Below are positions 1 through 64,000 of a DNA stretch of 64,000 nucleotides, piece by piece. The notes under the pieces were generated by a model. It was not told the origin of the DNA. It worked only from the letters and a program-made list of their open reading frames with translations, and searched no databases. The DNA is from an uncultured Bacteroidia bacterium (GTDB lineage Bacteria > Bacteroidota > Bacteroidia > Bacteroidales > UBA932): the NCBI GenBank assembly GCA_902784435.1, contig CACZUR010000004.1, positions 35,425 through 99,424 of the forward strand, in the 5' to 3' direction. Positions within the stretch are counted from its first letter, which is position 1; each line of letters begins with the position of its first letter. The translations under genes were made by a program, and so were the position numbers.

Positions 1-19
1 ATTTGAATCAGAAATAGTT

Positions 20-1447
20 ATGTTAATAGCCACTCTTTGTGCGCTGCTCCTCCAGGCGCAGCCGCTGCAATTGTCCCACCTGTTTACCGACCACGCTGTG
101 CTGCAGCGGGAAACCTCCGTCCCGGTCTGGGGCTGGGGAACGCCCGGTGCCAAAGTGGAGGTGACCGCTTCCTGGAACGGCGTCAAAGCCGTAGCCAAGG
201 TGGCCGATGACGGCTCCTGGAGCGTAGTGCTCCCAACCGGTGAGGCCGGCGGCCCCTACACCCTCAGCGTCAAAAGTGGGAAGGAGCGCCTGTCCGTGGC
301 CGATATCGTCCTGGGCGAAGTGTGGATGTGCTCCGGCCAGTCCAACATGGAAATGCCCATCTCCGGTTTCGGTTTCCAGGAAGTGGAAGGCGCCACGGAA
401 GCCATCATGAGCGCCCCTGAGACGGCTTCCCTGGTACGCGTGTTTGATATCAAGACCCCGAAGAAGACCGTCCCGGAAAAGGATGTGGATGCCCGTTGGG
501 CCTATTCCGACGGCGCCGTTACCGCCAAGACATCGGCCGTGGCCTATTTCTTTGCCAAGCGCCTTACCCGGACCCTGGGCGTGCCCGTGGGCATCATCGT
601 GAACGCCTGGGGCGGCAGTCGCATCGAGCCGTGGATGACCCGGGATGTCATCAATGGCGCCGGTCTCACTCAGGCCGAACTGGACGAACTGTATGCCGTC
701 CAGGAACAGCCGGACCGCTGGCCGGAAACCCCGGAGCTCATCTGGAACGGCCGGGTGGCGCCCATCGTGGGTTATGCCGCCAAGGGCATCCTCTGGTACC
801 AGGGCTGCTCCAACATGGGCCAGCCGCACTGCTATGACAAGTTGCAGAAAGCCATGGTGGAGATGTGGCGGAAAGCCTGGGGAAGGGACCTGCCCTTCAT
901 CTACACACTCCTGGCTCCTTACGACCATGGGGATGCCGACGGCCGCTGGCGTTCCTTCTTTGTGGAAAACCAGCTGCACACGGAGGAAATCCTGAGCCAG
1001 TCCTGGGCCATCTGCACGGAAACCCTGGGCAACAAGGTTACGGTGCACCCTTCCCAGAAAAAGGAAGTGGCCGATATGATGGTGCAGCGCGCCCTGCAGA
1101 ACGTGTACGGCCTCTATCCCGGCATTTCCATCGAACTGCCGCGCCTCAAAGACGTGGCCTACGAGGCCGACGGCCGTGTGAAAGTGACCCTTACCCAGGT
1201 GTGGAGCAACCTGATGAGCATCAGCGCCCGGGACATCACGGGCTTTGAGCTGGCCGGGGAAGACCGCCAGTTCCATCTGGCCCAGGCGCAGGTAGACTGG
1301 GACGGCCAGACCATCCTGGTCAGCTGCCCCGAAGTGCCGCATCCGGTGGCCGTCCGCTACGGCTTCCGCAACTTCATGGACGCCAACCTGGCCAAGAGCA
1401 ACGGCATTCCCGTGCCGCCGTTCCGCTCCGACGATTGGGAATACTAA
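20..1447 (+). CDS. Sialate O-acetylesterase family secreted esterase
   Basis: Predicted secreted SGNH-type esterase of 475 aa, the usual size for the sialate O-acetylesterase family, which deacetylates sialic acids or decorated plant glycans. The first ~17 residues are a hydrophobic signal peptide. The block-I motif GQSNMEMP puts the catalytic Ser near residue 108; GGSRIEPW (~197) and WYQGCSN (~258) are the other family blocks. The C-terminal His sits in VTVHPSQKKE, where the family normally has Asp two residues before the His; here that residue is Thr, so the triad may be altered. It is the first gene of an operon with GH31, GH3, epimerase and sugar symporter genes, and its stop codon abuts the next start. 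The family is clear; the substrate is inferred from context only. Confidence 0.87.
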   Translation: MLIATLCALLLQAQPLQLSHLFTDHAVLQRETSVPVWGWGTPGAKVEVTASWNGVKAVAKVADDGSWSVVLPTGEAGGPYTLSVKSGKERLSVADIVLGEVWMCSGQSNMEMPISGFGFQEVEGATEAIMSAPETASLVRVFDIKTPKKTVPEKDVDARWAYSDGAVTAKTSAVAYFFAKRLTRTLGVPVGIIVNAWGGSRIEPWMTRDVINGAGLTQAELDELYAVQEQPDRWPETPELIWNGRVAPIVGYAAKGILWYQGCSNMGQPHCYDKLQKAMVEMWRKAWGRDLPFIYTLLAPYDHGDADGRWRSFFVENQLHTEEILSQSWAICTETLGNKVTVHPSQKKEVADMMVQRALQNVYGLYPGISIELPRLKDVAYEADGRVKVTLTQVWSNLMSISARDITGFELAGEDRQFHLAQAQVDWDGQTILVSCPEVPHPVAVRYGFRNFMDANLAKSNGIPVPPFRSDDWEY

Positions 1448-1462
1448 ATGGATATGTATTTT

Positions 1463-4216
1463 ATGAAACACGTCCTCATAGGAAAGATGCTGCTGGCCGG
1501 ACTGTTTCTGGCAGGCTGCGGCAAACAGGAAGTAAAAGTGGCCACCGAGGCCGGCACCGTCCGCCTGCAGGTGGTAAGTCCGGAGATTGTCCGGGTGAGC
1601 GTTTCCCCCGACGGAAAGTTCCGGGACCGTCAGAGCCTGATGGTCGTTCCCCAGCAGGGGAGCGTGGATTATACCGTGGAAAAGGGAGACGGCTGCGTGC
1701 GGCTGCACACATCGGCCCTGAAAGTGGAGGTGGACAAGGCGCAGGGAACGGTGAACTTTTACAAGGCCGACGGCACCCCGCTGGCCCTGGACGGCCATGC
1801 TGCCTTCCAGCCCATGGAAGTGGAAGGCAAACAGGCCTGGAGCACGACGGTGAGCTATGCTTCCCCGGACGGCGAGGCCTTCTATGGCCTGGGCCAGCAT
1901 CAGGCCGGGGAATTCAACCACAAGGGCCTGCGGGAAGAACTGTACCAGTACAACACCAAGATCAGCGTGCCCATGGTGGTTTCCAACAAGGGCTACGGCA
2001 TCCTCTTCGACGCCTATTCCCTGAGCCGCTGGGGAAGTGCTCAGCCTTACCGCCAGCTGGGAGAAGTCTTTGACCTGCAGCTGAAGGGAACCTATACGCC
2101 AGCCAAGGGCCAGCCGCTGGTACAGCGGGAAGACAGCCTGTTCTACGAGAACGAGTGGGCCATCCGGAACCTTCCGAAACTGCCGCTGAATGGTGCTTCG
2201 GTGAGCTATGACGGCACCCTTACCGCCCCGGAGACCGGCGACTACCACTTTATCCAGTACTATGCCGGTTTCCAGCGCACCGTCGTGGGCGGAAAGGAAG
2301 TGATGAGCCGACGCTGGCGTCCGGCCTGGAACCCCAACAGCGACAAGTTTACCGTGCACCTGGAAAAGGGAGTTCCCGTGCCCCTGCACATAGACTGGGA
2401 GCCGGACGGGGATGTCTCTTACATCGGCCTCCGGGTGGCACCGCTGGAAACCCCGGAACAGGAGAGCCGCCTCACTTTCTGGAGCGAGTTCGAGCCCATG
2501 GCCGACTACTATTTCATGGCCGGAGGCAGCTATGACGGCGTTATCCGGGACTATCGCCAGCTCACCGGCAAGGCGCCCGTGATGCCCAAATGGGTGCTGG
2601 GCTTCTGGCAGAGCCGGGAGCGCTATTCCACCCAGGAAGACCTGGTGGAAACCCTGGCCGAAATGCGTCGCCGCCACATTCCCGTCGACAATATCGTCCA
2701 GGACTGGCAGTATTGGCTGGAAGATCAGTGGGGCAGCCACGAATTCGATCCGGAGCGCTATCCGGATCCTGAAAAGATGCTGGACGATGTGCATGGGATG
2801 CATGCGCGTTTCATGATTTCCGTCTGGCCCAAGTTCTATACCAATACGGTTCATTATCAGGAACTGAAAAAAGCCGGTTTTGCCTATACCCACGCCGAGG
2901 ATGACGGCTTGGAAGACTGGCTGGGCCATAAGCAGAGTTTCTACGATGCCTATGCCCCGGCCGGCCGGAAGCTGTTCTGGCAGCAGATGGACAACACCCT
3001 GTACAGCCGCTACGGCCGCAAGATTGACGCCTGGTGGATGGACGCCAGTGAACCCAACCTGCGCGACTGCCTGCCGTTGGATTACATGAAATGGCTGCTG
3101 ACGCCCAACGCCCTGGGCAGCAGCACCGAATACCTGAATGCCTATGCCCTGGTGAACGCCCAGGCCATCTACGAAGGCCAGCGCAGCGTAGATCCTGACA
3201 AACGCGTCTTTCTTCTCACCCGCAATGGCTTTGCCGGCCTGCAGCGCTACAGCACGGCCTCCTGGAGCGGAGACATCGGCACGTCCTGGACCGATATGCG
3301 CATGCAGATGGCCGCCGGCCTCAACTACTCCATGAGCGGCATTCCGTTCTGGGGCATGGACATCGGAGGCTTCTCCGTGATGAGCCAGTTTAACGACCCC
3401 GCCCATGCCGATGAATGGCAGGAACTGCAAACCCGCTGGCACCAGTTCGGCACCTTTGTGCCGCTGTTCCGTACCCATGGGCAGTGGCCGCGCCGCGAAC
3501 TCTGGAACATCGCTCCGGAAGGGAGTCCCGCCTACGAGAGCATCCTTTGGTATATGCAGCTGCGTTACCGCCTGATGCCTTACCTGTATTCCCTCACCGG
3601 CGCCGTGCATTTCCAGGACGCCACCCTGATGCGGGGGCTTCCCATGGATTATCCCGACGACCCGGAGGTCCGTGACCTCTCGGACCAGTGGATGCTGGGC
3701 CCGGCCTTCATGGCCTGCCCGGTGTATGAGTATAAGGCTCGCAGCCGCAGCGTCTATTTCCCGATGGGCGGCTGGTACGACTTCTATACAGGTGCCTATA
3801 TGGTTGGCGGAAAGCGCTTTACCATGGATGCGCCCTACGAGCGTATGCCGCTTTACGTAAGGGCCGGAAGCATCGTCCCGGTGGGCCCGGCCATGGAATG
3901 GTCCGACGAAAAGCCTGCCGATGAGATCCTCCTCCTGGTCTATGCCGGAGCAGATACCCGCTTTACCCTGTACGGGGATGACGGTCTCACCTATGCCTAT
4001 GAGAAAGGGGCTTACAGCACCGTGGAACTGCAGTGGGAGGATGCTGCGCGTACCCTCACCATCTGCCCCCGGGAAGGAAGCTATCCCGGCATGCCCGAAA
4101 AGATGAATTTCCGGGTGGTGGTGATAGACACCGCCCATCCCGTTCCCTTCCAGCCGGAGGCCCTGGACGGCCGCCCTGTCGTGTACGACGGCCAGGAGCT
4201 GTCGGTTGCTTTCTAA
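1463..4216 (+). CDS. GH31 alpha-glycosidase lipoprotein with PA14 insert (alpha-xylosidase-like)
   Basis: Retaining GH31 alpha-glycosidase of ~917 aa. The N-terminus (MKHVLIGKMLLAGLFLAGC) is a lipoprotein signal ending in a lipobox Cys, so the enzyme is probably membrane-anchored. ATGs also exist at 1448 and 1454; I chose 1463 because it gives the standard Met-Lys signal peptide. After a beta-sandwich there is a PA14-like insert (about residues 215-330: TGDYHFIQYYAGFQ, then SYIGLRV), then the (beta/alpha)8 barrel with catalytic nucleophile Asp in DAWWMDASEPN (near nt 3041) and the acid/base region SWSGDIG (near 3272). A PA14 insert in a Bacteroidota GH31 is known from xyloglucan alpha-xylosidase, so isoprimeverose-type xyloglucan fragments are the likeliest substrate (inference). 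It follows the esterase gene with no gap. Confidence 0.9.
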   Translation: MKHVLIGKMLLAGLFLAGCGKQEVKVATEAGTVRLQVVSPEIVRVSVSPDGKFRDRQSLMVVPQQGSVDYTVEKGDGCVRLHTSALKVEVDKAQGTVNFYKADGTPLALDGHAAFQPMEVEGKQAWSTTVSYASPDGEAFYGLGQHQAGEFNHKGLREELYQYNTKISVPMVVSNKGYGILFDAYSLSRWGSAQPYRQLGEVFDLQLKGTYTPAKGQPLVQREDSLFYENEWAIRNLPKLPLNGASVSYDGTLTAPETGDYHFIQYYAGFQRTVVGGKEVMSRRWRPAWNPNSDKFTVHLEKGVPVPLHIDWEPDGDVSYIGLRVAPLETPEQESRLTFWSEFEPMADYYFMAGGSYDGVIRDYRQLTGKAPVMPKWVLGFWQSRERYSTQEDLVETLAEMRRRHIPVDNIVQDWQYWLEDQWGSHEFDPERYPDPEKMLDDVHGMHARFMISVWPKFYTNTVHYQELKKAGFAYTHAEDDGLEDWLGHKQSFYDAYAPAGRKLFWQQMDNTLYSRYGRKIDAWWMDASEPNLRDCLPLDYMKWLLTPNALGSSTEYLNAYALVNAQAIYEGQRSVDPDKRVFLLTRNGFAGLQRYSTASWSGDIGTSWTDMRMQMAAGLNYSMSGIPFWGMDIGGFSVMSQFNDPAHADEWQELQTRWHQFGTFVPLFRTHGQWPRRELWNIAPEGSPAYESILWYMQLRYRLMPYLYSLTGAVHFQDATLMRGLPMDYPDDPEVRDLSDQWMLGPAFMACPVYEYKARSRSVYFPMGGWYDFYTGAYMVGGKRFTMDAPYERMPLYVRAGSIVPVGPAMEWSDEKPADEILLLVYAGADTRFTLYGDDGLTYAYEKGAYSTVELQWEDAARTLTICPREGSYPGMPEKMNFRVVVIDTAHPVPFQPEALDGRPVVYDGQELSVAF

Positions 4217-4228
4217 ACAGTTTTTTGC

Positions 4229-4236
4229 TATCTTTG
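4229..4236 (+). promoter_or_regulatory. Bacteroidota -7 promoter element before GH3
   Basis: TATCTTTG matches the TAnnTTTG -7 element. TTG at 4206-4208 lies about 20 nt upstream as a possible -33. It would give the GH3 gene its own start within the glycan operon, with a leader of roughly 15 nt. Confidence 0.6.
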
Positions 4237-4259
4237 ATGGTTAATCAACTATCGTGTAT

Positions 4260-6560
4260 ATGAAACCTTTATATCCCGTTCTTGCGCTGGCCCTGGTGCT
4301 GGCATCCTGTGCACCCAAGGCTCCACAGGCCATCCCCTCCGACAAAGCTGTCGAAGCCAAAGTGGAGAAAGTCCTGAAAGGAATGACCCTGGAAGAGAAA
4401 GCCGGGCAGTTGGTCCAGCTCAATATCAGCACGCTGGAAGATGCCACCCACGAAAAGATAGACCCCGCCAAATTGGAAAAGATCATCGGGGAGTATAAAG
4501 TGGGTTCCATCCTGAACGTGATGCACGACCGTGCCCACAGCCGGGAGGAAACCGCCGCCATGGTGCGCCAGATCCAGGAGTATTCCATGGAGAAAATCGG
4601 CATTCCCTGCATCTACGGCCTGGATATGATTCACGGTGCCTCCTACCTCACGGACGGCTCGCTGTATCCGCAGGAGATCAACCTGGGAGCCACTTTCAAC
4701 CGGGAATTTGCCCGGCAGATGGGGCACGCGATGGCCTATGAGACCCGTGCCGCCCAGGTGCCGTGGGTGTTCTCCCCGGTCATGGACCTGGGCAGGGACC
4801 CCCGCTGGCCGCGTATCTGGGAAAGCTTCGGCGAAGATCCTTTCCTGCAGGCCGAAATGGCCCGCGAGGAAACCCTGGCCCTGCAGGGAGAAGACCCCAA
4901 TCACATAGACCTGCAGCACGTGGCCGTGTCCCTGAAGCACTTCGTGGGCTATGGTGTGCCCGTTTCCGGGAAAGACCGTACGCCGGCCATCATCGCCCCG
5001 AACGACCTCCGGGAGAAGTTTTTCGCACCTTTCCTGGAATGCTTCCGCGCCGGCGCCCTCACCGCCATGGTGAACTCGGCCTCCATCAACGGTGTCCCTA
5101 CCCACGCCAATGCCCTCCTCCTCACCGGCTGGGTGAAGGAAGAGCTGGGCTGGGACGGCATGCTGGTGACGGACTGGGCCGACATTGACAATTTCTATGT
5201 GCGGGACCATGTGGCGGCCGACAAACGGGAGGCCATCGCGCTGGGTATCAACGCCGGTATCGACATGATCATGGACCCCTACGACCCCGAATGCTGCAAG
5301 GACATCGTGGCCCTGGTGAAGGAAGGCCGCATTTCGCCGGCCCGCCTGGACGACGCCGTACGCCGGGTACTGCGCCTGAAAGTGCGCCTGGGCCTGTTTG
5401 ACAAGCCCGTCTGGGACGAAGTATATCCGGAGTTCGGCTCGGAGCAGTTCGCCCGCGAGTCTTATGCCGCCGCCCTGGAATCCGAGGTGCTGCTCAAGAA
5501 CGACGGCATCCTGCCCCTGAACGGCAACGAAAGAATCCTGGTCTGCGGCCCCAACGCCAACAGCCTGCGTGCCCTGAACGGTGGCTGGAGCTATACCTGG
5601 CAGGGCAATGCCGATGCCTTCGTGCCCCAGTATAATACCATCCTGGAGGCGCTCCAGAAGCGTTTCTCCAATGTTTCCTATGAACCGGGCGTCACCTATA
5701 TCGACATTCCCATGGCCTGGCAGTACGAGGACGCCAAGGGGATCGGCCGTGCCGTGGGGGCTGCCCGCAATGCCGACATTATCGTAGCCTGCGTGGGCGA
5801 GAACTCCTACTGCGAAACCCCCGGCAACATGGACGACCTCAATCTGTCGGCCAACCAGAAGAAGCTGGTGAAAGACCTCTCCGCTACCGGAAAGCCCATC
5901 ATCCTCATCCTGAACGAAGGCCGTCCGCGCCTGATTGGGGACATCGAACCGTTGGCATCGGCCGTGGTGGACGTGATGCTGCCTTCCAACTTCGGCGGCG
6001 ACGCCCTGGCGGCCCTCCTGAGCGGCGACGAGAATTTCTCCGGCAAGCTGCCCTTTACCTATTCCAAGCACATCAACGCCCTGCATACCTACGACTACAA
6101 GGTGTCCGAACACCGCGAAACCATGGAAGGCTCCTATAACTACGACGCCATCATGGACGTGCAGTGGCCCTTCGGCCATGGCCTCAGCTATACCACCTAT
6201 GCCTATTCCAACCTGCAGGTTTCCGCCGCGTCCTTCAAGGCCGGCGATGTCCTGAAGGTGACGGTGGATGTGACCAATACCGGCAGCCGTGCCGGCAAGG
6301 AGGCTGTCCTGGTATACAGTTCAGACCTGGTGGCCTCCCTGATTCCGGACGTGAAGCGCCTCCGCGGCTTCGACAAAGTGGCCTTGGAGCCTGGCGAGAC
6401 CAAGACGGTGAGCTTCGAGATTCCGGCATCGGCCCTGGCTTTCGTGGGGGCCGACGGCCTGTGGCGCCTGGAAGAAGGCGACTTCCGTATCAGCTGCGGC
6501 GGCCTGGGCCAGCTGGTGAAATGTACTGAGACCTTTGTCTGGGGCACCCCGAATATTTAG
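4260..6560 (+). CDS. GH3 beta-glucosidase lipoprotein
   Basis: Glycoside hydrolase family 3 exo-enzyme of 766 aa, BglX-like in size and layout. The N-terminus MKPLYPVLALALVLASC is a lipoprotein signal peptide. The TIM barrel follows, with RDPRWPRIWESFGEDP and KHFVGYG as family signatures and the nucleophile Asp in GMLVTDWADID (about residue 305); then the alpha/beta sandwich (GENSYCETPG, NEGRPR) and a C-terminal fibronectin-III-like domain. I start at ATG 4260; an in-frame GTG lies two codons upstream. The product would release glucose (or xylose) from the non-reducing end of oligosaccharides made by GH31 or the GH5 encoded at 15.7 kb. The gene has its own TATCTTTG promoter but is also collinear with the upstream genes. 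Confidence 0.92.
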   Translation: MKPLYPVLALALVLASCAPKAPQAIPSDKAVEAKVEKVLKGMTLEEKAGQLVQLNISTLEDATHEKIDPAKLEKIIGEYKVGSILNVMHDRAHSREETAAMVRQIQEYSMEKIGIPCIYGLDMIHGASYLTDGSLYPQEINLGATFNREFARQMGHAMAYETRAAQVPWVFSPVMDLGRDPRWPRIWESFGEDPFLQAEMAREETLALQGEDPNHIDLQHVAVSLKHFVGYGVPVSGKDRTPAIIAPNDLREKFFAPFLECFRAGALTAMVNSASINGVPTHANALLLTGWVKEELGWDGMLVTDWADIDNFYVRDHVAADKREAIALGINAGIDMIMDPYDPECCKDIVALVKEGRISPARLDDAVRRVLRLKVRLGLFDKPVWDEVYPEFGSEQFARESYAAALESEVLLKNDGILPLNGNERILVCGPNANSLRALNGGWSYTWQGNADAFVPQYNTILEALQKRFSNVSYEPGVTYIDIPMAWQYEDAKGIGRAVGAARNADIIVACVGENSYCETPGNMDDLNLSANQKKLVKDLSATGKPIILILNEGRPRLIGDIEPLASAVVDVMLPSNFGGDALAALLSGDENFSGKLPFTYSKHINALHTYDYKVSEHRETMEGSYNYDAIMDVQWPFGHGLSYTTYAYSNLQVSAASFKAGDVLKVTVDVTNTGSRAGKEAVLVYSSDLVASLIPDVKRLRGFDKVALEPGETKTVSFEIPASALAFVGADGLWRLEEGDFRISCGGLGQLVKCTETFVWGTPNI

Positions 6561-6570
6561 CGATTCGGGG
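6547..6570. terminator. Hairpin around the GH3 stop codon
   Basis: CCCCGAAT and ATTCGGGG form a perfect 8-bp stem with an 8-nt loop holding the GH3 stop codon. There is no T-run, so it is more likely a 3'-end stabiliser or processing hairpin than an intrinsic terminator. It overlaps the left arm of the palindromic element that follows. Confidence 0.4.
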
Positions 6571-6628
6571 CAGACTCCCCTGCGGCCGCTAATAGAAAGG
6601 CCGATGCTCCCTTAGGGGCGTCTGCCCT
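6567..6628. repeat. Dispersed palindromic element, intergenic copy (E1)
   Basis: Nested inverted repeat between GH3 and the epimerase gene. The outer arms are GGGCAGAC (6568-6575) and GTCTGCCC (6620-6627); after one mismatched position CCCCT (6577-6581) pairs with AGGGG (6614-6618). The 42-bp core contains GGCCGATGCTCCCTTAGGGG and is about 37/42 identical by hand alignment to the core inside nrnA (25207-25248). The outer arms are unrelated between the two loci, yet each is self-complementary. Confidence 0.75.
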
Positions 6629-6645
6629 GAAAACAAGAGTTGACG

Positions 6646-7827
6646 ATGGAAACAAGGACAGACTTATTCTTAAAAGAAGTCCGGGAGTGCCTGACGCAGA
6701 ATATCCTGCCGTACTGGCTGCGCCTGAAGGACCCTCGCGGCGGTTTTTACGGAGAGGTTTCCTCGGACAGCACCGTCAAGTACGATGCTCCGCGGGGCGT
6801 CATCCTGAACGCCCGGCTCATCTGGGCTTTCTCTGCGGCTTATCAGGCACTGGGAAACACCGAATATCTGGTGGCCGCGGTCCATGCCCGGGACTGGTTC
6901 CTGGCGCATTTCTGCGACCACAAATATGGCGGCGTGTACTGGAGCGTGAGCGCGGAAGGGGAGCGCCTGGATACCAAGAAGCAGTTGTACGCCCAGGGTT
7001 TCGCCATTTACGGCCTGTCGGAGCTGTACAAGGCCACCCGTGACGACGAGGCGCTCAAGAACGCCGTGAACCTGTACAAGGTGGTGGAAACCTATTTTGC
7101 CGACACAGAGAACGGCGGTTACATCGAGGCCCTGGCCCGGGATTTCTCCCCGCTGGAGGATATGTCCCTGAGCGCCCACGACATCAACGCCGACAAAACC
7201 ATGAACTCCCACCTGCACCTGCTGGAGGCCTATGCCAACCTGTATCAGGTTTGGCCCGACGAAGGGCTGAAGGCCCGCGTGGAGGCCCTGCTGGACCTGG
7301 TGGGTACACGGGTCATGGCCCCGGACGGCCATCTGCAGCTATATTTCCGGAAGGACTGGAGCGTGCTGCCGGGCGGCCTCTCTTACGGTCACGACATCGA
7401 AACTTCCTGGCTGGCGCTGGAATGTGCCTTCGCGCTCAAGGACCTGGATGTAGTAACCCGTGTGCGCCCCTGGGCGCTGGCCATGGGAAAGGCCGGCAAC
7501 GAAGGCCTGCTCCCGGACGGATCCATGCGCTACGAACTGCTTCCCGACGGCCGCTACGACGATTCCCGCCAGTGGTGGGTGCAGGCCGAAGCCGTAGTGG
7601 GCAACCTGTGGCTGTGGAAATTCCACTCCGACGCCGCCGGGGCAGAACGCGCCCTGGCCCTGTGGTATTACATCCGGAAGCACCTCGTAGACAGCCGCGG
7701 CGGGGAGTGGTGGTGGGCCGTACTGCCGGATGGCTCGCTGGACTTCTCCCAGCCCAAGGCCGGCTTCTGGAAATGTCCCTATCACAATTCCCGCATGTGC
7801 CTCCAAGTATTAAAGATTTTTGAATAG
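6646..7827 (+). CDS. Cellobiose 2-epimerase-like (AGE family) enzyme
   Basis: Cytosolic (alpha/alpha)6-barrel epimerase of 393 aa, of the N-acylglucosamine/cellobiose 2-epimerase superfamily, which interconverts the reducing-end glucose and mannose of beta-1,4-disaccharides. Family motifs: PRGVILNARLIWAFS, QLYAQGFAIYGLSE, the His-rich HDINADKTMNSHLHLLE (~180) and GHDIETSWL (~248), and WWVQAEAVVG. There is no signal peptide. ATG 6646 is used; an in-frame TTG lies two codons upstream. It sits between extracytoplasmic hydrolases and a sugar symporter, which fits a route in which imported cellobiose or other beta-linked disaccharide is epimerised. No GH130 phosphorylase is in the window. AGE family is sure; cellobiose specificity is likely. 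Confidence 0.85.
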   Translation: METRTDLFLKEVRECLTQNILPYWLRLKDPRGGFYGEVSSDSTVKYDAPRGVILNARLIWAFSAAYQALGNTEYLVAAVHARDWFLAHFCDHKYGGVYWSVSAEGERLDTKKQLYAQGFAIYGLSELYKATRDDEALKNAVNLYKVVETYFADTENGGYIEALARDFSPLEDMSLSAHDINADKTMNSHLHLLEAYANLYQVWPDEGLKARVEALLDLVGTRVMAPDGHLQLYFRKDWSVLPGGLSYGHDIETSWLALECAFALKDLDVVTRVRPWALAMGKAGNEGLLPDGSMRYELLPDGRYDDSRQWWVQAEAVVGNLWLWKFHSDAAGAERALALWYYIRKHLVDSRGGEWWWAVLPDGSLDFSQPKAGFWKCPYHNSRMCLQVLKIFE

Positions 7828-7831
7828 TCAT

Positions 7832-9175
7832 ATGGCCAAATTATCAGAGAAAATAGGCTATGGCCTGGGTGACGCCGCTGCCGGCGGCATTACCTGGAAA
7901 GTGATGTCCATTGCTTTTCCCTTCTTCTTTACCAATGTCTTCGGCCTTACCGTGGCCGATGCCGCCGCCCTCATGCTGGTGGCCCGTCTGTTCGACGTGG
8001 TCACGGACCCCATGATGGGCGCTATCGCAGACCGCACCCGTTCGCGCTGGGGAACCTACAGGCCCTGGCTCATCTTCGGAGCCATTCCGCTGGGTCTGGT
8101 GTTTGCCCTGCTCCTGTATACCCCGGACCTGGGGCCTGCCGGCAAGCGTGTCTATGCCTATGCCCTGTATCTGCTCATGATGGTGGTATACACCGCCGTG
8201 AACGTGCCCTACGGCTCGCTGCTGGGCGTAATGACGGACGATGACGACGAGAAAAACCAGTTCTCGTCGTACCGGATGGTAGGAGCCTATGCCATGGGCT
8301 TCGTTACCCTGTTTGCCTTCCCTTACCTGCAGAAGATGGTGGGTGGCACCCCGCAGCACCAGTACGCCGTGCTGGGTGCCGTGCTGGGCGCCGTGGCGGC
8401 CCTGGGCACCCTGGCCTGCGGCCTGCTCACCAAGGAACGGCTCAAACCCGTCCGTGCAGAGAAGTTCTCCTTCAAGCCTTTCGCCGACCTGTTCCGTAAC
8501 AAGCCGTGGATCTACCTCACGCTCATCGGCATCTGCACCAATTTCTTCAACGGCTTCCGCTATGCCGTGGCGGCCTACCTCATGGAGTATTGCCTGCACG
8601 GGGATGTCACTGTCTGGGGGCTGGTTATCAACTACACGGTGTTCATGATGTTCGGTGAGGCTACCTGCATGGTCTTCGGCGGCCTGTCCCCCTGGTTCAC
8701 CAAGAAGGTGGGCTCCAAGAACAAGGCTTTCGCCTGGTCGGCCATCATCTGCGCCGTGTCGTCCATCCTGTTCTTCTTCATCCCCATGGATCCGGCCTGG
8801 ATCTGGGTGATGGTGGCCAATGTCATTGTCACGTCCATCGGCATCGGCTTCTATTCTCCGCTGCTGTGGTCCATGTATGCCGACGTAGCAGACTATGCCA
8901 CCCAGAAGAACGGCACCTCCTCCACCGGCCTCATCTTCTCGTCCGGAACCATGGCGCAGAAGTTCGGATCGGCCATTTCCGGTGCCCTCGTGGCCATGTT
9001 CCTGGGCCTGTCCGGCTTCATTTCCAGCACAGACCCCATCACGCAGGACACCGTCATCACCATCACCAACCAGGGGGCTGTCCAAACCATGATCTGGGCG
9101 CTGTTCTCCCTGTTCCCGGCCGCCATCGCCCTCCTCATCCTGCTGCTGCTGCGCCTGTATCCCATCAAGAAGTAG
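7832..9175 (+). CDS. GPH-family sugar:cation symporter
   Basis: MelB/XynB-type glycoside-pentoside-hexuronide:cation symporter of 447 aa with about 12 membrane segments. Diagnostic features are the N-terminal KIGYGLGDAAAGG, the first-half motif FDVVTDPMMGAIADRTRSRWG and RPWLIFGAIP, and SMYADVADYATQKNGTSSTG in the second half. It should import the oligosaccharides produced by the upstream hydrolases across the inner membrane with Na+ or H+. The ATG at 7832 is 4 nt after the epimerase stop codon, so the two are probably co-transcribed and translationally coupled. It is the last gene of the glycan cluster. Confidence 0.9.
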   Translation: MAKLSEKIGYGLGDAAAGGITWKVMSIAFPFFFTNVFGLTVADAAALMLVARLFDVVTDPMMGAIADRTRSRWGTYRPWLIFGAIPLGLVFALLLYTPDLGPAGKRVYAYALYLLMMVVYTAVNVPYGSLLGVMTDDDDEKNQFSSYRMVGAYAMGFVTLFAFPYLQKMVGGTPQHQYAVLGAVLGAVAALGTLACGLLTKERLKPVRAEKFSFKPFADLFRNKPWIYLTLIGICTNFFNGFRYAVAAYLMEYCLHGDVTVWGLVINYTVFMMFGEATCMVFGGLSPWFTKKVGSKNKAFAWSAIICAVSSILFFFIPMDPAWIWVMVANVIVTSIGIGFYSPLLWSMYADVADYATQKNGTSSTGLIFSSGTMAQKFGSAISGALVAMFLGLSGFISSTDPITQDTVITITNQGAVQTMIWALFSLFPAAIALLILLLLRLYPIKK

Positions 9176-9203
9176 GCATCCGCTTTCTGCTTCGCGCATG
9201 ATG

Positions 9204-9296
9204 CGCAAGTGATTGATAGTTAGCATCTTATGGATTTTTATCGGTCCAATTTGCGCCGATAAAAATCCATAAAACGTTAATACTGAGGCACTTGCG
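9204..9296. repeat. Nested inverted repeat with perfect 17-bp stem
   Basis: A 93-bp palindromic region in the gap after the symporter. The inner arms (9228-9244 and 9256-9272, TTATGGATTTTTATCGG and its exact complement) are 17 bp, perfect, with an 11-nt loop. The outer arms CGCAAGTG (9204-9211) and CACTTGCG (9289-9296) also pair. It could end symporter transcription, but there is no clean T-run; it could equally be a MITE-like remnant or a protein-binding site. Confidence 0.7.
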
Positions 9297-9321
9297 AACC
9301 AGCGTATTTCGGGCGTTTCGT

Positions 9322-9329
9322 TATCTTTG
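9322..9329 (+). promoter_or_regulatory. -7 promoter element 3 nt before a start codon
   Basis: TATCTTTG, a perfect TAnnTTTG, ends 3 nt before the ATG at 9333. If transcription starts the usual ~7 nt downstream, the mRNA would begin at or just after the start codon, i.e. leaderless or from a later start. Confidence 0.55.
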
Positions 9330-9332
9330 GGC

Positions 9333-9914
9333 ATGGAAACGCCGGACTGGGGTTTATTGGCACTCACTTTCTTCCTGAACAGGCCCATGCTGCTGCAGGA
9401 GAGTACGCCGTTGTACAACTGGAGCTGGGAAGAGCAGGAAACCTGGGAGCTGGCTCAGTTCATCCGCAGTGCCATGCAGGAAATCCGGCGGCGGAAAGAG
9501 CCTCTGCGCCCGGAAATCCTTTACGGGCAGCAGATGGTGCGCGTCCGCATCACCAAGGGATATCGGGTCTATATCGGCGGGCAGGAACTGAAAATCCGCC
9601 CCATGGCCAAAAGCATCCTCCTGCTTTTCCTTCGGCATCCGGAAGGGATTCCGCTCAAGCGGATCGCAGACTACCGCGATGAACTGGCAGGGTATTACGG
9701 CCGCCTGAGCCGAAGCTCGGACCCGGAGGCCATCGAGCACAGCCTGGACCGCATCATGGACCTTTTTTCCAACGACCTCAATGTGAACATCGCCCGGGTA
9801 AACGCCGCGCTAGCCCCTCTGGTGGGGCCGTCCCGTGTCCTGTACCAGATTGGCGGGAATTCCGGCAGTTCCAAAAGCATCCTGCTGGACCGTTCGCTGG
9901 TGGTCTGGGAGTGA
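9333..9914 (+). CDS. Hypothetical protein, possible winged-helix C-terminal domain
   Basis: A 193-aa soluble protein I do not recognise. The central part (about residues 65-150: VYIGGQELKIRPMAKSILLLFLRHPEGI then RIADYRDELAGYY and SLDRIMDLFSNDLNVNIARVNAAL) resembles the winged-helix output domain of some regulators: a short beta hairpin, then a helix that fills the domain, then a helical pair. No receiver domain, membrane segment or enzyme motif is visible. It stands alone, flanked by the 93-bp palindrome and a repeat array before the transposase. Codon use resembles its neighbours, so it looks resident. A DNA-binding role is only a guess from the domain impression. Confidence 0.65.
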   Translation: METPDWGLLALTFFLNRPMLLQESTPLYNWSWEEQETWELAQFIRSAMQEIRRRKEPLRPEILYGQQMVRVRITKGYRVYIGGQELKIRPMAKSILLLFLRHPEGIPLKRIADYRDELAGYYGRLSRSSDPEAIEHSLDRIMDLFSNDLNVNIARVNAALAPLVGPSRVLYQIGGNSGSSKSILLDRSLVVWE

Positions 9915-9929
9915 CGCCCCGCCCCTTAA

Positions 9930-10004
9930 AATCCTTTAAAACATATCACAATCCTTTGAAACATAAAAAAAATCCTGTGAAACAACACATCTTTTCAAAG
10001 GATT
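9930..10004. repeat. Array of AATCCTTTGAAAC motifs upstream of the transposase
   Basis: Three direct copies of AATCCTTTgAAAC (9930-9942, 9950-9962, 9971-9983) spaced 20 and 21 bp, then an inverted copy (9992-10004, TTTTCAAAGGATT). Spacing of two helical turns on one DNA face is typical of a cooperative operator; terminal repeats recognised by the adjacent transposase are the other option. Confidence 0.6.
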
Positions 10005-10028
10005 CTTTTTCGGGAAGGGGAGAGTGCG

Positions 10029-10036
10029 TATCTTTC
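10029..10036 (+). promoter_or_regulatory. Possible -7 element for the transposase gene
   Basis: TATCTTTC differs from TAnnTTTG only in the last base and lies 16 nt before the ATG. The motif array 9930-10004 sits just upstream, where a regulator would act. Confidence 0.4.
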
Positions 10037-10052
10037 CCCAAAAAGCGAAGAC

Positions 10053-10982
10053 ATGAAAAAGCGAAAAGATTACGCGGGAGGGGTCCATCACGTCTTTCAG
10101 AGAACCATCGGCCGGGGCCTTATTTTCTATTCCATGAAAGACATTTTGGTGTTCTTTACCATTTATTGCGCCTATGCCGACAAGCGGAATGTGAGAATCC
10201 TGGCGCTCTGTCCCATGCCGGACCATATCCATCTGGTGCTCTCTGTCACCGGGGCAAAGCAGCTGGCCGATTTCATGCACACGGCTACGCGCCTCTTTGC
10301 CCGGGAATGGAATATCGGTCATCGGCGGAAAGGACCGTTATTCCAGCATCCCTATGGCAGCTCGGCCAAGCTGGGCAGCAAAGCGGTGCGCACCTCGCTG
10401 GCCTATTGCAACAACAATCCCGTGGAACGGAAGCTCACGGAAAAGGCCGAAGATTACCGGTGGAACTTCCTGGCCTATTACCGGAACACGCATCCTTTTT
10501 CCGAGCCGCTTGCGCTTACGCAGGCTTCGGGCCGCCTTCGCAGTGCCATCAAGATTGTGGAGGCCTGCCGCGATGCCGGAGGCTATTTGCGCTATCAGGC
10601 GCTGGACCGCTGGGAGAAAAGTCTGTCGGACAGGGAATGGCAGCAGCTGGCCGACCATATCATAGGAGAGTGGAATGTGATGGACTATGAGCAGGCCATT
10701 GCCTATTATGGCAGCTACGAGTCCCTGCTCCGGGCCTTCCGGGACAACACGGGCAGCGAATACGAAATCCCGGAAGAGCGGGACCCCTATTCCGACGCGG
10801 TCTATGCCGCGTGCTCCAGGGTGCTGCTCGCCGAAGGGCTGGTGCAGGACCTGCGGGAGGTGCCGATGATGGACCATGAGCGGAAAGACGCCTGCTGCAG
10901 GCTTTTGGTGCGGCGGACATCGGCCCGGATGAAGCAAGTGCGCAAATACCTGCACCTCCCGCTGGATATGGAGGGTTGGTAA
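10053..10982 (+). CDS. RAYT-like Y1 (HUH) transposase
   Basis: A 309-aa protein of the Y1 transposase/REP-associated tyrosine transposase group. The HUH metal site is seen in LCPMPDHIHLVL (~residue 57), preceded by the typical beta start YAGGVHHVFQRTIGRG and followed by RLFAREWNIGHRRKGPLFQHPYGS and the helix SLAYCNNNPVERKL, which places a conserved Tyr near the expected catalytic position. The C-terminal ~150 residues are a helical extension (DNAA_C/RAYT-tail-like). No flanking IS200/IS605-type ends are obvious, so it behaves like a single-copy domesticated RAYT, the class that processes palindromic REP sequences. This genome carries several palindromic repeat families, but the link is inference. 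Confidence 0.8.
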   Translation: MKKRKDYAGGVHHVFQRTIGRGLIFYSMKDILVFFTIYCAYADKRNVRILALCPMPDHIHLVLSVTGAKQLADFMHTATRLFAREWNIGHRRKGPLFQHPYGSSAKLGSKAVRTSLAYCNNNPVERKLTEKAEDYRWNFLAYYRNTHPFSEPLALTQASGRLRSAIKIVEACRDAGGYLRYQALDRWEKSLSDREWQQLADHIIGEWNVMDYEQAIAYYGSYESLLRAFRDNTGSEYEIPEERDPYSDAVYAACSRVLLAEGLVQDLREVPMMDHERKDACCRLLVRRTSARMKQVRKYLHLPLDMEGW

Positions 10983-10988
10983 CTGCGC

Positions 10989-11022
10989 AAAAAAGCCGCA
11001 GGCTCCGAAGAGGCTGCGGCTT
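10989..11022 (-). terminator. Intrinsic terminator of rpmH
   Basis: On the minus strand, AAGCCGCAG and CTGCGGCTT form a 9-bp stem followed directly by a run of six T. It lies 20 nt after the rpmH stop codon. On the plus strand there is no T-run, so it is not a terminator for the transposase gene. Confidence 0.75.
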
Positions 11023-11042
11023 ATAGCTACAGAAGGAAAAAA

Positions 11043-11195
11043 CTACCAGCGGTCCTCGTCGGACACGGAGAGTTTCTTGCGGGCGTGGCGACGACGGGCG
11101 CTCAGGACGCGGCGGCCGTTGGCGGAAGCCATTCTTGCGCGGAAGCCGTGCTTGTTCACACGCTTGCGGCGGGAAGGTTGAAATGTTCTCTTCAT
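11043..11195 (-). CDS. rpmH: Large ribosomal subunit protein bL34
   Basis: A 50-aa, highly basic protein starting [19 protein letters not shown] and continuing with [14 protein letters not shown], the standard bL34 sequence, with a short acidic C-terminal tail (SVSDEDRW) as in other Bacteroidota. bL34 is a structural protein of the 50S subunit. The gene has its own TATCTTTG promoter just upstream and a strong hairpin terminator just downstream, so it forms a monocistronic unit behind rsmG. In many bacteria rpmH neighbours rnpA and dnaA; here it neighbours rsmG and polA instead. Confidence 0.97.
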
Positions 11196-11231
11196 ATTAT
11201 CTCTATTTTATATTTTTTCGCGTAAGGGCTG

Positions 11232-11239
11232 CAAAGATA
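11232..11239 (-). promoter_or_regulatory. -7 promoter element of rpmH
   Basis: CAAAGATA on the plus strand reads TATCTTTG on the minus strand, a perfect TAnnTTTG, 37 nt before the rpmH start, in the gap between rsmG and rpmH. Confidence 0.7.
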
Positions 11240-11263
11240 ATCATTCTTCCCGAAACCGCCAAA

Positions 11264-11917
11264 TTATTTTTCAAGATGTATGACCAATTTTCCCTCGAAC
11301 CAGGCATCGGGGAGCCAGGAAGAGACGGGCCATGTGTGTACGCTGCCTTTTGCGAGCCGATGACGGGCCATCACGGTGGCCAGCTCTTCCACTACGTCGC
11401 CGCCTTTGAGGTACAGGATGCCGCGGCGGAATTTGCCTTTTACCCAGGGGTAGAAGTCCACGAGGGATGCCACGGCACGGGAAACCACAAAGTCGAACTG
11501 CTGGGGAAGGCTCTCTGCCCGGGCGTTTACTACCTGGACGTTCTGCAGGTTCAAGGCCGATGCAACCGCCTGTGCTACAATGGTTTTCTTCCCAACGGAG
11601 TCGCAAAGGACCCACTGCGCCCCAGGGAAGAGGATGGCCAGCGGAATGCCGGGGAAGCCGCCCCCGGTGCCCAGGTCCAGGACCGAGGCCGATGCAAACG
11701 CCTCATAGAGTCCCGGTACCGTCTGCAGATAGCGGGCAATGGCGAGGGAATGCAGGACATGGTGTTCGTACAGGGCGTCGATGTCTTTCCGGGAGATGAC
11801 GTTGATCTGGGCATTCCACTCCCGGTACAGACCGTCCAGCGCCGTGAAAGCGGCTTCCTGCGCTTCCGTGAGCGGAAAATCGGCCCGGATAAAGTCCAGA
11901 AATGCAGCGGTGTTCAT
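11264..11917 (-). CDS. rsmG: 16S rRNA (guanine-527-N7)-methyltransferase
   Basis: 217-aa SAM-dependent methyltransferase (GidB/RsmG) that makes m7G527 in the 530 loop of 16S rRNA. N-terminal helices contain the family motif YREWNAQINVISRKD and YEHHVLHSLAI; motif I is LDLGTGGGFPGIPLAI (~78), followed by CDSVGKKTIVAQ and VSRAVASL. Length is normal. The ATG overlaps the stop codon of the upstream sigma factor gene (ATGA), so translation is coupled. Loss of this enzyme gives low-level streptomycin resistance in other bacteria. Confidence 0.95.
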   Translation of the reverse strand: MNTAAFLDFIRADFPLTEAQEAAFTALDGLYREWNAQINVISRKDIDALYEHHVLHSLAIARYLQTVPGLYEAFASASVLDLGTGGGFPGIPLAILFPGAQWVLCDSVGKKTIVAQAVASALNLQNVQVVNARAESLPQQFDFVVSRAVASLVDFYPWVKGKFRRGILYLKGGDVVEELATVMARHRLAKGSVHTWPVSSWLPDAWFEGKLVIHLEK

Positions 11918-12489
11918 TCCACTTCCCCCCGGAGCATCATCTGGGCCAGGTGCTGTTTGCCCCGGCGGATGCGCGTGCGGACCGTATTGAGCTCCAGGTC
12001 CAGCTCTTTCGCAATCTCTTCGTATTCCAGTTCTTCTATCATATACTTGATCATCACGTCTTTATACAGGGATGGAAGTTCGTCGATGAACGCCATCAGG
12101 CGCTGGTGCACTTCGTCGTTGATAATCTCTTCTTCCGGCGTAAAGTCCGTGAGCTGTGCACCGCCTTCCGGGCTCTCCTGTTCGGCCTTGTGCAGGATGC
12201 CTTCCTTCTTCTCGCTTTCCCGCCGGATGGTGCTCAGATGGTCCAGCGCCGTGCGGGTGGCGATGGTCAGGAGCCAGGGACGGAATTCCCGCGAGGTGTC
12301 AAAGGCGGGAAGGGCCACAAAGGCTTTCTGGAAGCTTTCGGACACGACGTCGTCTACGTCGGCCTTCCATTTGAAATAGCCGCTCACACGGCCGCGGACA
12401 GCTTTTTCATGAATCTGGTAGATGGCCCGGTAGGCCATCTGGTCTCCCTGGATGGCTTTCTGAATCAGTTCTTTTTCGTTGTACTCCAT
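11914..12489 (-). CDS. ECF-type RNA polymerase sigma-70 factor
   Basis: 191-aa group IV sigma factor. Region 2 spans ~residues 10-80 (AYRAIYQIHEKAVRG, DVDDVVSESFQKAF, FRPWLLTIATRTALDHL), then an acidic linker, and region 4 ends with DELPSLYKDVMIKY and the helix-turn-helix YEEIAKELDLELNTVRTRIRRGK. The chosen ATG is 1 nt beyond the polA stop codon; an upstream extension would overlap polA and lacks sigma homology. There is no anti-sigma gene beside it, so it may act as a housekeeping-type ECF factor, as with other orphan Bacteroidota ECFs. Confidence 0.92.
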   Translation of the reverse strand: MEYNEKELIQKAIQGDQMAYRAIYQIHEKAVRGRVSGYFKWKADVDDVVSESFQKAFVALPAFDTSREFRPWLLTIATRTALDHLSTIRRESEKKEGILHKAEQESPEGGAQLTDFTPEEEIINDEVHQRLMAFIDELPSLYKDVMIKYMIEELEYEEIAKELDLELNTVRTRIRRGKQHLAQMMLRGEVE

Positions 12490-12490
12490 A

Positions 12491-15226
12491 TCAATGCGCT
12501 TCCAGCCAGTTTTTTCCCGCGGCGCATTCCACCGTAAGCGGAACGGACAGGCGGATGACATTTTCCATCACTTCTTTCACCAGTTGCTGCAGCCGGGGTA
12601 CCTCCGTGGGAATGGCGTCGAACACCAGTTCGTCGTGGATCTGCAGCACCATTTTGCTTTGCAAGCCCTCTGCAGAGAGCCTTTCCGCCACGCGGATCAT
12701 GGCCAGTTTGATGATATCGGCCGATGTCCCCTGGATGGGGGCGTTCACGGCGTTGCGTTCCGCCAGGGCGCGGACGGTGGCATTGCGGGCCTGGATGTCC
12801 GGCAGATAGCGCCGGCGTCCGAAGAGGGTTTCCACATAACCGTTGGCCCGGGCAAAGGCGATGCTGCTGTCGATGAACGAGCGGATGGCCGGGAAAGAGG
12901 CGAAGTAGCCGTCGATGAGCTCTTTGGCCGCAGTGCGCGACAGATGCAGCCGCTGCGCCAGGCCGAAGGAGGAGATGCCGTACATGATGCCGAAGTTGGC
13001 GGTCTTGGCCATGCCGCGCTGCTCCCGCGTTACTTCCGAAACCGGTATGCCGAAGATCTTGGCGGCGGTGGCGGCGTGTACGTCCACTCCGTCGCGGAAA
13101 GCCTGTACCAGATGGGCGTCCTGGCTCAGGTGGGCCATGATGCGCAGTTCGATCTGGGAGTAGTCCGCGCTCACGATGAGGCCCTGGGGCGTGGCCGGAA
13201 CAAAGGCCTTTCGGATTTCCTTGCCGCGCTCCGTGCGGATGGGGATGTTCTGCAGGTTGGGGTTGGAGCTGGAAAGCCTTCCGGTTGCTGTAAGCGCCTG
13301 ATTGAACGTTGTATGGATGCGCCCGTCCAGCGGAGAGATGTAAGTGGGGAAAGGCTCTATGTAGGTGGACAGGAGTTTTTTCACGGCACGGAATTCCAGG
13401 ATTTCCTCTACGATGGGATGCCGGTCCGCGATGGCCAGGAGGGTGGCTTCATCCGTGGAATACTGGCCCTTGGAGGCGCTCTTTTTGGCCTTCGGGTCCA
13501 GTTTCAGTTTGTCGAAGAGCAGTTCGCCCACCTGTTTGGGCGAGGAAATGTTCAGCTGCGGAGCGTCGGCGAGCGAGCGGATGCGCTCCTCCCGCTGCAC
13601 CAGTTCCCGGCGCAGGCCATCGGCAAACTCCTTGAGCTGCGCCATATCCACTTTCACGCCGTCGCATTCCATCCTGGCCAGCACTTTGGCCAGCGGTTCT
13701 TCCATTTGGTCATAGAAGGAAGGCAGGTTTTCCCTCAGTTTGTCTCCCAGGGGAATCATCACCTGTGCTTCCAGCAGATGGGGGGCATCCTCCTCCTCGG
13801 GAACATCGTCGAAAAGCGATCCGGTACTGGCCGGGGCCGACGGCTCCAGAGAAACCCCCAGGTAGGTCTGTGAGAGGGCCGACAAGTCGTGGCTGCGCTC
13901 GGGATTCAGTACGTAGTGCATGAGCTGGACATCATTCCATTGTCCAGCGAGGCCGATGCCTTCCGCCGCCAGCGTCCGGGCCGTTTTCTTTAGGTCCGAG
14001 CCGTATTTGGCCACGGATGCGTCTTCCAGCAGCGCTTTGGCTTCGGAAAAGGAGGCCGATGCCACCAGACCGCCCGCGGAAAGGCTGATCCGGTGCCCCC
14101 ACAGGGCCAGGCCTGCTTTCCCCGATGCTTTCGCGGCGCTCAACACATCGGCCACCGGGGATGCTGTCCCCGCAGGAACAAAAGAGAGGGCCGATGCCCC
14201 TGCGGGCACCGCCTCCCCCTTGCCAAAAGCGGGTCCGGGCACGGAAACGGGGGTTTTGGTGCCCGCGAGGCCATTTTGGGCGGGTCCGGGCACGGAAACG
14301 GGGGTTTTGGTGCCCGCGAGGCCATTTTGGGCGGGTCCGGGCACAGAAACGGGGGTTATTGTGCCCGCGAGGTATTTTTTCAGGGAGGTGAACTCGTATT
14401 CCTGAAAGAGTTCTGCCAGGCGGGGGGTGAAGGCTCCGCTGTAGCGCATCTGCTCCAGGGTGACGGGGAGGGACATGTCTGTCTTGATGGTGACCAGGGC
14501 CTTGGACAGGGCCATGTGCGGCTGCGCCTCCCGGAACAGTTCCTGCTGCCTGGCTGTCAGCTGGTCCAGATGGGCGTAAATGTTTTCCAGGGAGCCGTAC
14601 CGGGCAATGAGTTTGGCGGCGCCGACCTCTCCAACGCCCTTGACACCGGGTACGTTGTCGGCCGTATCGCCGCAGATGGCCAGCATGTCAATGACCTGCG
14701 AGGGACTCTGGATGCCCCATTTCTCACAGAGCTCCTTCACCCCCAGAATCTCGTTGTCCGCGCCCGACTTGCCGGGTTTGTACTGGAAGGCGTGCGGGCC
14801 CACCAGCTGGCCGTAGTCCTTGTCCGGCGTGACCATATACACGTCCAGGGTTTCGGAGGCGTTCTGCACGGTAATGGAACCCAGTACGTCATCGGCCTCG
14901 AAGCCCGGAACCATCACCACCGGGATGCCCATGGCCTCTACCAGTCCGGTGAGGGGCTCCAGGGCGTCGATGATCAGCTGCGGGGTGGGCGGGCGCGTGC
15001 CCTTGTATTCCGGGTACATCTGGTTGCGGAAAGTACCGCCCGGCGGGTCGAAGGCCACGGCCAGGTGGGTGGGTTTTTCCCGTTGGATGAGCTCCAGAAG
15101 GTATTTTGTGAATCCGAAGAGGATGGACATGTCCGCCCCCTTGGAGTTGATCATCGGCCTGCGCAGGAACGCGTAGTACATCTTGAATACCAGCGCATGC
15201 CCGTCGATAAGAAACAGTTTGTCCAT
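12491..15226 (-). CDS. polA: DNA polymerase I with repeat-filled linker
   Basis: 911-aa family A polymerase. Residues ~1-280 are the 5'-3' exonuclease (LFLIDGHALVFKMYYA, AICGDTADNVPGVKGVG). Residues ~281-358 are a low-complexity linker built from a 17-residue tandem repeat and a palindromic DNA insert. The 3'-5' exonuclease-like domain follows but lacks the DxE motif at the expected position (GLALWGHRIS instead) and the second motif is also changed, so proofreading is probably lost. The polymerase motifs are intact: A (SADYSQIELRI), B (RGMAKTANFGIMYG), C (QIHDELVFD). The enzyme does primer removal and repair synthesis. It is followed directly by the sigma factor gene. Confidence 0.95.
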   Translation of the reverse strand: MDKLFLIDGHALVFKMYYAFLRRPMINSKGADMSILFGFTKYLLELIQREKPTHLAVAFDPPGGTFRNQMYPEYKGTRPPTPQLIIDALEPLTGLVEAMGIPVVMVPGFEADDVLGSITVQNASETLDVYMVTPDKDYGQLVGPHAFQYKPGKSGADNEILGVKELCEKWGIQSPSQVIDMLAICGDTADNVPGVKGVGEVGAAKLIARYGSLENIYAHLDQLTARQQELFREAQPHMALSKALVTIKTDMSLPVTLEQMRYSGAFTPRLAELFQEYEFTSLKKYLAGTITPVSVPGPAQNGLAGTKTPVSVPGPAQNGLAGTKTPVSVPGPAFGKGEAVPAGASALSFVPAGTASPVADVLSAAKASGKAGLALWGHRISLSAGGLVASASFSEAKALLEDASVAKYGSDLKKTARTLAAEGIGLAGQWNDVQLMHYVLNPERSHDLSALSQTYLGVSLEPSAPASTGSLFDDVPEEEDAPHLLEAQVMIPLGDKLRENLPSFYDQMEEPLAKVLARMECDGVKVDMAQLKEFADGLRRELVQREERIRSLADAPQLNISSPKQVGELLFDKLKLDPKAKKSASKGQYSTDEATLLAIADRHPIVEEILEFRAVKKLLSTYIEPFPTYISPLDGRIHTTFNQALTATGRLSSSNPNLQNIPIRTERGKEIRKAFVPATPQGLIVSADYSQIELRIMAHLSQDAHLVQAFRDGVDVHAATAAKIFGIPVSEVTREQRGMAKTANFGIMYGISSFGLAQRLHLSRTAAKELIDGYFASFPAIRSFIDSSIAFARANGYVETLFGRRRYLPDIQARNATVRALAERNAVNAPIQGTSADIIKLAMIRVAERLSAEGLQSKMVLQIHDELVFDAIPTEVPRLQQLVKEVMENVIRLSVPLTVECAAGKNWLEAH
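14152..14222. repeat. Palindromic element inserted in polA (E2)
   Basis: Within the polA linker. CCCGCAGG (14169-14176) pairs exactly with CCTGCGGG (14199-14206), and weaker outer arms lie at 14152-14163 and 14211-14222 (9 of 12 pairing by eye). The core AAAGAGAGGGCCGATGC differs by one base from AAAGAGAAGGCCGATGC in nrnA. It is read in frame as GASALSFVPAGTASP on the coding strand, close to the nrnA peptide GASAFSLATAGASP. Confidence 0.7.
14231..14383. repeat. 51-bp tandem repeat in polA (3 units)
   Basis: Units start at 14231, 14282 and 14333, period 51 bp = 17 codons. The first two are nearly identical and the third is diverged. Each unit folds: GGGCAC pairs with GTGCCC, and AAAC with GTTT. 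The encoded peptide unit is AQNGLAGTKTPVSVPGP. A homologous tandem repeat with the same period occurs in tilS. Confidence 0.9.
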
Positions 15227-15248
15227 TTTGTCCCTGCCCTTCAGCCGC

Positions 15249-15614
15249 CTATTCTCCGCTCAGTTTCTTCACAATCTCGTCGTCGCCGGTGAATACATGG
15301 CCGAAGACGCCTACGGATACCATGTCGGTTTCTCCGCCGTGGGTGAGGCGGCCCACGCTGTATACGTAGTGGTTCTCTACCTGAAGCTCACTGTCCAGAT
15401 ACCATTCAGAGAGGTTGGACCCCAGCTGGGAAATGCCGCCCAGGATGCCCAGGACGTCGTTGCTCTTGTCTTCGTTGAGGCCGAGCTCTTTGCCGATGTT
15501 CTTTTCGATGGCAGCCTTGAGGGCATCTTTGTGGGCCTGCTCGTCGGGGCAGGTGAAGTAGGCGATGCCTCCGACAATGAGGAGGAACAGTGCGAGTTTG
15601 AAAAGACCTTTCAT
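15249..15614 (-). CDS. Small membrane-anchored protein, DUF4359-like
   Basis: 121-aa protein with one N-terminal hydrophobic segment (LFKLALFLLIVGGIAYF) that acts as an anchor or signal peptide. The rest is soluble and ends with a beta-rich part (VENHYVYSVGRLTHGGE, VSVGVFGHVFTGD) that looks like the DUF4359 family of small Bacteroidota proteins; the assignment is from memory and moderate. No function is known. It is 22 nt upstream of polA on the same strand and has its own promoter, so it may be the first gene of the polA-sigma-rsmG unit. Confidence 0.75.
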   Translation of the reverse strand: MKGLFKLALFLLIVGGIAYFTCPDEQAHKDALKAAIEKNIGKELGLNEDKSNDVLGILGGISQLGSNLSEWYLDSELQVENHYVYSVGRLTHGGETDMVSVGVFGHVFTGDDEIVKKLSGE

Positions 15615-15639
15615 ATGGATGACCTATTATTGAAACAGT

Positions 15640-15647
15640 CAAAGATA
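15640..15647 (-). promoter_or_regulatory. -7 promoter element before the DUF4359-like gene
   Basis: CAAAGATA reads TATCTTTG on the minus strand, 25 nt from the start codon at 15614. It is divergent from the GH5 promoter about 35 bp away. Confidence 0.65.
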
Positions 15648-15681
15648 AACAATTTTTTTTGCTTTCCTGCCGATATATGTC

Positions 15682-15689
15682 TAAATTTG
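15682..15689 (+). promoter_or_regulatory. -7 promoter element before GH5
   Basis: TAAATTTG fits TAnnTTTG. TTTG at 15658-15661, 20 nt upstream, fits the -33 element. The leader to ATG 15721 is about 25 nt. Confidence 0.7.
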
Positions 15690-15720
15690 AAAAGACGATG
15701 AATCAACTCATTATAACCCT

Positions 15721-16722
15721 ATGAAAACGAACACGTTTACAGCCATTGCCGTCCTGGCGCTGATCCTGGCGGCCGCTTGCACGCCCAAGGAGTCCTGGGT
15801 AAAAGTGGAAGGAAACCATTTCGTAGACCCCGAGGGGAAGGAACTGGTGTTCCGCGGACTCTGTTTCTCGGATCCCGTGAAACTGGTCCGGGAAGGCCAG
15901 TGGAGCGAACGCTATTTCCAGGAGGCGGCTGCCTGGGGCGCCAACATCGTGCGTTTCGCCGTCCATCCCACCAACCTGAATTCCCTGGGCTGGGAGGAGA
16001 CCTTCCAGGCCATGGACCAGGGCATCGCCTGGGCCAAGCAGCACGGAATGTACGTGATCATGGACTGGCATTCCATCGGCAATCTGAAGGAGGAAAAGTA
16101 CACTTCGCCCATGTACAACACCACAAAGGAAGAAACCTTCAAGTTCTGGCGCACGGTGGCCCGGCGCTACAAGGACGAACCTACGGTGGCTTTGTACGAA
16201 CTGTTCAACGAGCCCACCGTGACGGCTGAGGGCGTGGGGGACTGCAGCTGGAGCGAATGGAAAGAGATGCAGGAACAGCTCATCGACACGGTGCGCACTT
16301 ACAATCCCCACGCCATCTGCCTGTGCGCCGGATTCAACTGGGCATACGACCTCACGCCGGTAGCCAGGGAACCCATCGCCCGGGAGAACATCGCTTACGT
16401 TTCCCATCCCTATCCGATGAAGCGTTCCCAGCCCTGGGAGGAGCAGTGGGAGCAGGACTTCGGCTTTGTGGCCGATACCTACCCCGTCATCTGCACGGAA
16501 ATCGGCTTCTGCCTGGCGGACGAGCCGGGTGCCCATATCCCCGTCATGTCCACGGACGTTTACGGCGAGCATATTACCAAGTATTTCGAGCAGAAGGGCA
16601 TCTCCTTCACCGTATGGTGCTTCGACACCAGCTGGTCGCCCATGCTCATCAGCGACTGGGATTTCACCCCCACTACCCAGGGCCGCTTCTTCAAGGCGTA
16701 CCTGCAGGGCAAAGCGCAGTGA
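15721..16722 (+). CDS. GH5-family endoglucanase lipoprotein
   Basis: 333-aa glycoside hydrolase family 5 (cellulase A-like) enzyme. The N-terminus MKTNTFTAIAVLALILAAAC is a lipoprotein signal ending at a lipobox Cys. The TIM barrel shows FRGLCFSDP, NIVRFAVHP, YVIMDWHS, the acid/base Glu in VALYELFNEPTV (~residue 162) and the nucleophile Glu in VICTEIGFC (~260), with the family Trp in FTVWCFDTSW. It would cut internal beta-1,4 bonds in glucans or mannans at the cell surface, supplying oligosaccharides to the GH3, epimerase and symporter of the 0-9 kb cluster. It is followed by two small genes of unknown role. Confidence 0.92.
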   Translation: MKTNTFTAIAVLALILAAACTPKESWVKVEGNHFVDPEGKELVFRGLCFSDPVKLVREGQWSERYFQEAAAWGANIVRFAVHPTNLNSLGWEETFQAMDQGIAWAKQHGMYVIMDWHSIGNLKEEKYTSPMYNTTKEETFKFWRTVARRYKDEPTVALYELFNEPTVTAEGVGDCSWSEWKEMQEQLIDTVRTYNPHAICLCAGFNWAYDLTPVAREPIARENIAYVSHPYPMKRSQPWEEQWEQDFGFVADTYPVICTEIGFCLADEPGAHIPVMSTDVYGEHITKYFEQKGISFTVWCFDTSWSPMLISDWDFTPTTQGRFFKAYLQGKAQ

Positions 16723-16724
16723 GT

Positions 16725-16823
16725 ATGCGGGACTTCAACGTAGGCATCGTCGGGGCCGGCTCCTTTGCCCGACGCTGGGGCGTCCGTTATCCCATGGACG
16801 AGCAAGATTACACCCTTTTATGA
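16725..16823 (+). CDS. Possible 32-aa small protein or fossil
   Basis: A 33-codon frame begins 2 nt after the GH5 stop codon and ends in an ATGA overlap with the next gene's start, an arrangement typical of translationally coupled genes. Its peptide starts MRDFNVGIVGAGSFARRWG, which resembles the first beta strand and glycine loop of an NAD-binding oxidoreductase, then stops. It could be a real microprotein, a coupling leader, or the decayed start of a Gfo/Idh-type gene. Confidence 0.3.
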   Translation: MRDFNVGIVGAGSFARRWGVRYPMDEQDYTLL

Positions 16824-17128
16824 ACCCGAAATTTCTGCTTGTTTCAGACCCGGCCCAACCCTTGGTGGGCACTTTCGTGTACGGCCTGGTGTATCAGCAC
16901 AAGGATCTGATCCGGGGCTATGTGAAAACCCACGGAGGCGGCTGGTATCACAAGGATGACAAGGCCAAGGTGATGACCCTCTACGGAAGTTCCGGGGATT
17001 ACGGTGAACCGGACTTCCGTTTCCTGGACCGCATTCCGCGGGAGCTCAAGGATTATACCTTCATTTACACGCCTTTCTGGGGCGCTCCTGAAAAGGAACT
17101 CTCCCTGGAAGGGGTGGAATGGTTCTAG
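16820..17128 (+). CDS. Conserved-looking 102-aa hypothetical protein
   Basis: A 102-aa cytosolic-looking protein I do not recognise. It is Gly-, Tyr- and Phe-rich (QHKDLIRGYVKTHGGGWYH, TLYGSSGDYGEPDFRFLD, FIYTPFWGAPE), without a signal peptide or cysteines, and reads like a compact beta-rich fold. The codon pattern fits coding sequence, and the start overlaps the preceding 32-codon frame by 4 nt. Its stop codon shares CTAG with the stop of the convergent msrA gene. Confidence 0.6.
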   Translation: MNPKFLLVSDPAQPLVGTFVYGLVYQHKDLIRGYVKTHGGGWYHKDDKAKVMTLYGSSGDYGEPDFRFLDRIPRELKDYTFIYTPFWGAPEKELSLEGVEWF

Positions 17129-18030
17129 ACCAGCCGGGCCAGGAGTTCCAGCCAGGCGGCATCTACGCTGTCGAAGGTGGCATACTGGTTATCGTCGATA
17201 TCCAGCACGGCGGTCACTTCCCCGTCTTGGTCAAAGACAGGCACCACAATCTCTGACTTGGATTCACTGCTGCAGGCAATGTGGCCGGGGAATTCCTCCA
17301 CGTCGGGAACCACCAGGGGCTTTTTCTGCTTCCAGGACGTGCCGCAGACCCCTTTCCCGAACCCGATGCGGAAACAGGCCGCCGTGCCCTGGAAGGGGCC
17401 CAGCACCAGCTGGCCGTCCATGACGCGGTAGAATCCCGTCCAGAAAAAGTGCATCTTGTGGGCGATAAGGGCGGAAAGGTTGGCCATGCGGGCCACGGTG
17501 TCGGGCTCGTCGCCCAGGTACAGCCGGGCATCCTGATACAGGCGCAGGTAGGCAAAGGTTTTCAGGGGAAGGTGGCAATAGCCTTCCGGATTCTTGTCCA
17601 GGTAATTCTGGTGGTATTCCTCCGCGGGATAGAAGTTTCGCAGCGGTTCTAGTTGCGTTACCAGCGGAACGCCCAGTTGGGCCGACACTTCCCGGAATAC
17701 GGCTTCTATCACGGGTCGGTCCTCGTCGGCCGTGTAAAACACGCCGCTGCGGTAGCGCGTGCCCTCGTCATGCCCCTGGCGGTTCAGGGTAAGGGGATCC
17801 GTGACGGTAAAGAACATCCGGGACAGGAAGGTGAGGCTCACCCGCTCCGGGTTATAGCGTACCCGGACGGTTTCGGCAAAGCCGGTGGTGTCGGTGTATA
17901 CTTCCTTGTACGTGGGGTTGGCGGTGTGGCCGTTGGCATAGCCGGGCATGGCCTCGCTTACGCCGTCCACGCCTTTGAAAAAATGCTCCACCCCCCAGAA
18001 GCAGCCGCCTGCAAAATAGATTTCCTTCAT
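17125..18030 (-). CDS. msrA: MsrA fused to GAF-type free Met-R-sulfoxide reductase
   Basis: 301-aa two-domain repair enzyme. Residues ~1-155 are peptide methionine (S)-sulfoxide reductase MsrA with the catalytic Cys10 in FAGGCFWGVEHFF and GYANGHTANPTYKEVYT, GHDEGTRYRSG, YHQNYL. Residues ~160-301 match the GAF-domain free methionine-(R)-sulfoxide reductase (YebR/fRMsr): HFFWTGFYRVMDGQLVLGPFQG, GVCGTSW and HIACSSESKSEIVVPVF carry the expected cysteines. A single chain could thus reduce protein-bound S- and free R-sulfoxides. The two activities are usually separate genes; the common Msr fusion is MsrA-MsrB. It starts 3 nt after the ettA stop codon, so the two are probably co-transcribed. Confidence 0.9.
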   Translation of the reverse strand: MKEIYFAGGCFWGVEHFFKGVDGVSEAMPGYANGHTANPTYKEVYTDTTGFAETVRVRYNPERVSLTFLSRMFFTVTDPLTLNRQGHDEGTRYRSGVFYTADEDRPVIEAVFREVSAQLGVPLVTQLEPLRNFYPAEEYHQNYLDKNPEGYCHLPLKTFAYLRLYQDARLYLGDEPDTVARMANLSALIAHKMHFFWTGFYRVMDGQLVLGPFQGTAACFRIGFGKGVCGTSWKQKKPLVVPDVEEFPGHIACSSESKSEIVVPVFDQDGEVTAVLDIDDNQYATFDSVDAAWLELLARLV

Positions 18031-18033
18031 GGA

Positions 18034-19713
18034 TTATTCCATTAACTTCTTGTATTTGAAACGTTTGGGAGCTGCATCCGGGCCCAGGCGCATCTTGCGG
18101 TTCTCTTCGTATTCCTGGTAGTTGCCCTCGAAGAAAACCACCTTTCCCTCGCCTTCGAAAGCCAGGATGTGCGTGGCGATACGGTCCAGGAACCAGCGGT
18201 CGTGGGAGACCACTACGGCACAGCCCGCAAAGCCGTCCAGGCCTTCTTCCAGGGCGCGGATGGTATTCACGTCCACGTCGTTGGTGGGCTCGTCCAGCAG
18301 GAGCACGTTGCCCTCGTCTTTCAGGGTGAGGGCCAGGTGCAGGCGGTTGCGTTCGCCGCCGGAGAGCACGCCGCACTTCTTTTCCTGGTCGGCCCCGGAG
18401 AAGTTGAAACGGGATACCCATGCGCGGGCATTCACGTCGCGGCCGCCCATGCGCACCCATTCGGAATTGCCGGCGATGGTCTCGTACACCGTCTTGTCCG
18501 GGTCGATGGAGCGGTGCTGCTGGTCCACATAGGATATCTTCACGGTTTCTCCGATCTCGATGCTGCCGCTGTCGGCCTGCTCGATGCCCATGATCAGGCG
18601 GAACAGCGTGGTTTTACCGGCACCGTTGGGGCCGATGACGCCCACGATGCCCGCCGGCGGCAGTTCGAAACTCAGATGCTCGAACAGGAGTTTGTCTCCG
18701 TAGGCCTTGGAAACATCCGTAAATTTGATCACTTTGTTGCCCAGGTGCGGGCCGTTGGGAATATAGATTTCCAGGTTGGCTTCCTTTTGTTTCGTGTCGG
18801 CCGATGCCAGTTTTTCGTAGGCGCCCAGACGGGCCTTCTGCTTGGCCTGGCGGGCCTTGGGGGCCATCCGCACCCATTCCAGCTCCCGTTCCAGGGTTTT
18901 GCGCCGCTTGCTCTCCGCCTTCTCTTCCTGGGCCAGGCGTTTGGTTTTCTGGTCCAGCCAGGAAGAGTAGTTGCCCTTCCAGGGAATGCCTTCGCCGCGG
19001 TCCAGTTCCAGGATCCAGCCGGCCACGTTGTCCAGGAAATAACGGTCGTGGGTGACGGCGATCACCGTGCCCTTGTACTGCTGCAGGTGGGCTTCCAGCC
19101 ACTGGATACTCTCCGTGTCCAGGTGGTTGGTGGGCTCGTCCAGCAGCAGGACATCCGGCTCCTGCAGCAGCAGGCGGCACAGGGCCACGCGGCGGCGCTC
19201 ACCGCCGGAGAGTTCCTTGATTTTCTGCTCCGGGGGCGGGCACTGGAGGGCATCCATGGCGCGCTCCAGTTTGGCGTCTATCTCCCAGCCGTTCACATGG
19301 TCGATCTGCTCGGTGAGTTCCCCCTGGCGCTCGATGAGGCGGTTCATCTCGTCCTCGTCCATGGGCTCCATAAACTTCAGGGAAATCTCGTTATACTCCT
19401 GCAGGATGTCCATGACTTCCTGGACGCCCTCCTGCACCACTTCCAGCACCGTTTTTTCGGGATCCATCTGCGGTTCCTGCTCCAGGTAGCCCACGCTGTA
19501 GCCGGGCGCCCATACCACCTCTCCGCGGGAGGCCTTTTCCACGCCGGCGATAATCTTGAGGAGCGTAGATTTACCGGCACCGTTCAGGCCCAGGATGCCA
19601 ATCTTGGCCCCGTAGAAGAAGCCCAGGTAAATGTCTTTGAGAATGACTTTGTTGTTGTGGGGCAGAATCTTGCTCACCCCGTTCATGGAGAAGATAATCT
19701 TTTCGTCGGCCAT
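18034..19713 (-). CDS. ettA: Energy-dependent translational throttle protein (ABC-F)
   Basis: 559-aa soluble ABC-F ATPase with two nucleotide-binding domains and no membrane segments. NBD1 has GLNGAGKST and LSGGERRRVALCRLLL, NBD2 has GPNGAGKTT and LSGGERNRLHLALTL; both Walker B motifs are LLLDEPTN. Between them lies the charged linker helix region (KRLAQEEKAESKRRKTLERELEW). Size and layout match EttA, which binds the ribosomal E site and gates early elongation by the ATP/ADP ratio. The start at 19713 (MADEKIIF) is favoured because TATCTTTG lies just upstream; a longer in-frame extension would begin inside the neighbouring hairpin. Confidence 0.93.
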   Translation of the reverse strand: MADEKIIFSMNGVSKILPHNNKVILKDIYLGFFYGAKIGILGLNGAGKSTLLKIIAGVEKASRGEVVWAPGYSVGYLEQEPQMDPEKTVLEVVQEGVQEVMDILQEYNEISLKFMEPMDEDEMNRLIERQGELTEQIDHVNGWEIDAKLERAMDALQCPPPEQKIKELSGGERRRVALCRLLLQEPDVLLLDEPTNHLDTESIQWLEAHLQQYKGTVIAVTHDRYFLDNVAGWILELDRGEGIPWKGNYSSWLDQKTKRLAQEEKAESKRRKTLERELEWVRMAPKARQAKQKARLGAYEKLASADTKQKEANLEIYIPNGPHLGNKVIKFTDVSKAYGDKLLFEHLSFELPPAGIVGVIGPNGAGKTTLFRLIMGIEQADSGSIEIGETVKISYVDQQHRSIDPDKTVYETIAGNSEWVRMGGRDVNARAWVSRFNFSGADQEKKCGVLSGGERNRLHLALTLKDEGNVLLLDEPTNDVDVNTIRALEEGLDGFAGCAVVVSHDRWFLDRIATHILAFEGEGKVVFFEGNYQEYEENRKMRLGPDAAPKRFKYKKLME

Positions 19714-19729
19714 AAAATAACTGTTTGCG

Positions 19730-19737
19730 CAAAGATA
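19730..19737 (-). promoter_or_regulatory. -7 promoter element of ettA
   Basis: CAAAGATA reads TATCTTTG on the minus strand, 16 nt upstream of the ettA start codon. It supports the shorter start. Confidence 0.7.
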
Positions 19738-19740
19738 CAA

Positions 19741-19769
19741 TTTTCCCGGAGAATAACAGTCCGGGGAAA
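19741..19769. terminator. Hairpin after the serine hydrolase gene
   Basis: TTTTCCCGGA (19741-19750) and TCCGGGGAAA (19760-19769) pair over 10 bp with one mismatch, just past the stop codon at 19772. There is no T-run on the minus strand, so it is a weak terminator candidate separating this operon from ettA. Confidence 0.4.
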
Positions 19770-19771
19770 GG

Positions 19772-21058
19772 CTATTTCCGGAACAGGTCACGGGACGGGA
19801 GCTGCGAGGAAAAGCGCCCGCGGAGGTTCTGGAACAGCTGGGCGGTGTTGCGGGTAAAGCGCGAGCCCCGCCAGGCCGACGTGTTGGTGATCAGGATCCA
19901 CATCTCTCCGTCCGGGTATACCTTAATCAGGGCCGATGTCCCGGAAAAGGAGCCCGTACGTGTCCATTCCCCGTCCGGGCGGCAGTCCAGCCAGCCCAGG
20001 GCGAAGGTGTCGTCGTCAAAGTAGGCGGTCATCTGCTGCACGGTGAACGGGTCCAGGATGTCCGGGACGGGCCCGTGGCCGTCGATGGCGCACACCAGCC
20101 GGGCCAGTTCCAGCGTGGACCCTACCCAGCCGCCGGCCCCGTACAGGCCGGAGATGTGGTTGCCGCCATAGCACTTTTCCACCGAGGCGAAGCGGCCGTC
20201 AAAAGAAGGCCCTGGCTCGGCTTCCGGATGCATGTAATAGCGGGACTCCCCGGGCAGGCGGTCTTTCAGGTAGTCTCCCCCCAGGGCGAAGTGATGGCAC
20301 AGGGCTTTTTCAAACACCTCCTGCTGCATGAATTCCTCGTAGGGGAGGCCGGACACTCTTTCAATGACCAGCGACAGCAGCAGGTACCCGAAATTGGAGT
20401 ATTCCTGGTCTGTGCCGGGCTGGAAGGAGAGCCGTTTGGCCACTTCCTTCCGGACCAGGTAGTCCGGGGTGGGCGGGGCGCTCAGCCCCCACTGGCGCAT
20501 CAGGCGCAGGGTGCCGAACATGACGTCACCGCCGCGGGCCGAAAATCCGGCCTGGTGCCGCAGCAGATGTTCCACTGTCATCTCGTAATAACGGTCGTCG
20601 CGGATGCAGGCGTCATACTCGTTCAGGACGCCCAGGGGGCCGAAAACCGGGGTTTCCAGGAACACTTTCCCCTGGTCCTGCAAGCGCATGATCCCGATGG
20701 CGGTGAGGAGTTTGGAAACGGAGGCCATCCGGAGGCGCACTTCGGGCGTCATGGGCTGGTTGGTGTCGGCCTGTCCGTAACCGCGGGCATACAGCAGGGA
20801 GTCGTTCCGGACAATGGACAGGGAGGCGCCCCGGAGGCTCCAGAACTGCAGGAAACTGTCGATGGCGTGATCCATCGCGGGCAGCGAGGACAGCTCGTTG
20901 GTAATGCTGCCGTCGTGCAGGTCTGTTTTCCAGTTCACCGGAATCTCCGGCGCCGGGGCCGCATCGCGGACGGCCCGCTGCTTCCCGCGTACAAGGTACA
21001 CCGAAACCGCCGCCAGCAGCAGCGGAAGCACGAAATAGGCCAGGCGGAAGGGCCTCAC
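19772..21058 (-). CDS. Serine hydrolase, beta-lactamase/PBP4* family
   Basis: 428-aa class C beta-lactamase-like hydrolase with an N-terminal hydrophobic anchor (LAYFVLPLLLAAVSVYLV). The catalytic S-x-x-K is in RMASVSKLLTAIG (~residue 114), the Tyr-x-Asn motif is YSNFGYLLL, and a third-motif-like TRTGSFSGTS lies near the C-terminus. Such proteins act as DD-peptidases, esterases or D-amino-acid peptidases in the periplasm; a true beta-lactamase role is not implied. It overlaps the preceding kinase-like gene by 4 nt and ends the six-gene minus-strand operon. Confidence 0.88.
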   Translation of the reverse strand: MRPFRLAYFVLPLLLAAVSVYLVRGKQRAVRDAAPAPEIPVNWKTDLHDGSITNELSSLPAMDHAIDSFLQFWSLRGASLSIVRNDSLLYARGYGQADTNQPMTPEVRLRMASVSKLLTAIGIMRLQDQGKVFLETPVFGPLGVLNEYDACIRDDRYYEMTVEHLLRHQAGFSARGGDVMFGTLRLMRQWGLSAPPTPDYLVRKEVAKRLSFQPGTDQEYSNFGYLLLSLVIERVSGLPYEEFMQQEVFEKALCHHFALGGDYLKDRLPGESRYYMHPEAEPGPSFDGRFASVEKCYGGNHISGLYGAGGWVGSTLELARLVCAIDGHGPVPDILDPFTVQQMTAYFDDDTFALGWLDCRPDGEWTRTGSFSGTSALIKVYPDGEMWILITNTSAWRGSRFTRNTAQLFQNLRGRFSSQLPSRDLFRK

Positions 21059-21663
21059 TTGACCAGGCCGGCTTTCCGGCCGAAGTCGATGATCAGCTGC
21101 GCCGTACCGTCAATCCCCAGCACGGAACTGTCTACGCACAGGTTGTAGTTGGAGGCCTGCCCCCAGTTGCCGAATGTGTAGTAGTTGTAGTAAGTTTCCC
21201 GGGTGCGGTCTTTGCGGCGCATCAGTTTTTCTGCCTCGGAGGCATCCAGGTTTTCCAGGCTTACCAGTCGCTGGATGCGGTATTCTTCCGGTGCCCCGAT
21301 GAAGACATCCAGGCTGGGAATGTCCCGGAGGATATAGTCTGCACAGCGGCCGATGAAGATGGCATCCCCTTTCTCTGCAATGCCGCGGATGACCTCGCTC
21401 TGGATCTTGAACAGCATGTCGTCGGTCACATAGCCGCTTTCCATGGGGCCCATGCGCCCGGAAGAGAAGAAACTGGACAGGGAGAACAGCCCGGGTTTCT
21501 TTTCGGTCTGTTCAAATACGCTGCGGGAATAGCCGCTTTTCTCGGCCGCCTCGGAGATGAGCTGGTTGTCGTAGAAGGGAATGCCCAGGATTTTGCCGAT
21601 GGCCTGGCCTACGTAGCCGCCACCGCTGCCGAAAGACCGGCCTATGGTGATGATGGTATGCAT
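21055..21663 (-). CDS. Cytidylate kinase-like family protein
   Basis: 202-aa P-loop protein of the cytidylate-kinase-like family. The phosphate loop is ITIGRSFGSGGGYVG near the N-terminus, followed by FYDNQLISEAAEKSGYS, AIFIGRCADYIL and the lid region MRRKDRTRETYYNYYTF. It is not the housekeeping CMP kinase but the related family common in Bacteroidota and Clostridia, whose substrate is unknown. I use ATG 21663 (MHTIITIG); a longer start would run into the MATE gene 5 nt away. It lies within the nrnA-FKBP-MATE-hydrolase operon. Confidence 0.85.
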   Translation of the reverse strand: MHTIITIGRSFGSGGGYVGQAIGKILGIPFYDNQLISEAAEKSGYSRSVFEQTEKKPGLFSLSSFFSSGRMGPMESGYVTDDMLFKIQSEVIRGIAEKGDAIFIGRCADYILRDIPSLDVFIGAPEEYRIQRLVSLENLDASEAEKLMRRKDRTRETYYNYYTFGNWGQASNYNLCVDSSVLGIDGTAQLIIDFGRKAGLVK

Positions 21664-21667
21664 AGCG

Positions 21668-23068
21668 CTAGATTTGACTGCCAAGGATGGAAGGGTCCTC
21701 CCCATCCTTGAGTTTGCCCAGTTTTACCAGCAGCTGCCAGCCCAGAATGGCCGTAATGACGGCTGCGATGGTGTCGGAGATGGGGAAACTGTACCAGACG
21801 CCCACTTCCGACTCCAGGAGTGCGGGCAGCAGGTAGATACAGGGAAGCAGGAACAGCAGCTGCCGGGACAGGGACAGGAAAATGGATTTCCGGACCATAC
21901 CCAGGCACTGGAACAGGTTGGTGGTCACCATCTGGAAGCCCACGATGGGGAACACGATATTCATCATGCGCAAGCCCCGGGAGGCTTTTTCGATGAGGAT
22001 GGGATCGTTGGTGAAGATTTTCACCACGGGCACCGGGAAGAATACGGAAGCCACGAAACCCAGGAAGGTGACCAGGGTGGCCCACATGGCCGTTTTCAGG
22101 TATACTTCCCGCACGCGGCCGTATTGCCGGGCTCCGTAGTTGTAGCCCGCAATGGGCTGCATGCCCTGGTTGAAGCCGAATACGATCATGACAAACAGGA
22201 AGGTAATCCGGTTCACGATGCCGTAGGCACCGATGGCCAGGTCTCCGCCCCATTTTACCAGCTGCTGGTTGATGAACAGCACCACTATACAGCTGGCCAG
22301 GTTCATCAGGAAGGGACCGAGCCCGATGGACAGGGAGTCCTTGGCGATGCGCCAGTCTACCCGGAACATGTGGATGGAGCGGGGGAGGTGCAGGAAGCGC
22401 TCCGGATTCAGGAAATACCACAGGGTGTAGCTCAGCGACATCAGCTGGCACAGCACGGTGGCGATGGCGGCCCCGCGGATGCCCATTCCCAGCACAAAGA
22501 TGAAGATGGGGTCCAGGATGGCGTTGGAAATGACGGTGAACAGCGTCAGGCCCATGGCCAGTTTGGGATTTCCGGAACTTCGGACCACGCTGTTGAGGCC
22601 GAAGTACAGGTGCGTGACCACATTGCCAAGGGCAATGATGGCCATATAGTCCCTGGCAAAGGGCAGGGTGGCGTCGCTGGCACCGAAAAAGCGCAGGATG
22701 GGATCCATCCACACCAGGCACACGAAGGTGAACAGGAGGCCCGTAATGATGTTCAGGGTAATCTCGTTGGAGAGGACCTTGCCGGCCACCTTGTAGTTCT
22801 TCTGGCCCAGCAGCACGGAAATCATGGTAGAGGCGCCCACGCCCACCAGGGTTCCCAGGGCTGTGGAGATGTTCATCAGAGGAAAGGTGATGGCCAGGCC
22901 GGCGATGGACAGCGACCCCACATCGGGGATGTGGCCGATGTAGATGCTGTCTACCATATTGTACAGGGAAGACGCCGTCATGGCAATGATGCCGGGAACG
23001 GCATATTGCCGGATGAGGGCGTTGATGGGCTTGGTGCCCAGCTCGGTAGGGACTGCTCCGCTGGCCAT
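21668..23068 (-). CDS. MATE family efflux transporter
   Basis: 466-aa integral membrane protein with about 12 transmembrane segments. The N-terminal pattern PINALIRQYAVPGIIAM with YNMVDSIYIGH and the second-half repeat FNQGMQPIAGYNYGA are diagnostic of the MATE (MepA-like) group of Na+ or H+ antiporters that export cationic drugs or metabolites. It starts 3 nt downstream of the FKBP gene stop codon. The real substrate cannot be told from sequence. Confidence 0.93.
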   Translation of the reverse strand: MASGAVPTELGTKPINALIRQYAVPGIIAMTASSLYNMVDSIYIGHIPDVGSLSIAGLAITFPLMNISTALGTLVGVGASTMISVLLGQKNYKVAGKVLSNEITLNIITGLLFTFVCLVWMDPILRFFGASDATLPFARDYMAIIALGNVVTHLYFGLNSVVRSSGNPKLAMGLTLFTVISNAILDPIFIFVLGMGIRGAAIATVLCQLMSLSYTLWYFLNPERFLHLPRSIHMFRVDWRIAKDSLSIGLGPFLMNLASCIVVLFINQQLVKWGGDLAIGAYGIVNRITFLFVMIVFGFNQGMQPIAGYNYGARQYGRVREVYLKTAMWATLVTFLGFVASVFFPVPVVKIFTNDPILIEKASRGLRMMNIVFPIVGFQMVTTNLFQCLGMVRKSIFLSLSRQLLFLLPCIYLLPALLESEVGVWYSFPISDTIAAVITAILGWQLLVKLGKLKDGEDPSILGSQI

Positions 23069-23071
23069 AGG

Positions 23072-24103
23072 CTATTCTGCCATGACTTCCAGCTCAAAGA
23101 TCAGGGGTGCGTAACCGGGGATGGAGGCACCCTTGCCGGAAGAACCGTAGCCGTGGGTGGAGGTGAACAGCACGGTGGCCTTCTGACCTTTGTATTTGAG
23201 CAGATACAGGGCGCCCTTGAAGCCGTTGATGAGGCTGCTGCTGCCGCCGAGGGTCACGTTGTCATAGGCAGAGGCCTGGACGATGGCCACCGTGGTGTAG
23301 GCGGCGGCGCTGTTATACAGCCCCGCGTCCTTGGCCACTTTTTCCACGGTGGTGTCAAATACCTGGCCGTTCAGGAGTTTGCCGGTATAGTTGAGCTGGA
23401 ACGTTTCTCCGGCCTTGATGGGCTCCTGGTCCCCGAAGGCCGAGACGTCGCTGATGAAATAGAATTTGCCGTCGGGCTCTTCGTCCGTCACATAGGAGAC
23501 GGGCTGGACGGAAGTGCCATAATGGCTGGTCACATACTGGGCCAACTGCTGTTTTTCCACTTGGTCCACATCGGCCGTCTGTCCTTGCAGGCCGATGGTG
23601 TATTCCAGATGCGTAGAGGAGGTGCAGGCCGCCAGGTATTTCTCCTCGCTGCCCAGCCGGCTGGTGGTAAGCATCCAGGCGGGGATGACCGCCTTGCGGG
23701 TGCCGCCCAGACGCATGCCGCTGAGCATGGCGTCGATGCCGGCAAAGCTGATGCCTTCGCCCATGGCCATCCATTTGGGGCCGTAGTAGTTGGCGGGAGA
23801 ATAGGTGCCCAGCTGCTGGGCCAGCGCCTTGTCTGTGGTGGAGGTGACGGTGCCGCCGCCCAGGGCGCGGATGGTGACATCGGCCAGGATGTAATCCAGG
23901 CTCTTGTCCCAGGCTTCGCCGCTGCCGGGTGTGTCTTCCAGGATATAGATGCCGTCTGCGTTTTTGGGTACGTTGGGATAGACGGCCTTCATGTACAGGT
24001 CCAGGTATTCTTTGGCTTCCTGGCCGCTGGTGGTTTCCGTCTTCTGTTCGCAGGCCGCTGCAACCAGGCAGAGGGCCATCAGGAGCAATACTTTCTTATT
24101 CAT
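23072..24103 (-). CDS. FKBP-type peptidyl-prolyl isomerase lipoprotein
   Basis: 343-aa lipoprotein (MNKKVLLLMALCLVAAAC, lipobox Cys at ~18). There are two FKBP-like segments: an N-terminal one around residues 50-190, which appears diverged, and a C-terminal one (AGETFQLNYTGKLLNGQVFDTT, then INGFKGALYLLKYKGQKATVLF and YGSSGKGASIPGYAPLIFELEV) that keeps the classic FKBP signature. It probably assists folding of periplasmic or outer-membrane proteins, like GldI-type isomerases of the phylum. It overlaps the preceding FKBP-like gene by 8 nt. Confidence 0.9.
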   Translation of the reverse strand: MNKKVLLLMALCLVAAACEQKTETTSGQEAKEYLDLYMKAVYPNVPKNADGIYILEDTPGSGEAWDKSLDYILADVTIRALGGGTVTSTTDKALAQQLGTYSPANYYGPKWMAMGEGISFAGIDAMLSGMRLGGTRKAVIPAWMLTTSRLGSEEKYLAACTSSTHLEYTIGLQGQTADVDQVEKQQLAQYVTSHYGTSVQPVSYVTDEEPDGKFYFISDVSAFGDQEPIKAGETFQLNYTGKLLNGQVFDTTVEKVAKDAGLYNSAAAYTTVAIVQASAYDNVTLGGSSSLINGFKGALYLLKYKGQKATVLFTSTHGYGSSGKGASIPGYAPLIFELEVMAE

Positions 24104-24647
24104 TGAAAATCTTTTCTATCAAAATGTAATAGACCAGGGCCGACAGTGCAGGAATCGTGCCTTTCTCGCTGTTTCCGAAGCCGTATTTCCCGGTGAACAG
24201 GATGTAGGCTTCGTCCCCGGGCTGCACCCCTGCGAGCCCGTCCTGCAGGCCCTGCACCAGGTTCTTGTCCAGGGAGAGGGTGTCCAGCTTGAAGCGGGTG
24301 TTGTCCGAGAGGGTCCACCGGGCCTGCGCGGTCACTTCCTGGATGTTGGTGGCCACCAGGTTAGAAGTGGAAATGCTGGCGCTGGTCAGGGTGAAACAGG
24401 CATAATGGAGCGACACCCGTCCGCCCTCTTTCAGGGAATCCCGTGCCGGGGGCAGGGTGTCGTGCAGGGTAATGCGGTAGGCCCCGCCGTTCCGGGCAAG
24501 CGTGGCTTTGGGGTCTTCCTTCATCCTGGCCGCCACGAAGTTCTCGATAAAAGTGGTCTGTTTGTCGTAGGTGGTCTGGAGGGACTGCTTGCTGCAAGAC
24601 AGCAGGCCACCCGCCAGGACAAGCAGTATGAGACTCAGTTTTTTCAT
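24096..24647 (-). CDS. FKBP-like lipoprotein
   Basis: 183-aa lipoprotein with signal peptide MKKLSLILLVLAGGLLSC. The C-terminal half resembles an FKBP domain (GGRVSLHYACFTL, LVQGLQDGLAGVQPGDEAYILF, GKYGFGNSEKGTIPALSALVYYI), but several active-site aromatic residues differ from the canonical set, so isomerase activity is uncertain. It is paired with a larger FKBP lipoprotein downstream and overlaps nrnA upstream (ATGA-type, 4 nt). The tandem suggests a two-subunit envelope chaperone, which is inference. Confidence 0.85.
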   Translation of the reverse strand: MKKLSLILLVLAGGLLSCSKQSLQTTYDKQTTFIENFVAARMKEDPKATLARNGGAYRITLHDTLPPARDSLKEGGRVSLHYACFTLTSASISTSNLVATNIQEVTAQARWTLSDNTRFKLDTLSLDKNLVQGLQDGLAGVQPGDEAYILFTGKYGFGNSEKGTIPALSALVYYILIEKIFNE

Positions 24648-25741
24648 GCCAGGAATGCTTTGACGGCCTTCTCTATATAGGCGGGGGCGTCATCGGCACA
24701 GGGAATGTCCTCGCCGATGAAAAGCTTGCCGCCGGCGGCATTTTCGTGCCCGCCGCCGTGGAAATACTGCATGGCCAGCTGCTGGGCGCTGGTGCCTTTT
24801 TTGGAGCGGATGGAAACCCGGAAATGCCCCTTGTCCTCTTTCAGGAAAAGGCTCAGCCGGACTTTTCCGATGGTCAGGGGAACGTTGACCAGCCCCTCCG
24901 TCTCTCCTTCGTGCATGTCGTAGCGCTGCTGGATTTCCCGGGTAAGCACCATGTAGGCGGCGCCTTCCGGCAGCAGGACCATCCGTTCGCTTTGCATGTA
25001 GCCCATGAGCCTGACGCGGTTTTCCCGGTAGCAGTTGTAGATTTGCTGCAGGATGGCGTCGCGGTCCACCCCGGCGGCCATGAGCTCCGAGGCCATCCGG
25101 AAGGTGCTGGGAAACACGGAATTGGCAAAATTGTTGGTGTCCGTGGTCATGCCGGTCAGGAGGGCGCTCCCGATGTCATTGGGCAGTGCCTGACCGGAGG
25201 GGGATGCCCCTGCGGTCGCTAAAGAGAAGGCCGATGCTCCCTTAGGGGCTTCCCCCTCCGGTCCCTGTCCCAGTGCTTTCAGAATCCAGTAGAGGACCTC
25301 TGAAGCGGAGGAAATGTGCGGCGTGGAGAACGACAGGCCGAAGCTGTCCCGGTCCGGGTTCAGGTGGTGGTCTATGAGCACTTTCCGGGCCGGGGAGGCC
25401 TTGAGGGGCTCTTCCAGGCTTTCCGTCCGGTGGAAGGCGTTGCAGTCCAGCAGGAACACCAGGTCGGCTTCCCGGATGCGCCGTTCCGTAGCGGCGGCGT
25501 CGCGGTTATGGAAACAGTAGGGGATTTCCTCCGGGAGGATGAACAGCAGGTTTTCGGGCGGATTGTCCGAAAAGGCGCAGGCCACGTCTTTTCCGGCCAG
25601 GTTTTTCAGATACAGACACAGGGCGGCCGTGGCGCCCAGGGCATCCCCGTCCGGGTGCGTGTGCCCCACGACCACGGGATGCTTGCATTCCCGGATCCAC
25701 TGCTGCAGGAGCCTGATGTCTTCGTTTCTGATAAAATCCAT
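24644..25741 (-). CDS. nrnA: DHH/DHHA1 phosphoesterase (NrnA-like) with palindromic insert
   Basis: 365-aa cytosolic DHH-family phosphoesterase, resembling NrnA, which degrades nanoRNA and dephosphorylates pAp. DHH motifs: VVVGHTHPDGDALGA (~27), VFLLDCNAF, LIDHHLNPDRD (~127), LTGMTTDTNNF; the DHHA1 domain ends in FHGGGHENAAGGK. Between the DHH core motifs YWILKALG and IGSALLTG is a ~25-residue insert (residues ~160-183) encoded by a palindromic DNA element; relatives lack this segment as far as I recall. It is the first gene of the six-gene minus-strand operon, with its own promoter. Confidence 0.9.
   Translation of the reverse strand: MDFIRNEDIRLLQQWIRECKHPVVVGHTHPDGDALGATAALCLYLKNLAGKDVACAFSDNPPENLLFILPEEIPYCFHNRDAAATERRIREADLVFLLDCNAFHRTESLEEPLKASPARKVLIDHHLNPDRDSFGLSFSTPHISSASEVLYWILKALGQGPEGEAPKGASAFSLATAGASPSGQALPNDIGSALLTGMTTDTNNFANSVFPSTFRMASELMAAGVDRDAILQQIYNCYRENRVRLMGYMQSERMVLLPEGAAYMVLTREIQQRYDMHEGETEGLVNVPLTIGKVRLSLFLKEDKGHFRVSIRSKKGTSAQQLAMQYFHGGGHENAAGGKLFIGEDIPCADDAPAYIEKAVKAFLA
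25192..25263. repeat. Palindromic element inserted in nrnA (E3)
   Basis: Outer arms of 13 bp are perfect (25192-25204 GACCGGAGGGGGA; 25251-25263 its complement). After one mismatched pair, GCCCCT and AGGGGC continue the stem. The core from CCCCTGCGG to CTTAGGGG is about 37/42 identical to the intergenic copy at 6577-6618. The whole stem-loop is read in frame by nrnA. Confidence 0.85.
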
Positions 25742-25760
25742 TGCGCTTGAATTGCGATGG

Positions 25761-25768
25761 CAAATTTA
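25761..25768 (-). promoter_or_regulatory. -7 promoter element of the nrnA operon
   Basis: CAAATTTA reads TAAATTTG on the minus strand, 19 nt before the nrnA start codon. It is divergent from the promoter of the gene at 25843. Confidence 0.65.
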
Positions 25769-25801
25769 CAAAAGATTATTGCTTTTGAGAAATCATTTTG
25801 T

Positions 25802-25809
25802 TAACTTTG
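25802..25809 (+). promoter_or_regulatory. -7 promoter element for the gene at 25843
   Basis: TAACTTTG matches TAnnTTTG, with a TTTTG stretch at 25783-25787 upstream. The leader is about 27 nt and AT-rich. Confidence 0.65.
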
Positions 25810-25842
25810 TCGGAAGTTTTGAAATTATAAAACACTAAAATA

Positions 25843-26544
25843 ATGAACAAGTCCGTAAAAATTATCGTGGAAATTGCTCTGGCAGCCGTCATTTGCCTCG
25901 TAGGCTGGCTCATCGTCAAGAGTGTCCAGAAGCCTGTGGAGTTCAATAATGAGGTTGCCGCCCGTTCCAAGGTGGGCATCCAGCGCCTCAAGGACATCCG
26001 TACCCTCCAGGTGGCTTTCAAGAGCGTCAATGGCCGTTTCAGCCCTACCGTAGACTCCCTCAAGATGTTCTATGAATCCGGCAAGATGGACATCGTGATG
26101 CAGATCGGTTCCCACGACGACTCCCTGGCTGTTGCCAACACCGAGGCCATCAAGAAGGCCAACAAGAAACTCAAACCGGACCAGCTGCTGGCCAAACTGC
26201 AGGAAGCCTATGCCGCCGGTCAGAAGGTGGTGTTCTCCACCGTTACTTCCATTCCCGTGAAGGATACCCTCTTCCACAACCGCCCGGACTTTTGCATCGA
26301 CTCCCTGGCCTTCATTCCTTTCTCCGGCGGTCAGCTCACGGAGATGGAAGCTACCATCAAGACCGTATCCGGTGTGCAGGTTCCCCTGTTCGAAGCCCGT
26401 ATGCCTTACAAAGCCCTGTGCAAAGGCCTGGACAACCAGCTGCGCATCAACCTGGATGCAGAGCGCCGGGACCAGAACAAGTACGAAGGCTTGCAGGTGG
26501 GCAGCGTTACCGCTCCTAACAACAACGCCGGTAACTGGGAGTAG
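25843..26544 (+). CDS. Membrane-anchored protein of unknown function
   Basis: 233-aa protein with one N-terminal transmembrane segment (VKIIVEIALAAVICLVGWLIV) and a soluble C-terminal domain that probably faces the periplasm. The N-terminal half after the membrane (ARSKVGIQRLKDIRTLQVAFKS, then NGRFSPTVDSLKMF) vaguely recalls pilin-like or secretion-pseudopilin architecture, but no prepilin site is present. I recognise it only as a conserved Bacteroidales gene that precedes DUF3822 and rsmD. It starts a plus-strand run with DUF3822, rsmD, cstA and a HerA-like gene and has its own promoter. Confidence 0.75.
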   Translation: MNKSVKIIVEIALAAVICLVGWLIVKSVQKPVEFNNEVAARSKVGIQRLKDIRTLQVAFKSVNGRFSPTVDSLKMFYESGKMDIVMQIGSHDDSLAVANTEAIKKANKKLKPDQLLAKLQEAYAAGQKVVFSTVTSIPVKDTLFHNRPDFCIDSLAFIPFSGGQLTEMEATIKTVSGVQVPLFEARMPYKALCKGLDNQLRINLDAERRDQNKYEGLQVGSVTAPNNNAGNWE

Positions 26545-26552
26545 TCCTTCCT

Positions 26553-27242
26553 ATGGACCCGTTACATACCTCATATAAAGGGATATCCATTCAAGTTTCC
26601 TTGAGTGGATATTCTTTTAAGGTATACGACCCGGACGGGGTGCAGTGTTCCGGCTGGCTGGGTGCGGAGCGCATTTTTACCACACCGGAGTTCCAGCGGC
26701 GCTATGAGAATGTGGAGATTTCCCTGCTTACGCCCAAGGTAACCCTGGTGCCGGATGCCTTCAACGCGCCCCTGATGGCCCACGCTACGTTGTCGGAGGT
26801 TTGTAAACTGGATCCCACGGATTTTGTAGAAACAGTGCCTGTCCCTTCGCTGGGCTCCACCCTGGTGTTCTCCAATTCCCTGGGCGAATCCCTGTCCCGG
26901 GTGCTGGCCCAGACGGTCCTTCCCGTTTCCGGGGTGCCGGTGCGCATCCTTCCGGAAATGTATTATCTGCTCACCCGGCTGGAAGACATTCCGGAATACA
27001 ACAAAATCGTGGCGTCCTGGCACAGCGGTTACCTGCACCTGGTCATCGGCCAGGGAAAAAGCCTTAACCTGTGCAATGTGTTCGAAGCCCCGGACTTCAC
27101 CACGGCGGAGTATTTCCTGTTCCTGTGCATGAAGCGCCTGCAGCTGAATCCGGAGGTGTCCACCGTCTGTTTCCGCACGCCCCTGGACCCGGAGGCGGAA
27201 ATGTCCCTGTACCGCTATTTCAAAGCCGTGGTGCAGCTATGA
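26553..27242 (+). CDS. DUF3822 family protein
   Basis: 229-aa cytosolic protein of the Bacteroidota-specific DUF3822 family, which typically sits directly before rsmD as here. It has an actin-like/ASKHA-type feel: ISIQVSLSGYSFKVYDPDG at the start, HLVIGQGKSLNLCNVF in the middle and TAEYFLFLCMKRLQL toward the end, the pattern of a degenerate two-lobed fold. No catalytic residues are known. The 3' end overlaps the rsmD start by 4 nt, so the two are translationally coupled. Confidence 0.85.
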   Translation: MDPLHTSYKGISIQVSLSGYSFKVYDPDGVQCSGWLGAERIFTTPEFQRRYENVEISLLTPKVTLVPDAFNAPLMAHATLSEVCKLDPTDFVETVPVPSLGSTLVFSNSLGESLSRVLAQTVLPVSGVPVRILPEMYYLLTRLEDIPEYNKIVASWHSGYLHLVIGQGKSLNLCNVFEAPDFTTAEYFLFLCMKRLQLNPEVSTVCFRTPLDPEAEMSLYRYFKAVVQL

Positions 27243-27769
27243 GGATCATCGGCGGCCAACTGAAGGGAAAGGTGATCCTGCCGCCGGCAGGGTACAAGGC
27301 CCGTCCCACCACAGACTTCGCCAAGGAAGGCCTGTTCAATATCCTGGACAACGAATACGAATTCCAGGACCTGAAAGTGCTGGACCTTTTCGGCGGAACG
27401 GGCTCCATCGCCTTCGAGTTCGCCTCCCGCGGCGCCGCACGGGTATACTGTGTGGAAATGGCCCGGGAAAACGCCTCGTTCATCAAGACGGAAGCCGCCC
27501 GGCTGGGGCTTCCCAATGTAACCATGGTGCGGGACAATGTCTTCGATTTCGTGCCTATCTGCCGGGAAAAGTTCGACATCATTTTTGCAGATCCGCCCTA
27601 TGCCCTGGAAGGCCTCCAGGGGCTTCCGGACCTCATTTTCTCTTATGATATCCTGCATCCGGAATGCTATTTCATCCTGGAACACGGAGACGAACACAGT
27701 TTTACCGCCCATCCGCGCTTTGTCAAGGAGCGCAGTTACGGGCGCGTGCACTTCAGCTTTTTTGCCTAA
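27239..27769 (+). CDS. rsmD: 16S rRNA (guanine-966-N2)-methyltransferase
   Basis: 176-aa SAM-dependent methyltransferase. The start MRIIGGQLKGK is the RsmD hallmark, followed by RPTTDFAKEGLFNIL, motif I VLDLFGGTGSIAFEFASRGA and the catalytic DPPY motif in IIFADPPYALEG (~120). It methylates G966 of 16S rRNA. Length is normal. I chose the ATG at 27239, which overlaps the DUF3822 stop codon; its own stop overlaps the cstA start (TAATG). Confidence 0.94.
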   Translation: MRIIGGQLKGKVILPPAGYKARPTTDFAKEGLFNILDNEYEFQDLKVLDLFGGTGSIAFEFASRGAARVYCVEMARENASFIKTEAARLGLPNVTMVRDNVFDFVPICREKFDIIFADPPYALEGLQGLPDLIFSYDILHPECYFILEHGDEHSFTAHPRFVKERSYGRVHFSFFA

Positions 27770-29226
27770 TGGTATCCTTTCTCCTCAGCATTGTAGCCCT
27801 GGTCCTGGGCTACGTGTTCTACGGTGCGTTCGTAGAGCGTGTCTTCGGCCCGGATCCCCAGAGACTTACCCCGGCCGTCACCAAGGCCGACGGTGTGGAT
27901 TTCATCAAAATGCCCTCCTGGCGGGTGTTCATGGTCCAGTTCCTGAACATTGCGGGAACGGGGCCCATCTTCGGAGCCATCATGGGCGCCAAATTCGGCC
28001 CGTCCAGCTATCTGTGGATTGTCTTTGGCTGCATCTTTGCCGGTGCCGTGCACGATTTCATGGTGGGCATGATGTCCCTCCGTCGCGGCGGGGTGGGCGT
28101 CCCCGAACTGGTGGGCGACTATATGAGCAAGGCCACCAGGATTGTGATGCTGGCTTTCTCCATCATCCTGCTGGCCCTGGTGGGCACCGTATTCGTGTAC
28201 AGTCCGGCGCTCATCCTGGGAGACATGGCCGGCGATGGCAGCACGAGTGCCATCATGCTCTGGGTAGGCATCATCTTCCTGTATTATATCATCGCCACCC
28301 TGCTGCCCATCGACAAGCTCATCGGCAGGATCTATCCCATCTTTGCCGTTGCCCTGCTGTTCATGGCTGTGGCGCTGATGGTCTGCCTCTTTGTCAAGTG
28401 GCCGCAGCTTCCCGAAATCTGGGACGGACTGGTGGGCTGGCAGGACAAGGCGGGTCTCAAGGACCAGCCCATTTTCCCTTGCCTGTTCATCACCATCGCC
28501 TGCGGGGCCATTTCCGGCTTCCACGCTACCCAGAGCCCGATGATGGCGCGTTGCATGGGCAATGAGAAACTGGGGCGCCCCATCTTTTACGGGGCCATGA
28601 TTACGGAAGGCCTGGTGGCCCTCATCTGGGCGGCCGTGGCGTCGTGGTTCTTCTTTGACGGCGGCGCCGCCGAGGTGGGCTCGGACATCACGGCATCGGC
28701 CCCCGCCGTGGTTGCCAAGGTTTCGAGGGGCTGGCTGGGCCTCGTGGGCGGCATCCTGGCCGTGCTGGGCGTGGTGGCGGCCCCCATCACTTCCGGAGAT
28801 ACGGCTTTCCGCAGCGCCCGCCTCATCATCGCGGACTTTGTGCATCTGCCCCAGAGAAAACTCACCAGCCGGCTGGTGCTGGCCCTTCCGCTCTTTGCGC
28901 TGTCGGCCCTCCTGCTATGGTATAATATTTCTGACGCCAACGGATTCAATGTGATCTGGCGCTACTTTGGCTGGAGCAACCAGACACTGGCCGCCATCAT
29001 GCTCTGGACCGCGACCACCTATCTTATCAAGGAAAAGGGCGGTCAGTGGTTCCTGGTAACGTTTATCCCGGCCGTTTTCATGACCACGGTGTGCGTCACG
29101 TTCATCCTGGTAGACAAGATCGGCTTCGGCCTTCCGCAGGAATATACCCCGTGGATTGCGGCGGCATCGGCCCTGTTGGCCTTCCCGGGCTTCTATTATT
29201 GGAATTATCGTAAAAACAAGAAATAA
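27769..29226 (+). CDS. cstA: Carbon starvation CstA family transporter
   Basis: 485-aa membrane protein with about 13-14 helices. CstA features: VLGYVFYGAFVERVFGPDP, FLNIAGTGPIFGAIMGAKFG, GAVHDFMVGMMSLRRGG, FHATQSPMMARC and APITSGDTAFRSARL. Family members import peptides or pyruvate; this shorter form matches the Bacteroidota and Gram-positive type. The ATG overlaps the rsmD stop codon, so it is co-transcribed despite the unrelated function. Pyruvate or peptide as substrate is inference. Confidence 0.92.
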   Translation: MVSFLLSIVALVLGYVFYGAFVERVFGPDPQRLTPAVTKADGVDFIKMPSWRVFMVQFLNIAGTGPIFGAIMGAKFGPSSYLWIVFGCIFAGAVHDFMVGMMSLRRGGVGVPELVGDYMSKATRIVMLAFSIILLALVGTVFVYSPALILGDMAGDGSTSAIMLWVGIIFLYYIIATLLPIDKLIGRIYPIFAVALLFMAVALMVCLFVKWPQLPEIWDGLVGWQDKAGLKDQPIFPCLFITIACGAISGFHATQSPMMARCMGNEKLGRPIFYGAMITEGLVALIWAAVASWFFFDGGAAEVGSDITASAPAVVAKVSRGWLGLVGGILAVLGVVAAPITSGDTAFRSARLIIADFVHLPQRKLTSRLVLALPLFALSALLLWYNISDANGFNVIWRYFGWSNQTLAAIMLWTATTYLIKEKGGQWFLVTFIPAVFMTTVCVTFILVDKIGFGLPQEYTPWIAAASALLAFPGFYYWNYRKNKK

Positions 29227-29228
29227 CC

Positions 29229-30869
29229 ATGCTGGATCAAGAACGCGGGCTGTACGTTGCCCATTCGGAAAATGGCCCCATCTCCCTGGTCGGGAAGATG
29301 GCCTGCCGCCACGGACTCATCGCCGGTGCCACCGGTACCGGTAAAACCGTCACCCTGCAGGTGCTGGCAGAGACTTTCTGCCAGGCCGGCGTCCCCTGTT
29401 TCATGGCCGATATGAAGGGAGACCTGAGCGGCATCTCGCAGGTGGGCAAGCTTTCCGGCTTCATCGAAAAGCGTCTGCCGGAGTTCGGCATCGAAAATCC
29501 CCGGTTCCAGAGCTGCCCCGTACGCTTTTTTGACGTATACGGGGAGCAGGGCCATCCCATGCGTTCCACCATCTCCCGGATGGGACCGGAAATGCTGGGC
29601 CGCCTGATGGACCTGAACGAGACGCAGACCGGCGTCCTGAACATTGTCTTCCGCATTGCCGACGACAACGGTCTGCTCCTGATAGACCTCAAGGACCTGA
29701 GGGCCATGCTCAACTTCGTGGGGCAGAATGCGGCCGAATACACTACGCAGTACGGCAATGTGACATCGGCCTCGGTGGGCGCCATCCAGCGTGCGCTGCT
29801 GGCCCTGGAAAACCAGGGGGCAGACAAATTCTTCGGGGAACCGGACTTTGATATCTACGACCTGCTGCAGTGCGAGGGCGGCAAGGGCATCATGAACGTG
29901 CTGGCGGCAGACCGGCTGATGCTGCAGCCCAAGCTCTATTCCACCTTCCTGCTCTGGCTGCTGTCGGAGCTGTACGCCACCCTCCCGGAAGTGGGTGAGA
30001 TGGACCTGCCCAAACTGGTCTTCTTCTTCGACGAGGCCCACATGCTCTTCGAAGGCACTTCCAAGGCCCTTACGGACAAGATCGAGCAGGTGATCCGCCT
30101 CATCCGTTCCAAGGGCGTGGGCATCTATTTCATCACCCAGAGCCCCACGGACATCCCTTCCGATATCCTGGGCCAGTTGGGCAACCGCGTCCAGCACGCC
30201 CTGCGCGCCTACAGCCCGCAGGACCAGAAGGCCGTGAAGGTGGCGGCCGATACCTTCCGTCCCAACCCCGCGTTCAAGACGTACGACACGCTGCTGGAAC
30301 TGGGAACCGGTGAGGCCCTGGTCTCTTTCCTGGACGAGAAAGGCACGCCTTCCATCGTGGAACGGGCCAAGATTCTCTTCCCCCTGAGCCAGATTGGCGC
30401 CATTACGGAGGAGCAGCGGGCCGACATCATCAAGCGCAGCCGCCTCTACGGCCGCTACGACCATCCGCTGGACCGGGAAAGCGCCTACGAGATCATTACC
30501 GCCGCTACGGCCGAGGCCGAGCGCCAGAAAGCGGAGATCGAGGCCCAGGAAGAGGCCGAACGCCAGGCCGCCATAGAGGCCAAAGAGGCAGCCAAGGCGG
30601 CGAAAGAGCAGGAAAAGCTGGAGAAGGAGAAGGCCAAGAAATCCAAGAACAGCATAGCCTCCAAGGTGCTCCGTTCCGTCATTACCGCCGTAACGGGCGT
30701 GGCCGCCGCCGCTGCCGCCGACGCTGTTACCGGTGCCGTAACCGGAAAGAAGAAAACCGCTTCCAAGACCTCCACTACCCAGAAAGCCGTGAAGAAGGCC
30801 ACCAAGAGTGCCACCAACACCCTCACGCGGGAGCTCACCCGTTCCATCCTGGGGAACCTGATCAAATAG
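29229..30869 (+). CDS. HerA-like ATPase (DUF853)
   Basis: 546-aa P-loop ATPase of the DUF853/YjgR branch of the HerA-FtsK superfamily. Walker A is GLIAGATGTGKTVTLQ (~residue 35), Walker B is LVFFFDEAHMLFEG, and the sensor region is GVGIYFITQSPTDIP. The last ~130 residues are a charged Ala/Glu/Lys coiled coil and an Ala/Val-rich segment that may contact a membrane or partner. The biological role of the family is unknown; related HerA proteins translocate DNA. No NurA-like nuclease is nearby. It starts 2 nt after cstA and is the last gene of the run. Confidence 0.88.
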   Translation: MLDQERGLYVAHSENGPISLVGKMACRHGLIAGATGTGKTVTLQVLAETFCQAGVPCFMADMKGDLSGISQVGKLSGFIEKRLPEFGIENPRFQSCPVRFFDVYGEQGHPMRSTISRMGPEMLGRLMDLNETQTGVLNIVFRIADDNGLLLIDLKDLRAMLNFVGQNAAEYTTQYGNVTSASVGAIQRALLALENQGADKFFGEPDFDIYDLLQCEGGKGIMNVLAADRLMLQPKLYSTFLLWLLSELYATLPEVGEMDLPKLVFFFDEAHMLFEGTSKALTDKIEQVIRLIRSKGVGIYFITQSPTDIPSDILGQLGNRVQHALRAYSPQDQKAVKVAADTFRPNPAFKTYDTLLELGTGEALVSFLDEKGTPSIVERAKILFPLSQIGAITEEQRADIIKRSRLYGRYDHPLDRESAYEIITAATAEAERQKAEIEAQEEAERQAAIEAKEAAKAAKEQEKLEKEKAKKSKNSIASKVLRSVITAVTGVAAAAAADAVTGAVTGKKKTASKTSTTQKAVKKATKSATNTLTRELTRSILGNLIK

Positions 30870-30900
30870 GGGTGCGCGCACCTGGCGTGCGTGCACCCTG

Positions 30901-31150
30901 TAACGCACTTTCGGGCGTTTTCCGCGTTACACGTTGCATGGACATGCGACCTGTAACGCACTTTCGGGCGTTTTTCGCGTAATACGTTGCATGGAGGTGC
31001 ACCCTGTAACGCACTTTTGGGCGTTTTTCGTGTAATACGTTGCATGGGGGTGCACCCTATAACGCACTTTTGGGCGTTTTTCGCGTTACACGTTGCATGG
31101 GCATGCGAACTGTAACGCACTTTTGGGCGTTTTTCGTGTAATACGTTGCA
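30901..31150. repeat. 53-bp tandem repeat cluster, five units
   Basis: Units start at 30901, 30954, 31007, 31060 and 31113 (period exactly 53; the last unit is truncated). Each has a ~38-bp conserved part from TAACGCACTTT to ACGTTGCA and a 14-15 nt variable part that alternates between GCATGC-like and GTGCAC-like palindromes. GTAACGC and GCGTTAC pair within units 1 and 4. The cluster fills the 314-bp gap between the HerA-like gene and sstT; I see no gene in it. Three inverted copies lie at 34562-34720. Confidence 0.9.
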
Positions 31151-31183
31151 GGGGGGGGCGAAAGGGCAAAGGGGCGGGGCGCG

Positions 31184-32407
31184 TCAACGGGAGAGTTTTC
31201 GCCGGTCGCGGTATTCGGCCGTGGCGGTAAAGAAGACGTCGCCACTGGAGTTCAGGGCCGTCTCTACGGAATCCTGCACCATGCCGATGATAAAGCCCAC
31301 AGCTACGGCCTGCATGGCCACATCGTTGCCGATTCCCAGGAAAGAACAGGCCATGGGAATGAGCAGCAGGGAGCCGCCGGCCACGCCGGAGGCGCCGCAG
31401 GCACCCAGCGTGGCCACTACGCTCAGGAATAAGGCACTCGGGAAACTCACTTCCATGCCCAGGGTATGGGCTACGGCCAGCGTCATGACCGTAATGGTGA
31501 CGGCGGCACCGTTCATGTTGATGGTGGCGCCCAGCGGGATGCTTACCGAATAGAAATTCTTGTCCAGCCCAAGTTTTTTACACAGGGCCATGTTGATGGG
31601 GATGTTGGCGGCCGACGAGCGGGTGAAGAAGGCCTGGAAACCACTTTCCTTCAGACAGGTCCACAGGAGCGGGTAAGGGTTCTTCCCACAGGCGGCGAAA
31701 GACCACATCGGGTTCAGGATCAGCGTATTGAAAAGCATGCAGCCCACCAATACCAGAAGGAGTTTCCCGTATGTCTGGAAGACATCCATTCCGCTCTCGG
31801 ACACGGCCGTGAAAACCAGGCCCATGATGCCGAAAGGGGCAAACTGGATAATCCAGCGCACGATCTGGGATACGGCATCGGCCAGGTCCGAGATGAACTG
31901 GACGGCCGTGGTGGAGCCGGTGAACTTGAGAGCCAGGCCAATGAGGACGGACCAGAACAGGATGCCGATGTAATTGGCATTGGCCAGGGATGTGACCGGA
32001 TTGGCCACCATGTTGGAAAGGAGGTTTCCCAGCACGTCTGAAAGCGCCGCGGGAGCGTTTCCCTGAGCCACATCCTGCAGCTGGAGCGTAACGGGGAAAA
32101 GGAAACTGCCCACGACGGCAACCACGGCCGCCCCCAGCGTGCTGATCAGGTACAGGGCTACGATGGTCCGGAAACGGGCTCCCAGGCCGGCCTGGGCCCG
32201 GGCGATGGAGGCCATCACCAGCAGGGCTACCAGCACGGGTGCCATGGCCTTGAGGGAACTCACAAAGAGCGTCCCGAAAATGCCCATCCAGGCCCATCCC
32301 GGTGCGACCAGACCCAGGATGGCACCGATGATCAGGCCGATAAAGATGCGGAGGATCAGGCTGAGGGAGGTCCATTTTTCCCAAAGGGCAGAGAAGCGGA
32401 ATATCAT
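31184..32407 (-). CDS. sstT: Serine/threonine:Na+ symporter
   Basis: 407-aa dicarboxylate/amino acid:cation symporter (DAACS). The pattern matches SstT: LVAPGWAWMGIFGTLFVSSLKAMAPVLV, TRSSAANIPINMALCKKLG, SIPLGATINMNGAA and GSLLLIPMACSFLGIGNDVAMQ. About 8 helices and two re-entrant hairpins are expected. It takes up Ser and Thr with Na+. The start lies 12 nt after the stop of the CoA hydrolase gene, so they may form one transcript; the 53-bp repeats begin 33 bp after its stop codon. Confidence 0.93.
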   Translation of the reverse strand: MIFRFSALWEKWTSLSLILRIFIGLIIGAILGLVAPGWAWMGIFGTLFVSSLKAMAPVLVALLVMASIARAQAGLGARFRTIVALYLISTLGAAVVAVVGSFLFPVTLQLQDVAQGNAPAALSDVLGNLLSNMVANPVTSLANANYIGILFWSVLIGLALKFTGSTTAVQFISDLADAVSQIVRWIIQFAPFGIMGLVFTAVSESGMDVFQTYGKLLLVLVGCMLFNTLILNPMWSFAACGKNPYPLLWTCLKESGFQAFFTRSSAANIPINMALCKKLGLDKNFYSVSIPLGATINMNGAAVTITVMTLAVAHTLGMEVSFPSALFLSVVATLGACGASGVAGGSLLLIPMACSFLGIGNDVAMQAVAVGFIIGMVQDSVETALNSSGDVFFTATAEYRDRRKLSR

Positions 32408-32419
32408 AAGGGTAAAGGG

Positions 32420-33691
32420 TTATCGGCCAAAGCGTTCAAAGGCGGCGCGCGAGAGAGTCTCCCGGTCTTCCGGGTGGGCGATGGAGATGAGCAGGCGCGC
32501 CCTTTCCTGCAGGGACTTCCCGTACAGGTTCACGGCGCCGTATTCGGTGACGACCCATTGGACATCGGCCCGGGGAGTGACCACACCGGCGCCGGGCTTG
32601 AGGATGGGAACGATTTTGGACAGCCCCTTGGTGGTGCGGGAAGTCATGGCCAGGATGGCCTTCCCGCCGGGAGACAGTTTGGCTCCGCGCACGAAGTCCA
32701 GCTGGCCGCCGGCGCCGGAATAGATGCGCGTGCCGATGGAGTCGGCGCACACCTGTCCGGTGAGGTCTATTTCGATGGCCGAATTGATGGACACCATGCC
32801 CGGATTCTGCGAGATGATGCGGGGATCGTTGGTGTAGGCGATGTCCCTCATCTGCACCAGGGGATTCTCCCGGATGAAATCGTATACCTCCTGCGAGCCC
32901 AGCAGGAACGAAGCCACCACCTTTCCCCGGTCGATGGTTTTGGCCGATCCGTCTATGATCCCGCGCCGGATGAGTTCCAGGGCCCCGTCGGAGAACATTT
33001 CCGTATGCAGGCCCAGGTGGGCATGCCCGTCCAGGCAGGCGCAGATGGCATTGGGCAGGGTGCCGATGCCCATCTGCAGGCAGGCGCCGTCGGGGATGAG
33101 CCGGGCGCAGTGCCGGCCTATCTCCAGGTCCGTGGCCGATGGCTGGGCGTAAGTCTTGGTAATGGGCGGACGGTCATCGGACACCAGGGCGGTGAACCGG
33201 TGCAGCGGGATGAGGTCCCCGAACGCGAAGGGCACCTGGGGATTCACCACCGCAATGCGCTCCCGGGCCACTTCCAGGGCGGCTACGGAGCAGTCTACCG
33301 ACGTTCCCAGCGAAACCATGCCGTCTATCGGCTCCGACACCTGCACCATGGCCACGTCGCAGGGCAAGGCCCCGCTGCGGTACATGAGCTGCGACTCAAA
33401 GAGGTTGGCGGGAATGTAGTCTGCCACGCCCGCCTGCACCGAAGGCCGGAGGTTGGGTCCTACGAAAAAGCCCTGGTCCCAGAAAGCCTCCCGCAGCTGC
33501 GCAGAGCCGTAGGGGGCATCCCCCTCCGTATGGAAATGGTGGAAGTGGACATCCTTTAGCTCCCCGGCACGTTCGCTGAGGGCCTCGATAAGGATGTGCG
33601 GCACGCTGGCAATGCTGGAAAGGTGAACATGGTCTCCGCTCCGTACGGACTGTACGGCTTCCCGGGCACTGATAAAAGGTAATGGCTGCAT
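32420..33691 (-). CDS. Acetyl-CoA hydrolase/CoA-transferase (Cat1 family)
   Basis: 423-aa enzyme of the acetyl-CoA hydrolase / 4-hydroxybutyrate CoA-transferase family. The catalytic Glu is in LGLHTEMFSDGALEL (~residue 230); QMGIGTLPNAICA precedes it and SGAGGQLDFVRGA and VVTEYGAVNLYGKS follow. Such enzymes move CoA between acetate and another short-chain acid such as succinate, propionate or butyrate, a common step in fermentative Bacteroidales. The start at 33691 is set by MQPLPF and the TATCTTTG promoter 9 nt upstream. The exact acid pair cannot be told. Confidence 0.9.
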   Translation of the reverse strand: MQPLPFISAREAVQSVRSGDHVHLSSIASVPHILIEALSERAGELKDVHFHHFHTEGDAPYGSAQLREAFWDQGFFVGPNLRPSVQAGVADYIPANLFESQLMYRSGALPCDVAMVQVSEPIDGMVSLGTSVDCSVAALEVARERIAVVNPQVPFAFGDLIPLHRFTALVSDDRPPITKTYAQPSATDLEIGRHCARLIPDGACLQMGIGTLPNAICACLDGHAHLGLHTEMFSDGALELIRRGIIDGSAKTIDRGKVVASFLLGSQEVYDFIRENPLVQMRDIAYTNDPRIISQNPGMVSINSAIEIDLTGQVCADSIGTRIYSGAGGQLDFVRGAKLSPGGKAILAMTSRTTKGLSKIVPILKPGAGVVTPRADVQWVVTEYGAVNLYGKSLQERARLLISIAHPEDRETLSRAAFERFGR

Positions 33692-33699
33692 TTCAAAAA

Positions 33700-33707
33700 C
33701 AAAGATA
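33700..33707 (-). promoter_or_regulatory. -7 promoter element of the CoA hydrolase gene
   Basis: CAAAGATA reads TATCTTTG on the minus strand, 8 nt from the start codon at 33691, implying a very short leader. It is back-to-back with the mazG promoter. Confidence 0.65.
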
Positions 33708-33720
33708 GCGATATTCTTTG

Positions 33721-33728
33721 TATATTTG
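33721..33728 (+). promoter_or_regulatory. -7 promoter element of mazG
   Basis: TATATTTG matches TAnnTTTG, 20 nt before the mazG ATG at 33749. Confidence 0.65.
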
Positions 33729-33748
33729 TGCCTCAAATCAAGAATTCG

Positions 33749-34540
33749 ATGCACACACGGGAAGAAAAACTGGCCGCCTTCGGCCGCCTGCTGGATATCA
33801 TGGACGCACTGCGGGAAAAATGCCCCTGGAACGCCGCCCAGACCTTTGACTCCATCCGCCGCCTCACCGAAGAGGAGGTGTACGAGCTGTCCGACGCCAT
33901 AGAAGAGGGAGACCGTCAGGCCACCGCCAAGGAGATCGGCGACCTGTTGTATCACATGGTCTTCTATGCCCGCATCGGCCAGGAAGAGGGCGCTTTCGAC
34001 ATTGCCGATTCCATGAACAAAGTATGCGACAAGATGGTGTTCCGCCATCCGCACGTGTTTGGCCCGGAAGCCGGAAAAGAGACGACGGCCCAAGAGATTG
34101 CCGACACCTGGGAACTGGTGAAAGCCAAGGAAAAGGGGGGCAACAAACGGGTGATGGACGGCATCCCCAAGACCATGCCGGCCCTTCTGAAGGCCCTTTC
34201 CCTGCAGGAAAAGGCCCGGGGCTGCGGCTTCGACTGGGAAAAGAAAGAAGACGTGTGGGCCAAGGTGCAGGAAGAAGTCACCGAAGTGTCCGAAGCCGCG
34301 ACAGAAGGTGTTCCGGACCATCTGGAGATGGAATTCGGAGACCTGCTTTTCGCCGTCATCAATGCCGCCCGGCTCTATGGCGTAGACCCGGAGTCGGCCC
34401 TGAACCGCTCCAGCGAAAAGTTCCGCCGCCGCTTCACCTACCTGGAAGAGCACACCCTCCGCAAAGGCCTCTCCTTCAAAGACCTGAGCCTGGCCCAGAT
34501 GGATGCCATCTGGGACCAGGCCAAAGCACAGGGACTGTAA
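33749..34540 (+). CDS. mazG: Nucleoside triphosphate pyrophosphohydrolase
   Basis: 263-aa tandem MazG protein. Two all-alpha NTP pyrophosphatase domains carry the metal-binding EExxE...ExxD pattern: LTEEEVYELSDAIEEGD with KEIGDLLYHMVFYARI in the first, and VQEEVTEVSEAA with MEFGDLLFAVINAARL in the second. It hydrolyses noncanonical or excess NTPs to NMP and PPi and can lower (p)ppGpp. A GTG 21 nt upstream is in frame, but the ATG at 33749 sits at the normal distance from the promoter. Its 3' end is followed 21 bp later by three 53-bp repeats. Confidence 0.94.
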   Translation: MHTREEKLAAFGRLLDIMDALREKCPWNAAQTFDSIRRLTEEEVYELSDAIEEGDRQATAKEIGDLLYHMVFYARIGQEEGAFDIADSMNKVCDKMVFRHPHVFGPEAGKETTAQEIADTWELVKAKEKGGNKRVMDGIPKTMPALLKALSLQEKARGCGFDWEKKEDVWAKVQEEVTEVSEAATEGVPDHLEMEFGDLLFAVINAARLYGVDPESALNRSSEKFRRRFTYLEEHTLRKGLSFKDLSLAQMDAIWDQAKAQGL

Positions 34541-34561
34541 CGGCGCGGTCTTTTTCCCCCC

Positions 34562-34720
34562 TGCAACGTATTACGCGAAAAACGCCCGAAAGTGCGTTAT
34601 AGGGTGCACGCCCCTGCAACGTATTACGCGGAAAACGCCCAAAAGTGCGTTACAGGTCGCATGCCCATGCAACGTATTACGCGGAAAACGCCCAAAAGTG
34701 CGTTACAGGGTGCAGGCCCG
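34562..34720. repeat. 53-bp repeat cluster, three inverted units
   Basis: Units start at 34562, 34615 and 34668 (period 53) and are the reverse complement of the 30901-31150 cluster: TGCAACGTATTACGCG at the start, AAAGTGCGTTA before the variable part. Variable parts again contain GTGCAC- or GCATGC-type palindromes. The cluster occupies most of the 260-bp gap between mazG and prfA. Confidence 0.9.
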
Positions 34721-34774
34721 CCAGGCGCACGACGGCCGGAGGGTGTGCGGTTTCCGTATTTGGCAGAAAATGAT

Positions 34775-34782
34775 TATCTTTG
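34775..34782 (+). promoter_or_regulatory. -7 promoter element of prfA
   Basis: TATCTTTG, a perfect TAnnTTTG, 18 nt before the prfA ATG at 34801. Confidence 0.7.
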
Positions 34783-34800
34783 CAAGTTAAATCAATCGGT

Positions 34801-35898
34801 ATGGCAGAAAATACGCTGTTGGAAAAGGTCCTGAGCCTGCAGGACAAATATAAAAAGCTGGAAGAGCAGCTGGCAGACCCCGCAGTGATTGCGGACATGA
34901 AGAAGTTTGTGCAGCTGAACAAGGACTACAAGGAACTGCAGCCCATCATTTCCGCCGGCCTGGAATACAAGAGGCTGGTGGACGAGCTTGCGCAGGCCAA
35001 GGACATCCTCATGAACGAAAAGGACGAGGACCTGAAGGAAATGGCACGCGACGAGGTGGCCGAAATAGAGCCCAAGCTCCCCGAGATGGAGCAGCAGATC
35101 AAGCTTCTCCTCATTCCGGCAGACCCGGACGACAGCAAGAATGCCATGGTGGAAATCCGCGGCGGTACCGGCGGCGACGAAGCTGCCATCTTTGCCGGCG
35201 ACCTTTTCCGCATGTACCAGCATTTTGCAGAGCGCAGAGGCTGGAAACTGGAAGTCACTGACCAGGCTCCGGGCACTTCCGGCGGTTTCAAGCAAATCGT
35301 TTTCAAGCTTTCCAGCAGTTCTGACGGCGTTTACGGTGTCATGAAGTACGAATCCGGCGTGCATCGCGTGCAGCGGGTGCCCCAGACCGAAACGCAGGGC
35401 CGCATCCAGACATCGGCCGCCTCTGTGGCCGTATTCCCCGAGGCCGGCGAATTTGATATCGAACTTAATCCGGCCGATATCCGCAAGGACCTCTTCTGCG
35501 CATCGGGCCCCGGCGGACAGGGCGTGAACACCACCTATAGCGCTGTGCGCCTCACCCATATCCCTTCCGGCATCGTGGTGCAGTGCCAGGAGGAACGTTC
35601 CCAGCTCAAGAACCTGGACCGTGCCATGGAAGAGCTCCGTACCCGTCTGTACAACATGGAGCACCAGAAGTACCTGGACGGCATAGCCGCCAAGCGAAAG
35701 ACCATGGTTTCCACCGGAGACCGCAGTGCCAAGATCCGCACCTACAACTATCCGCAGGGCCGCGTGACGGACCACCGCATTGGCTGGAGCATGTACAACC
35801 TGCCCGTGTTCATGGACGGAGACATCCAGGAATGCATAGACCAGCTGCAGATCGCAGAAAACGCCGAACGGCTCAAAGAAGCAGGGGAGGAAGAATAA
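34801..35898 (+). CDS. prfA: Peptide chain release factor 1
   Basis: 365-aa class I release factor. The stop-codon recognition P-x-T motif is [20 protein letters not shown], the RF1 form (not the RF2 SPF), so it reads UAA and UAG. The peptidyl-tRNA hydrolysis motif GGQ is in [14 protein letters not shown] (~residue 240). The N-terminal coiled-coil region and [22 protein letters not shown] are also typical. ATG 34801 is chosen over an in-frame start seven codons upstream that overlaps the promoter. queF follows after 1 nt. Confidence 0.96.
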
Positions 35899-35899
35899 T

Positions 35900-36355
35900 A
35901 TGGCACGCAACCCCGAAGAACTGAAGGCCCTGGGCCACCATACCGAATACAGCCAGAACTATGCCCCGGAGGTGCTGGAAACCTTTGAGAACCAGCATCC
36001 TGACCAGGATTATTGGGTGCGTTTCAACTGCCCGGAATTCACCACCCTGTGCCCCATTACCGGCCAGCCGGACTTTGCAGAAATCCGCATCAGCTACATT
36101 CCGGACGTGAAAATGGTGGAATCCAAGTCTCTCAAGCTGTATCTGTTCAGCTTCCGCAGCCACGGAGACTTCCACGAGGACTGTGTGAACACCATTATGA
36201 AAGACCTCATCAAGCTCATGGATCCCAAATACATCGAGGTAACAGGCCTGTTCACCCCCCGCGGCGGCATCTCCATCTATCCCTACGCCAATTACGGCCG
36301 TCCCGGCACCCGGTGGGAACAGCTGGCCTGGGAGCGTTTGGCCCACCACGAATAA
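35900..36355 (+). CDS. queF: NADPH-dependent 7-cyano-7-deazaguanine reductase
   Basis: 151-aa unimodular QueF, tunnel-fold enzyme that reduces preQ0 to preQ1 in queuosine synthesis. The catalytic Cys is in [17 protein letters not shown] (~residue 51), and the QueF motif [20 protein letters not shown], which binds NADPH, follows. C-terminal [16 protein letters not shown] is also conserved. No other queuosine genes are in the window. It is separated from prfA by 1 nt, so they are co-transcribed. Confidence 0.95.
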
Positions 36356-36361
36356 TCCGGT

Positions 36362-36778
36362 TTATCTGGGAACGGCGGCCAGGGTGATCCGCGCCTGGGC
36401 GCAGCGCTTGCCGGCCACGGAAAGGCTGGCATCGCATACGTAGATATTGCCCTTGCTTTCCACCAGGGAGGCCACCACTTCGCACAGGTCTCCGGGATGG
36501 ACTTCCCCGCGGAATTTCACCTGATCCAGGCCGCGGTACAGCAGGATGTGTTCCTTGAACACTTCTATGAAATGGGCCACGGTGCCCTGGGCCATGATTT
36601 CACAGAGAATGACCCCCGGAACCATGGGCTTGCCGGGGAAGTGCCCCTCGCAGAAATACGGCTGCTCCGGAATGCGGTACGTAGCATACGCCAGACCGTC
36701 CTGCCCCAGCCATGCGCTGTCTACGAGCAGCATGGGCTCCCGGTGGGGGAGCACGCCCTTGATCTCTTCCCGCGTCAT
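36362..36778 (-). CDS. fabZ: FabZ-like 3-hydroxyacyl-ACP dehydratase
   Basis: 138-aa hot-dog-fold protein. The FabZ signature YFCEGHFPGKPMVPGVILCEIMAQ gives the catalytic His (~residue 46) and the downstream Glu helix; the N-terminal LPHREPMLLVD is also typical. It dehydrates 3-hydroxyacyl-ACP in fatty acid elongation. It overlaps fabF by 4 nt and lies with fabK, forming an elongation module. In most Bacteroidales FabZ is fused to LpxC; here LpxC is unfused, so this may be the sole FabZ, though a more specialised dehydratase is possible. Confidence 0.85.
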   Translation of the reverse strand: MTREEIKGVLPHREPMLLVDSAWLGQDGLAYATYRIPEQPYFCEGHFPGKPMVPGVILCEIMAQGTVAHFIEVFKEHILLYRGLDQVKFRGEVHPGDLCEVVASLVESKGNIYVCDASLSVAGKRCAQARITLAAVPR

Positions 36779-38031
36779 CCCTTATACGGCCTGAAGGCTA
36801 CGCAGGCATTGTGCCCGCCAAAACCGAAGGAATTGGACAGTCCCAGGGTGAGCCGGGTCTTTACCGCCACATTGGGCGTATAGTCCAGGTCGCATTCCGG
36901 GTCCGGGGTGTCCAGGTTGATGGTGGGCGGGCAGATGCCGTCCCTGAGGGCCAGGATGGTGGCAATGGCCTCTGCGGCGCCGGCGGCACCGAACATGTGA
37001 CCGGTCATGGACTTGGTGGAAGAGATATGGGCCTTGTAGGCATAGTCTCCCAGGGCCTGCTTGCAGGCCAGGGTTTCGGCCAGGTCGTTCAGATGTGTGC
37101 CCGTACCGTGGGCGTTGATGTACAGGTTATCGCTGGACGGGTCGAAGCCGGCTTCCAGCAGGGCATCCTGGATGGAACGGGCCTGGGTGCTGGCATCCGG
37201 GCGGGGAGCCGTGGGATGATAGGCGTCGCAGGTGTTACCGTAGCCCACGATTTCTCCAAAGATGGTGGCGCCGCGCTCCAGCGCATGGTCCAGGGATTCC
37301 ACGATGAGGACGGCGGCGCCGTCGCCCATCACGAAGCCTTTCCGGTTCAGGTTGAAGGGAAGGGATGCGTATTGGGGATCGGATGCGCGGGTAAGGGCCT
37401 TGGCATTGTAGAATCCGGCCACGGCCAGCGGAATGGTGGCATGTTCACTGCCGCCGGCGATGATGGCATCGGCATAACCATGGCGGACAGCCCTGTAGGC
37501 CTCCCCGATGCAGTGCGAAGAGGTGGCGCAGGCGGTGACGATGTCCAGACACGGGCCCTTGGCCTGGTGCTTGATGGCAATGTGTCCGGCCGCGATGTTG
37601 GAAATCATGGTGGCGATGAACTGCGGGGAAATCCATTTTCCGCTGGGGTCTTCGATCATCTTGGACGATTCGCGGAACTGCACGTCGAAGCCACCGATGC
37701 CGGAGCCCACGTATACGCCCAGGCGGAAGGGGTCTATGTTGGCGTTTTCCCCCTCCGTTACCAGGCCGGCCTGCTGCATGCCCTGCTGGGCAGCCGCCAG
37801 TGCATACAGGGTGAACTTATCCTGTTTGCGGGCCAGGGGTTTCTCTATGCCGAATTTTTCCGGGTCGAAGTTTTTTACTTTGCCGGCAAAGTTCACCGGC
37901 ATGTCTTTGAAGTCGTCTACGAAGTCTATCCCGCACACGCCGTTGATCAGGTTGTTCCAGAAGGTGTCTACATCTTGCCCGACGGACGAGATGACACCCA
38001 TTCCGGTGATAACCACTCTCTTAGGTTCCAT
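36775..38031 (-). CDS. fabF: 3-oxoacyl-ACP synthase II
   Basis: 418-aa condensing enzyme (KASII). N-terminal RVVITGMGVISSVG, active-site Cys in LDIVTACATSSHCIGEAY (~169) and the two His in INAHGTGTHLND (~308) and STKSMTGHMFGAAGA (~345) complete the Cys-His-His triad. GLSNSFGFGGHNACVAF is the C-terminal glycine loop. It elongates acyl-ACP with malonyl-ACP. It starts 3 nt after the fabK stop codon. Confidence 0.95.
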   Translation of the reverse strand: MEPKRVVITGMGVISSVGQDVDTFWNNLINGVCGIDFVDDFKDMPVNFAGKVKNFDPEKFGIEKPLARKQDKFTLYALAAAQQGMQQAGLVTEGENANIDPFRLGVYVGSGIGGFDVQFRESSKMIEDPSGKWISPQFIATMISNIAAGHIAIKHQAKGPCLDIVTACATSSHCIGEAYRAVRHGYADAIIAGGSEHATIPLAVAGFYNAKALTRASDPQYASLPFNLNRKGFVMGDGAAVLIVESLDHALERGATIFGEIVGYGNTCDAYHPTAPRPDASTQARSIQDALLEAGFDPSSDNLYINAHGTGTHLNDLAETLACKQALGDYAYKAHISSTKSMTGHMFGAAGAAEAIATILALRDGICPPTINLDTPDPECDLDYTPNVAVKTRLTLGLSNSFGFGGHNACVAFRPYKG

Positions 38032-38034
38032 ATT

Positions 38035-38973
38035 CTATATCTCTTTAGCACCGGAGAGGAGCTTCTCAGCTCCGCCGATGATGTCGTTTACAATTTCCAG
38101 GGCCGTCTCTTCCCGCCGGATGAGGCCGGCTACTTCCCCCGCCAGGAAGCTGCCTCCGGCCAGGTCTCCGTCAAAGACTGCCTTGCGCAGGGAGCCCGTA
38201 CCGAAAGCGCGGATTTCGTCGGCCGATACGGCAGGGTCTGCCTCCATTTTGGCAAACTGCTTGGCGAAAGGCGTCTTGAGGCAGCGGACGGCGTCTCCCA
38301 GGCTTTTCCCGGTGACCATGGTGCCAATGTCCGAGGCCTTGATCAGGCGCTCCTTGTACACCGGATGCACCCGGCATTCGCGGGCCATCAGGAAGCGGGT
38401 GCCTACCTGTACGCCGCAGGCGCCCAGCATGAAGGCGGCCGCCGCACCGCGCCCGTCAAAGATGCCGCCGGCCGCCAGCACGGGGATGTGCACGGCGTCT
38501 ACTACCTGCGGCACAAGGGCCATGGTATGCAACTCGCCGATGTGTCCGCCGGATTCGGCCCCTTCCGCGATGACGGCCGTAGCACCCAGTTCCTGCACCT
38601 TCAGGGCATAGGCCACGGACGCTACCACCGGAATCACCCGGATTCCGGCCGCCTTCCAGGCCTCCATGTAGGGGGCGGGGGAGCCGGCGCCGGTGGTGAC
38701 GATGTCAATCCCTTCCTCTACCACCAGGGCGGCGATTTCCGCCGCATTGGGAGCGGCCAGCATGATGTTCACGCCAAAGGGCTGGGTCGTGAGCGTACGG
38801 GCCTTGCGAATCTCTGCCCGGACGGCTTCCGTGCCGGCGTTGATGGACGAAATCAGGCCCAGGCCGCCGGCATTGGATACCGCAGCAGCCAGCGTAGCAT
38901 CGGCAATCCAGGCCATCCCGCCCTGGAAAACAGGCTTTTCGATGCCCAGTATTTCGGTTATTGCTGTCTTCAT
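38035..38973 (-). CDS. fabK: Enoyl-ACP reductase II (FMN-dependent)
   Basis: 312-aa TIM-barrel flavoprotein of the FabK / nitronate monooxygenase-like family. Visible marks: KPVFQGGMAWIADATLAAAVSNAGGLGLI, VTTGAGSP, VIAEGAESGGHIGE and LAAGGIFDGRGAAAAFMLGACGVQVGTRF, the FMN-phosphate site. As the first gene of a fabK-fabF-fabZ run it most likely performs the last reduction step of fatty acid elongation and replaces FabI, which would make the strain triclosan-tolerant (inference). Nitronate monooxygenase is the alternative. Confidence 0.9.
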   Translation of the reverse strand: MKTAITEILGIEKPVFQGGMAWIADATLAAAVSNAGGLGLISSINAGTEAVRAEIRKARTLTTQPFGVNIMLAAPNAAEIAALVVEEGIDIVTTGAGSPAPYMEAWKAAGIRVIPVVASVAYALKVQELGATAVIAEGAESGGHIGELHTMALVPQVVDAVHIPVLAAGGIFDGRGAAAAFMLGACGVQVGTRFLMARECRVHPVYKERLIKASDIGTMVTGKSLGDAVRCLKTPFAKQFAKMEADPAVSADEIRAFGTGSLRKAVFDGDLAGGSFLAGEVAGLIRREETALEIVNDIIGGAEKLLSGAKEI

Positions 38974-38983
38974 GATAAGCCTG

Positions 38984-38991
38984 CAAAGTTA
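38984..38991 (-). promoter_or_regulatory. -7 promoter element of the fabK operon
   Basis: CAAAGTTA reads TAACTTTG on the minus strand, 11 nt before the fabK start codon. Confidence 0.65.
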
Positions 38992-39080
38992 GTGATAAAT
39001 AGCGATAATTCAAAGTTGTGCCGTGCGCGTTGGATTTATCCAAGAAAAATGAGTATATTCGTAGACTTAAAAGAGAGATT

Positions 39081-39518
39081 ATGTGGCAAAGAATTCAAAC
39101 CCTGTATCTGCTTATTTCGGCCGGCCTGGTGGCGGCATTGTGTTTTGGCACTGCGTATAGGCTTGCCGGACCGGACGGGATGGCTTCCGTGTCCTACTGG
39201 CAGTTGCAAAGTCCTTACTTCGGCATCCTGCTGGGTATCCTCTCTTTCCTCATCCTGCTGGCACTGGTGGTGTATAAGGGCCGTATCCTGCAAATGCGCC
39301 TGGCCGTCCTGTCGGGGGTCATCGCTCTGGGCATGCAGGCCTGGCTGGCCTGGATGTATTTCACCTGGGAGGGCCCCGTCTTCAGCTGGACGGTCATCTT
39401 CCCGCTGGTCATCTGTATCTGCAACTTCCTGGCGGCCCGCGGCTGCCTGCAGGACCAGCTGGTGGTGGAAAGCGCCTACAGGGTGCGGGAACGTCGGAAA
39501 AAACGCAATAAAAAATAA
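39081..39518 (+). CDS. DUF4293 membrane protein
   Basis: 145-aa integral membrane protein with four hydrophobic segments, starting MWQRIQTLYLLISAGL, the typical N-terminus of the Bacteroidota DUF4293 family, and ending in a basic tail (RVRERRKKRNKK). No function is known; members often sit near the rho or DNA-gyrase genes elsewhere. ATG 39081 is used. Upstream TATATTCG resembles a -7 element. It precedes a nucleotidyltransferase gene by 4 nt. Confidence 0.85.
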   Translation: MWQRIQTLYLLISAGLVAALCFGTAYRLAGPDGMASVSYWQLQSPYFGILLGILSFLILLALVVYKGRILQMRLAVLSGVIALGMQAWLAWMYFTWEGPVFSWTVIFPLVICICNFLAARGCLQDQLVVESAYRVRERRKKRNKK

Positions 39519-39522
39519 TGCT

Positions 39523-40455
39523 ATGAAACCTACACTTCTTGTTCTTGCTGCCGGTATGGGCAGCCGTTATGGTGGTCTCAAACAGATGGACGGCCTGGGC
39601 CCCCACGGGGAAACCATCATCGATTATTCCATCCACGATGCCGTGGAAGCCGGATTCGGCAAGGTGGTTTACATTGTACGGGAATCCTTCAAAGACCAGA
39701 TGGAAGCGGCCGTAAAAGAGAAATATGCAGGCGTCAAAACCATAGACGGAGAGCCCCTGCAGTTCGTCTTCGTCACCCAGGAGCTGGACAAGATCCCCGC
39801 TCCCTTCCAGGTGCCGGAAACCCGCGTAAAGCCCTGGGGTACCGCACATGCCGTGCTCATGGGCGCCGATGTCATCCACGAGCCCTTCGCCGTCATCAAC
39901 GGCGACGATTTCTATGGAAAGGAGTCCTTCAAAATACTGGGCGACTGGTGCCGGAAGCACGAAAAGTCGGAAGGCCAGTACTGCATCGTGGGCTTCGAAC
40001 TGGAGAACACCCTCAGTGAAAACGGCAGCGTGTCCCGCGGTATCTGCTCCTACGATGCCAAGGGCAACCTCACGGATATTGCCGAGCATCTGGAAATTGC
40101 CAAGGAAGCCGACGGCGTCGTGTACGGCAACAACTCCGTCACCGGAGAAAACCATGTGAAACTGGAAGCCAAGGCCCTCTGCTCCATGAATATGTGGGGT
40201 TTCACCCCGGATTATTTTGCCAAGAGCGCCGTCATTTTCCAGGATTTCCTCAAGGCCAACATCAACGAGCCCAAGAAAGAATACTACATCCCTTACGCCG
40301 TAGACGTCATCGTGAAGGGCGGTAAAGGTTCCTGCGAGGTCCTGTCCACGCCTTCCCACTGGTTCGGCGTCACCTTCAAGGAAGACCGTCCGGGCGTGGT
40401 GGCCAAGTTCGCAGAACTGGTAGAAAAGGGCGTCTATCCCAGCCCGTTGTACTAA
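39523..40455 (+). CDS. Sugar-nucleotide nucleotidyltransferase family protein
   Basis: 310-aa protein of the NTP-transferase fold. The N-terminal signature LLVLAAGMGSRYGGLKQMDGLGPHGETIIDYS is the nucleotide-binding loop; AVINGDDFYG carries the metal-binding Asp pair; the middle and C-terminal parts bind the sugar phosphate. It resembles UTP- or dTTP-dependent hexose-1-phosphate nucleotidyltransferases, but this subfamily is distinct from RfbA and GalU and its sugar is unknown. No sugar-nucleotide genes are beside it. The product is probably cytosolic and feeds glycan synthesis. Confidence 0.85.
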   Translation: MKPTLLVLAAGMGSRYGGLKQMDGLGPHGETIIDYSIHDAVEAGFGKVVYIVRESFKDQMEAAVKEKYAGVKTIDGEPLQFVFVTQELDKIPAPFQVPETRVKPWGTAHAVLMGADVIHEPFAVINGDDFYGKESFKILGDWCRKHEKSEGQYCIVGFELENTLSENGSVSRGICSYDAKGNLTDIAEHLEIAKEADGVVYGNNSVTGENHVKLEAKALCSMNMWGFTPDYFAKSAVIFQDFLKANINEPKKEYYIPYAVDVIVKGGKGSCEVLSTPSHWFGVTFKEDRPGVVAKFAELVEKGVYPSPLY

Positions 40456-40474
40456 TTTCAATCAGCCTTTCCCC

Positions 40475-41401
40475 ATGCTGACCCTTCGTGCACGCAAAGT
40501 CAACAATTATAACCTGTATGCCAACCACGCCTGGTATGTGCCGGGCGTGGGCGGCATGTTCGCCCTCCTGGGCTGGTTCCTCCTGGGAAACCTGCTGGGC
40601 GGTGTGGTAACAGCCCTGATGGGCGCGATCCTGCCCCAACAGGCAGCCCTGAATTACGGCATGCTGGTGTCCTATCCGCTGTCCTTCATCCCCCCCATGC
40701 TGTACGCCGCCTACAAGAGCCAGCGCAACAGCCTCTTTGAGACGGGTTATCAGCTGAATAACAGTCACTTCGGCCCTTTCAAAGGCTGGCAGATCGCCCT
40801 CATCACCGTGGCCCTCACCTTTGGCATGATGATATCGGCCGACCTTCCCAACTACTACAATTACCAGCTCACCACATCCTCGCCGGCCATGAAGCAGTTC
40901 TACGATACCTTCGTGGAGCTCATGGGCCAGATGACGGGCGGTCCTTTCTGGAGCTCTTTCCTGCTGGTGGCCATCTTCGCCCCCATCTTTGAAGAATGGC
41001 TGTGCCGCGGCATGGTCCTGCGGGGCCTGCTCACCAAGCTGAAACCCGGCTGGGCCATCGTGATCAGCGCCCTGTTCTTCGCCGTCATCCACATGAACCC
41101 CTGGCAGGCGCTGAACGCCTTCATCATCGGCGTGGTCATGGGCTATGTATATTACAAGACCGGTTGCCTCTGGCTTACCATGCTCATCCATTTCGTGAAC
41201 AACGGAACGGCCGTCATCCTGAGTCAGATTCCCTCCCTGGAGTCTACGGATTACTGGATAGAGCTCATGGACAAGACCACTTATTTCGCGGTCTACGTGG
41301 TGGGCGTGCTTGTCCTTGTAGCCTGCCTCTGGGCCTTCAGGCGCATTCCGCTGGAACAGAAACGCGGCAATATAGACACCGTGGAATTGAATGCAGAGTA
41401 A
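40475..41401 (+). CDS. CPBP family intramembrane glutamic protease
   Basis: 308-aa membrane protein with about 8 helices. The CPBP/Abi (Rce1-like) motifs are present: EExxxR in FEEWLCRGMVLRG (~residue 172) and FxxxH in FFAVIHMNPWQALNAF (~210), with a later HFVNNGTAV. Such proteins cleave prenylated or membrane substrates, or protect against bacteriocins. The gene lies between a nucleotidyltransferase and an FtsB-like gene, with its 3' end overlapping the latter. Confidence 0.9.
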   Translation: MLTLRARKVNNYNLYANHAWYVPGVGGMFALLGWFLLGNLLGGVVTALMGAILPQQAALNYGMLVSYPLSFIPPMLYAAYKSQRNSLFETGYQLNNSHFGPFKGWQIALITVALTFGMMISADLPNYYNYQLTTSSPAMKQFYDTFVELMGQMTGGPFWSSFLLVAIFAPIFEEWLCRGMVLRGLLTKLKPGWAIVISALFFAVIHMNPWQALNAFIIGVVMGYVYYKTGCLWLTMLIHFVNNGTAVILSQIPSLESTDYWIELMDKTTYFAVYVVGVLVLVACLWAFRRIPLEQKRGNIDTVELNAE

Positions 41402-41717
41402 GATGGAAACGGGTGCAAACAGATGGTCCTGGCTCAAGCGCAGCGAGCACAATTACCTGCTGCCCTTCGTCATCGTGGTCACCGTGCTGGTGGCCCTGTG
41501 GCTGCTTTTCTTCGCGCACAACAGTGTGCTCAACTGGATCAAAGCCTCGGTAGAGGAACAGAACCAGAAGAAGGAAATGGCACGGTTGCAGGAAGAAATA
41601 GACCGGATGGACCAGGAAATTGCCGCGCTCAAAGGCAACCGGGATTCCCTGGAAACCTTTGCCCGGGAAACCTATCACTTTGCCGCCCCCGGAGACGATG
41701 TATATATCGTAGAATAA
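41391..41717 (+). CDS. FtsB/DivIC-like septum formation initiator protein
   Basis: 108-aa bitopic protein: short basic cytosolic N-terminus, one membrane segment (LLPFVIVVTVLVALWLLFF), then a periplasmic coiled coil (EEQNQKKEMARLQEEIDRMDQEIAALKG) and a short conserved end (RDSLETFARETYHFAAPGDDVYIV). This is the layout of FtsB/DivIC, which bridges FtsL and FtsQ in the divisome. The start may be 41391 (overlapping the CPBP gene by 11 nt) or ATG 41403. The last 43 bp overlap the convergent folP gene. Confidence 0.9.
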   Translation: MQSKMETGANRWSWLKRSEHNYLLPFVIVVTVLVALWLLFFAHNSVLNWIKASVEEQNQKKEMARLQEEIDRMDQEIAALKGNRDSLETFARETYHFAAPGDDVYIVE

Positions 41718-42511
41718 AGCCGGGCGGTGTGCACGGCGGCCGCCACATCGTGGACGCGCAGCCAGGTGGCACCTTTCTCCAGTGCGGCAAACTGCACCAC
41801 TTGCGTAGCGGGCATCGCCTCTTCCGGGGTGATGCCCAGTTTTTTGTATATCATACTTTTGCGGGAAACGCCTGCGAGCACCTCCTGCGGGAAGGCCGAT
41901 ACAATGCGGTCCAGTCCGCGCAGCACTGCGTAATTCTGGTCCAGGTCCTTGCCGAAGCCGAAGCCCGGGTCCAGGATCCAGTCCCGGAGGCCGGCTTCCG
42001 CTGCCTTGAAGGAAAAGGCTCGGAACCAGGCGATGATTTCTTCTACGGTGGCACAGGAAGGGCACATGGCCACATAGGGCAGTCCCAGGCGGCCCACCGT
42101 GGAGAGCATCTCCGGGTCCCATTCTCCACCGCCCACATCGTTCACCATAAAAGGGCCGATGAGATCATAGGCCCGGCTCACAATCCCGGCCCGGTATGTG
42201 TCGATGGACAGCATGGGGATGGAAGAAGTATTTCCGGGGGCATCGGCCTTCTTTTTAGCCCCCGGAAATACTTCTTCCACCCCAGATGATAAACGATGCA
42301 GCACGGGCTCCAGGCGGCTCCATTCCTCTTCCAGGGACGGCTGCGGAGCGCCCGGACGCGTAGAGCAGGCGCCCAGGTCCACGACATCGGCCCCCTCGGA
42401 AAACTGCATCCGTATGCGGTCCAGGGCATGATCGGCCCCTGCGCGGCTTCCGGCATAGAAGGAATCCGGCGTCAGGTTCACGATGCCCATGATATGGATG
42501 CGGCCCACCAT
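41675..42511 (-). CDS. folP: Dihydropteroate synthase with palindromic insert
   Basis: 278-aa folate enzyme joining pABA to dihydropterin pyrophosphate; target of sulfonamides. Motifs: IMGIVNLTPDSFYAGSR, VVDLGACSTRPGA (pterin and PPi site), LSIDTYRA, NDVGGG, ILDPGFGFGKDLDQN and GVSRKSMI. Between the VLHRL helix and LSIDTYRA there is an insert of about 22-26 residues (GVEEVFPGAKKKADAPGNTS) encoded by a nearly perfect palindrome. It ends 43 bp inside the convergent ftsB-like gene and starts immediately after the DoxX gene. Confidence 0.94.
   Translation of the reverse strand: MVGRIHIMGIVNLTPDSFYAGSRAGADHALDRIRMQFSEGADVVDLGACSTRPGAPQPSLEEEWSRLEPVLHRLSSGVEEVFPGAKKKADAPGNTSSIPMLSIDTYRAGIVSRAYDLIGPFMVNDVGGGEWDPEMLSTVGRLGLPYVAMCPSCATVEEIIAWFRAFSFKAAEAGLRDWILDPGFGFGKDLDQNYAVLRGLDRIVSAFPQEVLAGVSRKSMIYKKLGITPEEAMPATQVVQFAALEKGATWLRVHDVAAAVHTARLYSTIYTSSPGAAK
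42216..42283. repeat. Palindromic element inserted in folP (E4)
   Basis: Arms of 21 bp are perfect (42221-42241 and 42258-42278), extending to 26 bp with one mismatch (42216-42283). The 16-nt loop, read on the minus strand, is TAAAAAGAAGGCCGAT, matching the core TAAAGAGAAGGCCGAT of the nrnA copy but in the opposite orientation relative to the gene. The whole element is translated in frame. Confidence 0.9.
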
Positions 42512-43567
42512 TTACACCAGGATGAGCAGGGCCAGCAGGCCCAGGAGATAGCCTTGGGATACGATTCTGCGGTGCACCATTTCCCGCGTAGAGACGTTTA
42601 CGGGATTGTCGGCTACCACCTCGGGGAGATTCTCCGGGAAAGCGCCGGCCATCCAGTTCAGGATGAGTTCTCCGTCGCAGAAATAGCTGCCGCCGCCGTT
42701 GGAACGGTTCAGGGTGATGAGGGTTTTGTAGTCGGCGTAATAGAGGGGAATGTCCTCCGGGATGCCCAGCGTGGCCGTCTGGGCGGGGTAGGAGGCTACC
42801 AGCAGCAGGGGAGTGGCCCCGGCGGCGGCTATCCGCTGATACTCCTCTGCCAGGCGCGCCCAGTCGGCCTTCAGGGGGTCGTAGACAGACAGCACCACCG
42901 CCTCGGCCGTGGCGGCCAGTTCGTCGTGGTAGTTACCGTCTGCGTCTGAAAAACTGAGCATCGGGTAAGCGGAAAAGTCTACGTCGGCATCCTCTTCCAG
43001 CGATGCGTAGAGCTGGGCCCCCAGATGGTACTGCGTGAAGTTGATGCTGGGAAGGTGCGTGTTGCTGTACACCACCGCCACCACCAGGGCGGCGAAGCCC
43101 AGGCCGGCCGTTACCCATTTGCGCGTTTTGGTTTTGCCGAAGTCCCTGAGGGGCAGGAAGGCAAAGGCCGACAGGGCCACCATGACCAGGTTTTTGAGGA
43201 AACTCTGCAGGTGCGTCAGGTGGATGGCCTGCCCGAAGCAGCCGCAGTCCATGGCGGGGTTCCTGACCAGCAGCACCAGCGTGAGGAGGGTGAAAAAGCC
43301 CAGCATGCAGAAGGTGGCAATGGCGGCTATTTTCCGGAAAGCGCCGGTGATAAGCAGGATCCCCAGCGTGCCCTCTGCCAAAGCCAGTGCAATGCCCACG
43401 CCCTTGGCGGCGGGCATCAGAAAGCCCAGATGCAGGAACTTGCAATACTCCGTTACAATGAGCATGGTTCCCACCGGGTCCATGATTTTCAGGAGACCCG
43501 ACACCAGGAACACGATACCCAGCAGCGTAGCCGTGAAGCGGCGGAGACGGTTGTATCCCTTCTTCAT
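42512..43567 (-). CDS. DoxX/BT_3928 family membrane protein
   Basis: 351-aa protein with an N-terminal DoxX-like four-helix membrane domain (TATLLGIVFLVSGLLKIMDPVG, GIALALAEGTLGILLITG, NPAMDCGCFGQAIHLT) and a further helix, then a periplasmic domain of ~170 residues. This is the BT_3928-type family common in Bacteroidota; the CGCFG motif suggests quinone or thiol redox chemistry, as for MauE/DoxX relatives. The ATG at 43567 overlaps the tmk stop codon (ATGA); an upstream ATG at 43576 is less likely. It is followed without a gap by folP. Confidence 0.85.
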   Translation of the reverse strand: MKKGYNRLRRFTATLLGIVFLVSGLLKIMDPVGTMLIVTEYCKFLHLGFLMPAAKGVGIALALAEGTLGILLITGAFRKIAAIATFCMLGFFTLLTLVLLVRNPAMDCGCFGQAIHLTHLQSFLKNLVMVALSAFAFLPLRDFGKTKTRKWVTAGLGFAALVVAVVYSNTHLPSINFTQYHLGAQLYASLEEDADVDFSAYPMLSFSDADGNYHDELAATAEAVVLSVYDPLKADWARLAEEYQRIAAAGATPLLLVASYPAQTATLGIPEDIPLYYADYKTLITLNRSNGGGSYFCDGELILNWMAGAFPENLPEVVADNPVNVSTREMVHRRIVSQGYLLGLLALLILV

Positions 43568-44244
43568 GACAGGCATGCGTCTACGGTGGAACGGACTTTG
43601 GCAAAAATGGCCTCGGGAGGCAGCATGCGGCCGTTTTCGTCGGCACAGTCTATGCGCAGGAACTTGCTGTCACGGCTGCTTTCCTCCACGTACAGGCTGC
43701 GCACCCGCTTCTGGAATTCGATGGAGGCTTCGTGGATGTCCTGCGCCCCATCCAGGTAGTTGCGGTCTGCGCCGTCCCGCTGGCGGTTCAGGCTTTCTTC
43801 TACAAAGCCGATGGGAACGTCCAGGAAAAGGTTCAGGTCCGGCACCGGCAGCTCAAAATCTCCGTACTCGGTATGGAAAATCCAATCCCTGAGCCGGTTG
43901 CGTTCTTCCGGATTCTGCAGCTTGGCGCACTGATAGGCAATGTTGGAATACACATAGCGGTCCAGCAGGACAGTCTTTCCCGCCTGCAGGGCTTCCCGGA
44001 GCAGGGGCGCCGCGCGGTGACGGTCTTCGGCAAAGAGCAGGGCCACCAGCTGGGGGTGAACCTGTTCATTGGAGCCGAAGTCTCCCCGCAGGAAGCGGGA
44101 GATGAGGTCTCCGTACACCGGGGCTTCGTAGCGCGGGAAATGGATGTATTCCAACGAACCGAAGCGCTCGGTCAGATACGCTTTCAAGAGTTTTACCTGG
44201 GTCGATTTTCCGGCCCCGTCCAGTCCTTCCAGTACAACCAGCAT
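43564..44244 (-). CDS. tmk: Thymidylate kinase
   Basis: 226-aa dTMP kinase. P-loop VVLEGLDGAGKSTQVKLL, DRx motif in LLDRYVYSNIAYQ, and a lid region SLNRQRDGADRNYLDG. It phosphorylates dTMP to dTDP. Size is at the upper end for the family. It overlaps the DoxX gene by 4 nt and starts 5 nt after the cotH stop codon. Confidence 0.94.
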   Translation of the reverse strand: MLVVLEGLDGAGKSTQVKLLKAYLTERFGSLEYIHFPRYEAPVYGDLISRFLRGDFGSNEQVHPQLVALLFAEDRHRAAPLLREALQAGKTVLLDRYVYSNIAYQCAKLQNPEERNRLRDWIFHTEYGDFELPVPDLNLFLDVPIGFVEESLNRQRDGADRNYLDGAQDIHEASIEFQKRVRSLYVEESSRDSKFLRIDCADENGRMLPPEAIFAKVRSTVDACLS

Positions 44245-44249
44245 AACAA

Positions 44250-46043
44250 TTACAGTGCGTTAATGTTTGTGTCCAGCCATTGCAGGCGTTTTGAGTAGAA
44301 GTCTTTCATGTAGTCTACGGCCTCTGACCAGGAAGTGAAATTGTCCGGCGGGCTGTAGTAATAGCGGTTGGCACGCGGATTCTTTCCGCCCTCTACATTG
44401 TGGTCATAGGCCGGTGTATTGTATTCCACCAGTTTGTCAATGAAGGCGGGAATCTTGTCCAGGCGAGGTTTGACCAGGTTCCAGCGCTCTTTCAGGGCCT
44501 GCACGAAGACCGGGTCTTCGAACAGATACTGGTAATAGCTTTTCTGGGAACCGTCCCAGTCTCCGTTTTCGAAGGAACCGCCGCGGATTTTGATAAACCA
44601 GCCTTCGGGGCCGTCGTAGCCCAGATTGAAGCTGCTTCCTATGTAGCTGCAATTGCCCAGGGAGAGGTCGAAATCCCATACCATGGGCATGAACAGTTTG
44701 GTGTCCTTGTCCTTGGCAAAGTAAGTGGAAAGGCGCATGCCGCCGTCTACGTTCATGGTGAGTTCCTGCACAATATAGTTGCCGATGAAGGTGTACAGGT
44801 CCAATTTGGACTGGTACCCGGTCTCCGGGTCGAAGGAACGGGACGCCAGCAGGCGTTCCACCTCGTTCACGTAAGAGGTGATAAAGTCTATCTGTGCCTG
44901 GGCATCGGCCGAATGGTCCGGGTTGTAGCGATCTCCGAATTCCGGTTCCTTGAACTTGATTTTCTTCTGGAAAGATTCCGTGCGGAAGTAACGGTCGTAG
45001 TCCTGCTTGTTGTCAATCTCCAGCAAATAGCCGCCGTCCGTCTGTCCGGCTTCCACTACGGTGATGGGAATCTTGTTTTCCCGGTCCACTTCCTTGCCTT
45101 CCACCAGCAGGTAGCAGCCGCCGTATTCCCCGTTGAAGTACACTTCCACCGTGCGGAATTTGGGGGTCCAGGGCATGGAGACCATGCGGGCAATCCTGAG
45201 GGCTACGGCATTGCGCAGCAGCGTGGGGTCCTGGACATCGGCCAGGAGAATCCAGTCTTTGTCGCCTTTCATGCCAAAGACTTTGCGGTGCTCTTCCAGC
45301 TTGATTTTATAGGAGTGCTTGATGCCGCCCTCGGCGTCGTAGGAGGTGTTGCCGCGGCCGCGGATTCTCATGTTCAGCACCTGGGAGTCGGTCTCGTACG
45401 TCTCTGCCTTGGCCTCCCTGTACATTTCCTTGGGGTCGCGGAAGCGGATGGTTCCGTCCACCCAGGTGTATTCGCCTTCGGACAGACGTTGGGTTTCCTC
45501 TTCCCAGGTAATGTCTATGCGCGGGAAATCGGACCGGGCCGACACTTTCTTATACGTAGGATAATCCGGCAGGTCTGCGCCGCTGTCTTCCCACACGCGG
45601 TACGTGGTGGGTCCGGTTCCCGGATCAGTCCCGGGGTCTGTCCCCGGATCCGTTCCCGGATCGGCTTCCGTGTCGATGGTAATGGTACAGGTGGCGCTCA
45701 CGCGCATGTCTTTGGTGGATACGCGGATGCGGACGCTGCCCTCCTTAAGGGCGGTCACCAGGCCGTTTTCGTCTACCTTGGCATACAGCATGCCCAGCGA
45801 TTTCCATTCCAGGGCTGCCGCCGAAGCCTCTTTGGGCGTGATGCTGACACGCAGCTGCAGCGTTTCGCCGGGCTTCATCGTGTACTCCGACGGGGTGACG
45901 GAGAGCCCCGTCACTTCCAGAGTCGTTTTTCCGGCCTCCTGCCCGGAATCCGTTCCGGAAGGAATGATCTCCTTCTGTTTACAGGAGAGCAGGACTGCCA
46001 AAACCGACAGTCCTGCCATAAAACGATAAATGACTTTTTTCAT
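44250..46043 (-). CDS. CotH-kinase domain lipoprotein with Ig-like domain
   Basis: 597-aa lipoprotein: signal MKKVIYRFMAGLSVLAVLLSC, then a BIG2-type Ig-like domain (~40-128, VTPSEYTMKPGETLQLRV), a Thr/Pro/Gly/Asp linker with four DPGT repeats, and a CotH protein-kinase-like domain (~170-590) with RIRGRGNTSYDAEG, PTLLRNAVALRIARM, YFNGEYGGCYLLVE and MPMVWDFDLSLG. CotH kinases phosphorylate spore-coat proteins in bacilli; Bacteroidota copies are surface lipoproteins of unknown target. It is placed oddly between infB and tmk with 13- and 5-nt gaps. Confidence 0.9.
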   Translation of the reverse strand: MKKVIYRFMAGLSVLAVLLSCKQKEIIPSGTDSGQEAGKTTLEVTGLSVTPSEYTMKPGETLQLRVSITPKEASAAALEWKSLGMLYAKVDENGLVTALKEGSVRIRVSTKDMRVSATCTITIDTEADPGTDPGTDPGTDPGTGPTTYRVWEDSGADLPDYPTYKKVSARSDFPRIDITWEEETQRLSEGEYTWVDGTIRFRDPKEMYREAKAETYETDSQVLNMRIRGRGNTSYDAEGGIKHSYKIKLEEHRKVFGMKGDKDWILLADVQDPTLLRNAVALRIARMVSMPWTPKFRTVEVYFNGEYGGCYLLVEGKEVDRENKIPITVVEAGQTDGGYLLEIDNKQDYDRYFRTESFQKKIKFKEPEFGDRYNPDHSADAQAQIDFITSYVNEVERLLASRSFDPETGYQSKLDLYTFIGNYIVQELTMNVDGGMRLSTYFAKDKDTKLFMPMVWDFDLSLGNCSYIGSSFNLGYDGPEGWFIKIRGGSFENGDWDGSQKSYYQYLFEDPVFVQALKERWNLVKPRLDKIPAFIDKLVEYNTPAYDHNVEGGKNPRANRYYYSPPDNFTSWSEAVDYMKDFYSKRLQWLDTNINAL

Positions 46044-46056
46044 AGTTTAAGTTTCC

Positions 46057-48816
46057 CTAGAGACTGCGCTTGATCTCCACGATCTGGAAGGCTTCGATGA
46101 TGTCTCCGGGGTGAATGTCGTTGTAGCGCTCCAGGCCGCAGCCGCATTCCATGCCGGCGGGTACTTCCTTGGCGTTGTCCTTGCCCCTCTGCAGGGAAGA
46201 CAGCGTTCCGGTATAGACTACGATGCCGTCGCGGATCAGGCGTACATCGGCCTTGTTGGTGAGTTTTCCTTCCTTGACCAGACAGCCGGCGATGGTGCCC
46301 ACCTTGGAGATCTTGAAGGTCTGTTTCACCTCTGCGGTAGCAGTGACCTCTTCCTTCTTCTCCGGCTCCAGCATGCCCTCGATACCCTCCTTCACTTCGT
46401 TGATACAGTCGTAGATCACGGAGTACAGGCGGATTTCGATGCCTTCCTTCTCGGCGGCGCGACGGGCTTCGGCGCTGGGACGCACCTGGAAGCCGATGAT
46501 CACGGCGTCGGAGGCTTCGGCCAGCAGGACATCGCTCTCGCTGATGGCACCCACAGCCTTGTGGATCACGTTCACCCGCACTTCCTCGGTGGAAAGCTTG
46601 ATGAGGGAGTCGGACAGGGCTTCCACGGAACCGTCCACATCGCCCTTGACGATGACGTTGAGCTCCTTGAAGTTGCCGATGGCGATTCGGCGGCCGATTT
46701 CCTCCAGCGTGAGGTGCTTCTGGGTCTTGATACCCTGGATGCGGATGAGCTGTTCGCGGCGCTGGGCGATGGATTTGGCCTCTTTTTCGTCGGCCATGAT
46801 GTTGAACTTTTCACCGGCGGCTGGTGCGCCGTTCAGGCCCAGCAGGCTCACGGGCGTGGAAGGACCGGCGCTTTGCACCTTCTGTCCGCGCTCGTTGTAC
46901 ATGGCCTTTACGCGGCCGTAGTAGCTGCCGGAGATGATGACGTCGCCCACGTTCACGGTGCCGTCCTGCACCAGCACGGTGGCCAGGTAGCCGCGGCCCT
47001 TGTCCAGGGAGCTTTCGATGACGGCGCCGCTGCCCATCTTGTTGGGGTTGGCCTTCAGTTCCAGGAGGTCGGTCTCGAAGAGCACCTTCTCCAGAAGCTT
47101 GTCCACGTTCAGGCCCTTCTTGGCCGATATTTCCTGACACTGGTATTTACCACCCCAGTCTTCCACCAGGATGTTCATCTCGGAGAGCTGACGGCGGATG
47201 GTGTCCGGGTTGGCGCCGGGCTTGTCTATCTTATTGATGGCGAAGACCATGGGAACGCCGGCGGCCTGTGCGTGGGCGATGGCTTCCTTGGTCTGGGGCA
47301 TCACGGCGTCGTCGGCGGCGACGATGATGATGGCCAGGTCTGTCATCTGGGCGCCGCGGGCACGCATGGCCGTAAAGGCTTCGTGGCCGGGGGTGTCCAG
47401 GAAGGTGATGTGGCGGCCGCTGGGCAGCGTCACATTGTAGGCGCCGATGTGCTGGGTAATGCCGCCGGCCTCACCGGCGATCACATTACTCTTGCGGATG
47501 TTGTCCAGCAGGGAAGTCTTACCATGGTCTACGTGACCCATCACGGTAATCACCGGGGGACGTTCCACCAGGTCTTCCTCGCGGTCGGGCTCCTGCTGCT
47601 GCACTTCCTCGGACAGCTCTGCGGTGACGAATTCCACCTTATAGCCGAATTCCTCGGCCACCAGGACCAGGGTTTCGGCGTCCAGGCGCTGGTTGATGGA
47701 CACCATCATGCCCAGGGACATGCAGGCGCCGATCACCTTGACCACGGGGGTGTTGTTCATCAGGGTGGCCAGGTCGTTCACCGTCACGAATTCCGTGACC
47801 TTGAGCACCTTGTTCTCTGCGGCGGCGGCTTCCATCTCTTCCTGGGAACGCAGGGCGGCAATCTCGCGCTTCTCCTTGCGGTGCTTGGCGCCGAAATTGT
47901 TGCGCGTGCTCTCGTTCATCTTGGCGTATGTCTCCTTCACCTGCTTCTGGATTTCCTTCTGCAGTTCTTCCTGCTCGGCCTCCGTCATGGCCGGTTTGAA
48001 ACGGTCGCCCTTCTTGCGGCCCTTGCCCTGGGCCTGTTCGGCCTTTTTCTTGTCTTCCTTCTTCTTGGGATTCTTGTCGGCCTGCACCTTGGTCACGTCC
48101 ACCTTCTGGGGACCGCTACTCTTGATGCGTTCGCGCTTCTTGCCCTTCTTGGGGTCAAACTGGGTGAGGTCTATCTTACCCACCACCTTGAACGGGGCAG
48201 CTTCGGTCTGGGAAGGCGTTTCCGCGGGGGTCGGGGCGGGGGATTCGTCTTCCTTAGGGGCTTGCACGGGCTCCGGTTCGGGTTCTTTTTCCGCTTCGGG
48301 TTCGGGCTCTTCCACGGGCTCGGGTTCGGGTTCTGCCACCGGTTCCGGTTCGGGCTCCTGCACGGGTTCGGGTTCCGGTTCTGCCACCGGCTCAGGTTCC
48401 TGCACGGATTCGGGTTCCGGTTCTGCCACCGGCTCGGGCTCCTGTACGGGCTCGGGTTCTTGCACCGGCTCGGGTTCGGGTTCTGCCACGGGCTCAGGTT
48501 CCGGTTTGCGGGACAGGTTGTTGCTCTTGATCACGGTGATGCGCTCCGGCTCGTACTCGTCCTCATCGGCCTCCGGCTTCCTGTTGGCGGCCTTGTCCAG
48601 GATTTCCGTGAGCTTCACGTCCACCTTTTCCGCGGCTTCCTTCAGCTCCAGGTCCTTGCCGAATTTCTTGTGCAGTTCCGGCAGGTATTCGTCCGACACC
48701 TTCAGGTTCGGATTGGCGTCCTCGATGCCGGCGCCTTTGGAATTGAGGAACTCCACCAGGGTGTCAAGCCCGATGTTGAATTGTTTGATCAGTTTCGATA
48801 GTCTGATTTCTGCCAT
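46057..48816 (-). CDS. infB: Translation initiation factor IF-2
   Basis: 919-aa IF-2. The N-terminal IF2N domain ([21 protein letters not shown]) is followed by a Pro-Glu-Val repeat tract (residues ~105-180, units such as EPEPVAEP and EPVQ) and a basic region; the G domain has [12 protein letters not shown] (G1), [10 protein letters not shown] (G3), NKID (G4); then domains II-IV, ending with the fMet-tRNA-binding C2 domain. It delivers initiator tRNA to the 30S subunit. Length is on the long side because of the repeats. It is preceded by nusA (31 nt). Confidence 0.96.
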
Positions 48817-48847
48817 ATATAACCCCCTATACTTTCTAAATTAAACG

Positions 48848-50119
48848 CTATTCTTCTTCAAATTCTTCCTTCAGGATGCGAAGGACATCCTCTACGGTCT
48901 CGTCCTCCAGGTCTGCGCGGGTGGCAATTTCCTGGGGATCCAGGGCCATGACGCTGCGGGCGGTGTCGCAGCCGATGGACTGCAGCCGTTCGATCACCCA
49001 AGGGTCGATCACGTCCGTGAACTCGCTCAGGAGCACATCGTCCTCCTCTTCCTCGTTCTGCGGAATCTCTCTCCAGACTTCGATCTCACGGCCGACCAGC
49101 ATGCCGGCGAGTTTGATGTTCACGCCGCCCTTGCCGATACCCTTTTTCACTTCGTCGGCCTGCATATAGACCTTGATCTTCTCTTCGGGGCTGCTGCCCA
49201 GGTCGATGCGGGAGATGCGGGCGGGATTCAGCGCACGCTGGATCATGAGCTGCGGGTTGGTGGTCCACTGGATGACGTCGATGTTCTCGTTGCGCAGTTC
49301 ACGCACGATTCCCATGATGCGGGAACCCTTCACGCCGATGCAGGCGCCGATGGGGTCGATGCGGTCGTCGTAGGATTCTACGGCCACCTTGGCCCGCTCG
49401 CCGGGGATGCGCACTACCTTCTTCACGGTGATGAGTCCGTCGTAGATCTCCGGGACTTCCATCTCGAAGAGCTTCTCCAGGAAGCTGTCCGTAGTGCGGG
49501 ACAGGACGATGTAAGGCGTGGTGTTGTTCTTCATTTCCACGCTCTTGATGATGGCGCGCACGGAGTCGCTCTTCTTGAAGTGCTCTCCGGGGATTTGCTC
49601 GCTCTTGGGCATGCGCAGTTCGTTGCCTTCCTCGTCCAGGATCAGGACCTCGTTCTTCCAGGTCTGGTATACTTCGCCGGTGAAGATTTCGCCCACGCGC
49701 TCGGAGTATTTCTTGTACACGTTGGCTTTCTCGATGTCCATGATGCGGCCCTGCAGGTTCTGCCGGATGTTCAGGATGCCGCGGCGGCCAAAGGAAGAGA
49801 GGGAGAGCTTGCGGGTGAAGGTGTCTCCGATTTCGTAGTCGTCGTCACCGGTCTCGGCGGCAATCTCTTCCACGGTAATCTGGGTCACAGGGTCTTCCAC
49901 TTCCTCTACCACCTCGAAGTTCTGGTAGATTTCGCAGTCTCCCTTGTCCACGTTGATAATGACGTCGAAGTTGTCTGCGCTGCCGTAGGTCTTGGCCAGC
50001 TGGGTCAGGAACACATCCTTCAGCACGCCCAGCATAACCGGACGGTCGATGCTCTTTTCTTCCTTGAAATCCTTGAATGCGTCAATCAAGGTGATTTCTT
50101 TCTCTTTTTCTTTTGCCAT
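48848..50119 (-). CDS. nusA: Transcription termination/antitermination factor NusA
   Basis: 423-aa NusA: N-terminal RNA-polymerase-binding domain, S1 domain (ERVGEIFTGEVYQTW), KH1 and KH2 (DPIGACIGVKGSRIMGIVREL and GVNIKLAGMLVGREIEV). After KH2 come acidic and helix-hairpin-like residues (SIGCDTARSVMALDPQEIATRADL). It modulates pausing and termination. It is in the classic rimP-nusA-infB order, 15 nt after rimP. Confidence 0.96.
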   Translation of the reverse strand: MAKEKEKEITLIDAFKDFKEEKSIDRPVMLGVLKDVFLTQLAKTYGSADNFDVIINVDKGDCEIYQNFEVVEEVEDPVTQITVEEIAAETGDDDYEIGDTFTRKLSLSSFGRRGILNIRQNLQGRIMDIEKANVYKKYSERVGEIFTGEVYQTWKNEVLILDEEGNELRMPKSEQIPGEHFKKSDSVRAIIKSVEMKNNTTPYIVLSRTTDSFLEKLFEMEVPEIYDGLITVKKVVRIPGERAKVAVESYDDRIDPIGACIGVKGSRIMGIVRELRNENIDVIQWTTNPQLMIQRALNPARISRIDLGSSPEEKIKVYMQADEVKKGIGKGGVNIKLAGMLVGREIEVWREIPQNEEEEDDVLLSEFTDVIDPWVIERLQSIGCDTARSVMALDPQEIATRADLEDETVEDVLRILKEEFEEE

Positions 50120-50134
50120 TGGTCTATGTTTGTA

Positions 50135-50602
50135 TTATTTGAATTCTATGTAAGGTGTGACCGAGTTTACGTCGGCCAGGGCAAAGACATCTTCGTGCGA
50201 CACCTTTTCCTTTTTCTTCTTGCCTTCCACGGCCTCCAGCGCGGTGTACTGCAGGGTGATGCTGTCTTCCGTGGCGGCGGCCAGGGTGGCCAGGATGCGC
50301 TTCCCGCCCTTGAGCTTCACGTCTACCTGCGTGCCCACGGCCTTCAGGTACTGCCTGTACACCTTGAAGGGCCTGTCCAGGCCGGCCGATGAAACGGTGA
50401 GGGCATAGTCTTCCACGTCCTGGTCGAAGGCCTCGTGCATCACCTTGTCAATGGCACTGCAGTCTTCCCAATCCACCTCTCCGGCTTCCTTCTCGATGAT
50501 TATCTCAATGTCATTGTCCTTGGAAACCGTCACTTCCACCAGAAAGCAACCCCTTTCCGCAATGGCGGCATTCACAGCCCCGATGATCTGTTCTTTTGTC
50601 AT
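50135..50602 (-). CDS. rimP: Ribosome maturation factor RimP
   Basis: 155-aa RimP, needed for 30S maturation. The N-terminal domain has FLVEVTVSKDNDIEIIIEKEAGEVDWEDCSAIDK and the family motif YALTVSSAGLDRPFKVYRQY, followed by a C-terminal Sm-like barrel. It is the first gene of the run rimP-nusA-infB-cotH-tmk-doxX-folP and has its own TAnnTTTG promoter. Confidence 0.94.
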   Translation of the reverse strand: MTKEQIIGAVNAAIAERGCFLVEVTVSKDNDIEIIIEKEAGEVDWEDCSAIDKVMHEAFDQDVEDYALTVSSAGLDRPFKVYRQYLKAVGTQVDVKLKGGKRILATLAAATEDSITLQYTALEAVEGKKKKEKVSHEDVFALADVNSVTPYIEFK

Positions 50603-50656
50603 AGCCTTTATAAAAAAAAGATAGGGGACCGTCGTCCTCTATCTCGTTCACGGGTG

Positions 50657-50664
50657 CAAATATA
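50657..50664 (-). promoter_or_regulatory. -7 promoter element of the rimP-nusA-infB operon
   Basis: CAAATATA reads TATATTTG on the minus strand, 54 nt before the rimP start codon. Confidence 0.65.
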
Positions 50665-50836
50665 CGAAGAATATTTGAAATAGCCAAAAATTCCGGGCCG
50701 ATAATCCGGAAATGCCTTTTTATCTTCTTTTGCCTCTTATGGTATTATCTTTCATACCGTTGCCTTTCATACATTGCCTTTCATGCATGACCGGGCTGCC
50801 CTTAGAACCTTGGAACGGGTCTTCACCGATTATTTT

Positions 50837-50996
50837 GGCGCAGGTCGGGGCGCGGATGGCGCAGGTTTAATTCTGATGCCGATGCCTGCGCCATGAATCT
50901 CCATCCTGTGCGTTCTGGTGGCGCAGGCATAAGCCATAAAATCCAGCCTGCGCCATATACGTTGCGACCTGCGCCATCTAGGCTCTGACCTGCGCC
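50837..50996. repeat. Cluster of GGCGCAGG / CCTGCGCC octamers
   Basis: Seven copies of one octamer in 160 bp: GGCGCAGG at 50837, 50858 and 50920, and CCTGCGCC at 50885, 50947, 50968 and 50989. Some neighbours are spaced 21 bp. It occupies the 447-bp gene-free gap 50603-51049 between rimP and the wbqC-like gene. Upstream of it is a short run of CTTTCATnC repeats (50750-50785). I see no coding potential in this gap. Confidence 0.75.
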
Positions 50997-51049
50997 AAGG
51001 TGCTTCGCTTGGGGGGCGTTTGGACCAGAACCTCGGAGCACAGTCACCA

Positions 51050-51757
51050 TCAGGTGTAGTTCAGAAGCCAGCCGATGCTGTCGGGCCCTTCGTTGAACAG
51101 CAGGTCCAGGGCGCTGAGGCGGGGAGTGAAGCCGCCCAGGCGGTCGCGGAACACCTGGTAGTAGGGCTTGTCCAGTCCCAGCTCCTGCAGGACGGTGTCC
51201 TGGTGTTTGGGATGGAGGGTATAGCGGAAATCATCGGCCAGGGTGCCTGGCGCGGCAAAAGCCGGGGTGGGAACCAGGCTGCAGGCAATCCCGCACTGGT
51301 CCAGGAGAAAGCGAATGGTGGAGAGGTCCAGTTCCCAGAGGGTCTCCGGATGGGCGTCCAGCAGGGCGAACACTCCGTCGCGGTAGTATTCATAGTAGGC
51401 TGCGGTTTCGTAGGCCGTGTCCAGCGCCCGTTGGGTGCGCACGACCCACGGGGTGGAGTAGTCTACGCGTATGGCGGAAATCCTCCTTCCGGAAGCATTG
51501 GCCCGCACAGAGTCGCAAAGCAATGCTCCCGGAAGGAGGATTTCTGCTGGGGCCCCGTGCACCACCGGTACCTGCAACATCTGCGGACCGTCTCCCGCCA
51601 GGATGTAGCAGCGGTTGCGGTAGCTTTGTTTCTGGTAGTTCTCACAGGCCTCCAGCTGCACCCTGGACGGCAAAACCCTGTCCGGAGACAGGGTCATGTC
51701 GCGTGCGGCCAGGGCCAGCCAGGCCACGGGCGGGAAATATGCCGTGGACAGGAGCAC
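51050..51757 (-). CDS. WbqC-family protein with palindromic insert
   Basis: 235-aa protein of the WbqC-like family (LSTAYFPPVAWLALAA at the start, RNRCYILAGDGPQMLQVPVV, RVDYSTPWVVRTQRALDTAY, FNEGPDSIGWLL). Family members sit near polysaccharide or LPS genes, and here it follows lpxA; the biochemical role is unsettled. It starts with GTG at 51757 inside TAGTG, sharing bases with the lpxA stop codon. Residues ~71-94 (ILLPGALLCDSVRANASGRR) are encoded by a palindromic DNA element just before the conserved DYSTPW motif. Confidence 0.85.
   Translation of the reverse strand: MLLSTAYFPPVAWLALAARDMTLSPDRVLPSRVQLEACENYQKQSYRNRCYILAGDGPQMLQVPVVHGAPAEILLPGALLCDSVRANASGRRISAIRVDYSTPWVVRTQRALDTAYETAAYYEYYRDGVFALLDAHPETLWELDLSTIRFLLDQCGIACSLVPTPAFAAPGTLADDFRYTLHPKHQDTVLQELGLDKPYYQVFRDRLGGFTPRLSALDLLFNEGPDSIGWLLNYT
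51474..51547. repeat. Palindromic element inserted in wbqC-like gene (E5)
   Basis: Arms at 51474-51500 and 51521-51547 pair over 27 positions with two non-Watson-Crick positions, loop of 20 nt. The outer part is GAAATCCTCCTTCCGG and its complement; the inner part is AGCATTG/CAATGCT. The loop-proximal sequence GCATTGGCC is one base from the GCATCGGCC core of the other elements. It is read in frame. Confidence 0.85.
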
Positions 51758-52554
51758 TAGCGGGCGGGACGGGGTTTGGGCACGATGCCGCGTTTGGATG
51801 CGCGGATGAAGCCCAGTATCCGGTCTCTGTGCTCGGAGGCGGGAAAGTGGGCCTCGATGTATTCCACGGCCTGGCTCACGTTCATCCCCTTGAAATAGAG
51901 GGCGTCGTAAATTTCCTTGATTTCGTTCACATCGGCCTCGGAGAAGCCGCGGCGCAGCAGGCCGACGCGGTTTACCCCTTCGAAGACGATGGGATCGCGG
52001 CCCGCGAGCACATAGGGCGGGACATCTTTGGTGATTTTGGAGCAGGCGCCTACGAAGGCGTGCGTGCCGATGCGGCTGAACTGGTGTGAACCGGTTTTTC
52101 CGCCCATGACGCCCCAGTCTTCCACGTCCGTCTCTCCGGCCAGGCCGGCATAACTGACGATGATGCAGTGGCTGCCCACCGAACAGTCGTGCGCAATGTG
52201 CGCATAGGACATGACCAGGGTGTCGCTTCCTACGCGGGTGACGCCCTTGCCGCTGGCCTTGGTGCCGCGGTTGATGGTGGCGCATTCACGGATGTTCACA
52301 CGGTCTCCAATCTCTACCCAGGATTCCTCGCCTTCAAACTTCAGGTCCTGCGGGATGGCGCCCACTACGGCACCCGGGAAAACGGTGCAGTCTTTGCCCA
52401 TTTTCACGTGGTTGTAGATGGTGGCACCGTTGAGGATCCGGCAACCGTCGCCGATTTCTACATCGGCGTCGATGAAAGCGAAAGGTCCTATCTCTACGTT
52501 GTCTCCCAGCTTGGCCTCCGGGCTGACGCAGGCCATCGGATGTATCTTGTTCAT
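51757..52554 (-). CDS. lpxA: UDP-N-acetylglucosamine O-acyltransferase
   Basis: 265-aa left-handed beta-helix acyltransferase, first step of lipid A synthesis. Hexapeptide repeats run through residues 1-185; the catalytic His is in GGKTGSHQFSRIGTHAFVGACS (~residue 143); the C-terminal helical domain has NRVGLLRRGFSEADVNEIKEIY. The lpxD-lpxC-lpxA order is kept in one run, starting 6 nt after lpxC. Confidence 0.95.
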   Translation of the reverse strand: MNKIHPMACVSPEAKLGDNVEIGPFAFIDADVEIGDGCRILNGATIYNHVKMGKDCTVFPGAVVGAIPQDLKFEGEESWVEIGDRVNIRECATINRGTKASGKGVTRVGSDTLVMSYAHIAHDCSVGSHCIIVSYAGLAGETDVEDWGVMGGKTGSHQFSRIGTHAFVGACSKITKDVPPYVLAGRDPIVFEGVNRVGLLRRGFSEADVNEIKEIYDALYFKGMNVSQAVEYIEAHFPASEHRDRILGFIRASKRGIVPKPRPAR

Positions 52555-52560
52555 AATCTT

Positions 52561-53400
52561 CTATTTAAGCAAGGCCCTGAGGGCTTTTGCGGCTTTGGTG
52601 TTCAGGGGATGCCCCGTCTTGTAGGCCGATATGCGGGCGTTCAGGAAACCACCGGCGAGGCGGAAATCTCCCAGCATGTCCAGCAGCTTGTGCCGGCCGC
52701 ATTCGTCCGGGAAATGCAGCTGGGGATTGCCCATGTAGCCTTCGTCCGTGACGACCAGGGCATTCTCCAGGTCTCCGCCTTTGATGAGCCCGTTCCTGAG
52801 CATGGCCTCCACTTCCTTGTAGAAGCAGAAGGTGCGGCAGGGGGCAATCTCGGCGGCATAGTCGGTGGAAGGGTCCCAGCTGGCGCTCTGGACGCCCAGC
52901 ACCGGGGAAGAAAAGTCTACGGTAATGCAGGCCGACGGTTTGTCGGCGGGCTCTATCCGCACCCAGGCACCGCTTTTGACATCTTTCACTTCCAGCGCGA
53001 AAGGAAGGTCGATGTATTTGCGCGGAACGCCCTGGTCCTCCAGGCCGCAGCTTTGGAAGGCCTGTACGTAAGGCCGGGCACTGCCGTCCAGAATGGGTAC
53101 TTCCATGTTGTCCAGTTCGATGACGGCATTGTCCACCCCCATGCCGGTGAGGGCGCTCAGGATGTGCTCCACGGTAATGGCCTGTGCACTGCCGAAGGCG
53201 ATGGTGGTGCTGCGGGCCGTCAGGGTCACGTTTTCTGCCAGGGCGGGAATGTCCGGCAGTTCCGGAAGGTCCGTCCGGCGGAAGACGATGCCTTTCCCCT
53301 CCGGAGCAGGAAGGACCTTCATGTGGGCGTAAGTGCCTGTATGAAGGCCTTTTCCATCGAAGGAGCAGGCGGCTTTGAGCGTATGCTGGCTATGGGTCAT
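52561..53400 (-). CDS. lpxC: UDP-3-O-acyl-N-acetylglucosamine deacetylase (unfused)
   Basis: 279-aa zinc deacetylase, the committed step of lipid A synthesis. Zinc ligands: His in TVEHILSALTGMG (~79), and His and Asp in DECGRHKLLDMLGD (~238-242); N-terminal SFDGKGLHTGTY is typical. The chain ends at KAALRALLK-like residues without the C-terminal FabZ domain that most Bacteroidales LpxC proteins carry (fused forms are about 460 aa). A separate fabZ-like gene lies at 36.4 kb. Confidence 0.93.
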   Translation of the reverse strand: MTHSQHTLKAACSFDGKGLHTGTYAHMKVLPAPEGKGIVFRRTDLPELPDIPALAENVTLTARSTTIAFGSAQAITVEHILSALTGMGVDNAVIELDNMEVPILDGSARPYVQAFQSCGLEDQGVPRKYIDLPFALEVKDVKSGAWVRIEPADKPSACITVDFSSPVLGVQSASWDPSTDYAAEIAPCRTFCFYKEVEAMLRNGLIKGGDLENALVVTDEGYMGNPQLHFPDECGRHKLLDMLGDFRLAGGFLNARISAYKTGHPLNTKAAKALRALLK

Positions 53401-53403
53401 GGT

Positions 53404-54396
53404 CTATTTCTCTTCTGCGGCCCGCTTGAACAGGGCATAGGCTTTCATATATAGTTTGGCATCTACCACCGGGGAACCCACCAGCACCTGGCCTTCCTTG
53501 CGGATGTGGCCGATGACGCCGCCCTGGGCGCAGATGGTGGTATGGTCGGCAATTTTCAGATGCCCGGCGATGCCCACCTGGCCTGCGAAAATGCAGTATT
53601 TGCCCACCACGGTGGACCCGGCGATGCCCGTCTGTGCGGCCATGACCGTATGGTCTCCGATGATGACGTTGTGCGCAATCATGCACAGGTTGTCGATGCG
53701 CACGCCGTTGCCGATGACGGTGGATTCCATCTGGGCGCGGTCTACGGTGGAATTGGCCCCGATCTCTACGTCGTTGCCGATGACCACATTCCCCAGGTGT
53801 TCGATCTTCTCCCAGCTGCCGTCCGGGCGCGGGGCGTTGCCGAAGCCGTCGGCCCCGATGACCACGCCGCTGTGCAGGATGACGTTGTCGCCGATGACCA
53901 TGCCGGGGTAGATGCGCACGCCGGGATACAGGATGCAGTTTTTCCCGATCTTGCAGTCATCGCCGATGTACACGTGCTCGTGGATAATGGTGTTATCCCC
54001 GATTACCGTATGGTGCCCCACGAAAGAAAACGCCCCCAGGTACACCTTGCGGCCGAATTTCGTGCTCCAGAACCAGCGGGCGCGCAGGCTGCGGTGGCGG
54101 CGGGCTTTCTTCTTTTTGTCGGCCGTGTACTTCAGGAGATCCGCGATGGCGGAATAGGAATCCGGTACCCGTACCAGGGTGGGCTTCACCGGCTGTTTGG
54201 GCTGGAAGTCCTGGTTGACGATGAGGATGGATGCCTGGCTGGTGTACACAAATTCCTCGTATTTGGGGTTGGCGAAAAAGCTCAGTGTGCCGGGTTTGCC
54301 ATGTTCAATCTTGGCAAACTTGGTGGCTACGGCGTTCTCGTCGCCCTCTACGCTGCCTTTCAGCAGCTGGGCCAGGAATTTTGCGGTAAACTCCAT
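53404..54396 (-). CDS. lpxD: UDP-3-O-acylglucosamine N-acyltransferase
   Basis: 330-aa third-step enzyme of lipid A synthesis. An N-terminal uridine-binding domain (~1-100, [24 protein letters not shown]) is followed by hexapeptide repeats ([26 protein letters not shown]...) and the catalytic His region ([24 protein letters not shown], ~240). The C-terminal helix is short. It starts 3 nt after gpmI and leads into lpxC and lpxA. Confidence 0.95.
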
Positions 54397-54399
54397 AGG

Positions 54400-55917
54400 C
54401 TAGATGAGCGGCTCGGCGGTCATGGCGGCAGGCTGCGGGATTCCCATCAGCTTCAGGATGGTGGGGGCCACGTTGCACAGGGCGCCGTCCTTGACCGACT
54501 TGACTTCGGGGGCGTTGATGACCACGAACTGCACGGTGTTCAGGGAGTGGGCGGTGTTGGGGGTACCGTCGGCGTTCACGGCGAAGTCTGCGTTGCCGTG
54601 GTCGGCGGTGAGCAGCACCACATAGCCGTGGGCGATGGCTTCGTCCACCACGTTCTTGACCAGACGGTCTATGCAGGTGACGGCCTGGGTGATGGAATTG
54701 TACACGCCGGTATGGCCCACCATGTCTCCGTTGGCGAAGTTCAGGATAATCATGTCCTGCTTTTCACTGCGGATTTCGCCGATGAGTTTTTCGGCTACCT
54801 CGGGGGCGCTCATCTGGGGCAGCAGGTCGTAGGTGGGTACCTTGGGGCTGTTGACCAGGATGCGGTCCTCGTTCTCGAACACGGTTTCGCGGCCGCCGTT
54901 GAAGAAGAAGGTGACATGGGCGTATTTTTCCGTCTCTGCAATGCGCAGCTGGTGTTTGCCGGCTTTGGAGACGGTTTCTCCCAGGGTGTCCTGGACCAGT
55001 TCCTTGTCGAAGAGGATGTGTACGCCTTTGAACGAGGCGTCGTAGGGCGTGAGGCAGCAGTAGTACAGGGGGATGGTGTGCATGCCCTCTTCCGGCATGT
55101 CCTGCTGGGTGAGGACGGCGGTGAGCTCGCGGGCGCGGTCGTTGCGGAAGTTGTAGAAGATGATGGCGTCGCCTTCCTCGATGGTGGCGACGGGCTTGCC
55201 GTTTTCCGTGACCACGATGGGCTTGATGAATTCGTCCGTCACATCGGCGTCGTAGCTGGCCTGGATGCCGGCCTGGGCGCTTTCAAAAGCGGCGCCCTTG
55301 CCCTCTACCAGCAGGTCGTAGGCTTCCTTTACGCGGTTCCAGCGCTTGTCGCGGTCCATGGCGTAGAAGCGGCCGCACACGGAGGCCACCTTGCCGGTTG
55401 TTTCGGCCATTTTCTCTTCCAGTTCCTTCACGAAACCCAGGCCGCTGCGGGGGTCTGTGTCGCGGCCGTCCATGAAGGCGTGGACATACACTTTGTCCAG
55501 ACCCTCTTCCTTGGCCACGCGCAGGAATTCATACACATGGTCCAGGGAGCTGTGCACGCCGCCATGGGAGGTGAGCCCCATCAGATGCAGCTTCCTGCCG
55601 CTCTTTTTCACATAGTCGTATGCGGCTTTTATCTCTTTGTTTTCCAGCAGCTTGTGCTCCCGGCAGGCGATGTTGATCTTGACCAGGTCCTGGTATACCA
55701 CGCGCCCGGCGCCCAGGTTCATGTGACCTACCTCGGAGTTGCCCATCTGGCCGTCCGGAAGACCCACGTATTCGCCGCAGGCCTGCAGATGGCCGGCAGG
55801 ATACTGGGCGCGGAGAGCGTCGATGTTGGGCGTACCCTGGGTCCAGATGGCATTGGAATAATCGTGGCGGCCTTCACCCCAGCCGTCAAGAATCATGAGA
55901 AGAACTTTCCTGTTCAT
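54400..55917 (-). CDS. gpmI: Cofactor-independent phosphoglycerate mutase
   Basis: 505-aa alkaline-phosphatase-superfamily enzyme converting 3- to 2-phosphoglycerate. The N-terminal metal site is [12 protein letters not shown], the phosphoserine nucleophile is in [17 protein letters not shown] (~60), and the C-terminal metal ligands are in [13 protein letters not shown] and [10 protein letters not shown]. Start ATG 55917 gives the usual N-terminus; a longer in-frame extension would run back into the hairpin upstream. It heads the run gpmI-lpxD-lpxC-lpxA-wbqC. Confidence 0.96.
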
Positions 55918-55946
55918 ATTTTTGTTGTCTAAATAGCTTAAATAAC

Positions 55947-55974
55947 GCAGACTGTCCAATAACGGGCAGTCTGC
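55947..55974. terminator. 11-bp hairpin between tilS and gpmI
   Basis: GCAGACTGTCC (55947-55957) pairs with GGGCAGTCTGC (55964-55974), one G-T wobble, 6-nt loop. It lies just after the tilS stop codon and touches the gpmI -7 element, so it may end tilS transcription, act in the gpmI leader, or be an operator. No T-run follows. Confidence 0.5.
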
Positions 55975-55981
55975 AAAGTTA
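55974..55981 (-). promoter_or_regulatory. -7 promoter element of gpmI
   Basis: CAAAGTTA reads TAACTTTG on the minus strand, 56 nt before the gpmI start codon. It overlaps the tilS 3' end region and the 11-bp hairpin. Confidence 0.55.
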
Positions 55982-57052
55982 CTAATTTTTTACGGATATC
56001 CGAATAATCCGGCGGGTGCTTTTGGTCACGCGGACACTGTGGTCTATGCAGTAGGGAATCACGGCCAGGACATGATGCGGGTCCCGGGCGCTTTTAAGCA
56101 GCGGAACAAAGGGTTTTTCATGGGCCGGGATGTGGTGGTCCGTGAACCAGTCCTGCATCTTTTTCCTGCCGGGTGCGCCCAGAGGCCTTATCCAGTCGCC
56201 GCTTTCCCACGTCCCCGCCACGAATTCCCCGGCTTTGTCCGCATCCAGGATGAGCATCCCTTCCGGCTGTTTCACCGGCTGCGTTCCGTTCCAGGGCTCC
56301 AGCGCCCGTTCAAATGCTGTTGTGCGGACACCCCAGGAGGCGTTTTCGTGTCCGGACGCCTCTTTTGGGGCCTCCGGGACACCCGAAGGGGCGTTTTCGT
56401 GTCCGGACGCCCATTCCTGCGCCATCCGTTCCATGTCCCGGTTCAGGGTTTCCACGAAGCGCGGGTTGATTTCGCGGAACACGGGAAACACCTGGTTACG
56501 GATTTTGTTGCGCCGATAGCTGTTTTCTCCGTTGGTGCTGTCTTCCCGCCAGGTGAGTCCGTGCTCCCGGGCATAGGCCAGGATGTCTTCCCGCGTCATG
56601 CCCAGCAGGGGACGGAGCAGCGGGACGGTGGCAAATTCCGGGTCCGGAATGAATCCGGAGGCCTTCATGCCCACGACCCCGCGGATGCCTGTACCCCGTA
56701 ACAGGTTCAGGATCAGGGTTTCGGCGTTGTCGTTGGCGTTGTGCGCCACCGCTACGCCGCTGTATCCGAATTGCCGGCACAGCTGGCCGAACCAGTTGTA
56801 CCGCAGGCGCCGGGCGGCCATTTCGATGCTGATGCCCAGGTCTTCCGAAAACTCCCGGGTGGCGAAGCGCCGCACATGGCAGTGGATGCCGTACCGGAGG
56901 GCCCAGTCCCGGACAAAGGCTTCGTCGGCATCGCTTTCTTCACCCCTGAGGCCGAAGTTGCAGTGTGCGACGGCAAAAGGTTCGCCGGAAAGACGAACCT
57001 TTTCTGCCAGGCACATGGAATCGATGCCTCCGCTGACGGCCAGAAGGAGCAT
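55982..57052 (-). CDS. tilS: tRNA(Ile)-lysidine synthase with repeat insert
   Basis: 356-aa N-type ATP pyrophosphatase that converts C34 of tRNA-Ile(CAU) to lysidine. PP-loop [17 protein letters not shown] at the very N-terminus, then [41 protein letters not shown] and [15 protein letters not shown]. The N-terminus is ~15 residues shorter than usual. Residues ~214-242 hold a tandem ASGHENA repeat encoded by a 51-bp DNA repeat that is homologous to the one in polA. The C-terminal domain ([17 protein letters not shown]) is present but short. It starts 3 nt after the DUF3078 gene. Confidence 0.92.
56326..56412. repeat. 51-bp repeat in tilS (two units)
   Basis: Units start at 56326 and 56377, period 51 bp; the second is incomplete. 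GGCGTTTTCGTGTCCGGACG recurs at 56339 and 56390. The minus strand aligns without gaps to the plus strand of the polA unit (about 30 of 42 positions identical by hand). GGACAC pairs with GTGTCC where polA has GGGCAC with GTGCCC, a compensatory change. Confidence 0.85.
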
Positions 57053-57055
57053 AGG

Positions 57056-58129
57056 CTAGCGCTTGTGCGCGATGGTATAGGTGAAGCCGAACTCCAGGAA
57101 TTCGCGGAACTGGATGCCCTTGGCATCGGCCGCACCGTCCTTGTCCGAATCGCGGACCAGCACCAGCGGGTCGTAGATGAGGTTGGTGGACACGGTGAGG
57201 GCGAAGAAACGGGCCAGTTTCCAGAACACCTTGTTGTCCCAGGTGATACGGGGTTCAACCTTGGGCGTGAGGTAGTTGTAGAACAGGGTGGCCTGCGTGG
57301 TGTAGGAGAAATTGTCGTTGATGACCCAGGAAGCATCGGCCTTGATTTGCAGACCCAGTTCAAAGCGGGTGCTCTTGAACTGGTTGTAGGCGCCGGCGTT
57401 TTGAGCGGCTTTCTTGTCCGTATAGGTGCTGCCGGGAATCAGGTCCATGCCATAGGTGTAACGGAGCTCGTCGATGCCCACGATGACGGCGCCGCCCGAA
57501 ATGGGCGCCACGTTCAGGGAGAACCAGGGCGCAGGGGTCCAGAGGGCACCGACACCGATATTGATATAGGCGGGGGCGAAGGCGCCGGATTTGAGTTTGC
57601 GGGCGTTGAGCCAGTCCTGGACGGTGGGCTCTATCACATTGCCGTCTGCGTCTTGGGTTGTGGCCGGGGTCTTATAGTCGTAGTTGCGGCCGAACTGCGT
57701 CTTGAAGTCGAAGCTGGCAGAATAGGCCAGGTTCCGGATGGGCGTGGAATAACCCCACTTGGACTCCAGGTAGATGCGGTCTTTGTTTTTCTGGGGGATG
57801 GGTTTGTCCGCGCTGTACAGGAAGCCGTAATCCAGCTGCAGGCGGTTGGCGCCGATGAGCTTGTCCTTGGTGTAGTTGGCCTTGGCGTCGATGTTGCCGG
57901 CCAGGGAAACGTTGTTGTAACCGCCGGCGGCCCACTGGCTCAGGTAAGTCTGGCCGAAGTTGATGTTGGTGAGGATGCTGTTGTCCCAGTATTTGGGCTT
58001 TTCTACCTTTACGGGAACGTCCTCTGCGGCGCTGAGGGCAGCGGCGGCCTCTGCGGCGGCCGTCTGGGTATTCTGGGCCTGTGCCACCAGCGTGGCGGAC
58101 AAGGCGAAAACAGTGATGATTCTTTTCAT
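57056..58129 (-). CDS. DUF3078 outer-membrane beta-barrel-like protein
   Basis: 357-aa secreted protein (signal peptide MKRIITVFALSATLVAQAQ) of the Bacteroidota DUF3078 family. YWDNSILTNINFGQTYLSQWAAGGYNN is the family hallmark, followed by alternating hydrophobic strands to the C-terminal aromatic-rich end (FREFLEFGFTYTIAHKR), consistent with an outer-membrane beta barrel. Function unknown. It lies between proS and tilS with 1-3 nt gaps. Confidence 0.87.
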   Translation of the reverse strand: MKRIITVFALSATLVAQAQNTQTAAAEAAAALSAAEDVPVKVEKPKYWDNSILTNINFGQTYLSQWAAGGYNNVSLAGNIDAKANYTKDKLIGANRLQLDYGFLYSADKPIPQKNKDRIYLESKWGYSTPIRNLAYSASFDFKTQFGRNYDYKTPATTQDADGNVIEPTVQDWLNARKLKSGAFAPAYINIGVGALWTPAPWFSLNVAPISGGAVIVGIDELRYTYGMDLIPGSTYTDKKAAQNAGAYNQFKSTRFELGLQIKADASWVINDNFSYTTQATLFYNYLTPKVEPRITWDNKVFWKLARFFALTVSTNLIYDPLVLVRDSDKDGAADAKGIQFREFLEFGFTYTIAHKR

Positions 58130-58130
58130 A

Positions 58131-59609
58131 TTAATAGGATCTTGCGAACAGGACTCTCTGGTGGGAAGGTTTTCCGGTATAGATGCACTTGCCTTCTTCC
58201 AGGCAGACGGCGCTGTCTACGGGAATGCAGCGGATGGTGGCTTTGGTCTCTTCCTGGATGCGGGCCTCGGTTTCGGCGGTGCCGTCCCAGTGGCAAAGCA
58301 GGAAGCCGCCCTTTTCAATCTCTTCCTTGAATTCTTCCCAGGTGTCTACCTTGCGGATGGAAGCGTCGCGGAAGGCCAGGGCCTTGTTGTAAATGCTCTT
58401 CTGGATGTCGTCCAGCAGGCCGATGATGCGGTCTTCCAGGCCTTCGATGGGCTCGGAGATTTTCTCCAGGGTGTCGCGGCGGGCCACCTCCACGGTGCCG
58501 TTCTGCAGGTCCCGCGGGCCCATGGCCAGGCGCACCGGAACGCCCTTGAGTTCCCATTCGGCAAATTTGAAACCGGGACGCAGGGTGTCCCTGTCGTCGA
58601 TTTCTACGCTGTGGCCCTTGGCTTCCAGGGCTTTCTTTACCTCGTACATCTTGTCCAGCACGGCGTTATGCTCTTCCTCGCTCTTGTAGATGGGGACCAT
58701 GACCACCTGGATGGGAGCCAGGGCAGGGGGGAGGACCAGGCCGTTGTCGTCTCCGTGGGCCATGATCAGGGCGCCCATCAGGCGGGTGCTCACGCCCCAG
58801 GAGGTGGCCCAGACATAGTCCAGCTTACCCTCGTTGTTGGTGAAGGTGACGTCGAAGCTCTTGGCGAAATTCTGGCCCAGGAAGTGGGAGGTGCCGGCCT
58901 GCAGGGCCTTTCCGTCCTGCATCAGGGCCTCGATGGTCATGGTGTCCAGGGCGCCGGCGAAACGCTCTCCGGGGCTCTTATGACCCACTACCACGGGAAG
59001 GGCCATGATTTCGCGGGCGAAGCGGGCATAGACGTTTACCATCTGCTCTTTGCGTTCTTCGGCCTCCTGGGCGGTGGCGTGGGCCGTGTGGCCTTCCTGC
59101 CACAGGAATTCCGCGGTGCGCAGGAACAGGCGGGTGCGCATTTCCCAGCGGACCACGTTGCACCACTGGTTGCACAGGATGGGAAGGTCTCTCCAACTGT
59201 GGATCCAGTTCTTATAGGTATTCCAGATGATGGTTTCCGAGGTGGGGCGCACAATCAGTTCCTCTTCCAGCTTGGCCTCCGGGTCTACCACGATGCCGTT
59301 GCCGTCCGGGGCGTTCATGAGGCGGTGATGGGTTACCACGGCGCATTCCTTGGCAAAGCCCGCCACGTGTTCTGCCTCCCGGCTGAAAAAGGATTTGGGA
59401 ATGAACAGGGGAAAGTAGGCGTTCTTGACGCCGGTTTCCTTGAACATGTCGTCCAGGATGCGCTGCATCTTTTCCCAGATTGCATACCCGTAGGGCTTGA
59501 TTACCATACAGCCGCGCACGGCGGACTGTTCTGCCAGGTCTGCTTTTACAACCAGGTCGTTGTACCACTGGGAGTAGTTTTCGGACCTTTTAGTCACCTC
59601 TTTTGCCAT
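58131..59609 (-). CDS. proS: Proline--tRNA ligase (type 3, no editing domain)
   Basis: 492-aa class II aminoacyl-tRNA synthetase of the archaeal/eukaryotic-like short ProS type common in Bacteroidota. Motif 2 region [33 protein letters not shown], anticodon-binding domain ([13 protein letters not shown]) and the C-terminal zinc-like domain ending VLFARSY are visible. The bacterial INS editing domain is absent, as expected for this type. It has a TATCTTTG promoter 107 nt upstream and leads the run proS-DUF3078-tilS. Confidence 0.95.
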
Positions 59610-59715
59610 AATCTATTTGCTTTTTTTCTTTTTTGTGCTTAAAATTGTCCCGATAAAACCGTAGAATGGGTACAATAATTGCATATTTCCACGGTTAAAG
59701 CCGGTTTTTCCGGCA

Positions 59716-59723
59716 CAAAGATA
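59716..59723 (-). promoter_or_regulatory. -7 promoter element of proS
   Basis: CAAAGATA reads TATCTTTG on the minus strand. The implied ~100-nt leader is long for this genome; a short GCCGG/CCGGC hairpin with a T5 loop lies at about 59700-59714, where transcription would start. Confidence 0.55.
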
Positions 59724-59743
59724 CTTATTTTTATTGGATAATA

Positions 59744-59750
59744 AGGAGGT
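59744..59750 (+). promoter_or_regulatory. Strong Shine-Dalgarno site
   Basis: AGGAGGT, 6 nt before the ATG at 59757, is a textbook ribosome-binding site. Such sites are rare in Bacteroidota and none as clear is seen before the other genes here, suggesting very high translation of the following lipoprotein. Confidence 0.7.
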
Positions 59751-59756
59751 ACCACT

Positions 59757-61079
59757 ATGAAAAAGCAATTTCTGGCAACCGCTGTATTGGCCTTTGCCGC
59801 CCTTTCCTGCTCTTCCCTGGGCCAACTCCAGACACAAGTCTATGACGACGGTGTGTATTCCCGCCCTGCCGTAACCGTTGCCAGCACGGCCACGGATACG
59901 GAACTGGATAATCTCCTCGCAGAAACCAATGCTTCTCCGGCCTATGTCCTGAACTCCGGAGAGCAGGTGGTCGTTCCCGCCGGTACAGAGGTCCGTTTCA
60001 ATACCAACAGTCCGCTCACTGTCATTGAAGTCACGCCCACGTGGACATACGACTATTACTGGTCCTATCGGCCCTGGTATTACAGTCCCTGGTATTACAG
60101 CACCTGGGCCTGGACTCCCTGGTACCGCGGCTCCTGGTATTACGATTCCTGGTACTACAATCCCTGGTACCGCCACAGCTATTATGCCTACAACAGCTAC
60201 TGGTACTGGCACAGCCACTACAGCCCCTGGTATTACGGCTCCTGGGCCTGGGATCCCTGGTATTACGATTCCTGGTATTACGACCACTGGTACTGGAGAG
60301 ACCATTATTATGGTTACGGCTATTATGGCCATCCCCACTACGGTTGGGGCGGCCCCATCCGTGCATTCAGCCACCGCAGCCATGCTGCCGCGCTGGGCTT
60401 TCGGGAAGGCAACTTTGGCGCCCGTGGCGGAGCAGTCCGCGTGAGCGGTGGCAGTTCCCGTGCCGCCACCTCGCGCGCCTCATCGGCCAGCGCCGTCTCC
60501 CGCACCAGCTCGGTCTCCCGCAGCAGTTCGGCCTCCCGGGCCTCCTCGGCCGTGTCCCGCACCAGCAGCAGCGCATCCCGTTCCAGCAGCGCTTCCCGGG
60601 CCTCCTCGGCCGTGTCCCGCTCCAGCGGCGCTTCCCGCTCTTCCGGCAGCTATTCCGGCAGCAGTTCCCGCTCCAGCGGCAGTGTTTCCCGTTCTTCCGG
60701 AAGCTACTCCGGCAGCAGTTCCCGCTCCAGCGGCGGCAGTGTTTCCCGTTCTTCCGGCAGCAGCTCCCGCTCCAGCGGCAATTATCGTCCCAGTGGCAGC
60801 GGCTCTTCCCGTTCATCGGGCAGTTCCACCTATCGTTCCAGCGGCGGCAGCGTGTCCCGCTCTTCCGGCAGTTCTTCCCGCTCCAGCGGCAGTTACTCCG
60901 GCAGCAGTAGCAGCCGCTCCAGTGGCAGCAGCTACTCCGGCAGCAGCTCCCGTTCCAGCGGAAGCAGTTATTCTGGTGGCGGTTATTCCGGCGGCAGTGG
61001 CAGCTACTCCGGTGGCGGATCCTCTTCCCGTTCCAGTGGCGGTGGAGGTGGCGGTTCCCGCTCCGGTGGTCGCCGATAA
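59757..61079 (+). CDS. Trp/Tyr-rich and Ser/Arg-repeat lipoprotein
   Basis: 440-aa lipoprotein I do not recognise. MKKQFLATAVLAFAALSC is the signal with lipobox Cys18. Residues ~20-90 are ordinary. Residues ~92-200 are an aromatic tract with degenerate units such as SPWYYSTWAWTPWYRGSWYY, tens of Trp and Tyr. Residues ~225-440 are built from short Ser/Arg/Gly units (SRSSG, SYSGSS, SSRSSGG). The chain has almost no aliphatic core beyond the first 90 residues, so it is probably intrinsically disordered and surface-exposed; Arg-aromatic and Tyr-Trp contacts could make it adhesive, phase-separating or glycan-binding. It has a strong ribosome-binding site and is followed 12 nt later by a porin-like gene. 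Confidence 0.85.
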   Translation: MKKQFLATAVLAFAALSCSSLGQLQTQVYDDGVYSRPAVTVASTATDTELDNLLAETNASPAYVLNSGEQVVVPAGTEVRFNTNSPLTVIEVTPTWTYDYYWSYRPWYYSPWYYSTWAWTPWYRGSWYYDSWYYNPWYRHSYYAYNSYWYWHSHYSPWYYGSWAWDPWYYDSWYYDHWYWRDHYYGYGYYGHPHYGWGGPIRAFSHRSHAAALGFREGNFGARGGAVRVSGGSSRAATSRASSASAVSRTSSVSRSSSASRASSAVSRTSSSASRSSSASRASSAVSRSSGASRSSGSYSGSSSRSSGSVSRSSGSYSGSSSRSSGGSVSRSSGSSSRSSGNYRPSGSGSSRSSGSSTYRSSGGSVSRSSGSSSRSSGSYSGSSSSRSSGSSYSGSSSRSSGSSYSGGGYSGGSGSYSGGGSSSRSSGGGGGGSRSGGRR

Positions 61080-61091
61080 AGATTTTTGACA

Positions 61092-62780
61092 ATGATGAAA
61101 AGATTTGTAATAACAGCATTGGCTGCGGCCCTCTGTGTGCCGGCCGTGGCGCAGAACTGGCAGGATGCCCTGCTGTTCTCGGAAAACAACTACAGCGGTA
61201 CCGCCCGGGGCGTGGGTATGGGCAATGCCCTTACGGCTGTGGGCGGAGATCCCGGCGCCATCGTGTTCAACCCGGCTGCCGGCGCTGTGGCAGGCTACTC
61301 GCAGTTTTACATCTCTCCGGGTCTGTCCTTCTCTTCCATTACGGCACAGGGAACGGTTCTGTCCGGAGAAACCACGGCCACGGGCTATGGAGACAAGCTG
61401 AATACTGTCTATGCCGGTTTCAAGATTCCGGCCGCCGGTTTCGTTCTCAATATGGATACCGGCCGCCGGACGGGCCTCAGGCGTACGTCTTTCGGCTTCC
61501 TGGTCCACACCACCAACGACTTCACCTCCCGTTTCAATGCGCAGGGCGTGAACGGAACCACTTCCTATGCCTCTTCTCTGGCTTCTTCGGCCGACGGCTA
61601 TTCCGCCAGTGTACTGGGTGCGGAAGACTGGTTCTACAACGGCAGCGACCCTGCCCGCCTGCCCGCCTGGGTAGATATGACAGGTTATCGCAGCGGAATG
61701 TTCAATGGCGTGGCCGGACAGGATGGCGCCTACATCGCCCTCACGGAAGTCATGGACAGCAACGGGGATATGCGCCTGGCCGCTCCGGTGTATCAGCAGT
61801 ACGGACAGCAGACCTCCGGTTCCAAACGGGACATGCTGTTCAGTTTCTCGGCCGATTACTCGGACAAACTCTATGTGGGCATGAACCTGGGCATCACCAT
61901 GCTCAACTATGACCTTAACGAGTATTGGACGGAGCGCCCGGACAATCCGGCCGATTTCCCGGACATCAAATACTCGGACGGCCGCACGGAGCGTTTCTCC
62001 AGCCTCCGGATGAAACGCAATTACCGCGTGCGCGGCGGCGGCGTGTACCTGAAAGCCGGTTTGCTGTGGCGCCCCGTCGAGGGCCTGCGCCTGGGAGCCG
62101 CTTTCCAGACTCCCACGGTGATGGACCTCACGGAACGTTACGGCTATTCCGGAGAAGTGAGGATGGAAGGCCGCAATCCCTCTACTGCCAGTTCTCCGGA
62201 GGATGAATGGGGGTACAGGCTGGTCAGCCCGTTCCGCTTCAATGCGGGTGCCGCCTTCACCCTGGGGCAGTTTGGCGTCGTGAGCGCAGACTACGAGTAT
62301 GCCCATTATGGCATGGCCCGTTTCAGCGGCCGTGACGGCTATGTGTCCGACAACTTCACCTGGGCCAACCAGGATATCCGGGACCTGCTGGGCGCCAGCC
62401 ATCAGCTGCGTCTGGGAGCGGAACTGAAACCCGTGCCCGCCCTGGCGTTCCGTGCCGGATACAACTTTACCACCGGTGCCCAGGAAAATGAACTGGTCGG
62501 CAATAAAGTGTCAGCCTTGGACAGCCAGGTAAAGAGTGCCCTGAACCGGCATGCTTTCTCCCTGGGCTTCGGCTATTCGGGCAGCGGCTCGTTCTATCTG
62601 GACGCCGCCGTCAGGGTGCGTACCGCTCCGGTAGACTATATTATCCCTTATTTCTATTATGTAGCTCCGGACCCCAACCAATACTGGAACAAGGTGGACG
62701 CGGAGGATATCCTGACGCCGGAAGTCAAGCTGGTTTCCTGGCTCCCGGAAGCCATCGTCACGCTGGGCTGGCGGTTCTAA
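61092..62780 (+). CDS. OmpP1/FadL-like outer-membrane transporter
   Basis: 562-aa outer-membrane protein with signal peptide MMKRFVITALAAALCVPAVAQ. The N-terminal stretch DALLFSENNYSGTARGVGMGNALTAVGGDPGAIVFNPA is the FadL/OmpP1/TodX signature (the N-terminal hatch), followed by alternating beta strands and a C-terminal aromatic end (IVTLGWRF). FadL proteins import long-chain fatty acids or other hydrophobic compounds. It is placed 12 nt after the Trp/Tyr-rich lipoprotein gene, so a functional pair is possible. A strong terminator follows. Confidence 0.9.
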   Translation: MMKRFVITALAAALCVPAVAQNWQDALLFSENNYSGTARGVGMGNALTAVGGDPGAIVFNPAAGAVAGYSQFYISPGLSFSSITAQGTVLSGETTATGYGDKLNTVYAGFKIPAAGFVLNMDTGRRTGLRRTSFGFLVHTTNDFTSRFNAQGVNGTTSYASSLASSADGYSASVLGAEDWFYNGSDPARLPAWVDMTGYRSGMFNGVAGQDGAYIALTEVMDSNGDMRLAAPVYQQYGQQTSGSKRDMLFSFSADYSDKLYVGMNLGITMLNYDLNEYWTERPDNPADFPDIKYSDGRTERFSSLRMKRNYRVRGGGVYLKAGLLWRPVEGLRLGAAFQTPTVMDLTERYGYSGEVRMEGRNPSTASSPEDEWGYRLVSPFRFNAGAAFTLGQFGVVSADYEYAHYGMARFSGRDGYVSDNFTWANQDIRDLLGASHQLRLGAELKPVPALAFRAGYNFTTGAQENELVGNKVSALDSQVKSALNRHAFSLGFGYSGSGSFYLDAAVRVRTAPVDYIIPYFYYVAPDPNQYWNKVDAEDILTPEVKLVSWLPEAIVTLGWRF

Positions 62781-62791
62781 GGGATAAAAAC

Positions 62792-62822
62792 TGCCATTTT
62801 GTCATAAAGTGCCCCTTGGCAC
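62792..62822 (+). promoter_or_regulatory. Candidate regulatory dyads upstream of dnaK
   Basis: TGCCATTTTGTCA (62792-62804) is an imperfect dyad; GTGCC-CCTT-GGCAC (62809-62822) is a perfect 5-bp dyad. Both lie about 80-110 bp before dnaK. They could be heat-shock operator sites; TTGGCAC also recalls a sigma-54 -24 element but the -12 half is poor. No CIRCE (HrcA) site is present. Confidence 0.35.
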
Positions 62823-62839
62823 GAAGTTCGATTTATCTT

Positions 62840-62872
62840 CTGCGTCGCCCGGAATGGCGGCGCAGGTTTTTT
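62840..62872 (+). terminator. Intrinsic terminator after the porin gene
   Basis: CTGCGTCGCC (62840-62849) pairs with GGCGGCGCAG (62856-62865), one G-T wobble, 6-nt loop, then a G and TTTTTT. It is the strongest plus-strand terminator in the window and separates the porin from dnaK. Confidence 0.8.
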
Positions 62873-62901
62873 ATTGATAACAATTTAAAAATTAGCATAC
62901 T

Positions 62902-64000
62902 ATGGGTAAAATTATCGGTATCGACTTAGGAACCACCAATTCCTGTGTCGCAGTGATGGAGGGCAACCAGCCCACCGTCATCATCAATAACGAGGGTCAG
63001 CGTACCACCCCTTCCGTGGTGGCTTTCACCGACGGCGGAGAGCGCAAGATCGGTTCCCCGGCCAAGCGCCAGGCCATCACCAACCCCAACAACACCGTGT
63101 TCTCCATCAAGCGTTTCATGGGTGAAACCTACGACCAGGTGAATACGGAGGTGAACCGCGTTCCCTACAAAGTGGTCCGTGGAGAAAACAACACGCCCCG
63201 CGTAGACATCAGCGGCAAGCTCTATACCCCGCAGGAGATTTCGGCCATGATTCTTCAGAAGATGAAGAAGACGGCAGAAGAGTATCTGCGTCAGGAAGTT
63301 ACGGAAGCCGTCATCACGGTTCCGGCCTACTTCTCCGACTCTCAGCGTCAGGCCACCAAGGAGGCCGGCCGCATCGCCGGCCTGGATGTGAAGCGTATCA
63401 TCAACGAGCCCACCGCAGCGGCCCTGGCCTATGGCCTGGACAAGAAGGACAAGGATATGAAAGTGGCCGTGTACGACCTGGGCGGCGGTACCTTTGATAT
63501 CTCCATCCTGCAGCTGGGCGACGGCGTGTTCGAGGTGTTGTCCACCAACGGTGACACCCACCTGGGCGGCGACGACTTCGACCAGGTCATCATCGACTGG
63601 CTGGCCCAGGAATTCGCTGCCGAAAACGGCGGAATCGACCTCAAGAAGGACCCCATGGCCCTGCAGCGTCTGAAAGAGGCGGCGGAAAAAGCCAAGATCG
63701 AGCTTTCCAGCCAAACCTCTACGGAAATCAATCTGCCGTACATCATGCCGGTAGACGGTGTTCCCAAGCACCTGGCCAAAACCCTCACCCGTGCCAAGTT
63801 CGAACAGCTGTCGGACGCCCTGTTCCAGCGTTCCATCGCCCCTTGCCGCCAGGCCCTGAGCGATGCGCACCTGAACCCCTCCGACATTGACGAAGTCCTG
63901 CTCGTGGGCGGCAGCACCCGTATCCCTTACGTGCAGGAGCTGGTAAAGAACTTCTTCGGCAAGGAACCCAACAAGAGCGTGAACCCCGACGAGGTAGTGG
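62902..64000 (+). CDS. dnaK: Molecular chaperone DnaK (Hsp70), 3' end outside window
   Basis: The first 366 residues of DnaK; the frame is still open at the last base. [21 protein letters not shown] is the phosphate-1 motif, [16 protein letters not shown] phosphate-2, [13 protein letters not shown] the adenosine motif; [17 protein letters not shown] is also diagnostic. The visible part is the ATPase domain; the substrate-binding domain lies beyond 64000. DnaK folds nascent and stress-denatured proteins with DnaJ and GrpE. The gene starts 121 bp after the porin stop codon, past a terminator, so it has its own promoter. Confidence 0.97.

Follow-up and report, generated by a model that had tools for sequence, protein, structure and literature searches.

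What are the palindromes that recur in this 64,000-nucleotide stretch of Bacteroidales DNA (the window), and how can copies with the same centre have entirely different, yet self-complementary, arms? The initial annotation described five such loci, regarded them as one family, four of them carried in frame and in both orientations, and suggested that a mobile core had perhaps been inserted with inverted duplication of the target DNA.

Five hairpins and a multi-copy family

The observation on the window is real and all five loci are hairpins. Those at 42216-42283, 51474-51547 and 25192-25263 were recovered by an inverted-repeat search and that at 6564-6631 by a separate hairpin scan; the copy at 14157-14218, with a hairpin score of 12.5, lies under the scan threshold. 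Folding as single-stranded DNA, compared to dinucleotide shuffles, resulted in z values of -4.6 (6564), -2.3 (14152-14222), -5.4 (25192), -9.0 (42216) and -6.0 (51474). The 14157-14218 copy is the least strong hairpin among the five.

Four of the loci share a core that we call F1. The 6564-6631 copy (plus strand, core at 6591-6607) appears to be intergenic, as annotated; a candidate start codon, ATG, lies at 6646. The 14157-14218 copy (plus strand, core at 14181-14197) lies opposite to its host gene, presumably polA (12494-15259, minus strand). The 25192-25263 copy (plus strand, core at 25221-25237) is situated in a minus-strand gene (24647-25765) that we take to be nrnA-like, and would be read as GPEGEAPKGASAFSLATAGASPSGQ. 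The 42216-42283 copy (minus strand, core at 42240-42256) has the same orientation as its host (41678-42511, minus strand), which we assume to be folP, and would be read as GVEEVFPGAKKKADAPGNTSSIP; relatives carry other palindromes at this site. The three host genes were recognised as ORFs with orthologues, and their names follow the initial annotation.

The fifth locus, in a putative wbqC-like gene (51474-51547, minus strand, core at about 51492-51523), departs from the single family that had been proposed. Its centre matches a second core, F2, at 27 of 34 positions (7 mismatches; the best among 2000 shuffles was 20), and matches F1 at chance level only. Since the F2 core has no match in its own genome at up to 3 mismatches, we regard this copy as a diverged F2. 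Moreover, GGCCAATGC of this locus is located at the stem, outside the loop.

The 9-mer GGCCGATGC (94 matches in the window at up to 1 mismatch vs 34 expected) is by itself weak evidence for a family. The 17-nt F1 core is strong evidence: in the own genome (2.23 Mb, 42 contigs, 82.6% complete) it has 112 matches at up to 3 mismatches, vs 17 for the reversed pattern, and 50 vs 1 at up to 2, hence the family is truly multi-copy. In the loci examined from six genomes, 56 of 72 exact core matches lay within a hairpin scoring at least 10, a state shared by ~1% of 2000 random stretches and by only 2 of 80 matches with 3 mismatches (loci from six genomes), which implies that the latter are mostly chance matches. 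Hairpin upkeep is not universal, as in RUG143 only 9 of the 15 exact core matches are in hairpins. F1 is also present in five named Bacteroidales MAGs. The hosts of the elements form a group of ruminant-gut bacteria. Within the genus, the orthologous genes frequently have no insert there, which speaks against ancestral protein loops. No such elements were found described in Bacteroidales in the open literature, as judged by the titles and the starts of abstracts among the matches listed.

Shared cores, private arms and reading frames

The 38 type-A copies from three genomes, selected by hairpin score, follow one common register. Among these copies, pairing of arm positions -13 to -24 reaches 79-100%, against 30-95% predicted from column composition; it fades past about -27, and the ends have no fixed sequence apart from a common G-C pair at -24/+37. 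F1 elements are ~66-70 bp long and F3 elements are longer. Element length and arm codon pattern are similar across three subtypes. In G019, 12 of 13 F2 core matches are identical across the 32-nt pattern, and the 38-nt centre is identical in 6 of the 7 copies read, whereas their arms share on average 57% of positions; the ileS copy of the same genome has a longer (77 nt) and changed centre. Each of 26 F2 hairpins, from seven genomes, has its own arms. Copies within G005 and within G069 differ among themselves, and RUG329 and RGIG9187 contain core variants. One element is common to RUG143 and RGIG7856, and its arms hardly differ between the two, which means that arms need not change fast. The copies read show that cores are near-identical between sites, with species variants, and that the arms of each site are its own and mutually complementary, in accordance with the initial description.

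By mechanical ORF assignment, the majority of copies lie inside reading frames in both orientations, as had been noted: the core runs with the gene in 53 cases and against it in 19, counted from 74 hairpin rows that include at least two spurious hairpins and two near-duplicates. Most of the 28 F1 copies (29 rows minus one false positive) use one frame per orientation, some being ambiguous; the rsmF copy is read in a different frame from most, so there is no strict frame rule. The shared part of the core gives two different peptides depending on orientation, and the arms are private. Copies within genes keep an open frame and, judging from the sequence, are probably translated; ribosome bypassing of the insert is therefore unneeded as an explanation. 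Strand bias was dismissed as a determinant of core orientation, which agreed with the GC-skew sign of its stretch in 15 of 28 F1 hairpins (hand count), that is, showed no relation to it. The elements are probably selfish or neutral, being tolerated within permissive protein loops.

The same site in different species and the origin of the arms

Arms were called homologous above the 99% quantile of 3528 different-site pairs, with the 99.9% quantile as a stricter cut-off. Fifteen of 127 same-site pairs exceed the former; they come from few sites (six from folP) and are non-independent. Across their 338 columns, changes are compensated in 44, single in 39 and double but non-complementary in 2, while 12.7 doubles of any kind would be expected if the arms were independent; selection of hairpins by score biases these counts towards complementary columns. 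The six pairs above the stricter cut-off show 16 compensated, 22 single and 1 double non-complementary changes.

Between homologous arms, the core is inverted in the spoU-like gene (F1, RUG329 vs RGIG9187; above the 99% quantile only) and in folP (F3, RUG143 and G061 vs RGIG7856 and G019; mostly above 99.9%). The core may also belong to another family, as in fmt (three pairs, F1/F2) and nrnA (one pair, F3/F1). These four cross-family pairs, above the 99% and below the 99.9% quantile, compare to 0.53 expected, a number reached in none of 2000 permutations, albeit they represent two sites only; to this extent they support, indirectly, the mobile core of the initial annotation. At several sites it is thus shown that, with homologous arms, compensated changes are about as common as single ones and the core may be inverted or be of another family.

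We propose, giving the proposal an even chance, that these are protein-coding palindromes, similar in effect to Rickettsia palindromic elements (RPEs), whose arms are kept complementary by template switching in replication and whose core is exchanged and flipped. Hairpins of this size, carried in frame within genes, would undergo template switches in which the newly made strand uses the other arm as its template, keeping the arms complementary; the same switching may flip the core. The core would spread by replacing the tip of resident hairpins, and whole hairpins may also insert at empty sites. No RNA function is needed, because both orientations occur.

It is possible, though we hold it only tentatively, that the mobile unit is the hairpin tip, a core of 16-38 nt that homes into hairpins resident in genes, takes the place of the earlier tip, can flip there and is homogenised genome-wide. 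The arms would remain at their locus and be matched by template switching. If so, the niche of this genetic element would be DNA secondary structure, not sequence. The 112 same-site pairs of 127 without detectable arm homology fit recurrent independent insertion better than core exchange.

Those 112 pairs, together with same sites that carry different families in different species, speak for plain mobile palindromes (MITE- or RPE-like), inserted repeatedly as whole copies into the same permissive loops, with arms that diverge later under loose coding constraint; the core would look conserved owing to recent amplification in each species and to the core-based finding of copies. The four tight empty alleles of miaA, which lack both arms, and the common length and arm codon pattern of the three subtypes are in line with this reading. 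Divergence should, however, affect the core too, and the F2 centres of G019 stay identical, in 6 of the 7 copies read, next to diverged arms, which also disfavours arm drift as the sole cause; nor does plain mobility predict homologous arms around an inverted core or one of another family. We consider it rather doubtful.

Inverted duplication of target DNA, the mechanism initially suggested, would make one arm from old gene sequence and the other as its inverted copy at insertion. By protein similarity to empty alleles (p ≤ 0.05), the left arm matched in 6 and the right in 8 of 50 elements (2.5 expected each), so that 14 of 50 have one arm, and none both, resembling the empty allele, where ~5 would be expected by chance. 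This nevertheless falls short of the 23 of 50 obtained in a one-sided positive control, a value that the two sides together should exceed, and the excess includes four folP elements, three of them with stems extending into the conserved flank. By DNA, the left arm matched in 1 and the right in 10 of 54 comparisons, two of the "empty" alleles being not truly empty. Individual cases are convincing by eye: the left arm in murE of RUG143 resembles the empty allele (p 0.019), and uvrD of G000 (VEDGDT) looks similar without being significant (p 0.17). Across 39 elements, the net insertion has a median of 0.80 hairpin lengths (IQR 0.68-1.04), which falls between the 0.74 estimated for target duplication and 1.0; the arms, on the other side, have a common length and codon pattern. 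Target duplication is not the rule, and we judge it unlikely as the general origin of the arms; a minority of arms may be target-derived.

Alternatively, selection may keep the arms paired because the hairpin itself is a DNA or RNA signal, such as a binding site that needs a certain loop but accepts any stem. A loop that is conserved above a covarying stem is what selected structures usually show. Such selection is nevertheless improbable given that both orientations occur in unrelated host genes, presence varies among relatives and no Rfam family reaches the gathering score in the window, which also sets aside a known RNA family.

RAYT (Y1) transposases are linked to the REP elements of bacteria. 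Y1-type genes are present in all nine genomes searched, one of them within the window, and G003 has a Y1 match without an F1-F3 element at the sites read. The neighbourhoods of 8 of the 24 Y1 matches above the cut-off (1.5 kb flanks) contain no F1-F3 core save one degenerate F1-like match. Y1 as a mobiliser was rejected on these grounds, and the Y1 neighbourhoods examined link no transposase to the elements. Viral carriage was likewise discarded, as neither core pattern has an exact match in the viral contig collection.

The elements form a natural system of many copies, at dozens of places in each genome and in several species, where the same site may be found empty, occupied, flipped or swapped. 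Two questions can be tested with it: by what route protein-coding palindromes spread, and whether compensatory changes in stems reflect template switching rather than selection for structure. Stem covariation alone is no proof of a functional RNA.

Comparison with known palindromic systems

In the passages cited here, REP elements are described as extragenic palindromes with a tag at one end (PMC3733652). The present elements are similarly short, many-copy palindromes in genomes with Y1-type genes; they differ in that most copies are in reading frames by mechanical assignment, and in that F1-F3 cores do not accompany the Y1 genes read, apart from the degenerate match above. REP foot tags are not enriched: in 35 G000 copies (16 nt per foot) GTAG/CTAC occurs 4 and CGTC/GACG 9 times, with a chance estimate of ~14 in total.

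Perfect inverted repeats in protein genes of Nematomorpha mitochondria are judged to be translated (PMC6649704); there, as far as the cited text goes, both arms encode conserved protein and no shared core is named, whereas here the hairpin is an added loop. Wolbachia and Methanocaldococcus jannaschii have in-frame palindromic inserts in housekeeping genes, a trait shared with the present elements, and the portion of that description used here is without private arms around a fixed core (PMC2996958).

Excerpts on yeast genes report that template switching homogenises the arms of inverted repeats and inverts spacers (PMC8604942), and it is stated elsewhere, in part of a further account, that it can create and maintain hairpins (PMC8794818). 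The compensated changes between orthologous hairpins and the spacer inversions with homologous arms in folP and the spoU-like gene resemble these processes. What those passages treat is a mutation process; the present case is a family of repeats that share a spacer and may exchange it.

RPEs come closest in effect, as initially suggested. According to the sections consulted, they are small palindromes of several families, 105-146 or about 150 bp long, that end in inverted repeats and encode a conserved peptide; they reside in frame within conserved protein genes, and also elsewhere, and the proteins tolerate them (PMC2229807, PMC10969869). The likeness lies in the palindromic, hairpin-forming repeat family and in the predicted in-frame inserts within conserved protein genes. 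The elements described here differ by the shorter F1, by their Bacteroidales hosts and by having no conserved element peptide, the arms being private to the site and the core conserved as DNA in both readings. A near-identical tip on site-specific, matching arms suggests that the tip can be swapped and flipped in hairpins kept matched by copying errors, and it is this division of labour between core and arms that sets these elements apart from other protein-coding palindromes.

Hairpins with a shared core in the source genome and its relatives

All five window loci described as stem-loops in the initial annotation fold as hairpins. The single core claimed for them holds for four loci, 6564, 14157 (polA), 25192 (nrnA-like) and 42216 (folP), which carry the F1 core with a pattern of roughly (R)A(W)(R)AGA(R)GGCCGATGC, but not for 51474-51547, the core of which is F2-like (27 of 34 positions match the F2 core; best shuffle, 20). 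Further copies are abundant in the source genome (G000; 2.23 Mb searched, 82.6% complete), where allowing two mismatches yields 50 F1 matches compared to one for the reversed pattern. A core-blind inverted-repeat scan of 457,574 bases, i.e. the window and 20 stretches picked around core matches, resulted in 62 hairpins, 28 with the F1 core (counted by hand) and the others mostly different repeats; since the stretches were picked by core matches, this count is no estimate of density. The window also contains a large imperfect inverted repeat of TGGCGCAGG units (50836-50976; also in the stretch L031), three 51-bp tandem repeats, two of them identical, in polA beside the F1 element (14229-14381), and two 53-bp tandem repeat arrays (30891-31159 and 34558-34719).

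A search of 60 further genomes, 36 from the genus and 24 from the order, with up to two mismatches allowed, singles out G019 (18 F1 matches versus 1 for the control) and G028 (21 versus 2). Smaller excesses, judged by the core pattern alone, occur in G003 (10 versus 1), G056 (10 versus 0), G005 and G055 (7 versus 0 each); at the gene sites read in G003 and G005 no F1 element was found. The exact F1 core was detected in 44 stretches of genome_contigs (one genome per species, 84,980 species): 32 belong to five Bacteroidales MAGs (Tb.RUG.143, 14; RGIG7856, 11; Tb.RUG.329, 5; Tb.RUG.533, 1; RGIG9187, 1) and 12 to other organisms, in the sequence contexts of which no such hairpin was seen by eye. 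With up to one mismatch these MAGs contain, in the same order, 35, 20, 41, 13 and 10 matches versus 0, 1, 0, 0 and 1 for the control pattern. Two of the five bear a reticulum sample label, and RUG is presumably a rumen label. Of 61 genomes from the genus, six contain F2 (up to three mismatches; no control match in any genome), and its core is absent from G000 at the same threshold.

Near-identical cores and variable, paired arms

Six genomes yielded 74 F1 rows with a hairpin score of at least 10, including a few spurious or near-duplicate ones. F1 comprises three subtypes of similar length with a common centre. In 38 type-A copies the arm columns are variable but paired: pairing reaches 100% at position -13, 89% at -16 and 87% at -22 versus 44%, 38% and 33% expected from composition, percentages raised by the selection of these copies by hairpin score, and it weakens past about -27. 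The steadiest arm feature is a G at -24 with C opposite, followed by G at -18 and -21; first-arm codons are thus GNN and second-arm codons NCN, in both orientations alike, and the remaining arm positions are less conserved farther from the core. The conservation of the F1 core is partly by construction, because the copies were mostly located via the core. Variants of the core came to light at orthologous sites, TTATGCCGATGC in Tb.RUG.329 and AAGCGCCGATGC in RGIG9187.

In G019, 12 of 13 F2 core matches are identical across the 32-nt pattern. Seven copies read as hairpins have a 38-nt centre that is identical in six and carries a single change in one, while their arms have on average 57% of positions in common; the ileS copy of this genome, with a longer, altered centre (77 nt), escapes the pattern. 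Species-specific core variants are common to all three copies of G061 and to the four copies read in Tb.RUG.533 (a fifth match has one change), but the F2 copies within G005 and within G069 differ from one another.

Host genes and orthologous sites

Hosts identified by Pfam match include rsmF, uvrA, uvrD, kdtA-like, rfbD-like, atpG, cysS and miaA as well as a frame with both LptF/LptG and Fmt domains; folP, nrnA, polA, ileS, murE, the spoU-like gene and others bear presumptive names, in part taken from the initial annotation. The proposed residence in genes in both orientations is borne out, as 72 of 74 F1 rows lie inside a frame 80 or more codons long, with the core running along the frame in 53 and against it in 19, although this mechanical assignment overcounts, because the copy at 6564 is apparently intergenic and the wrong strand was assigned for rsmF. 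The 853-codon frame at L049:7636-10194 (-) encodes an LptF/LptG permease and a formyltransferase; frames of 814-870 codons occupy the orthologous place in eight relatives, which suggests a fusion common to these genomes.

Comparison of 15 genes across as many as ten relatives, and of further genes, revealed that occupancy often varies, and one site can be empty in some species and hold F1, F2 or F3 in others. The uvrD site is empty in all seven relatives read, that of uvrA in Tb.RUG.533, Tb.RUG.329 and RGIG9187, that of miaA in Tb.RUG.533, Tb.RUG.143, G061 and G003, and that of folP in Tb.RUG.533, Tb.RUG.329 and G003. A third and longer family, F3, has a centre of about 60-110 nt and is found in folP, nrnA and murE of some relatives; its palindromes, with smaller hairpins inside the long centre (L058, L065, L074, L267, L268 (folP), L211 (murE)), share sites with F1 and F2. 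Other short repeat-like sequences (TGTCATTC..GAGC, GATCA..GTCGG), recognized by eye, use the same in-gene sites of relatives (L126 in miaA, L218 in an MFS gene, L203 in murE, L251 in rfbD), therefore these loops may act as hot spots for insertion in general. By eye, L141 (atpG of G005) looks like the G061 F2 element (L147) after a deletion that removed most of the core together with the left arm and spared the right arm.

Origin of arms and cores

The initial annotation suggested inverted duplication of target DNA, in which case an arm derived from the old gene sequence should be similar to the empty allele. At the protein level (p <= 0.05) such matches were found for 6 of 50 left and 8 of 50 right arms (2.5 expected per side), that is on either side in 14/50 elements, versus 23/50 in the positive comparison, in which like stretches of empty alleles were matched with one another. 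At the DNA level 1/54 left and 10/54 right arms match, counts inflated by two alleles that are not empty and by stems extending into conserved flank. The net insertion length, with a median over 39 elements of 0.80 hairpin lengths, is not decisive. Target duplication is thus not the rule; a minority of elements could possibly have originated in this way.

Arms were compared in 127 same-site pairs (86 hairpins, 30 sites), mutually non-independent and with hairpins picked by score, against 3528 different-site pairs; 15 pairs lie above the 99% quantile and 6 above the 99.9% quantile. The columns of the 15 pairs comprise 253 unchanged, 44 compensated, 39 single and 2 double non-complementary ones, with 12.7 doubles of any kind expected if the arms changed independently at an equal rate; in the strictest six the corresponding numbers are 122, 16, 22 and 1. 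When site labels were shuffled within genomes (79 hairpins with assigned family, 2000 permutations), no permutation reached the 11 homologous same-family pairs (1.02 expected) or the four different-family pairs (0.53 expected), the latter confined to fmt and nrnA and all between the 99% and 99.9% quantiles. Orientation also differs between homologous arms: F1 in the spoU-like gene is oppositely oriented in Tb.RUG.329 and RGIG9187, and F3 in folP of Tb.RUG.143 and G061 is opposite to that of RGIG7856 and G019.

These data ask for two processes, one for arm complementarity at a site and another for core uniformity across sites. Template switching would keep the arms complementary, fits the data and would also predict core inversions. 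Core uniformity could arise by recent amplification of whole elements or by tip exchange within resident hairpins; arm homology, inversions and core identity favour tip exchange, while the many same-site pairs with no detectable arm homology favour repeated insertion at the same sites. Exchange and repeated insertion may both be at work.

Y1-type transposase genes are present in all nine genomes searched, with no link to the elements at the eight Y1 loci read. In the window, a 333-codon frame (9981-10979 (+)) matches this type (PF01797); a long quasi-palindrome (TGGATTTTTATCGG...; 9204-9296) from a different repeat family, with similar ones in L031 and L041, lies upstream of this frame and might be the frame's own repeat. 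Viral contigs gave no exact match to either core pattern, and Rfam no family match within the window.

Among the literature matches listed, none describes such elements in Bacteroidales. In coding DNA, arm homogenisation and spacer inversion are documented outcomes of template switching (PMC8604942, PMC8794818). Rickettsia palindromic elements (RPEs), as far as the available parts of their descriptions go, are alike in effect, both being protein-coding palindromes; however, they differ in size, conserved peptide and private arms, and we therefore do not class the present elements as RPEs.
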